NCBI RefSeq assembly: GCF_040807025.1
Contig: NC_090980.1
Span: 1-64,000, forward strand
DNA: 64,000 nt
Source of the DNA: Struthio camelus
Lineage: Eukaryota > Chordata > Aves > Struthioniformes > Struthionidae
Direction of reading: 5' to 3'
Below the pieces are notes generated by a model. That model worked only from the letters and a program-made list of their open reading frames with translations. It was not told where the DNA came from and made no database searches. Below, in pieces: positions 1-64,000 of the stretch. How positions within the stretch are numbered: the first letter of the stretch is position 1; the number at the start of each line of letters is the position of its first letter. The position numbers and the translations under genes are program-made.

Positions 1-18
1 CTCTGTCGCCGGGGGCAG

Positions 19-3000
19 GTGTCGGCGCTGGACGCGGGCGCCCGTCACTGGCGGGCGGCGCTAGGACCGCGGCGAGCGGCGGCGGCGGCGCTGGAACTGG
101 CGCTCTGCGCCCTGCACCCGCCGCCGGCCTGGCCCCTCCCGCCGGCGCCTTGCCCCGCCCCCGGCCCCGCCCCCTCGGCCGCCGGGTCCTGGCGCCGGGC
201 TCTGGCCTTGGCCATGCTGAGCCGGCTGGCGCTGGCGCCGCGGGCGCTGCTGGGGGGCGGGGCCGGGGGCGGGGCCGGGGCGGCGGGGCGGAGCCTGGGG
301 GCGGTGGGGCGGGTGCGGCTGGGCGGAGCCTGGGCGCTGCGGGCGCGCTTACGTCAGCGGCCGGCGGGGCTGCTGCTGGCGGCGACGGCGGCCGGGTGGG
401 CGCTGGGCGCCTGGGCGCTGCGGGCCTGCGAGCGGGACTGGTGCGGACTGGGGGGACTGGGGGACTGGGGGGGGTGGGGGGGACTGGGGGGACTGGGGGG
501 ACTGGGGGGAGTGGTGCGGACTGGGGGGACTGGGGGGGAGTGGGGGGAGTGGGGAGGGGTGGGGGGGACTGGGGGGACTGGGGGGACTGGGAGGGGTGGG
601 GGGGGACTGGGGGGGTGGGGGGGACTGGGGGGACTGGGGGGACTGGGGGGGACTGGGGGGGGACTGGGGGGACTGGGGGGGCTGGGGGGGAGTGGGGGGG
701 GTGGGGGGGACTGGGGGGACTGGTGCGGACTGGGGGGACTGGGGGGGCTGGGGGGACTGGGGGGACTGGGGAGGACTGGGAGCACTGGGAGCACTGGAAG
801 CACTGGGGGGGACTGGGAGCACTGGGAGCACTGGGGGGGACTGGGGGGGACTGGGGAGGACTGGGAGCACTGGGGGGGACTGGGGGGGACTGGGGGGGAC
901 TGGGGAGGACTGGGAGCACTGGGGGGGACTGGGGAGCACTGGGAGCACTGGGAGCACTGGGGGGGACTGGGGGGACTGGGGGGGGACTGGGGAGCACTGG
1001 GAGCACTGGGAGGCCCTGGGACGGCCCGGGTGGTGGTGGTGGGGGGGGAGGGTGCTCCCGGGGCCCTACTGGGGCCGTACTGGGAGCACTGGTGCCAGGG
1101 GCCGCGGCAGGGCGCCCGGGGGGGCCGGCTCGCTGGGGGGGGCCCTGTGGCTGCTGCCCGTCACCTTCCTGACGGTGGGATACGGCGACCTGGTGCCGCG
1201 CACGGCCGGGGGCCGCCTCGTCTGCCTGGCCGCCGGCGCCCTGGTCAGCCCCGGGCACGCGTGTGCGTGTGCGGGGGGGGGGCGGCGCGGCGCCACACGG
1301 CTCCACACGGCTCCACACGCGTGTGTCACGGCCGACCTGCCCCGTCGCGGCTCGACACGCGTGTGTCATGGCCGTCCCGCCCCATCGCGGCTCATTGCGG
1401 CTTGACACGGCTCGACACGCGTGTGTCATGGCCGTCCTGCCCCGTCACGTCCCGTCCCGCCCCGTCCTGCCCCGGCGCGGCTCGTCGCGGCTCCACACGC
1501 GTGTGTCATGGCCGTCCCGCCCCGGCGTGGCTCGTCCTGCCCCGTCCTGCCCCGTCGCGGCTCGTCGCGGCTCCACACGGCTCCACACGCGTGTGTCACG
1601 GCCGTCCCACCCCGTCGCGGCTCGTCGCGGCTCGACACGGCTCGACACGCGTGTGTCACAGCCGTCCCGCCCCGTCGCGGCTCGACACAGCTCGACACGC
1701 GTGTGTCATGGCTGTCTGGCCCCATCATGGCTCGAAACGGCTCAACACGCGTGTGTCATGGCCGTCCCGCCCTGTCGCGGCTTGTCCTGCCCCGTCGCGG
1801 CTCGTCGCGGCTCGACACGCGTGTGTCATGGCCGACCTGCCCCGTCGCGGCTCGTCGCGGCTCGACACGCGTGTGTCACGGCCATCCTGCCCCGTCATGG
1901 CTCGTCCTGCCCCGTCACGGCTCGTCGCGGCTCAACACGCGTGTGTCATGGCCGTCCCGCCCCATCGCGGCTCGTCCTGCCCCGTCACGGCTCGACACGG
2001 CTCCACACGCGTGTGTCACGGCCGTCCTGCCCCGTCACGTCCCATCCTGCCCCGTCCCGCCCCGTCACGGCTCGACACGGCTCGTCGCGGCTCGTCGTGG
2101 CTCGACACGGCTCGACACGGCTCCACACGCGTGTGTCATGGCCGTCCAACCCCATCCCAGCTCGTCGCGGCTCGACACGCATGTGTCATGGCCGTCCTGC
2201 CCCGTCGCGGCTGGACACGGCTGGACACGGCTCGACACGTGTGTGTCATGGCCGTCCTGCCCCCGTCCTGCCCCGTCACAGCTCATCGCAGCTCGACACA
2301 CGTGTGTCGTGGCCGTCCCGCCCCGTCGCGTCCCGTCACGGCTCCACACGCGTGTGTCATGGCCGTCCTGCCCTGTCGCGGCTCGTCGCAGCTCGACACG
2401 GCTCGACACGCGTGTGTCATGGCCGTCCTGCCCCGTCGCGGCTCGTCGCGGCTCGACACAGCTCGACACGCGTGTGTCATGGCCGTCCTGCCCCGTCGCG
2501 GCTCGTCGCGGCTCGACACAGCTCGACACGCGTGTGTCATGGCCGTCCTGCCCCGTTGCGGCTCGTCCTGCCCCGTCCTGCCCCGTCGCGGCTCATCGCG
2601 GCTCGTCGCGGCTCAACACGGCTCGACACGGCTCCACACGCGTGTGTCACGGCCGTCCCACCCCGGCGCGGCTCGTCGCGGCTCGACACGGCTCGACACG
2701 CGTGTGTCACGGCCGTCCTGCCCCGTCACGTCCCGTCCTGCCCTGTCCTGCCCCGTCGCGGCTCATCGCGGCTCGACACGCGTGTGTCATGGCCGTCCGG
2801 CCCCGTCCCGCCCCGTCACGCGTGTGTCACGGCCGCAGGGCGTGTGCTGCACGGCGCTGCTGGTGGCCGTGGTGGCCGAGAGGCTTCGCTTCAGCCGGGC
2901 CGAGCGGCTGCTCTACGGCGTCCTGCAGAGCGCCCGCAGCGCCCGCCAGGTGAGGGGGCCCCGGCGTCCGGGGGGGCCCAGGCGTCCGGGAGGGGCCCAG

Positions 3001-5431
3001 GTGTCCGGGGGGGCCCAGGCGTCCGGGGGGGCCCAGGCGTCCGGGAGGGGCCCAGGTGTCCAGGAGGGGCCCAGGTGTCCGGGAGGGACCCAGGTGTCCG
3101 GGGAGGGACCCAGGTGTCCGGGAGGGGCCCAGGCGTCCGGGAGGGACCCAGGTGTCCGGGAGGGGCCCAGGTGTCCGGGGGGGCCCAGGTGTCCGGGAGG
3201 GGCCCAGGTGTCTGGGAAGGGACCCAGGTGTCCGGGAGGGGCCCAGGTGTCCGGGAGGGACCCAGGCGTCCGGGGAGGGACCCAGGTGTCCGGGAGGGGC
3301 CCAGGCGTCCGGGAGGGACCCAGGTGTCCGGGAGGGGCCCAGGTGTCCGGGGGGGCCCAGGCGTCCGGGAGGGGCCCAGGTGTCCGGGAGGGACCCAGGT
3401 GTCCGGGAGGGGCCCAGGTGTCCGGGGAGGGACCCAGGTGTCCGGGAGGGGCCCAGGTGTCCGGGGGGGCCCAGGTGTCCGGGAGGGGCCCAGGTGTCCG
3501 GGAGGGACCCAGGCGTCCGGGGAGGGGCCCAGGCGTCCGGGAGGGGCCCAGGCGTCCGGGGGGACCCAGGTGTCCGGGGGGGCCCAGGCGTCCGGGAGGG
3601 ACCCAGGTGTCCGGGGAGGGGCCCAGGTGTCCGGGAGGGGCCCAGGTGTCCGGGGAGGGACCCAGGTGTCCGGGAGGGGCCCAGGCGTCCGGGAGGGACC
3701 CAGGCGTCCGGGGAGGGGCCCAGGCGTCCGGGAGGGGCCCAGGCGTCCGGGAGGGCCCAGGCGTCTGGGAGGGACCCAGGCGTCCGGGAGGGGCCCAGGC
3801 ATCCGGGGAGGGGCCCAGGTGTCCGGGAGGGGCCCAGGTGTCCGGGGGGACCCAGGTGTCCGGGGAGGGACCCAGGTGTCCGGGAGGGGCCCAGGTGTCC
3901 GGGGAGGGACCCAGGTGTCCGGGAGGGGCCCAGGTGTCGGGCAGGGGCCCAGGCGTCCGGGAGGGACGCAGGTGTCCGGGAGGGGCCCAGGCGTCCGGGA
4001 AGGGGCCCAGGTGTCCGGGGAGGGACCCAGGTGTCCAGGAGGGGCCCAGGTGTCCGGGAGGGGCCCAGGTGTCCGGGGAGGGACCCAGGTGTCCGGGAGG
4101 GGCCCAGGTGTCCGGGAGGGACGCAGGTGTCCGGGAGGGGCCCAGGTGTCCGGGAGGGACGCAGGTGTTTGGGAGGGCCCCGGTGTCCGGGGCGGGGGTG
4201 TGGGGGGGGGGGAGGGCACTGCCCGGACGCCTGGGCCCCAGGTGCGGACGCGGGCGGCGGCGGTGCTGCAAAGCGCCTGGAGGCTTCGCCGGGCGCCGCC
4301 GGCCGAACCCGGGCGCTGGCGGCTGGAGCGGCGGCTGCTGCTGGCGCTGGAGGCGTGAGTGCCGGACGCCTGGGCCCCTGCGGCGGGGGGAGGGGGCGGG
4401 GGGACGCCTGGGCCCCTCGGGGGTGGGGGGGGAGTCCCGGATGCCTGGGCCCCTCGGTGGGGCCGGGGGGGGGGGGCACCTGAGACACTGAGGGCGGGGG
4501 GGGGGGCGGAAGGTGCCCGGACGCCTGGGCCCCCCCGGGTGGAGGGAGCGGCCGGACGCCTGGGCCCATCGCACTCTTCCCCCCCCCCCCCCAACAGGTT
4601 TCGGGACGCCCGAATCCGGCACCGGAAGATCCAGGAGGAGGTGGAGGCCACGCTGAGCCCCTCCAAGGTGAGCCCGGACGCCTGGGCCCCTGCGGGGTTG
4701 GCGGCCGGTGGAGGGGGGGGGGGGCGCTCACCCGGACGCCTGGGCCCCCACCGGGGAGGAGCAGCCCGGAGGAGACGCCTGGGTCCCTCCCGGACGCCTG
4801 GGTCCCTTGGGAAGGGGCAGTACTGGGTTGGTTTTGGGGGGGGGGGGGGGGGGGTTGCCCGGACGCCTGGGCCCCCACCACCACCCGCTCGCTCACCCGG
4901 ACGCCTGGGTCCCTCCCGGCCGCGCAGGTGGCGGCGGCGGTGGCCGAGGTGGCCGAGGGGCAGCGCGACGTCCGGAGCCGCCTCGAGCGCCTCGAGCGCA
5001 GCCTGGAGCAGCTGCGGGAGCTGCTGGGGGCTCCCCGGACGCCTGGGCCCCCCACGGACACCGCCCGGACGCCTGGGCCCCCCACGGACGCTCCCCGGAC
5101 GCCTGGGCCCACCGCGGACACCGCCCGGACGCCTGGGCCCCCCACGGACGCTCCCCGGACGCCTGGGCCCACCGGGGACACCGCCCGGACGCCTGGGCCC
5201 CCCACGGACGCTCCCCGGACGCCTGGGCCCACCGGGGACACCGCCCGGACGCCTGGGCCCGGCGGGGATGAATCTCGGACGCCTGGGTCCCTGGGGGACA
5301 GCGGGGGCCGCTCGGACGCCTGGGCCCCTTGGCCGCCCAGCCCGGACGCCTGGGCCCCCCGGGAGGGGGGGGCCGGGGGCGCTGCCCCCCGTTACCGTAA
5401 TACCCTGTGTCACCCGCCAGGGCCTGTTTAG
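19..5431 (+). CDS. KCNN4: Intermediate-conductance Ca2+-activated K+ channel, exons 3 to 8 (5' end missing)
   Basis: Plasma-membrane K+ channel gated by Ca2+-calmodulin. Exons by splice sites and phase: 19-440, 1111-1243, 2839-2949, 4242-4354, 4598-4667, 4928-5431. The first exon starts at the residue pair equivalent to the LF that follows the S2 end in SK channels, so the N-terminus is not here (compare 46498-47405). S3 to S5 lie in 19-440. The selectivity filter TVGYGD lies near 1172-1189. S6 is the GVCCTALLVAVVAERL stretch at 2839 onward. The calmodulin-binding region covers 4242-4667 and the C-terminal coiled coil 4928 to about 5035. Many Ile, Leu, Lys and Asn positions of the family are Ala, Arg or Gly here, in line with extreme GC pressure. 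After the coiled coil the frame stays open for about 131 residues of RTPGP-type repeat before TAG. SMG9 next door supports KCNN4 over KCNN1-3. Confidence 0.9.
441..1110 (+). repeat. GGGGGGACTGGGGG minisatellite, KCNN4 intron
   Basis: The whole intron is tandem GGGGGGACTG and later GGGAGCACTG units of about 9-12 bp. Runs of five to eight G occur every few bases, so the sense RNA could form many G-quadruplexes. No exon is visible inside it. Confidence 0.9.
1244..2838 (+). repeat. ACACGCGTGTGTC minisatellite, KCNN4 intron
   Basis: About 1.6 kb of short units built from ACACGCGTGTGTCATGGCC, GTCCTGCCCCGTCGCGGCTC and CGGCTCGACACGGCTCGAC. Each long unit carries the self-complementary ACACGCGTGT. 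No exon is seen between the acceptor at 2838 and the donor at 1244. Confidence 0.9.
2950..4241 (+). repeat. Core minisatellite, complement orientation, KCNN4 intron
   Basis: Nearly pure tandem GGGCCCAGGTGTCCGGGAGG with GGCGTCC and GGACCC variants, period about 19-21 bp. It starts a few bases after the donor at 2950 and ends at the acceptor at 4241, where the last copies are in the opposite orientation (CGGACGCCTGGGCCCCAG, then exon). Confidence 0.95.
4355..4597 (+). repeat. Core repeat copies, short KCNN4 intron
   Basis: Five dispersed CCGGACGCCTGGGCCC copies spaced by G-rich DNA, followed by a strong pyrimidine tract and CAACAG acceptor at 4597. Confidence 0.85.
4668..4927 (+). repeat. Core repeat copies, last KCNN4 intron
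   Basis: The donor GTGAGC is directly followed by CCGGACGCCTGGGCCCC. Further copies follow, split by G runs, up to the CGCAG acceptor at 4927. Confidence 0.85.
5034..5365 (+). repeat. Core minisatellite inside the KCNN4 last-exon frame
   Basis: A regular array alternates CCCCGGACGCCTGGGCCC with ACGGACACCG- or ACGGACGCT-type spacers, in units of about 30 bp that pair into 60-bp units. The KCNN4 frame reads it as [18 protein letters not shown] and RTPGPTGDT blocks without a stop. Whether it is translated or an unseen donor lies upstream cannot be decided from DNA alone. Confidence 0.75.
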
Positions 5432-5479
5432 GGGGCTGCCGTAACGCTCCTAATAGCTGCTGCCCTGCGGTTGGGGCAG

Positions 5480-6185
5480 CGTTTTGGGGGGGGGGCCGGG
5501 GGGTATTTGGGACCCTCGAGGGGGGATTTTGGGGGGGGCGCAAGAAACGTTCGGGGCAGTTCAGGGGCGTCTGGGGGGGGCTCGGGGGGCGTTTGGGGCA
5601 GTTTGGGGGGGATTCGGGGCAGTTTGGGGGGGATTCGGGGCAGCCAAGTGGCTCCATGCCGTCTCCAGACGCTATTTGGGGTGAATCCGGGGGGATTCGG
5701 GGCAGTTTGGGGGGGATTTGAGGCAGTTTGGGGGGGATTCGGGGCAGCCGAGCGGCTCCATGCCATCTCCGGACGCTATTTGGGGCGAATCCGGGGGGAT
5801 TCGGGGCAGTTTGGGGGGGATTCGGGGCAGCCGAGCGGCGCCGCACCCTCTCCGGACGCTATTTGGGGCGAATCCGGGGGGATTCGGGGCAGTTTGGGGG
5901 GGATTTGAGGCAGTTTGGGGGGGATTCGGGGCAGCCGAGCGGCTCCATGCCATCTCCGGACGCTATTTGGGGCGAATCCGGGGGGATTCGGGGCAGTTTG
6001 GGGGGGATTCGGGGCAGTTTGGGGGGGATTCGGGGCAGCTGAGCGGCGCCGCACCCTCTCCGGACGCTATTTGGGGCAAATCCGGGGGGATTCGGGGCAG
6101 TTTGGGGGGGATTCGGGGCAGCCGAGCGGCGCCGCACCCTCTCCGGACGCTATTTGGGGCGAATCCGGGGGGATTCGGGACCTGT
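5480..6185 (+). repeat. Tandem repeat in the KCNN4 3' region
   Basis: Blocks of TTTGGGGGGGATTCGGGGCA and CGGACGCTATTTGGGGCGAA repeat about six times with an 85-170 bp higher-order period. They lie downstream of the KCNN4 stop and before the ATTAAA at 6251, so they are probably 3' UTR. Confidence 0.8.
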
Positions 6186-6250
6186 TTGGGGGGAGAAACC
6201 GCCTCTCCGAGCCGTTTCCCCCCCCCCCCCGCCGCCGCCACCGCGCGGCC

Positions 6251-6256
6251 ATTAAA
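6251..6256 (+). terminator. KCNN4: Candidate poly(A) signal ATTAAA for KCNN4
   Basis: ATTAAA lies about 820 bp after the KCNN4 TAG, with no better hexamer in between. It faces the minus-strand signal at 6344-6339, so the two genes end tail to tail within about 90 bp. Confidence 0.5.
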
Positions 6257-6338
6257 CACCCGTTTCCGCCATCTTCCCGGTCTCTTCTCCCCCCCCCCCC
6301 ACGTCGCTAACGAGGCGGCGGCTCGTTACAGCGGTGCC

Positions 6339-6344
6339 TTTAAT
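6339..6344 (-). terminator. Candidate poly(A) signal ATTAAA overlapping a stop codon
   Basis: On the minus strand the zinc-finger frame ends CAT TAA A. The stop codon TAA sits inside the hexamer ATTAAA, so a transcript cleaved in the usual place would have a 3' UTR of only about 10-30 nt. Confidence 0.45.
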
Positions 6345-8758
6345 GCGGGGGGCGCCGGGCGGAGGCCGGGGGGGGGCCGGGCGCCAGCTCCAGCAGCAGG
6401 TAGGGGCCCCCCGGCCCCCCCCCGGCCCCCCCCGGCGCCAGCTCCAGCTCCAGCACGTGCTCGGCCAGCGCCACCACCCGCAGCAGCACCGGCGGCCCGG
6501 GCCCCCCCGAGCCGCCGGAAACTTCCGCCGCCGGGTAACCGGAAACGTCCGCCGGGGGCGGCGCCGGGTCGCCGGAAACTTCCGCCGCCCGGGAGCAGCC
6601 GCGGGGTTGGGGCGGGAGCGGGGGGCCGCCGGCGGCGAGGGCGGAGGCGTAGCCGGAAACTTCCGCGGCGGCGCCCGATGGCGGGGAGCCGGAAACTTCC
6701 GCAGAGCCCGATGGGTAACTGGAAACTTCCGCGGAGCCCGATGGGTAGCTGGAAACTTCCGCAGAGCCCGATGGGTAGCTGGAAACTTCCGCAGAGCCCG
6801 ATGGGTAACTGGAAACTTCCGCAGAGCCCGATGGTGGGTAGCCAGAAACTTCCGCGGAGCCTGATGGGTAGCTGGAAACTTCCACGGTGGCGCCTGATGG
6901 GTAGCTGGAAACTTCTGCGGAGCCCGATGGGTAGCTGGAAACTTCCACAGAGCCCGATGGGTAGCTGGAAACTTCTGCAGAGCCTGATGGGTAGCTGGAA
7001 ACTTCCGCAGAGCCTGATAGGGGGTAGCCGGAAACTTCCATGGAGCCCGATGGGTAGCCGGAAACTTCCATGGAGCCCGATGGGTAGCCGGAAACTTCCG
7101 CAGAGCCCGATGGGTAGCCGGAAACTTCCGCAGAGCCCGATGGCGGGTAGCCGGAAACTTCCGCAGAGCCCGATGGGTAGCTGGAAACTTCCGCAGAGCC
7201 CGATGGCGGGTAGCCAGAAACTTCCGTGGAACCCAATGGGTAGCTGGAAACTTCTGTGGATCCTGATAGGGGGTAGCTGGAAACTTCCACGGAACCTGAT
7301 GGGTAGCTGGAAACTTCCACAGAGCCCAATGGCGGGTAGCTGGAAACTTCCATAGTGCCCGATGGCGGGTAGCTGGAAACTCCCACAGAGCCTGACGGTG
7401 GGTAGCTGGAAACTTCCACAGTGTCTGATACCGGGTAGCTGGAAACTTCCACAGAGCCCGATGGCGGGTAGCTAGAAACTGCCATAGCGCCCGATGGCGA
7501 GTAGCTGGAAACTTCCACAGTGTCTGATGGTGGGTAGCTGGAAACTTCCGCAGAGCCCGATGGGTAGCTGGAAACTTCCACAGCGGCACCCAGTGCTGGG
7601 TAGCTGGAAACTTCCGCGGTGGTGGACGACAGGTAGCCGGAAACTTCCACGCTGCCTGATAGCGGGTAGCCAGAAACTTCCACAGTGCCGGATGGGTAGC
7701 TGGAAACTTCCACAGTGCCCGACGGTGGGTAGCTAGAAACTTCCACGGCGGCGCCCAATGGTGGGTAGCTGGAAACTTCCGCAGAGCCCGATGTAGGGTA
7801 GCTGGAAACTTCCATGGCGCCCGACGTGGGGTAGCCGGAAACTTCCATGGCGCCCGACGTGGGGTAGCCGGGGGGCCTTCCGGAAACGTCCGCCGTCTCT
7901 CCGGAAGCTTCCGGGGGGCCGCGGGGCCGGCGAGCGTGCCAGGCGGCGTGGCGGGCCAGGCGGGCGGCCCGGGCGAAGCGTTTGCCGCAGAGGGGGCAGC
8001 GGGGCCGGGGGGGGGCCGGGGGGGGCGGCCGGGGGGGGGCCGGCGGCGGGCTGGGGGGGGGCCGGGCCCGGGGCTCCCCCTCCTCGTCGCTGCTCGACTC
8101 CGGCAGCCCCTCGAGGCAGAGGCAGTTCTGGGCGTTCTCCTGCCCCGGGGGGGGGGGACGTTGGTGTTGAGCCCCCCCCCCCCAAAAAATACCCCCCCCG
8201 AGACCCCATTGAGACCCCTAGGGACCCCCTGGGAGCCCCCCGGGGACCCCCTGCCCCCTTCGACCCCCCCAAGACCCCCCCAAGGAGCTCCCAGGCCCCC
8301 CTCAGGGACCCCCCAGACCCCCTGGGAGCCCCCCGGGGACCCCCGAGCCCCCTTTGACCCCCCCCAAGGAGCTCCCAGGCCCCCCCAGGGACCCCCTGGC
8401 CCCTAGGACCCCCCCAGGGACCCCCCGGACCCCCCAGGACCCCCCTAGGGACCCCCAAGCCCCCCCCAGAGCCCCCTTCATCCACCTGGGACCCCCCCAG
8501 ACCCCCTGGGAGCCTCCCAGGGACCCCTGAGCCCCCCTTCACCCTCTGGGACCCCCCCTGACCCCCCCAGGGATCCCCCCAACCCCTCCAGGGTGCCCCT
8601 CAAGGGACCCCCGACCCCCCCCAACCCCCCCCATACCCCCAGGGACCCCCCCGGCCCCCCCCCAGCCGTACCAGGGTGACGGGCAGCCCCTCGGGGGCCC
8701 CTTCCAGCACCTCGATCTCGGCCCCCAGCTCCATGGCGGCGCCCAGCTCCATGGCGGC
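6340..8758 (-). CDS. C2H2 zinc-finger protein with expanded decapeptide tail (5' end unresolved)
   Basis: Not assigned to a known gene. Two exons are supported: 8758-8672 (29 codons, acceptor CCACAG, donor GTACGG) and 8139-6340 (600 codons including TAA), joined in phase 0. The first exon reads AAMELGAAMELGAEIEVLEG and on, with an 18-bp internal duplication. The second starts ENAQNCLCLEGLPESSSDEE, then a Pro-rich stretch, one finger of pattern C-x2-C-x12-H-x3-H at about 8010-7935, and then about 38 repeats of EVSSYPSGSA type down to about 6640. It ends with a hydrophobic segment (VLLRVVALAEHVLELELAPG and on). All repeat units are 30, 33 or 36 nt, so the frame never shifts, which argues for translation. 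Earlier exons, if any, lie toward the CpG-rich region at 9.99-10.28 kb. A nuclear DNA-binding role is inferred only from the finger. Confidence 0.6.
6640..7870 (-). repeat. In-frame coding minisatellite (EVSxYPxSGxx)
   Basis: About 38 tandem units; the plus strand shows GGTAGCTGGAAACTTCCGCA. Minus-strand translation gives 10-, 11- and 12-residue units such as EVSSYPSGSA, EVSGYPPSGSA and EVSSYPPLGAAV. The unit probably grew from a unique segment just after the zinc finger, which reads ETADVSGRPPGYP. Confidence 0.85.
8140..8671 (-). repeat. C-rich simple repeat, intron of the zinc-finger gene
   Basis: On the plus strand this is irregular CCCCCTGGGAGCCCCCCGGG and GGGACCCCC units. No exon is seen between the donor at 8671 and the acceptor at 8140 (minus strand). 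Confidence 0.8.
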
Positions 8759-9985
8759 CTGTGGGGGGGGGTGCGGGGGGGGGTCAGCGGGGGGCCCAGG
8801 CGTCCGGGTCCCCCCCCCCCACGAGGGGCCCAGGCATCCGAGATCCCCCCTCCCGCAAAAGGCCCAGGCATCCGGGAACCCCCCCACAAGGGGCCCAGGT
8901 GTCCGGGTGCCCCCCCCCAACGAGGAGCCCAGGCATCCGGGAACCCCCCCACGAGGGGCCCAGGCGTCCGGGTACCCCCTCCCCACGAGGGGCCCAGGCG
9001 TCCGGGACCCCCCCGGCAAAGGGCCCAGGTGTCTGGGATCTCTCCCCCAAAAGGGCCCAGGCGTCCGAGTACCCCCCCCCCCGCCCCACGAGGGACCCAG
9101 GCGTCCGGTTCCCCACCCCAAAGGGCCCAGGTGTCCGGGCCCTGCTGCCCACCGAGGGGCCCAGGCGTCCGGGAACCCCCCCACGATGGACCCAGGTGTC
9201 CGGGTTCCCTCCCCCCCGAGGGGCCCAGGCGTCCGGGATCCCCCCTCCCTCTCCCACCGAGGGGCCCAGGCGTCCGGGCCCTGCTGCCCACCGAGGGGCC
9301 CAGGCGTCCGGGATCCCCCCTCCCTCTCCCACCGAGGGGCCCAGGCGTCCGGGTACCCACCCCAGGAGGGGCCCAGGCGTCCGAGAGCCCCTCCACGAGG
9401 GGCCCAGGCGTCCGGGAACCCCCCTCCCTCTCCCACCGAGGGGCCCAGGCGTCCGGGTACCCACCCCACGAGGGGCCCAGGCGTCCAGGAACCCCCCTCC
9501 CTCTCCCACTGAGGGGCCCAGGCGTCCGGGTACCCCCCAAAGGGCCCAGGCGTCCGAGTACCCCCCTCCCTCTCCTACTGAGGGGCCCAGGCGTCCGGGT
9601 ACCCACCCCACGAGGGGCCCAGGCGTCCGAGAGCCCCTCCACGAGGGGCCCAGGCGTCCGGGATCCCCCCTCCCTCTCCCACCGAGGGGCCCAGGCGTCC
9701 GGGTACCCACCCCACGAGGGGCCCAGGCGTCCGAGAGCCCCCCCACTCCGGGCCCAGGCGTCCGGGTACGCCCCCCCTCCCTCTCTCTCTCCCCCACTTG
9801 GGGCCCAGGCGTCCGAGACCTCTCCCCCCTCAGAAGGGCCCAGGCGTCCGGGCCCCGCCCCGCCGGGCCGTTTTTTGGGGGCGGAGACGCCGGATCGGGC
9901 AAAAAGGGGCGGGCGGGGACCCAGGCGTCCGGGGTTGGGGGGGGGGGAGAAGGGTTCCCCCCTCCCCCCCCCCAGAAGGGACCCA
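8759..9985 (-). repeat. Core minisatellite upstream of the zinc-finger exons
   Basis: Dozens of GGGGCCCAGGCGTCCGGG copies (plus strand) with variable C-rich spacers, including a repeated CCCCCTCCCTCTCCCACCGA spacer. Probably intronic for the minus-strand gene; no further exon could be placed. Confidence 0.85.
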
Positions 9986-9989
9986 GGCG

Positions 9990-10280
9990 TCCGGCCCCCC
10001 CCCCCCCCGCGCTACCCGCTCGCCGCCGCCGCTGCCCCTCCCGGGAGGGGGGGGAGGTGGTGAGAAGGGACGTTGCCCCTTTAAGACCCCCCCACCCCTC
10101 CCGGCGCATGCGCCGCCCTCCGCGCCCGTCCCCCCCTCCTCCGCGCATGCGCGCTCACCCCTCCCCTTCCCAGCCCGACGGCGGCCGCCGAGGTCCAACC
10201 CGCGCCGCCGCCGCCGCCGCCCGGATCCCTCCGCTGCCGCCGCAGGTGCCGCCGCCGCCGCGTGTCCCTCCGCGGCCCCC
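9990..10280. promoter_or_regulatory. CpG-rich promoter region with NRF1-type sites
   Basis: Low-repeat, CpG-dense DNA with GGCGCATGCGCC near 10104 and GCGCATGCGC near 10143, both matching the NRF1 consensus, plus a GCC-repeat stretch. A CCGCAG/GTGCCG junction at 10242 could be the donor of a noncoding first SMG9 exon. It could also serve the minus-strand zinc-finger gene. Inferred from motifs only. Confidence 0.5.
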
Positions 10281-12288
10281 GTAACCCCCCGGCCCTATAG
10301 CCCCCCCCCCGGGCCCCTATAGGCCCCCCATGTCCCCTATAGCCCCTCTCGTGCCCCTATAGCCCCTTCCTGGTGCCCCTATGGCCCCCTCTTGTCCCCT
10401 ATAGCTCCCTTCTGTCCCCTATAGCTCCCCTCTTGTCCGCTATAGCCCCCCCCGGGCCCCTATAGGCCCCCCATGTCCCCTATAGCCCCTCTCGTGCCCC
10501 TATAGCCCCTTCCTGGTGCCCCTATGGCCCCCTCTTGTCCCCTATAGCTCCCTTCTGTCCCCTATAGCTTCCCTCTTGTCCGCTATAGCCCCCCCGGGCC
10601 CCTATAGGCCCCCCATGCCCCCTATAGCCCCTTTATGCGGCCCCTATAGCCCTCCCTTGTCCCTTATAGCCCCCCCCGGGCCCCTATAGGCCCTTTTGTG
10701 CCCCTATAGCCCCTTCCTGGTGCCCTTGTAGCCCCCTCTTGTCCCCTATAGCTCCCCCGTGGCCCCTATAGTCCCATTACCTGGTCCCTATAGTCTTCCC
10801 ATGTCCCCTATAGCTTCCCCATGCCCCTTATAGCCCCCCCATGTCCCCTATAACCCCCCCTGTGGCGCTTATACGTCCCCTAGGCCCTGTAGCCGCTTTA
10901 TGTGTCCCCTATAGCTCCCCTCTTGTCCCCTATAGCCCCCCCAGGCCATTATAGCCCCTTCCTGGTGCCCCTATAGCCCCTTCCTGTGGCCCCTATAGCC
11001 CCCCGTGGCCCCTATAGCCGTGTTACGTGGCCCCTATAGTCTTCCCATGCCCCCTATAGCCCCCCCATGGCCCTTATAGGCCCCCTAGGCCCTATAGCCC
11101 CTTTATGTGGCCCCTATAGCCCCTTCCTGGTGCCCCTATAGCCCCCTGTGGCCCCTATAGCCCCTTCCTGGTGCCCCTATAGCACCCCTGTGGCCTTTAT
11201 AGCCCCCCAGGGCCCCTATAGCCCCTTTATGTGGCGTCTACAGCCCCCCCCTTTGTCCCCTATAGCCCCCCCAGCCCCTATAGCCCCCCGCCGTGGCCCC
11301 TAAGGACCCCCCCGACCCCTATAACCCCTTTCTGCGGCCCCTATAGCCCCCTCGTGCGGCCTCCCGGAGCCTGTTACGGCCCCGTATAGCTCCGCAGGGC
11401 CCTATATAATGCCTTATGATTTATAAATATATATAGGAAGGGTCTATACATCTCTGTATGTGCTTATATGTCACCTGTAGCGGGGTATAAGGCTGCGTAG
11501 GAGTCCTATAGCTTCACTTGTGTCACTGCGTAGGTCGGCCCTACGCCCCCGTATATACCTATAGGGCCCGTATGTCGCCTATAGACCGCTCTGTGTCTGT
11601 GTGTGCTCCCCCGAGACCCACGTCTGTGCTCTATAGGGCACTCTGTGCCCACGTACGTCCCCTATAGGGCTCTGTACTTCCCCAGGTGTCGTTCCTTGCC
11701 TGCGCGAGTCCCCTGGAGGCCCCTATACGCCCCCTATAGACCCACATACGCTGCATGTATGCCGCTCCGTGTCCCTGTGTGTCCCCCGTAGCCGCGTATC
11801 TGCGCCCTATAGCTCGCTCCGTGCCTGCGCGCGCCCCCTATAGCCCCCTACCTGCCCCCTATCGGTCCCCTATAGCTCACCGTACGCCTGGGCATCCCCT
11901 ATGAGCCCGTATTCACGTCCTATAGGTGGCCGTATGTCTCCGAGTCTCCCCTACGGGCCCATCCCCACCCCCTATAGGGCGCTCTGTGCCCCTATACGTG
12001 CACTATAGGCTGCCCTATGCCTGTGCAGGCCCCGCAATGGGTTTCTATATATGCCCTATAGCTTCGCGCGCGTCCCCTATAGCTTGCCGTATGCCTGTAG
12101 CTGCTCCCTATAGCCCTCGCCCTGCTCCTGCAGCTCGCTCTGTGCCCCTATACATCCCCTATAGGTTTGCATATGTCCCCTGGGGCCCCGCCCCCTATAG
12201 GTCGCGCCGGGCCCCTATACGTCCCCTGGGGCCCCGCCCCCTATAGGTCACGCCGGGCCCCTATACGTCCCCTATAGGTCGGTGCCGC
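10281..12288 (+). repeat. CCCCTATAG array upstream of SMG9
   Basis: Two kilobases of CCCCTATAGCCCC-type units of about 20-30 bp (for example GTCCCCTATAGCCCCCCC), with a more diverged segment at 11400-11900. It ends directly at CCTATAGGTCGGTGCCGCC before the SMG9 ATG. If SMG9 has a 5' noncoding exon, this is its intron 1, and every unit resembles a short pyrimidine-AG acceptor. Confidence 0.85.
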
Positions 12289-12289
12289 C

Positions 12290-15200
12290 ATGTCGCAGCC
12301 GGGGCAGAGCCAGCCGGGCCCGGGGGGGCGGCGCCGGTGGCCCCGGGACAAGGACCCGCCCCCGGCTCCGCCCCCCGGCCCCGCCCCCGCCGCCGGAGCC
12401 CCGCCCCTGCCGCCGGCCCCGCCCCCGCCGCCGCCGCCGGCCCCGCCCCGCGACCCCGCCCCCTGGGACCGCGAGCGCCGGGTGGGCGGGGCTGCTGGAG
12501 TGGGGGGGGCGGGGCCACGGGTGTGGGCGGGGCTAAGGGGTAGTGGGGTGGGGGTGGGGCTGGAGGGGTGGGGTCACGGATGTGGGCGGGGCTATGGGGC
12601 AGGAGGGGTGGGTGGGGTTAGAGGGGTGGGGCTATAGGGGGCGGGGTCACAGATGTGGGTGGGGCAAAGGGGTAGGATGGTTGGGGTGGGGCTGGAGGGG
12701 CGGGGCTACGGGTGTGGGCGGGGCTATAGGGGGCGGGGTCACAGATGTGGGCGGGGCTAAGGGGTAGGATGGTTGGGGTGGGGCTGGAGGGGCGGGGCTA
12801 CGGGTGTGGGCGGGGCTATAGGGGGCGGGGTCACAGATGTGGGCGGGGCTAAGGGGTAGGATGGTTGGGGTGGGGCTGGAGGGGCGGGGCTATGGGTGTG
12901 GGCGGGACTAGAGGGGCGGAGCCATGTGTGTGGGCGGGGCAAGAGGGTGTGGGTGGGGCTAGAGGGGTGGGACATGGGTGTGGGCGGGGCTAGAGGGGCA
13001 GGATGCTCGGGGGCGGGGCCATGAGCTGGGGGAGGGGGTGGGGCCGGGGTGGGTGGGAGAGGGGGCGGAGCCAGGTGCTGACCCCGCCCTCCCCCCCGGG
13101 GCCAGGAGGCGGGGGAGGAGCCGGGGGGCGGAGTCATGCAGAAGACGCCAATCATCCTGGCCAAGCCGCCGGGGGAGCGGGTGAGCCCGGACGCCTGGGC
13201 CCCTTTGGGGGGGGGGGGCCGGACGCCTGGGCCCCTTTGGGGGGGGGGGAGCCGGACGCCTGGGCCCCTTGGGGGGGGGGACCCGGACGCCTGGGCCCCT
13301 TTGGGGGGGGGAGCCCGGACGCCTGGGCCCCTCGTGGTTCCCGGACGCCTGGGCCCCTCGCCGGGGGGGGTGGTTCCCGGACGCCTGGGCCCCTTTTGGG
13401 GGGGGGGGAGCCGGACGCCTGGGCCCTCGGTGTAGGGGGGGGGTTCCCGGACGCCTGGGCCCCTCGCGGGGGGGGGTGTTTCCCGGACGCCTGGGCCCCT
13501 CGCGGGGGGGATTCCCGGACGCCTGGGCCCCTCGTGGTTCCCGGACGCCTGGGCCCCTCATGAGGGGGGTTCCCGGACGCCTGGGCCCCTTTTGGGGGGG
13601 GGGAGCCGGACGCCTGGGCCCTCGGTGTAGGGGGGGGTTCCCGGACGCCTGGGCCCCTCGCCGGGGGGGGTTCCCGGACGCCTGGGACCCTCGCGGGGGG
13701 GTTGTTCCCGGACGCCTGGGCCCCTCACGGGGGGGGTGGTTCCCGGACGCCTGGGCCCCTCGCGGGGGGGGGGGTTCCCGGACGCCTGGGTCCCTGACGG
13801 GCTGCGGCAGGCCAAGGCGGGGGCGGGGCCGGGGGCGGGGCCGGCGCTGGCCCCGCCCCCTCCCGCGGCGGGCCCGGCCCCGCCCATCGTGCTGATGAAG
13901 GCCCGGGAGGAGGGGAGGGGCGGGGCCGGGGGGGAGGGGCCGGCGCTGGCCCCGCCCCGGGCGGAGCCCCGCCCCACCCAGCCCGTCTACCAGCTCCACA
14001 ACCGGGGGCTCCCCGCCCCCCCCGGCCCCCTCGACCGTGAGTGGCCGGCCCTCGGGCCGGGGGCGGGGCTTGCGGGAGCAGGGGGGCGGGGCTATGGGGG
14101 CGGGGCTTGGAGGTGGGGGCGGGGCCATGGGGCTGGGGGAGGGGCTGGAGGGCTGGGGGAGGGACTATGGGGCTGGGGGAGGGACTATGGAGGTAGGGGG
14201 AGGGGCCTCGGGGATGGGGCGGGGCTATGGGGCTGGGGGGAGGAGCCATGGGGCTAGGGTGGAGTTTTGGGGCTGGGGGCGGGGCTATGGGGCTGGGGGC
14301 GGGGCTAAAGGCAAGGGGAGGAGCTGTGGGGTGGAGCCTTGGAATGAGGGGCGGGGCTATAGGGCTGGGGGCGGGGCTTTGGGGATGTGGGAGGGGGCTA
14401 TGGGGCTGGGGGCGGGACTTTGGAGATGTGGGAGGGGCTATGGGGCTGGGGCGGGGCTTTGGGAATCTGGGAGGGGCTATAGGGCTGGGGGCGGGGCTTT
14501 GGGGATGTGGGAGGGGGCTATGGGGCTGGGGGCGGGACTTTTGGGATGTGGGAGGGGCTATGGGGCTGGGGGCGGGACTTTGGGGATGTGGGAGGGGCTA
14601 TAGGGCTGGGGGCGGGGCTTTGGGGCTGTGGGAGGGGCCATAGGGATAGGGGGTGGGGCTGAAGGCAGGGGGCGGGGCCGTTGGGGTGGAGCTCGCAAGG
14701 TGGGGGCGGGGCTCGGGGGCGGAGCCGGACGCCTGGGCCCCCTCACGCCCCCGGCAGCGGTGGCCGGCCAGGCCCGGCTGGCGGCGCCCGAGAAGATGAA
14801 AACCAGCATCAAACTGGTGGACGAGCAGATGAACTGGTGCGACAGCGCCATCGAGGTGCGCCCGGATGCCGGGGCCCCTCCCGGACACCTGGGCCCCTCC
14901 CGGACGCCGGGGCCCCTCCCGGACACCTGGGCCCCTCCCGGACACCTGGGTCCCTCCCGGACGCCTGGGTCCCTCCCGGACACCTGGGTCCCTCCCGGAC
15001 GCCCGGGCCCCTTCCCGGACACCTGGGTCCCTCCCGGACGCCTGGGCCCCTCCCGGACACCTGGGTCCCTCCCGGACGCCTGGGTCCCTCCTGGACACCT
15101 GGGTCCCTCCCGGACGCCTGGGCCCCTCCCGGACACCTGGGCCCCCTCCCGGACGCCTGGGTCCCTCCCGGACGCCTGGGTCCCTCCCCGGACACCTGGG

Positions 15201-18200
15201 TCCCTCCCGGACGCCTGGGCCCCTCCCCGGACACCTGGGTCCCTCCTGGACACCTGGGTCCCTCCCGGACGCCTGGGCCCCTCCCGGACACTTGGGCCCC
15301 TCCCGGACGCCGGGGCCCGTCCCGGACGCCTGGGCCCCTCCCAGACTCCTGGGCCCCTCCCGGACACCTGGGTCCCTCCCGGACACCTGGGCCCCCCCCG
15401 GACGCCTGGGCCCCCCCCCGGACGCCGGGGTCCACAGGGGAGGTTGGAGGGACGCCTGGGCCCCTCCCCGGACGCCTGGGCCCCCCCCGGACGCTGGGGT
15501 CCACAGGGGAGGTGGGAGGGACGCCTGGGCCCCCCCCCGGACACCTGGGCCCCCCCCGGACGCCTGGGCCCCCCCCGCAGTACCTGCTGGACCAGACGGA
15601 CGTGCTGGTCGTGGGCGTCCTGGGGCTCCAGGGCACCGGCAAGTCCACGCTCATGTCGCTGCTGGCGGCCAACCAGCCCGAGGAGGACCAGCGGTGGGGC
15701 GCGGGGGGCGCGGGGGGCACGGGGGGTGCGGGGGGGCGCTGGGGGGCACGGGGGGCGCGGGGGGCGCGGGGCATGCGGGGAGATGGGGGGCTTAGTGGCT
15801 ATAGGGGGGCTGTGGGGCAGCTGGGGGGTCCCTATGGGGCAGTTGAGGGTCTGGTGGGTCCCTATGGGGCAGCTGGGGGGGTCCCTATGGGGTAGTTGGG
15901 GGTCTTTATGGTCCCTATCGGGCAACTGGGGGTCTGGGTGGTCCCTATGGGGCAGTTGGAGGGTCTAGGTGGTCCCTATGTGGCAACTGGGGGTCTGGGT
16001 GGTCCCTATGGGGCAGTTGGGGGTCTCTATGGGCCAGTTGGGGGTCTGAGTGGTCCCTATGGGGCAGTTGGAGAGTCTAGGTGGTCTCTATGGGGCAGCT
16101 GGAGGTCTGGGTGGTCCCTATGAGGCAGTAGGGGTTCTCTATGGGGCAGCTGGGGGTCTGAGTGGGCCCTATGGGGCAGTTGGAGGGTCTAGGTGGTCCC
16201 TATGGGGCAGCTGGAGGTCTGGGTGGTCCCTATGGGGCAGTTGGAAGGTCTCTATGGGGCAGCTGGGGGTCTGATGGGTCCCTACGGGGCAGCTGGGGGG
16301 TCTCTATGGGGCAGTTGGGGGTCTGGGTGGTCGCTATGGGGCAGTTGGGGGTCCTATGGGGCACTTGGGAGTCTAGAAGGTCCCTATGGGGTAGCTGGGA
16401 GTCTGGGTGGTCCCTATGGGGCAGTTGGAGGGTCTCTATGGGGCAGTTGGGGGTCTGGGTGGTCACTATGGGGCAGTTGGAAGGTCTCTATGGGGCAGTT
16501 GGGGGTCTAGGTGGTCACTATGGGGCAGTTGGGGGGTCTCTATGGGGTAGTTGGGGGTCTGGGTGGTCGCTATGGGGCAGTTGGGGGTCCCTATGGGGCA
16601 CTTGGTGGTCTAGAAGGTCCCTATGGGGCAACTGAGGGTCTGGGTGGTCCCTATGGGGCAGTTGGAAGGTCTCTATGGGGCAGCCGGGGGTCTGGGTGGT
16701 CCCTATGGGGGAACTGGAGATCCCTATGGGGCAACTGAGGGTCTGGGTGGTCCCTATGGGGCAGTTGGAGGGTCTCTATGGGGCAGTTGGGGGGCTGGGT
16801 GGTCACTACGGGGCAGCCGGGGGTCACCGTGGGTCCCGCCCCCCCGCAGGGCCTTCGTCTTCCGGCCCCAGAGCGCCGAGATGAAGGAGCGCGGCGGCAA
16901 CCAGACCTGCGGCATCGACTTCTTCATCACCCAGGAGCGGGTGGTCTTCCTCGACACCCAGGTTAGCCCGCCTTCGTTAGCCCCCTCCCTTCGTTAGCGT
17001 CCCCCCCGCACCGCTCGTTAACCTGCCTCGTCAACAGCCCATCCTCAGCCCCTCCGTCCTCGACCACCTCATCAACAACGACCGCAAGCTGCCGCCCGAG
17101 TACAGCCTGCCCCACACCTACGTCGAGATGCAGGTGGGGCAGCGGCGCCGCGGTGGTGGCGCAGTAATTGCGTGGGAATAGGGTGGTAACAGCACGGTAA
17201 TTGCGTGGTAATTACATTGTAATAGCCAGGTAACAACAGGCTAGTGGCAGTGTAATTACATTGTAATAGAGCGGTAATAACAGTGTAATTGCATGTTAAT
17301 TACATTGTAATAGCCTAATAGCAACACGGTAACTGCATGGTAATTACATGGTAATAGAGTAGTAATAACATGGTAATCATATAGTAATGCCAATATGGTA
17401 ATTACATGGTAATAGTAGCTACATGATAATTACATGTAATAGAGCGGTAATAACAGAGTAAGTACATGGTAAATACACAGAGTGGCCATACAAGTAATTA
17501 CATTGTAACTACACGGTAATAGAGTGTAATAACAGTAGCTACATGGTAATTACATGGTATTAGCAGGAAAATAATAGTAATTAGATAGCAATTACATGGT
17601 AATTACATTGTAATAGAATGGTAATAGCAGTTATTACATTGTAATAACATGGTAATAGAGTAGCAATAGCAGTAATTACATAGTAATTACATTGCAATAG
17701 AGTGTAATGACAGTAACTACATGCTGATTATAGTGTAATTGCATTGTAATAGAGCATAATAGCAGTAACTACATGCTAATTACATTGTAGTTACATTGTA
17801 ATAACATGGTAATGAGTGCTCATAACAGTACTTATGTGGTAATAGAGGAGCAATAACACAGCAATTACGTGGCAACAGTGAGGTGATGACCTGGTAATTA
17901 CATGGCAAGAGCAGTGTAATAACATGGTAATTATATCGTAATTAAGAGCAGCGTGGCACAGTTTAGGTGGCCTGGGTAAGACTAACGAAGCAGTTGTAAT
18001 GGCATGGTGACAACGTGCTAATAACGTTGTAATGGCACGTTAGTAATGTGGTAATTGCATGTTACTAGCAGGCTAATAACAGTGTAATAGCATATTAACG
18101 ACAGGGTAATAAGTGTTAATTACATTGTAATAGCATCATAATAGCAGGGCAATAGCAGTGTAATAAGTGTTAATAACATGTTAATAACGTGGTAATAACA

Positions 18201-21200
18201 TGGTAATAGCAAGATAACAGCAGTTTGGGGAGCCAGCCTGCCCCACAGCTACGTGGGGATGCAGGCGGCCCCGGCCCCACACGCGTGGGCGTCCTGACCC
18301 CCATTCCCCCCCCCAAAAACCCACCTACAGTCGCTGCAGATCGCCGCCTTCCTCTTCACCGTCTGCCACGTGGTGCTGGTGGTGCAGGACTGGTTCACCG
18401 ACCTCAGCCTCTACAGGTGCCGCCCCGCGCCGGGTCCGGCGGTCGTCTCCTCCCGTCCGCCGGCCGGCCGGTCGGTCGGTGACGTTGTTGCCGCGGCCGT
18501 TGCTCCCCCTCCGCCCAGGTTCCTGCAGACGGCCGAGATGGTGAAGCCCTCGACGCCCTCCCCCAGCCACGAGCCCAGCGGCGCCGCCGGCCCCGACGAG
18601 GCCGCCGAGTACTACCCCCACCTGGGTGAGCCCGGCCCCACGGCCACCCCACGGCCCCCCCCACCCCGCGGCGACCCCCCTGACCCCCCCCCCAACCCCG
18701 GCGGCAGTTTTCCTGCAGAACAAGGCCCGGGCCGAAGCCTTCTGCCCCCGGCGCCTGCGGCAGATGCACCTGGTGCTCGACCGTCTCATGGCCCACTCGC
18801 ACCTCAAGTACAAGGGTAGGGAGCCGCCCCCGGACGCCTGGGCCCCTCTCCTGGATGCCTGGGTCCCTCCCCCGGACACCTGGGCCCGTCTCCCGGACGC
18901 CTGGGCCCCTCCCCTGGGCATCTGGGTCCCTGTGGGTGGTTTCCCCGGACGCCTGGGCCCCTCCCCCGGACGCCTGGGTCCCTTCCCGGACGCCTGGGTC
19001 CCTCCACGGGACGCCTGGGCCCCCTTCCCGGATGCCTGGGTCCCTTCCCGGATGCCTGGGTCCCTCCCTGGACTCCTGGGCCCCTGTGGGTGGTTTCCCC
19101 GGACGCCTGGGCCCCTCCACCGGATGCCTGGGCCCTTCCCTGGACGCCTGGGCCCCTGTGGGTGGTTTCCCCGGACGCCTGGGCCCCTCCACCGGATGCC
19201 TGGGCCCCTCCCTGGATGCCTGGGCCCCTGTGGGTGGTTTCCCCGGACACCTGGGCCCTTTCCCTGGACACCTGGGCCCCTCCCCGGGACTCCTGGGCCC
19301 CCTTCCCGGATGCCTGGGCCCCTGTGGGTGGTTTCCCCGGACGCCTGGGCCCCTCCGCCGGACGCCTGGGCCCCACCTGGGTCCCCCGGTTTCCCTGCCC
19401 CCTGGCCCCGGTCCCCGGACACCTGGGCCCCGCCGGACGCCTGGGCCCGCGCAGGGGCTCTCTCCATGCTGGACTGCGGCCTCTTCCCGGGGCTCCCCGA
19501 CGACTTCCTGGAGGCCGAAGTGAACCTCTTCCTGCTGCCGCTCATGGAGGCTGAGGGCGAGGACGCCCCCCCCCGCGCTGGTGAGGGGCCCCGGCGTCCG
19601 GGCGGGGTGGGCCCAGGCGTCCGGCTGCTCAAGGATGGGCATGGGAAGGACCCAGGTGTCCGGGAGGGGCCCAGGTGTCCGGGCGGGTGGGCACATGCAG
19701 GGGCCCAGGTGTCCGGGGAGGGACCCAGGTGTCCAGGGAGGGGCCCAGGTGTCCGGGGGGAGACCCAGGCGTCTGGGGAGGGGCCCAGGCGTCCGGGAGG
19801 GGCCCAGGCGTCTGGGGAGAGGGGCCCAGGCGTCCGGGGAGGGGCCCAGGTGTCCGGGGAGGGGGGCCCAGGCATCTGGGGAGGGGCCCAGGCGTCCGGG
19901 GAGGGGGGCCCAGTTGTCCGGGTGGGTGGGCACATGCAGGGCCCAGGCGTCCGGGGAGAGGGGCCCAGGCGTCCGGGTGGGTGGGCACATGCAGGGCCCA
20001 GGCGTCCGGGGAGGGACCCAGGCGTCCGGGGAGGGGCCCAGGCGTCCGGGGAGAGGGGCCCAGGCGTCTGGGGAGGTGCCCCGGCGTCCGGGGAGGGGCC
20101 CAGGCGTCCGGGGAGGGGGGCCCAGGCGTCCGGGTGGGTGGGCACATGCAGGGCCCAGGCGTCCGGGGAGGGACCCAGGCGTCCGGGGAGGGGCCCAGGC
20201 ATCCGGGGAGGGGCCCAGGCGTCCAGGGAGGGGCCCAGGCGTCCGGGGAGGGGCCCAGGCGTCCGGGGAGGGGGGCCCAGGCGTCCGGGTGGGTGGGCAC
20301 ATGCAGGGCCCAGGCGTCCGGGGAGGGACCCAGGCGTCCGGGGAGGGGCCCAGGCATCCGGGGAGGGGCCCAGCCATCTGGGGAGGTGCCCAGGCGTCCG
20401 GGGAGGGGCCCAGGCGTCCGGGGAGGGGGGCCCAGGCGTCCGGGGAGGGGGGCCCAGGCGTCCGGGGAGGGGGGCCCAGGCGTCTGGGGAGGGGCCCAGG
20501 CGTCCGGGGAGGGGGGCCCAGGCGTCTGGGGAGGGGCCCAGGCGTCCGGGGAGGGGCCCAGGCGTCCGGGGAGGGGGGCCCAGGCGTCTGGGGAGGGGGG
20601 CCCAGGCGTCCGGGGAGGTGCCCAGGCGTCCGGGGAGGGGGGCCCAGGCGTCCGGGGAGGGGCCCAGGCGTCCGGGCGCGGCTGACGGGGGGGCAGCCCC
20701 CGGCGGGGGGCCGCTCTTCCCGCTGCTGCCCCCCTACCGGGGCCACGGCGCCTTCGGGACCCTCCTGGCCCGGCTGCGCGGGCGGGTGCTGGCGGCCGCC
20801 CGGGCCCAGCTCTCCCACACCCTGCTCACCGAGAGGAACTGGTGCGTGGCCCCGGCACTGGGAGAGGGGTTGCGCTGGACTGGTGGGACCAGGAGGATAG
20901 GGAGAGGGACTGGGATGGACTGGGGGGACTGGGAGAGGAACTGGGAGGGACTGGGATGCACTGGGAGAGGGGTTGGGATGGACTGGTGGGACTGGGAGGA
21001 CAGGGGGAGGGACTAGGAGGGACTGGGATGGACTGGGAAGGACTGGGAGAGAAACTGGGGAGACTGGGATGGAGTAGGATGGAGTAGAAAGGGGTATGAG
21101 AGGGACTGGGATGGACTGGTGGGACTGGGAGAGGCACTGGGAGGGACTGGGATGCACTGGGAGAAGGATTGGGATGGACTGGGGGAGGGACTGGGATGGA

Positions 21201-21505
21201 CTGGGATGGACTGGGATGGACTAGGGGGCACTGGGCAGGGCTGGGGGCACTGGGAGGAGAACAGAAGCGGACTGGGATGTACTGGGGAGGCTGGGACGGA
21301 GCCGGGAGAGGGACTGGGGGGTTACTGGGCCAGACTGGGGGGTTACTGGGAACAGCTCGGGGGGTGCTGGGAGGCGCTGGGCCGTACTGGGGGGGGCACT
21401 GGGCCATACTGGTGCGTACTGGGCAGGTTCCACTACGCCGCCCGCATCTGGGACGGGGTGAAGAAGTCGTCGGCGCTGGCCGAGTACAGCCGGCTGCTGG
21501 CCTGA
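12290..21505 (+). CDS. SMG9: SMG9, subunit of the SMG1 nonsense-mediated decay kinase complex
   Basis: SMG9 binds SMG8 and SMG1 and restrains SMG1 kinase, which phosphorylates UPF1. Thirteen exons: 12290-12481, 13106-13180, 13811-14036, 14758-14855, 15581-15693, 16850-16961, 17038-17133, 18331-18416, 18519-18625, 18708-18815, 19455-19580, 20697-20841, 21427-21505. They join in phase to 520 codons plus stop, the same length as the human protein. The ATG has a GCCGCC Kozak context and begins MSQPGQSQPG. The N-terminal 100 or so residues are Pro/Ala-rich. The G-like domain has a P-loop GLQGTGKST in exon 5. Conserved blocks include MKTSIKLVDEQMNWCDSAIE, FFITQERVVFLDTQ and VVQDWFTDLSLYR, and the C-terminus is SALAEYSRLLA. 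Exon sequence is highly conserved; introns are repeat-filled. Confidence 0.97.
12482..13105 (+). repeat. GGGGCTATAGGGGGCGGGGT repeat, SMG9 intron
   Basis: GGGCGGGGCTA-type units form at least three copies of a roughly 96-bp higher-order repeat at about 12624-12900, degenerating before the acceptor at 13105. Confidence 0.8.
13181..13810 (+). repeat. Core minisatellite, SMG9 intron
   Basis: The donor GTGAGC is directly followed by CCGGACGCCTGGGCCCC, then about 20 copies with G-rich spacers to the CGGCAG acceptor at 13810. Confidence 0.9.
14037..14757 (+). repeat. GGGGCTATGGGGCTGGGGGC repeat, SMG9 intron
   Basis: Tandem units of about 20-50 bp (GGCTATGGGGCTGGGGGCGG, then TTTGGGGATGTGGGAGGG). 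A single core copy lies just before the acceptor at 14757. Confidence 0.85.
14856..15580 (+). repeat. Core minisatellite, SMG9 intron
   Basis: CCTCCCGGACACCTGGGTCC and CCTCCCGGACGCCTGGGCCC alternate through the intron, from 6 bp after the donor up to the acceptor (GGACGCCTGGGCCC, then a C tract and GCAG). Confidence 0.92.
15694..16849 (+). repeat. CTATGGGGCAGTTGGGGGTC repeat, SMG9 intron
   Basis: Tandem units of about 30-35 bp, CTATGGGGCAGTTGGGGGTC followed by TGGGTGGTCC, after a short GGGGGCGCG stretch. No exon is seen inside. Confidence 0.9.
17134..18330 (+). repeat. AT-rich TAATTACATGGTAATA array, SMG9 intron
   Basis: Degenerate units of 12-25 bp built on GTAATTACATGGTAATAACA and TAGTAATAACAGTGTAAT, from about 17160 to 18225. 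It is the only AT-rich stretch of any size in the window. Intron position follows from exon 7 ending at 17133 and exon 8 starting at 18331. Confidence 0.9.
18816..19454 (+). repeat. Core minisatellite, SMG9 intron
   Basis: CCCGGACGCCTGGGCCCCTC copies with a recurrent CCTGTGGGTGGTTTCCCCGG spacer that marks a roughly 70-bp higher-order unit. The last copy fuses to the acceptor (GGACGCCTGGGCCCGCGCAG). Confidence 0.9.
19581..20696 (+). repeat. Core minisatellite, complement orientation, SMG9 intron
   Basis: GGGGCCCAGGCGTCCGGGGA copies begin 5 bp after the donor. A GTGGGTGGGCACATGCAGGG spacer recurs about every 180 bp (19690, 19925, 19980, 20142, 20292), which shows segmental amplification. Confidence 0.92.
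20842..21426 (+). repeat. GGGACTGGGATGGACTGGGA repeat, last SMG9 intron
   Basis: Short CTGGGA-based units of 10-20 bp fill the intron up to the GGGCAG acceptor at 21426. Confidence 0.85.
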
Positions 21506-23395
21506 GCGCCCAGACCGGCCCAAACCGGCCCAGACCGGCCCAGACCGGCCCCGGAACAGCCTGGAACAGCCCAAACCGCCCCAAACCGGCCCTGGACTGG
21601 CCCAAACCACCCCCGGAACAGCCTGGACCGGCCCAAACCGCCCCAAACCACCCCAGACCGGCCCAGACCGGCCCCGGAACAGCCCCAAACCGGCCCAAAC
21701 CGGCCCAGACCGGCCCAGACCGGCCCAGACCGGCCCCGGAACAGCCTGGAACAGCCCAAACCGCCCCAAACCGGCCCTGGACTGGCCCAAACCACCCCCG
21801 GAACAGCCTGGACCGGCCCAAACCGCCCCAAACCACCCCAGACTGGCCCAGACCGGCCCCGGAACAGCCCCAAACCGGCCCAGACCGGCCCAGACTGGCC
21901 CAGACCGGCCCCGGAACAGCCCCAAACCAGCCCAAACTGCCCCAAACCGCCCCAAACTGGCCCAGACCGGCCCAGACCGGCCCCGGAACAGCCTGGAACA
22001 GCCCAAACTGCCCCAAACCGGCCCTGGACTGGCCCAAACCACCCCCGGAACAGCCTGGACCGGCCCAAACCGCCCCAAACCACCCCAGACCAGCCCAGAC
22101 CGGCCCCGGAACAGCCCCAAACCGGCCCAGACCGGCCCAGACCGGCCCCGGAACAGCCCCAGACCGGCCCAGACCGGCCCCGGAACAGCCCCAAACCGGC
22201 CCAGACCGGCCCAGACTGGCCCAGACCGGCCGCGGAACCGCCCCAAACCGGCCCAGACCGGCCCCGGAACAGCCCCAAACCGGCCCAAACTGCCCCAAAC
22301 CGCCCCAAACTGGCTCAGACCGGCCCAGACCGGCCCCGGAACAGCCTGGAACAGCCCAAACCGCCCCAAACCGGCCCTGGACTGGCCCAAACCACCCCCG
22401 GAACAGCCTGGACCGGCCCAAACCGCCCCAAACCACCCCAAACCGGCCCGGAACAGCCTGGACTGGCCAAGACCAGCCCAGACCGGCCCCGGAACAGCCC
22501 CAAACCGGCCCAGACCGGCCCAGACCGGCCCCGGAACAGCCTGGAACAGCCCGGAACAGCCCGGAACAGCCCAAACTGGCCCTGGAACAGCCCCAAACCG
22601 GCCCGGAACAGCCCAAACCGGCCCCAGAACAGCCCGGACTGGCCCAAACCGCCCCAAACCGGCCCCGGACCAGCCCAAACCGCCCCAAACCGGCCCTGGA
22701 ATGCTCCGGAACGGTCCAGAACAGCCCAGAACACTCTGGAACAGCCCAGACCAACCCAAACCGCCCCAAACCGGCCCCGGAACAGCCCGGACCAGCCCAA
22801 ACCTCCCCAAACCGGCCCCGGAACAGCCCGGACCAGCCCAAACTGGCCCCAAACTGGCCCCGGAACAGCCTGGAACACTCCGGAATGGCCTGGAACGCTC
22901 CAGAACAGCCCAAACTGGCCCAAACCGGCCCTGGAACGGCCCGGAACAGCCTGGAATGCTCCGGACTGGCCCAAACCGCCCCAAACCGGCTCCGGAACAG
23001 CCCGGAACACTCCGGAATGGCCCAGAACGCTCCGGAACAGCCCAGAACACCCCATAATTTCCCAGAATGGCCCGGAACGGCCCAAATCGGCCCCAGAACA
23101 GCCCAGAATCCCCCGGAATGCCCCAAACTGCCCCAAATCGGCCCTGGAAATGGCCTGGAACAGCCCAGAACGGTCCGGAACAGTCCAGAACAGCCTGGAA
23201 CACCCCAAACTGGCCCCAGAACAGCCCGGAACGGCCCGGGAACGGCCTGGAGCGCTCCGGAACGCTCCGGAACAGCCTCAACTGCCCCAAAACGGCCTGG
23301 GACGCTCCAGAACGGCCCAAACCGCCCCAAAACGGCCCGGAACGGCCCAGAATGGCCCAAACCGGCCCGGAAGGCTCCAGAACCGACCCCCCCCG
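21506..23395 (+). repeat. SMG9: GGCCCAGACCGGCCCCGGAA array forming the SMG9 3' UTR
   Basis: From the SMG9 stop to the AATAAA at 23436, almost all sequence is tandem CCAAACCGGCCCAGACCGGC and CCCCGGAACAGCCTGGA, with several higher-order copies of about 230-350 bp (compare 21545, 21745, 21995, 22345). The 3' end drifts to GGAACGGCC and GGAACACTCC variants. Confidence 0.85.
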
Positions 23396-23435
23396 GGAGG
23401 GACCCAGGCGTCCGGGTCCTTGTGGGACCACCCGA

Positions 23436-23441
23436 AATAAA
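23436..23441 (+). terminator. SMG9: Poly(A) signal AATAAA for SMG9
   Basis: Canonical AATAAA after the repeat-filled 3' UTR and about 420 bp before the XRCC1 ATG. No other AATAAA occurs after the SMG9 stop. Confidence 0.75.
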
Positions 23442-23469
23442 GCCGGAAGAACTGCAGACTGCTCTCTGA

Positions 23470-23861
23470 CGTCATCACTCCGTGACGTAAGCGGCGGCGG
23501 AGGGGAGGGCGCGCACTGCGCAGGCGCGGCGGCAGGGCGGGAGAGAGCCCCGCCCCTCGGGGGGGAAAGGAACCCGCGCGCCTGCGCAGTGCGGCCGGGA
23601 GGACCGGCGCGCCATCGAGGCGGGCGGAGCGGCGGCGCAGAGCGGCTTCCGCTGGGGGGCGGAAGCGAGGCGAGAGCGGCGCAGGAGGAGCCCGCGCGCC
23701 TGCGCAGTGCGGCCGGGAGGACCGGCGCGCCATCGAGGCGGGCGGAGCGGCGGCGCAGAGCGGCTTCCGGTGGCGGGCGGAAGTGGGGCGAGAGGGGCGG
23801 CGGGAGCAGGAGGCGGCGGGAGCGGGAGCGGGAGCGGGAGCGGGAGCGGGAGGCGGCGGCG
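23470..23861 (+). promoter_or_regulatory. XRCC1: XRCC1 CpG promoter with a tandem 118-bp duplication
   Basis: Two near-identical segments, 23575-23692 and 23693-about 23810, each carry CCTGCGCAGTGCGGCC (NRF1-like), GCGCGCCATCGAGG and a CGGCTTCCG ETS-type site. A third partial CTGCGCAGGCGCGG lies at about 23516. A GGGAGC hexamer run follows just before the ATG at 23862. Promoter role inferred from position and motifs. Confidence 0.65.
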
Positions 23862-26800
23862 ATGCCGGAGATCCAGCTGCAGCATGTCGTGTCGGTCAGC
23901 AGCTCCGACCCGGTGAGCGGCGGCGGCGGCGGCGGCGAGGACCCGGGGCGGCTCCGCGGCCTGAGGCGGGAGGGGGCCGGACGGGTCCATTAACCGGGGA
24001 GGGAGGGGGGCGGGGCCACCTCGGGCACGGGGGCGGGGCCAGACTTGGGGGCGGTGCCACAACCTAGCCGGGGGGCGGGGCCAACCCGACTGCTTGGGGT
24101 GATAGAGGGGAGGATGGAGGGGGCGGGGCCGGCACCCAGGGGGCGGGGCCAGCCTCGAGGGGCGGGGCCAGACTTGGAGGCGGGGCCATAACCAAGCGGG
24201 GGGGCGGGGCTACCCTGACTGTTTGGATCTATAGATGGGGGGGACCAGGAGCACCATTGGGGGGCGTGGTCACGTTCTAGGGGGCGTGGCCAGGCTTGGG
24301 GGCGTGGCCAGGCTTGGGGGGCGGAGCCATTTCGGTGCCATGAGCCCCCCCTCTCCCTTGCAGGAGAAGGTAAAGGGCAGTGGATGGGGGGGGTGAGTGG
24401 GGGTGGGGGGCGTGGCCAGGCGGAAGGGGCGTGACCAAGAGCAAGGGGCGTGGCCAGCGAGGCTCCTCCCCCCCCACCCCAGACCCACTGCGCCGAGAAC
24501 CTGCTGCGGCCGGAGAGCTACCGGCCCTGGCGGGGGGCGCGGGCCGGCGAGAAGCAGGTCTGCGTGGTGCTGCAGGTGCGCCCGGACGCCTGGGCCCCTC
24601 GGCGGGGGGGGGGCGGGGGCGGGGGACGCCTGGGCCCCCCGGGAAGGGACCCCGGACGCCTGGGCCCCTCGGACGCCTGGGCCCTCTGGGAAGGGATCCC
24701 GGACGCCTGGGCCCCCTGGGAAGGGATCCCGGACGCCTGGGCCCCCTGGGAAGGGACCCCGGACGCCTGGGCCCCTCGGACGCCTGGGCCTCCTGGGAAG
24801 GGATCCCGGACTCCTGGGCCCCTCGGACACCTGGGTCCCCTGGGAAGGGATCCCGGACGCCTGGGCCCCTCGGACGCCTGGGCCCCCTGGGAAGGGATCC
24901 TGGACGCCTGGGCCCCCTGTGGGATGGGATCCCGGACGCCTGGGCCCCTCGGACACCTGGGCCCCCTGGGAAGGGATCCCGGACGCCTGGGCCCCTCGAA
25001 CGCCTGGGCCCCCTGGGATGGGATCCTGGACTCCTGGGCCCCTCGGACACCTGGGCCCCCTGAAGGGACGCGGTGGGGGGTAATTGCGGACGCCTGGGCC
25101 CCCTGGGAAGGGATCCCGGACGCCTGGGCCCCTCGGACACCTGGGCCCCCCGGGAAGGGATCCCGGACGCCTGGGCCCCCTGAAGGGACGCGGTGGCGGA
25201 GGGGGTGTGTGGGGGGGGATAATCCCGGACGCCTGGGCCCCCCGGAAGGGATGGGGCACCCGGACTCCTGGGCCCGCCGGTTGGGGGCTGGGGGCGGGGT
25301 GGGTGGGGGCGAAGCGGCGTCGAGCGAGCAGGGCCCGGACGCCTGGGCCCCGCAGTTTGCCCGGGAGGCGCGCGTGCACCGCATCGAGGTGGGCAACGAG
25401 GGCTCGGCCTTCGTGGAGGTGCTGGCGGGGGCGGCGGCGGGCGGCGACTTCGAGGTACGGAACCGGGGGGGCGGCGGGGGGGGGGGGGACGCGGCGCCAC
25501 CGCGCTGACCCCCCCCCTCCTCGCGTCCCCCCCCCCCAGGTGCTGCTGCCGGCGGCGGCGCTGCTGACGCCGGCCGAGAGCCGGGCCGGGACGGGGCTGC
25601 GGCGCGTGCGGCTCTTCGGGCCCCAGGCGCTGGCGCCGCCCGCCGCCCGCCGGCCCTGGGACCGCGTCAAGGTGGTCTGCAGCCAGCCCTACTGCCAGGT
25701 GCGGCGCCCGGGCCCCTTCCCCGGACGCCTGGGCCCCTTCCCCGGACGCCTGGGCCCCTTTCCGAGGCACCTAGGTCCTGCCCCGGACGCCTGGGCCCCT
25801 TCCCCGGACGCCTGGGCCCCTTTCCGAGGCACCTAGGTCCTGCCCCAGACGCCTGGGCCCCTTCCCCGGACACCTGGGTCCTTCCCCGGACACCTGGGCC
25901 CCTTCCCCGGACGCCTGGGTCCCTCCCCGGATGCCTGGGCCCCTTCCCGGATGCCTGGGCCCCTTCCCCGGATGCCTGGGCCCCTTTCCCGGACGCCTGG
26001 GCCCCTTTCCCGGACACCTGGGCCCCTTTCTGAGGCTCCTAGGTCCTGCCCCGGATGGCGGGGCCCCTTCCCCGGACGCCTGGGCCCCTTCCCCGGACAC
26101 CTGGGCCCCTTCCCCGGACGCCTGGGCCCCTTTCTGAGGCTCCTAGGTCCTGCCCCGGACGCCTGGGCCCCTTCCCCGGACGCCTGGGCCCCTTTCTGAG
26201 GCTCCTAGGTCCTGCCCCGGACACCTGGGCCCCTTCCCCGGACGCCTGGGCCCCTTTCCGAGGCACCTAGGTCCTGCCCCAGACGCCTGGGCCCCTTCCC
26301 CGGACACCTGGGTCCTTCCCCGGACACCTGGGCCCCTTCCCCGGACACCTGGGCCCCTTCCCCGGACGCCTGGGTCCCTCCCCGGATGCCTGGGCCCCTT
26401 CCCCGGATGCCTGGGCCCCTTTCTGAGGCACCTAGGTCCTTCCCCGGACACCTGGGCCCCTTCCCCGGACACCTGGGCCCCTTCCCTGGACACCTGGGTC
26501 CCTCCCCGGACGCCTGGGCCCCTTCCCCGGACGCCTGGGCCCCTTTCCGAGGCACCTAGGTCCTGCCTCGGACGCCTGGGCCCCTGCCTCGGACGCCTGG
26601 GTCCCTCCCCGGACACCTGGGCCCCTTCCCCGGACGCCTGGGCCCCTTCCCCGGACGCCTGGGCCCCTTTCTGAGGTTCCTAGGTCCTGCCCCGGACACC
26701 TGGGCCCCTTCCCCGGACACCTGGGCCCCTTCCCCGGACGCCTGGGCCCCTTTCTGAGGCTCCTAGGTCCTGCCCCGGACACCTGGGTCCCTTCCCCGGA

Positions 26801-29800
26801 CACCTGGGCCCCTTCCCCGGACACCTGGGTCCCTCCCCGGACACCTGGGCCCCTTCCCCGGACGCCTGGGCCCCTTCCCCGGACGCCTGGGCCCCTCCCC
26901 GGACACCTGGGCCCCCCCGGACGCCTGGGCCCTCCCCGGACACCTGGGCCCCTCCCCGGACACCTGGGCCCCTTCCCCGGACGCCTGGGCCCCTCCCCGG
27001 ACACCTGGGCCCCTCCCCGGACACCTGGGCCCCTTCCCCGGACGCCTGGGCCCCTCCCCGGACGCCTGGGCCCTCCCCGGACACCTGGGTCCCTCCCCGG
27101 ACACCTGGGCCCCTTCCCCGGACGCCTGGGCCCCTCCCCGGACACCTGGGCCCCTCCCCGGACACCTGGGCCCCCCCGGACGCCTGGGCCCCTTTCCCGG
27201 ACGGCTGGGTCTATAGTGGGGGGGGGGGAGGGGACGCCTGGGCCCCGCCCGGACGCCTGGGTCCACAGTGGGGGGAGGGGGGGGAGGGGCCGCCCGGACG
27301 CCTGGGCCCCTGACGGCCGCCGCGCAGACGCGCCCCTTCGGCCTCTCCTTCGTGCGCTTCCACTCGCCGCCCGAGAGCGAGGAGCCGCCGGCCGCCGTGA
27401 GTCGCCCCGACCCCCAGCCGCCCCCCCGGACCCCCAACCGCCCCCCCGCTGCCCCCCGGACCCCCAACCGCCCCCCCGGACCCCCAACCGCCCCCCCGGG
27501 ACCCCCAACCGCCCCCAACCGCCCCCCTGCTGCCCCCCAGGACCCCCAACCGCCCCCCGCTGCCCCCCAACTGCCCCCCCGGACCCCCAGCCGCCCCCCC
27601 GCTGCCCCCCAGCCACCCCCCAACTGCCCCCCCGGACCCCCAGCCGCCCCCCCGCTGCCCCCCGGACCCCCAACCGCCCCCCCGCTGCCCCCCTGGACCC
27701 CCAACTGCCCCCCCGGGACCCCCGACTGCCCCCCAACTGCCCCCCCAGACCCCCAGCCGCCCCCCCGCTGCCCCCCGGGACCCCCAACTGCCTGCCCGGA
27801 CCCCCAACCGCCCACAACCACCCCCCTGGGACCCCCAACTGCCCCCCCAGACCCCTGGCTGCCCCCCAACTGCCCCCCTGGACCCCCAACTGCCCCCCCA
27901 GGCCCCCAACTGCCCCCCAACCGCCCCCCAACTGCTCCCCTGGACCCCCAACTGCCCCCCCGGGCCCCCAACTGCCCCCCAACCGCCCCCCAACTGCCCC
28001 CCTGGACCCCCAACTGCCCCCCCGGGCCCCCAACTGCCCCCAACCGCCCCCCAACTGCCCCCCCGGACCCCCAACTGCCCCCCCGGGCCCCCAACTGCCC
28101 CCCAACCGCCCCCCAACTGCCCCCCTGGACCCCCAACTGTCCCCCCTGGCCCCCAGCTGCCCCCCAACTGCCCCCCCGGACCCCCAACCGCCCCCCCAGA
28201 CCCCCAGCTGCCCCCCAACTGCCGCCTGAACCCCCAACTGCCCCCCCAGCTGCCCCCCAACCGCCCCCCAACTGCCCCCCTGGACCCCCGACTTCCCCCC
28301 AACGGCCCCCCCGGGACCCCCGCCCACCCGCCCGCGGTGACCCCCGCTGCCCCCCCCCGCAGCCGAGGCGCCTGGGTCCCTTCACGGTGCGCGACGAGGA
28401 GGAGGAGGAGGACGGCGGCGGCCGGCGGCCCGGGGAGCTCTTCTACCGCCGGGGGGGGCCGCCCTCGCCCCCAGGTGCGCCCGGACGCCTGGGCCCCCCC
28501 CCCCCAAAGACCCCCGCCCGGACGCCTGGGCCCCTGCGCGAGCTCTCGCTCTCGCCCGCAGCCGCCCCCCGGGACGCGGCCGGGCCCAGCTACGCCGTGG
28601 CCGCGCTGCAGGCCGGCGCCGCCCGGGCCCAACCGGCCCCCGCTCGCCCCGCCAAGGTAGGGCCCAGGCGTCCGGGCGGGGCGGGAGGCCCGGAGGGGCC
28701 CAGGCGTCCGGCCGCCGTCACCCCTCGCTCCGCCGCAGGGCCCGGCCGGCGCCAAGAGGAAGTCCGACTTCCCGGCGGCCGACGGCGCCTCGCCGCCGCC
28801 GCCAAAAAGACCCGGACGCCCGGGCCCCGCCGAAGGGCGGCCGGGCGTTTCGCGCCCGTCGGCCGCCCGGACGCCTGGGCCCTCGGCGACGGTTCCCGCC
28901 CGGACGCCTGGGTCCCCGGAGCGGGCGCTGGCCGGCGTCGTGGTGGTGCTGAGCGGCTTCGAGAACCCGCTGCGCGGCCGCCTGCGCGACGCCGCCTTGG
29001 CCATGGGGGCGGCGTACCGGCCCGACTGGACCCCCGACAGCACCCACCTCGTGTAGGTCGCGGCGACGGGGCCCCGGCGTCCGGGGGGGGGCCCAGGTGT
29101 CCGGGAGGGGCCCAGGTGTCTGGAAGGGCCCAGGCGTCCGGGAGGGGCCCAGGCGTCCGGGGAGGGGCCCAGGCGTCCGGGGGTGGGCCCAGGCGTCCGG
29201 GGGTGGGCCCAGGTGTCCGGGAGGGGCCCAGGCGTCTGGGAAAGGGCCCAGGTGTCCGGGGGGCCCAGGCATCCGGGAGGGACCCAGGTGTCCAGGGGGC
29301 CCAGGTGTCCGGGAGGGACCCAGGTGTCCGGGGGGGCCCAGGTGTCCGGGAGGGGCCCAGGCGTCCGGGAGGGGCCCAGGTGTCCGGGGGGGGCCCAGGC
29401 GTCCGGGGAGGGACCCAGGCGTCCGGGGAGGGGCCCAGGTGTCCGGGGGGGGACCCAGGCGTCCGGGAGGAGCCCAGGTGTCCGGGGAGGGCCCACATGT
29501 CCGGGGAGGGACCCAGGCGTCCGGGGGGGGACCCAGGCGTCCGGGGAGGGGCCCAGGCGTCCGGGGAGGGACCCAGACGTCCGGGAGGGACCCAGGCGTC
29601 TGGGGGGGCCCAGGTGTCCGGGGGGGGCCCAGGTGTCCAGGGAGGGGCCCAGGTGTCCGGGGAGGGGCCCAGGCGTCCGGGGAGGGGGCCCAGGTGTCCG
29701 GGGAGGGGCGCAGGCGTCCTGGAGGGCCCAGGTGTCCGGGGAGGGGCCCCGGCGTCCGGGGGGGGCCCAGGTGTTAGGGAGGGGCGCAGGTGTCCGGGAA

Positions 29801-32788
29801 GGACCCAGGCGTCCGGGGGGGCCCAGGCGTCCGGGGAGGGGCCCAGGTGTCCGGGAAGGACCCAGGCGTCCGGGGGGGCCCAGGTGTCTGGGGAGGGGCC
29901 CAGGCGTCCAGGAGGGGCCCAGGTGTCCGGGGAGGGGCCCAGGCGTCCGGGGAGGGACCCAGGCGTCCGGGGGGACCCAGGCGTCCGGGGAAGGGACCCA
30001 GGTGTCCGGGGAGGGACCCAGGCGTCCGGGAGGGACCCAGGCGTCCGGGAGGGGCCCAGGTGTCCGGGGGGGGCCCAGGCGTCCGGGGGGACCCAGGCGT
30101 CCGGGAGGGGCCCAGGTGTCCGGGGGGGCCCAGGCGTCCGGGGGGACCCAGGCGTCCGGGGAGGGCCCCGGTGTCCGGGGAGGGGCCCAGGCGTCCGGGG
30201 AGGGCCCCGGTGTCCGGGGAGGGACCCAGGCGTCCGGGAGGGACCCAGGCGTCCGGGAGGGACCCAGGTGTCCGGGAGGGCCCCGGCGTCCGGGGGGACC
30301 CAGGCGCGCCGCCCCCCCGCAGCTGCGCCTTCGCCCGCACCCCCAAGGCCGCCCGGGCCCGGGCGCTCGGCGGCCGCCTCGTCTCTCCCGCCTGGATCTG
30401 GGACTGTCAGCGCCAGCGGCGCCGCCTGCCCGTCGCCCCGTGAGCTGCGGCTCCGCCCCCTCGGGGGCGGGGCTTGGGATGGGACACGCCCCCTGGGGGT
30501 GGGGAGACTCCCCTGGGGGTGGGGCCGGGAGTGGGACACTCTTTGGGGGGCGGGGCCTGAGGTGGGACACACCCCCTGGTGGGTGGGGCCTTGGGAGGGA
30601 GGGGGTGGAGCTTGGTTGCACTATGGGGGAGGGGTTGGTGCCAGGGGGGAGGAGCTTGGGAGGCCACGCCCACTGCCGTGGTCTGGGTGGGTGGGGCTGA
30701 GGGAGGCCACACCCCCTGCAGGGAGGGGCTGTGGGGAAGCCCCACCCCTGTTTGGGGTGTTTGGGAGGCCCCATCTCGTGGGGGGAGGGGCTTGTGGGGG
30801 TGGCCACGCCCCCGGAGTGGGAGGGGCCCCTGAGGTGCATTGTGGGTAACTGCTTCTCCCCACAGGTACCTGCTGGACGGTCCTGGCTCCGCCTCTTCCG
30901 ACAGCGATGGGGAGGAGCCTGCAGGAGCCCCACCCCCAGCCCGCCCCCGCCGGGCCCACAAGGTGGGAGAGGGGCGCCCGGACGCCTGGGCCCTGGGGGA
31001 GGGGGATCCCGGACGCCTGGGTCCCTCCCGGACGCCTGGGTCCCTCCCGGACGCCTGGGCCCTACCCAGACGCCAGGGCCCCCCCCGGACACCTGGGTCC
31101 CTCCCGGACGCCGGGGCCCCTCCCGGACGCCTGGGCCCCTGACGCTCCCCCCCCCTCGCAGAGCCCCCCCCCGGCGGAGCCCGGCCCCTCGGGGGGCCCC
31201 GCGACCCCCCCCCGCTCCGACGCCGAGGACCCCCCAGGTAAGAGAGGGGCCCAGGCGTCCGGGCCCCGCCCCCGGCCCCAAGCGAGGCGGGAGGGCCCAG
31301 GCGTCCGGGACCCACCATCTTGCCCCCCCCCCCGCAGAGCCCCACGGCCGGGAGTCGGGCGACACCGACGACGAGCTGCGGAGGTGAGCGGCGCCCGGAC
31401 GCCTGGGTCCCTCGGCGACCTGGGGGGGGGTGTGGGGGGCGGCGCCCGGACGCCTGGGCCCCTTGTCACCCCCCCCCCCCCCGCCGCAGGATGGCGCCGG
31501 CCCCCCCCGCCGCCGCCGACGACGACCCCTACGGCGGCTCCACGGACGAGAACACGGACAGCGACGAGCCCGTCCCCCCGCTGCCTGGTACGCCCGGACG
31601 CCTGGGCCCCCCTCCCGGCCCGGCCCGGACGCCTGGGCCCTTTCCGACGTTTCTGCGACCGCAGATTTCTTCGAGGACAAAACCTTCTTCCTCTACGGCG
31701 ACTTCGCGGCCCCCGAGCGGCGCCTGCTGCAGCGCTACGTGACGGCCTTCGGCGGGTAGGCGGCGGGCCCAGGCGTCCGGGCAGGGGCCCAGGCGTCCGG
31801 GCGGGGGGCGGGGCCGGGAGCGCGGGACCGACGCAGCGACGCCCCCCGCAGGGCGCTGGCTGCCTACATGAGCGAGGAGGTGACGCACGTGGTGACGGCG
31901 CAGGAGTGGGACGAGACCTTCGAGGAGGTGAGACGCCTCCCGGACGCCTGGGCCCCTCCGCCTGCCGGACACCTGGGCCCCTCCCGGACACCTGGGCCCT
32001 TCCCGGACACCTGGGTCCCTCCCGGACGCCTGGGCCCCTCCCCCTGCCGGACACCTGGGCCCTTCCCGGACGCCTGGGCCCTTCCCGGACACCTGGGTCC
32101 CTCCCGGACGCCTGGGCCCCTCCCCCTGCCGGACACCTGGGCCCTTCCCGGACGCCTGGGCCCCTCCCGGACGCCTGGGTCCCTCCCGGACGCCTGGGCC
32201 CCTCCCCGGACACCTGGGCCCCTGCCCGGACACCTGGGACCCTCCCGGACGCCTGGGCCCCCCCCCGGACACCTGGGCCCCTGCCAGGACACCTGGGCCC
32301 CTCCCGGACGGCTGGGCTCTTCCCGGACACCTGGGTCCCTCCCGGACACCTGGGCCCCTCCCGGACGCCTGGGTCCTTCCCGGACACCTGGGCCCTCCCC
32401 CGGACACCTGGGCCCCTCCTGGACACCTGGGCCCCTCCTTGACACCTGGGTCCCTCCCGGACACCTGGGTCCCTCCCGGACGCCTGGGCCCTCCCCGGAC
32501 ACCTGGGCCCCTCCCAGACACCTGGGTCCCTCCCGGACACCTGGGTCCCTCTCTGGACACCTGGGTCCCTCCCCGGACGCCTGGGCCCTCCCCGGACACC
32601 TGGGCCCCTCCCGGACACCTGGGCCCCTCCCGGACGCCTGGGCCCCTCCCGGACGCCTGGGCCCCTCCCCGCAGGCCCTGGACGTGAACCCGTCGCTCTC
32701 CTTCGTGCGGCCCCGCTGGGTCCTGGCCTGCGGCGAGCGGCTGCGGCTGGTGCCACCGCAGCCCTTCGCCGTCGTCCCCCGCGCCTGA
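23862..32788 (+). CDS. XRCC1: XRCC1 single-strand break repair scaffold
   Basis: Nuclear scaffold for DNA ligase III, polymerase beta, PNKP and PARP1. Sixteen exons: 23862-23912, 24483-24575, 25356-25454, 25540-25698, 27328-27396, 28363-28474, 28562-28656, 28739-29052, 30323-30439, 30866-30962, 31162-31237, 31338-31383, 31490-31587, 31665-31755, 31852-31927, 32675-32788. They join in phase to 568 aa (human 633; the linkers are shorter). The N-terminal domain begins MPEIQLQHVVSVSSSD and includes FGLSFVRFHSPPESEE. BRCT1 spans exons 8-9 (GVVVVLSGFENPLRGRLRD, then WIWDCQ), BRCT2 exons 14-16 (FFLYGDF, then FVRPRWVLACGE). The CK2-phosphorylated motif for FHA partners is kept as YGGSTDENTDSDEP. Exon 8 carries two copies of the core repeat in frame (ARTPGPS and ARTPGSP). 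Confidence 0.97.
23913..24482 (+). repeat. GGGGGCGGGGCCAGACTTGG repeat, XRCC1 intron 1
   Basis: Irregular GGGGCGGGGCCA and GGGGGCGTGGCCAGGCTTGG units of 20-40 bp after the CpG island tail. No core copies. Confidence 0.75.
24576..25355 (+). repeat. Core minisatellite, XRCC1 intron 2
   Basis: The donor GTGCGC is directly followed by CCGGACGCCTGGGCCCC. Copies alternate with CTGGGAAGGGATCC spacers. The last copy forms the acceptor (GGACGCCTGGGCCCCGCAG). Confidence 0.92.
25699..27327 (+). repeat. Core minisatellite, XRCC1 intron 4
   Basis: 1.6 kb of CCTTCCCCGGACGCCTGGGC units with a recurring spacer TTTCTGAGGCTCCTAGGTCC (or CCGAGGCACC) every 60-170 bp, defining a higher-order repeat. Confidence 0.93.
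27397..28362 (+). repeat. CCCCCAACTGCCCCCCGGAC repeat, XRCC1 intron 5
   Basis: C-rich units CCCCCAACTGCCCCCC and GGACCCCCAACCGCCCCCC, with a roughly 110-bp higher-order repeat at 27890-28130. The sense RNA is C-rich and the template strand G-rich. Confidence 0.9.
29053..30322 (+). repeat. Core minisatellite, complement orientation, XRCC1 BRCT1 intron
   Basis: Over 50 copies of GGGCCCAGGCGTCCGGGGAG or the CAGGTGTCC variant, starting 18 bp after the donor and ending 20 bp before the acceptor. Confidence 0.93.
30440..30865 (+). repeat. Degenerate G-rich intron, XRCC1
   Basis: GGGGGTGGGGCC and GGCCACACCCCCTG motifs recur loosely without a clean period. It ends with CTTCTCCCCACAG. Confidence 0.6.
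31928..32674 (+). repeat. Core minisatellite, last XRCC1 intron
   Basis: CCCTCCCGGACACCTGGGCC and CCTCCCGGACGCCTGGGTCC copies, with a CCCCTGCCGGACACC variant marking a roughly 70-bp higher-order unit at 31960-32150. The last copy abuts the acceptor. Confidence 0.93.
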
Positions 32789-33045
32789 GGCGTGTCGAGG
32801 CGTGTCCAGGCGTGTCGAGGCGTGTCGTCGCGTGTGGAAGCGTGTCAGCGCGCGTCCGGGCGGGTCACAGCGCCTCGACCCCCGTCAAGGCGCCTCGCTA
32901 CGGCGCCGCCTCGCCCGGGCCGGCCTCGCGTGACGCCGCGTGTCCCGGCGGGACGGTGCGTGTTGCGGCGTGTTGTTGTTGCGTGGCGCCGATTCCCCCC
33001 CCCCCCCCGCCGGCGTTGTCCCCGTTTCGGGCCGTTTTCACGCGG

Positions 33046-33051
33046 ATTAAA
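33046..33051 (+). terminator. XRCC1: Candidate poly(A) signal ATTAAA for XRCC1
   Basis: ATTAAA lies 258 bp after the XRCC1 TGA, in a T/G-bearing context. The 3' UTR begins with seven or so GCGTGTCGAGGCGTGTC-type units. Confidence 0.6.
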
Positions 33052-34002
33052 GCAGTTTTGGTAACGCAGCGGCTCTAGTGCTTCGGGGGCAGGGCGAGGG
33101 GGTACGGCCGGGGCCCAGGCGTCCGGGGAGGGGCCCAGGCGTCCGGGGCTGTCTCCACCTCGGTCTGGGGGGGAGGGAATCGTGGTGGGGGGGAGGGGAG
33201 GACCCCGGACGCCTGGGCCCCTGGGACACCTGGGCCCCTCTCCCCGGACGCCTGGGTCCCTCCCGGACACCTGGGCCCCTCCCCGGACGCCTGGGCCCCT
33301 CCCGGACTCCTGGGCCCCCCCCGGACGCCTGGGCCCCTCCCGGACGCCTGGGCCCCTCCCCGGACGCCTGGGCCCCCCCGGACGCCTGGGCCCCTCCCCG
33401 GACTCCTGGGCCCCCCCCGGACACCTGGGCCCCTCCTGGACACCTGGGCCCCCTCCCGGACGCCTGGGCCCCCCCGGACACCTGGGCCCCTCCCCAGACT
33501 CCTGGGCCCCTCCCGGACTCCTGGGCCCTTAGTGATCTTTGCCCTCGGCCCCTCCCCGTTTATAGCCGGACTTTGCCCGCGGGGGGGGGGGCCGGCCGGA
33601 CGCCTGGGCCCCTCCCGGCGCCGCGGTTGGGCCGAGCTGCCAGGCCGGGCGGCTCCCTCCCCCCTCCCCCCTCCAGAGGGACCCAGGCGTCCGAGCCCCC
33701 CCCCCCCCCCCCCCAAAACCCTTCCCCTCCGCGGCCCCTTTAAGAACCCGCTGGAGGGGGGAGGGGGAGGGGTTAACGGCAGCCGGAAGTGACGCTCCGC
33801 CCCCTCCCCGCCAGCGGGGCGGAGCCAACCAAAAGCGCGCGTGCGCACGGCAGGGGCGGCCCCCCCCCCTTAAAGGAGCCGCGTCCTCCGCCTATGGGAG
33901 CGCGGCGCGGCGTCACGTGGAGGCGGGAGGGCGTCGCCCTTCTAAGCTCCGCCCACCCCCTTAAAGGGGCCGCGGCCGGCGGGCGGCGGCGGCAGAGGCG
34001 CC
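33052..34002 (+). promoter_or_regulatory. ETHE1: XRCC1-ETHE1 intergenic region: core array then ETHE1 promoter
   Basis: 33105-33530 is a core array with about 25 copies. 33540-34002 is CpG-rich unique DNA with an AACCAAAAGCGCGCGTGCGC stretch near 33830, CCCTTTAAGA at about 33737 and CCCTTAAAGGGGCC at about 33959, and GCCATGTGG at the start codon. The promoter role for ETHE1 follows from position. Confidence 0.6.
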
Positions 34003-42181
<8,179 letters not shown>

Positions 42182-42263
42182 CCCCGCCCCCGGGCGCTCG
42201 GCCCCGCCCCCCCGCGCCGGGACGCCTGGGCCCCTTCCCCGAGCTGGGGGTTTTTAACCCGCT

Positions 42264-42269
42264 AATAAA
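42264..42269 (+). terminator. ETHE1: Poly(A) signal AATAAA for ETHE1
   Basis: AATAAA lies 83 bp after the ETHE1 TAG and runs straight into a genomic A tract of about 16. Confidence 0.75.
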
Positions 42270-42309
42270 AAAAAAAAAAAAAGCCAGAAAAAGGCGGTTC
42301 CGAGTCGGG

Positions 42310-43440
42310 GATTTTTTTTGGGGGGTGGGGGAGGGGCCGGACGCCTGGGTCCTCCCTGCCCCGCCCCCAGCCCGTTCTGCCTCCAGGGGCCCAGGCGTCC
42401 GGGCGGGGCCCAGGCGTCCCGTGGGGCGGGAGGGAGGGGCCGGTTCCCACGGGAAAATCCTGCCCCGCTGCCAAGGGCGAGACCTGGCGAGTCCGGGCAG
42501 GGGCCCAGGCGTCCGGGGAGGGGCCCAGGCGTCCGGGGAGGGGCCCAGGTGTCCGGGGAGGGGACCCAGGCGTCCGGGGAGGGGCCCAGGCGTCCGGGGA
42601 GGGGCCCAGGTGTCCGGGGAGGGGACCCAGGCGTCCGGGCAGGGGCCCAGGCGTCCGGGGGGGGCCCAGGTGTCCGGGGAGGGGCCCAGGTGTCCGGGGG
42701 GGGCCCAGGCGTCCGGGGGGGGGGCCCAGGCGTCCGGGGAGGGCCCAGGCGTCCGGGGAGGGCCCAGGAGTCCGGGAGGGGCCCAGGAGTCCGGGAGGGA
42801 CCCAGGTGTCCGGGGGGGGCCCAGGTGTCCGGGGAGGGGCCCCGGTGTCCAGGCAGTGGCAGTCCCCACCCGGACTCCTGGGTCCCACGGGGGGGGGGGG
42901 CGTGCACTTGTAGCACTCCCGGACGCCTGGGCCCCTGGGCGGGGCCGCACTGCCCCCAGGGTGCTGACATCACTAGGGCTGAGGCCCCGCCCCCCCTCCC
43001 CCCACCCACACTGGCTGGGCCCGAACGGAGCCGGAGAGCGCGAGGTCCCGGACACCTGGGCCCCTCCCGGACACCTGGGCCCCTCCGGACACCTGGGTCC
43101 CTCCGGACACCTGGGTCCCTCCCGGACACCTGGGCCCCTCCGGACGCCTGGGCCCCTCCCGGACACCTGGGCCCCTCCGGACACCTGGGTCCCTCCCGGA
43201 CACCTGGGCCCCTCCGGACACCTGGGCCCCTCCCCGGACGCCTGGGCCCCTCCCGGACGCCTGGGCCCCCCCTGGACACCTGGGCCCCCTCCCCGGACGC
43301 CTGGGCCCCTCCCCGGACACCTGGGTCCCTCCCGGACGCCTGGGCCCCTCCCCGGACGCCTGGGCCCCTCCCGGACGCCTGGGCCCCTTCTACCACATCT
43401 GACCCCTGCGCCCCACGCTGACCTCTGACCTTTGACCCCA
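42310..43440. repeat. Core arrays between ETHE1 and the next gene, inverted relative to each other
   Basis: 42380-42860 has the GGGGCCCAGGCGTCCGGGGA orientation. 43045-43385 has the opposite CCTCCGGACACCTGGGCCCC orientation. The spacer 42860-43045 is less repetitive. The two arms could pair as a large inverted repeat. No gene is seen. Confidence 0.88.
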
Positions 43441-43448
43441 GCGCGGCC

Positions 43449-44904
43449 ATGGTGCCCCCGGACGCGGCGACCCCCGCCCGCCCCTCGGGGGAGGGAGAGG
43501 TGAGGGGGGGGAGGGGCGGATTGGGAGCGCTGGGGGGGGGAACTGGGAGCACTGGGAATCACTGGTGTCACCGCCCCCCACCCCCCCCCAGGCCGAGCCG
43601 CCGCCCGGGACCGACCCCGACGCGGCCGCGCTGCAGCTCCAGGGCCTGAGGCTCGAGGTACGCCCGGACGCCTGGGCCCCTTCCTGAGAGGCGCCCGGAC
43701 GCCTGGGCCCATTGTGGGAGGGGGCGCCCGGACACCTGGGCCCCTTCCTGAGAGGTGCCCGGACGCCTGGGCCCATTGTGGGAGGGGGCACCCGGACACC
43801 TGGGCCCCCTTCTGAGAGGCACCCGGACGCCTGGGCCCCTTCCTGAGAGGTGCCCGGACACCTGGGCCCCTTCCTGAGAGGTGCCCGGACGCCTGGGCCC
43901 CCTTCTGAGAGGGACCCGGACACCTGGGCCCCCTTCTGAGGGGCACCCGGACTCCTGGGCCCCTTCCTGAGAGGTGCCCGGACACCTGGGCCCCATTCTG
44001 AGGGGCACCCGGACGCCTGGGCCCCCTTCTGAGAGGCACCCGGACGCCTGGGCCCATTGTGGGAGGGGGCGCCCGGACGCCTGGGCCCCTTCCTGAGAGG
44101 TACCTGGACACCTGGGCCCCCTTCTGAGAGGCACCCGGACGCCTGGGCCCCTTCCAGAGAGGCATCCAGACACCTGGGCCCCATTCTGAGGGGCACCCGG
44201 ACGCCTGGGCCCCTTCCTGAGAGGCACCCGGATGCCTGGGCCCCTTCTGAGAGGCACCCGGACACCTGGGCCCCTTCCTGAGAGGCGCCCGGACACCTGG
44301 GCCCCATTCTGAGGGGCACCCGGACGCCTGGGCCCCTTCCTGAGAGGCGCCTGGACACCTGGGCCCCTTCCTGAGAGGCGCCCGGACACCTGGGCCCCAT
44401 TCTGAGGGGCACCCGGACTCCTGGGCCCCTTCCTGAGAGGTGCCCGGACACCTGGGCCCCTTCCTGAGAGGTGCCCGGATGCCTGGGCCCCTTATGGGGG
44501 GGGGGAGGGCGCCCGGACGCCTGGGCCCCCTCCCAGGGCCCAACCTGGCCGACCGGTCCTGTCGGGACGAAGCCGCGGGGGCGGGACGGGCCCGGACGCC
44601 TGGGTCCCTTCCCCGGCTTGGGGGGGGGGAGCGGGCGCCCGTGCTCCCAGCATGCCCTGGGGCACGCTTGGCATCGCTCCCAGCATGCTTTGCGCCTGGC
44701 TTGGCATCGCTCCCAGCATTCTTTGCAATGCCCCCCCACCCCCCCACCGGCCCATGGTTGGGGGAGGGGAAGGCGCTCTTGGAGGGGCCCAGGCGTCCGA
44801 GGGGCCCAGGCGTCCGGCTCTTCCCACAGGACGAGGCCCCGCGCGAGAACGAGCAGCTCCAGCACCGCCACAACGAGGCCCCGGACGAGAACCAGCGGCA
44901 GGAG
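43449..44904 (+). CDS. First coding exons of a gene expected to be PHLDB3 (partial)
   Basis: Three exons with good splice sites and constant phase 0: 43442-43499 (ATG at 43449, MVPPDAATPARPSGEGE), 43592-43657 (AEPPPGTDPDAAALQLQGLR, then LE) and 44830-44904 (DEAPRENEQLQHRHNEAPDE, then NQRQE). The last two are polar and Glu/Gln-rich, as in the start of a coiled coil. The assignment to PHLDB3 rests only on gene order, since human PHLDB3 follows ETHE1 in the same orientation; I could not match the residues from memory. The rest would lie past the gap, but the following sequence belongs to minus-strand genes. A further exon near 44536-44600 is possible but unsupported. Confidence 0.35.
43658..44829 (+). 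repeat. Core minisatellite with CCTTCCTGAGAGG spacer
   Basis: The donor GTACGC is followed directly by CCGGACGCCTGGGCCCC. About 25 copies alternate with TTCCTGAGAGGCGCC or TTCTGAGGGGCACC up to 44530. 44620-44720 holds a CATCGCTCCCAGCATGC repeat. Confidence 0.9.
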
Positions 44905-45340
44905 GTGAGGGCCCAGGTGTCCGGGAGGGGGGGTGCCCAGGCGTCCGGGAGGGGCCCAGGCGTCCGGGAGGGGGGGTGCCCAGGCGTCCGGGAGGGGCCC
45001 AGGTGTCCGGGGAGGGACCCAGGTGTCCGGGGGGGGCCCAGGCGTCCGGGAGGGGCCCAGGTGTCCGGGAGGGGCCCAGGTGTCCGGGGAGGGACCCAGG
45101 TGTCCGGGAGGGGCCCAGGCATGCGAGAGGGGCCCAGGTGTCCGGGAGGGACCCAGGTGTCCGGGGAGGGACCCAGGTGTCCGGGAGGGACCCAGGTGTC
45201 CGGGAGGGGCCCAGGCATCCGGGAGGGACCCAGGTGTCCGGGGGGGGCCCAGGAGTCAGGGAGGAACCCAGGCGTCCGGGGGGGACCCAGGTGTCCGGGG
45301 AGGGGCCCAGGCGTCCGGGGAGGGGCCCAGGCGTCCGGGG
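44905..45340 (+). repeat. Core minisatellite, complement orientation, ending near the gap
   Basis: The donor GTGAGG overlaps the first GGGCCCAGGTGTCCGGGAGG copy. About 20 copies follow, then 40 bp of other sequence before the Ns. Confidence 0.9.
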
Positions 45341-45379
45341 CTCCTCACCTGGGTGAGCTCCAGGCTGCTGTTGGGGGGG

Positions 45380-45579
45380 NNNNNNNNNNNNNNNNNNNNN
45401 NNNNNNNNNNNNNNNNNNNNNNNNNNNNNNNNNNNNNNNNNNNNNNNNNNNNNNNNNNNNNNNNNNNNNNNNNNNNNNNNNNNNNNNNNNNNNNNNNNNN
45501 NNNNNNNNNNNNNNNNNNNNNNNNNNNNNNNNNNNNNNNNNNNNNNNNNNNNNNNNNNNNNNNNNNNNNNNNNNNNNNN
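45380..45579. other. Assembly gap, 200 N
   Basis: Exactly 200 Ns, typical of a placeholder of unknown size. Genes to the left in this window (apart from the zinc-finger gene) lie on plus; all genes to the right lie on minus. The order and orientation across it are not proven by sequence. Confidence 0.99.
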
Positions 45580-45660
45580 GGCTTGGCACCGGGGGGGCGG
45601 AGTCGGCGGCCGGCGGGGGGACCCGGGGAGCTGGCGCCGGGGGGCACGCAGCACACCCGC

Positions 45661-46497
45661 AGGGGCCCAGGCGTGCGGGGGGATCCAGAGGGCTGGGAGG
45701 GGCCCGGGTGTCCGGGAGGGGCCAGGTGTCCGGGGGGGCCCAGGTGTCCGGGAGGGGCCCAGGTGTCCGGGGAGGGACCCAGGTGTCCGGGGGGACCCAG
45801 AGGGCTGGGAGGGACCCAGGTGTCCGGGGAGGGACCCAGGTGTCCAGGGGGGGCCCAGGTGTCCGGGAGGGGCCCAGGTGTCCGGGGGGGCCCAGGTGTC
45901 CGGGGAGGGACCCAGGTGTCCGGGAGGGACCCAGGTGTCTGGGAGGGACCCAGGTGTCCGGGAGGGACCCAGGTGTCCGGGAGGGGCCCGGGTGTCCGGG
46001 GGGGGCCCAGGTGTCCGGGAGGGGCCCGGGTGTCCGGGAGGGACCCAGGCGTCCGGGGAGGGGCCCGGGTGTCCGGGAGGGGCCCGGGTGTCCGGGGGGG
46101 GCCCAGGTGTCCGGGAGGGGCCCGAGTGTCCGGGGAGGGACCCAGGTGTCCGGGAGGGGGCCCAGGTGTCCGGGGGGACCCAGGTGTCCGGGAGGGGCCA
46201 GGTGTCCGGGAGGGGCCCAGGTGTCCGGGGGGGGACCCAGGTGTCCGGGGGGACCCAGGTGTCCGGGGAGGGGCCCAGGTGTCCTGGAGGGGCCCAGGCG
46301 TCCGGGGAGGGGCCCAGGCATCCGGGGGGGCCCAGGTGTCCGGGAGGGGCCCAGGTGTCCGGGGAGGGGCCCAGGCGTCCGGGAGGGGCCCAGGTGTCCG
46401 GGGGGGGCCCAGGTGTCCGGGAGGGACCCAGGTGTCCAGCCACCCCAGGCCTCTGTGTGTGTGTTTGGGGGGGGCCCCCCGGACGCCTGGGCCCCAC
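45661..46497 (-). repeat. Core minisatellite in intron 2 of the channel fragment
   Basis: GGGCCCAGGTGTCCGGGAGG copies (plus-strand view) from 45661 to about 46440, plus one core right after the minus-strand donor at 46497. 45580-45660 is non-repetitive GC-rich DNA in which no exon could be supported. Confidence 0.9.
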
Positions 46498-47405
46498 CTG
46501 GATCCCCAGGGTGTGGTAGAGCAGCAGGAAGAAGAGGAGGGCGGCGGTGGAGACCGACATGAGCAGCTCCAGCGCGAAGATGCAGCCGCGCCACTGCAGG
46601 GCGAGAGCCCGGACGCCTGGGTCCGCTGCCGCCCCTTCCAGGGGCCCAGGCGTCCGGGGGGAGCCCAGGCGTCCGAGCGGGGCCCAGGCCTCCCGCTCCC
46701 CCCCTGCACTCGCGCTAACTCAGGAAGGATGTGGATGGGGCCCAGGTGTCCGGGATGATGACCCCCCCCCGACCCTCGTTGCAGCTCTGCAGGGGGCCCA
46801 GGTGTCCGGGTCCCCCCCCCCCCCCAAACCCCTGTGCTCCTTGGGAGGAGGGGAGGGACCCAGGTGTCCGGGTGGCCCCAGCACCCCTCCCCCGGCCGGG
46901 AAGGGACCCAGGCGTCCGGGCCTCCTGGGTCAATATTTACCCTGTCACCCTGCTGGGGCCCTTCCTGCCCCTCCCGTCCCCACGGGGGTTTCCCTTGCCC
47001 GGGGCCCAGGCGTCCGGGCAGCCCCAACACCTCCCCCTGCCCCAGGGGCCCAGGCGTCCGGGAACCCCCCCCCCCGAGAACCCAGGTGTCCAGCCCCCTC
47101 CCTCCCCTGCCAGGGGCCCAGGCGTCCGGGAACCCCCACCCCCACCAGGGGCCCAGGCGTCCAGGTGCTCCCCAGGGGCCCAGGCGTCCGGGAACCCCCC
47201 CCCCCAAGGGGCCCCGGCGTCCGGGCGGTACCTGGCAAGGGCCCAGGGCCCCCAGCTCCATGTAGACCATCATGGCCCCCAGCCCCACGGCGGCGGCGCC
47301 CAGCGCCCTGCGCGACGCCCTGGCCGCGGCCGCCACCAGCGCCTGGCGCTGGCCCAGGCGCCCCAGGGCCTCGTGGGGGCCCCGCGCCGCACACGCCTGC
47401 GCCAT
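46498..47405 (-). CDS. KCNN4: N-terminal two exons of an SK/KCNN4-type K+ channel
   Basis: Exon 1, 47405-47232, codes MAQACAARGPHEALGRLGQR and on through the first membrane segment (ALGAAAVGLGAMMVYMELGA). Exon 2, 46593-46498, codes WRGCIFALELLMSVSTAALL and ends FLLLYHTLGIQ. This lines up with S1-S2 of KCNN4 and SK1-3, which end in ..HAKEVQ or ..YHAREIQ at the same exon boundary. The junction is phase 0 on both sides and would join exactly to the exon at 19-440. No exon 3 follows before the gap. Either this is the missing 5' part of KCNN4 in a mis-oriented contig, or a second truncated SK gene. The 90 residues here plus about 320 non-repeat residues at 19-5033 come close to the 427 aa of human KCNN4. 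Confidence 0.75.
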
Positions 47406-47720
47406 GGCTCCCGCACACGCTTCGGTCACGGCTCCCGCACACGCTTCGGTCACGGCTGCAGTGCGGCTCCCGCACACGCTTCGGTCACGGCTCCCGCACA
47501 CGCTTCGGTCACGGCTGCAGTGCGGCTCCCGCACACGCTTCGGTCACGGCTCCTGCACACGCTTCGGTCACGGCTGCGGTCACGGCTCCCGCACACGCTT
47601 CGGTCACGGCTGCGGTGCGGCTCCCGCACACGCTTCGGTCACGGCTCCCGCACACGCTTCGGTCACGGCTGCAGTGCGGCTCCCGCACACGCCTGGCACA
47701 CGGCTCCCACACGCCTCCGG
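47406..47720 (-). repeat. GCGTGTGCGGGAGCCGTGAC array abutting the channel start codon
   Basis: About ten 24-bp units, plus-strand CGCACACGCTTCGGTCACGG, some separated by CTGCAGTGCGGCTCC. The minus-strand frame of the channel exon runs back into this array as AVTEACAG repeats. The unit shares GCGTGTGCGG with the first codons of the exon. Confidence 0.85.
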
Positions 47721-47839
47721 GGACACGCAGACCGGTGGCCGGTGCCGGGAGCCGCCCAGTGAGTCACTGGGACGGGCTGAACTGGGGACACTGGGACCGG
47801 CCCCCTCCCTGCCCCCCCCCCAGCGTGACTCACCGGGCC

Positions 47840-48515
47840 AAGCCGGACACCTGGGCCCCTTCCTATGGTGCCGGACACCTGGGCCCCTTTCTCCCACCCC
47901 GGACGCCTGGGCCCCTTCCTATGGCACCGGACGCCTGGGCCCCTTCCTATGGCACCGGACACCTGGGCCCCTTTTTCCCACCCCGGACACCTGGGCCCCT
48001 TCCTATGGCACTAGACGCCTGGGCCCCTTCCTATGGCGCCGGACACCTGGGCCCCTTTTTTCCCATCCCGGACACCTGGGCCCCTTCCTATGGTGCCGGA
48101 CACCTGGGCCCCTTTCTCCCACCCCGGACACCTGGGCCCCTTCCTATGGCACCGGACGCCTGGGCCCCTTTCTCCCGCCCTGGACGCCTGGGCCCCTTCC
48201 TATGGCACCGGACGCCTGGGCCCCTTCCTATGGCACCGGACACCTGGGCCCCTTTTTCCCACCCCGGACACCTGGGCCCCTTCCTATGGTGCCGGACACC
48301 TGGGCCCCTTTTTTCCCACCCCGGACGCCTGGGCCCCTTCCTATGGTGCCGGATGCCTGGGCCCCTTTTTCCCCATCCCGGACACCTGGGCCCCTTCCTA
48401 TGGTGCCGGACACCTGGGCCCCTTTTTTCCCACCCCGGACGCCTGGGCCCCTTCCTATGGCGCCGGACACCTGGGCCCCTTTCTCCCGCCCCGGACGCCT
48501 GGGCCCCCCTCCCCA
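47840..48515. repeat. Core minisatellite between the channel exons and PPP2R1A
   Basis: CCGGACACCTGGGCCCC copies alternate with CTTCCTATGGTGCC and TTTTTCCCACC spacers in a roughly 60-bp two-core unit. Intergenic; no gene seen. Confidence 0.9.
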
Positions 48516-48560
48516 CCCCGTCGCGCACCCAGGAAAGAGGCGGCCAAAACGGTCGAGGGT

Positions 48561-48566
48561 TTTATT
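48561..48566 (-). terminator. PPP2R1A: Poly(A) signal AATAAA for PPP2R1A
   Basis: AATAAA on the minus strand, 364 bp after the TGA. The 3' UTR between them (48660-48870) is itself a tandem GGGGACACCGGGACGAGCGT repeat of roughly 35-50 bp. Confidence 0.75.
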
Positions 48567-48929
48567 AACCGCGAAGGTCGTTAGGTGAATGACGCGGGGG
48601 GGGGGGGGGGGGACGACACGGGGACGCCAGCCCGGAGCGGTGACGCCGGGACGAGTGTCACCGGCGGTGGGGACACCGGGACGAGCGTCACCGCGCGGGG
48701 ACGCCGAGTGTTGCCGGCGGCGGGGACACCGGGACGAGCGTCACCGCGCGGTGGGGACGCCGAGTGTTGCCGGCGGCGGGGACGCCGGGACGAGTGTTGC
48801 CGGCGGTGGGGACACCGGGACGAGTGTTGCCGGCGGTGGGGACACCGGGACGAGCGTCACCGCGCGGTGGGGACGCGCCGGTCGCATGCGGGGCCGGCGC
48901 GGGGCGGTCGGCGGCTCCTCGGCGTCCCG

Positions 48930-64000
<15,071 letters not shown>

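Follow-up and report, generated by a model that had tools for sequence, protein, structure and literature searches.

A 17-nt core sequence shared by introns of unrelated ostrich genes lies at a preferred distance from their 5′ splice sites

Genes, introns, and tandem arrays of the window

We analyzed the first 64,000 bases (here called the window) of contig C39 (443,477 bases) of Struthio camelus, taken from an assembly of 1.45 Gb in 262 contigs. This one assembly, together with gene models made by hand, is the basis of the work. Translation and matches to the PDB identified KCNN4, SMG9, XRCC1, ETHE1, and PPP2R1A in the window, all of which are 19q genes in humans. We mapped 48 complete introns and found several incomplete ones, and thus did not reproduce the total of 54 introns given in the initial annotation; the set of 48 leaves out about 5 introns whose ends could not be fixed. 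GT-AG borders were scored in 47 of the 48 introns, the exception being an end that was placed one base off (KCNN4 acceptor 2839). Tandem arrays make up ∼71% of the window, and exons are found mostly within unmasked islands.

The KCNN4 gene is split, with its C-terminal exons at 1-5429 on the plus strand and its N-terminal exons at 47405-46498 on the minus strand, beside a gap of 200 N (45380-45579). The arrangement resembles a misjoined scaffold whose second piece was inverted; alternatively, a second KCNN4-like gene may account for it. A convincing C2H2 zinc-finger motif is present at 7998 (minus strand) and probably belongs to the zinc-finger gene of the initial annotation. Two further matches to the C2H2 pattern, at 37510 and 36722 (both minus strand), were set aside, as they look like repeat translations.

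Abundance and distribution of the core

The 17-nt core, CCGGACGCCTGGGCCCC, is present in the window in 319 exact copies and in 870 copies with up to 3 mismatches, compared to a mean of 8.8 and a maximum of 17 in shuffles. Genome-wide, we counted 9058 exact copies (4290 + 4768) and none of the core read backwards. The sense core contains 9 C and 6 G. It was found in 29 of the 48 mapped introns and was absent from the other 19, with a mean tandem-array coverage per intron of 0.66 with the core and 0.63 without it. The arrays of different introns carry the same core but different spacers.

The initial annotation had named an equal density of the core outside introns as an observation that would speak against its proposal, and the densities that we found in the window, 16.7 per kb in introns versus 9.6 per kb in stretches called intergenic, go about halfway in that direction. 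Coding exons contain 2.7 per kb. The intergenic figure is uncertain, because the zinc-finger gene is probably located in the stretch 5430-12277. Since cores are also common outside introns, the core is not an intron-only sequence. Along the first 264 kb of C39 its distribution is patchy at similar GC content: it is dense at 0 to 80 kb and present at 100 to 140 kb, while exact copies are lacking at 80 to 100 kb and 140 to 240 kb and number one at 240 to 260 kb.

Some cores touch coding sequences and gene ends. The last KCNN4 coding exon (5030-5429) appears to enter a core array in frame, the 30-bp unit being a multiple of 3, and would encode ARTPGPPTD-type repeats followed by a stop. An XRCC1 coding exon has three core matches in its open frame (28812-28916). 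A minus-strand AATAAA (48566-48561), which is probably the polyadenylation signal of PPP2R1A, is followed after 53 nt by another core array (47843-48507), as if gene ends, too, were limits to arrays.

Cores are locked in phase to donors

All 29 donors at which the initial annotation had placed a core within about 25 nt do have one, 27 of them in mapped introns and the other two after exon ends 44904 and 46498 (Table 1). Among the 29 core-bearing introns, the first core lies no more than 25 nt from the donor in 27, whereas 20.0 (standard deviation, 2.0; P = 0.0002) are expected under a null model that rotates the core positions inside each intron. Because the arrays are so dense that chance already accounts for ∼20 of the 29, closeness within 25 nt is weak evidence, and we do not use it as proof.

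TABLE 1 Donor-side core copies and other core features, with positions in the window
Feature	Position	Strand	Offset (nt)	Remarks
KCNN4 intron 2950-4241	2955..2971	-	5	antisense; T10G
KCNN4 intron 4355-4597	4362..4378	+	7	
KCNN4 intron 4668-4927	4674..4690	+	6	
Core array in apparent last KCNN4 coding exon	5035..5358	+		11 cores; 30-bp unit, in frame
SMG9 intron 13181-13810	13187..13203	+	6	
SMG9 intron 14037-14757	14725..14741	+		lone core near acceptor; counterexample
SMG9 intron 14856-15580	14862..14878	+	6	T10G
SMG9 intron 18816-19454	18830..18846	+	14	
SMG9 intron 19581-20696	19585..19601	-	4	antisense; T10G
XRCC1 intron 24576-25355	24582..24598	+	6	
XRCC1 intron 25699-27327	25721..25737	+	22	first core; degenerate GCGCCCGGGCCCC closer to donor
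XRCC1 intron 28475-28561	28481..28497	+	6	87-nt intron
XRCC1 intron 28657-28738	28659..28675	-	2	82-nt intron; antisense
XRCC1 intron 29053-30322	29068..29084	-	15	antisense; T10G
XRCC1 intron 30963-31161	30978..30994	+	15	
XRCC1 intron 31238-31337	31246..31262	-	8	100-nt intron; antisense
XRCC1 intron 31384-31489	31395..31411	+	11	106-nt intron
XRCC1 intron 31588-31664	31594..31610	+	6	77-nt intron
XRCC1 intron 31756-31851	31764..31780	-	8	96-nt intron; antisense
XRCC1 intron 31928-32674	31940..31956	+	12	
ETHE1 intron 34090-35895	34100..34116	+	10	
ETHE1 intron 36041-38646	36046..36062	+	5	
ETHE1 intron 38796-39395	38802..38818	+	6	
ETHE1 intron 41496-42128	41501..41517	+	5	3 mismatches; T10G
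Intron 43658-44829, gene without name	43664..43680	+	6	
After exon end 44904	44908..44924	-	3	antisense; 2 mismatches; outside 48-intron set
After KCNN4 exon 2 end 46498 (minus gene)	46479..46495	+	2	antisense to gene; outside 48-intron set
KCNN4 exon 1 intron 47231-46594 (minus gene)	47208..47224	-	7	T10G
PPP2R1A intron 51582-50778	51561..51577	-	5	T10G
PPP2R1A intron 52827-51738	52805..52821	-	6	
PPP2R1A intron 63546-62935	63524..63540	-	6	T10G

With respect to phase, the first core is found at offset 4-7 in 17 of the 29 introns versus 3.5 expected, a number that 0 of 20,000 rotations reached. At mismatch cutoffs of 0, 1, 2, and 3, the counts at this offset were 9, 14, 16, and 17 of 29, and none of the 20,000 rotations equaled them. 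The 27 donor-near first cores comprise 14 exact copies, 10 with one mismatch, 2 with two, and 1 with three. In ten introns of the window, a GTRMGC hexamer opens the intron and leads directly into the core, the shared hexamers being GTGCGC, GTACGC, and GTGAGC.

The proposal that the donor side is special thus held up, since acceptors lack a comparable peak: the last core lies within 25 nt of the acceptor in 16 of 29 introns, with no enrichment over rotation, and the most populated 4-nt interval contains 6 of the 29 introns at acceptors versus 18 at donors. The median gap on the acceptor side is 22 nt.

The same placement is seen where cores are few. The 1090 nt of PPP2R1A intron 52827-51738 include a single core, which is at offset 6, and the 2606 nt of ETHE1 intron 36041-38646 include two, at offsets 5 and 35. 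Among the short XRCC1 introns, six (77 to 106 nt) contain exactly two cores each; the first has an offset between 2 and 11, and the second is 23 to 29 nt from the acceptor in five of these introns. A counterexample is SMG9 intron 14037-14757, whose lone core lies 16 nt from the acceptor. The donor-adjacent cores also form a distinct set, in that the T10G variant accounts for 8 of these 27 copies but only 26 of 644 others (Fisher P = 2e-5).

The ETHE1 intron 36041-38646 also contains 86 sense and 0 antisense GTRAG strings in GCAGTGAGC-type units, a dense donor-like field. We discarded the overall excess of sense GTRAG inside introns (103 versus 4), as most of it comes from two introns (86 and 11).

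Orientation of the cores

Cores are mainly sense in 23 of the 29 introns and mainly antisense in 6 (P = 0.002). The earlier claim that placement follows the coding strand therefore stands for the majority of introns but not for these six. Of the six introns whose first core is antisense, five are donor-locked all the same, at offsets 2-8 (null expectation, 1.6; P = 0.005). This argues against a purely sense-RNA signal. We read the pattern as placement at the DNA level with orientation sifted by splicing, since the sense core has neither AG nor GT and the antisense core has both, as can be read from the letters. R-loops, which the initial annotation had proposed among other causes, usually favor the opposite of the arrangement found here: in the commoner, sense orientation, the RNA carries the more C-rich strand.

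Donor-core junctions elsewhere in the genome

A genome-wide search for GTRMGC joined to the core gave 53 matches (7 in the window and 45 on other contigs), which include small tandem sets (4 on C163 and 3 on C32), compared to 13 for the permuted GMRTGC joined to the core. We examined sequence slices around 20 of the 45 matches on other contigs and around 11 of the 13 permuted controls. Coding-like sequence, defined by a score of 7.9 or more (a cutoff picked after the scores had been seen), runs into the donor in 18 of the 20 matches versus 2 of the 11 controls, and both passing controls read as donors with a core at offset 8. In 19 of the 20 slices, the 115 nt upstream are free of cores. Among the slices are an SLC12A4-like exon and one that matches the Pfam family PPI_Ypi1; one control is an exon of MAPK7. 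The base after the core is T in 13 of the 20 slices, and among the four-letter starts after the core, TCGG (4 of 20) and TCCC (2 of 20) alone recur. A tract of ∼18 nt is found at fixed phase beside the donors of unrelated genes, on several contigs and in either orientation; apart from one more base, usually T, the DNA after the core mostly differs between loci.

As a replicate, we used mapped genes outside the window, which we take to be TGM1, RABGGTA, NECTIN2, and others. Ten of their 40 introns contain the core, and the first core is at offset 4-7 in 3 of 10 (P = 0.09), or in 4 of 8 (P = 0.014) after two donors had been corrected and two unsure introns dropped. Donor proximity (25 nt or less) was not enriched among these mapped introns. 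In one PPP2R1A intron beyond the window, with an uncertain donor call, both cores lie far from the donor.

For GTGAG followed after 0 to 20 nt by the core, we obtained 392 matches genome-wide. From 100 listed matches we took 65, leaving out array repeats, and kept 62; among these, the gap was 0-3 nt in 22, versus 11.8 if gaps were uniform. When GTGAG was compared with its own permutations in 314 kb, donors were not singled out (sense orientation, gap of 0-3 nt: sixth of 20 within the window and second of 20 outside), and we think that array spacers dominate these permutation counts. Among the matches listed, GTGAG and the core are repeated at least 24 times at C32:374236-375485 and at least 10 times at C32:237692-238234, as if donor and core amplified together at these two loci.

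Comparison with known repeat systems

The available passages of Hron et al. 2026 (PMC12954441) describe a “sequence stuttering” of chicken dot-chromosome introns whose origin is strictly local and whose motifs are usually intron specific. Our introns resemble those of these passages in being GC rich, in having imperfect tandem blocks confined between exons, and in the copying of the exon edge with its donor into the intron. We found the last feature in 2 of the 48 introns: PPP2R1A intron 52889-54805 (minus strand) has 11 copies of the exon end with its donor, and 3 are present in the intron before it, 56583-54980. The phenomenon seen in the window is that of the chicken introns, to which it adds a gene-shared core locked to donors. 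In contrast to the local motifs reported in those passages of PMC12954441, a single 17-nt core is common here to introns of unrelated genes and phase-locked to their donors. A local, intron-by-intron origin does not describe a core family that occupies 29 of 48 introns and has 9058 exact copies in the genome.

In the parts of Beauclair et al. 2019 (PMC6792250) that were available, tandem repeats of GC-rich avian genes are described with motifs that differ gene by gene. Like those genes, ours have introns made of tandem repeats alone, with G4-capable motifs; a shared core on the donor side is not described in those parts. Within the one literature collection that was searched, the passages seen of PMC12954441, PMC6792250, and PMC9974502 do not describe a donor-locked shared core either, nor do the other titles and abstracts listed there. 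Among the papers listed as containing the inner 11-mer GGACGCCTGGG, no title or abstract concerns bird repeats.

The minisatellite MSR1 is GC rich, occurs in introns and promoters of human 19q genes, and has a unit of 36 to 38 bp, according to the part of PMC4725990 consulted. We regard homology of the core to MSR1 as unproven: the core matches the MSR1 unit at 12 of 17 positions, a score that 8% of shuffles reach. A literature text search for an MSR1-like 14-mer gave no match. As in the introners of the passages available from Gozashti et al. 2022 (PMC9860276), many unrelated introns share a common sequence beside their splice sites; unlike those introners, which are new introns sharing the whole element, our introns are old and share only the donor and the core. 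Copies that bring their own splice sites and each make a new intron are not what we found, as the proteins are collinear and conserved and the acceptor ends are unshared.

Origin of the donor-locked cores

Given that the spliced exons yield collinear, conserved ETHE1, XRCC1, SMG9, and PPP2R1A proteins, we agree with the initial annotation that existing introns were colonized and not created. To explain the donor lock, we tentatively favor the reading that the core forms a family dispersed among the intronic minisatellites of bird dot microchromosomes, seeded by short-tract copying at donors, and consider it plausible, if somewhat short of probable. Short tracts would move between loci as copies made by error-prone repair or template switching of the polymerase-theta or microhomology type, and they may land beside the conserved donor GTRMG(C), a sequence common to these introns. 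Each seed would then be amplified in place, the arrays would fill whatever DNA is unconstrained, as far as the splice signals (∼5 to 6 nt past the donor and ∼20 nt before the acceptor), and selection on splicing would sift the orientation of the core. The copying event itself is something that we infer. The phase lock, the introns with sparse cores, the short XRCC1 introns, the lock of antisense cores, the T10G set, the count of 53 versus 13, the coding-like sequence before most of the sliced donors, and the start near donors (median, 14 nt) of arrays without the core speak for copying; the weak replicate, the GTGAG counts, the lone core on an acceptor side, the PPP2R1A intron beyond the window, the cores outside introns, and the TCGG tail in 4 of 20 slices speak against it. 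A bolder version, in which the copying of short tracts, anchored at 5′ splice sites, spreads a nonautonomous micro-element of ∼18 nt in trans between dot-chromosome genes and donors serve as landing sites from which minisatellites are seeded throughout the chromosome class, seems possible to us but doubtful.

The lock could also arise without any targeting, if arrays overran unconstrained DNA up to its functional limits and any abundant repeat came to abut a donor. Arrays do start as near to the donor in introns without the core (median, 14 nt; 15 of 19 have an array) as in core introns (median, 13 nt; 23 of 29 have an array), the median acceptor gap fits the tract that an acceptor needs, and the window is largely tandem arrays, with cores dense between genes as well. 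However, random trimming would begin anywhere in a unit, which is at odds with a complete core at offset 4-7 in so many introns, and the lone cores at donors 52827 and 36041 and the short introns with two cores are not core arrays. Because of the phase, array filling alone fails; this reading is already strained, and we consider it rather unlikely. Somewhat less likely still is that selection retained the core as a splicing element which, near the 5′ splice site, defines GC-rich introns, for example, by G triplets acting via hnRNP H/F or U1. The sense bias (23 of 29 introns) would fit such an element, as would the perfect copies (14 of 27 at donors versus 223 of 597 internally, with second and last copies counted apart) and the short introns, which have one core by the donor and, in five of six, another toward the acceptor. 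Folds of −10 kcal/mol or lower are also more common among donor copies with a sense core (60% of 15) than among internal copies (30% of 217). Mean fold energies, however, barely differ (−9.0 for donor copies and −8.6 for internal ones), and we therefore dropped the donor-core hairpin (−10.4 versus −4.0 kcal/mol for the core alone) as an argument. Antisense cores, with a different sequence and different G positions, are also donor-locked, so that a sense-RNA element alone fails; moreover, 19 of the 48 introns lack the core, which is patchy along the contig. The idea that the core helps weak donors in particular found no support, since the presence of the core does not go with weaker donors (mean U1 matches of 6.09 in 27 donors with it versus 5.93 in 21 lacking it).

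Finally, donor and core might move between old introns as one cassette, in the manner of introners or by reverse splicing. The ten window introns that start with GTRMGC and the core, the 45 exact matches on other contigs, and the loci at which donor and core form a repeated unit (such as C32:374236-375485) are in line with such a replacement, but we consider it very improbable. The shared tract mostly goes no further than the core, the acceptor ends are dissimilar, offsets range from 2 to 22 with variable donors, and the introns were not inserted, their exon structures matching conserved genes. Replacement of whole introns fails because the shared tract is short.

Bird assemblies long lacked the genes of dot chromosomes, a gap that the available part of PMC6792250 attributes in part to such repeats. 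If a gene-shared, donor-locked core is indeed what these introns contain, the repeat instability of dot chromosomes would not be only local, and the offset of 4-7 from the donor would offer a countable signature with which to ask whether repair seeds such cores, splicing retains them, or both.
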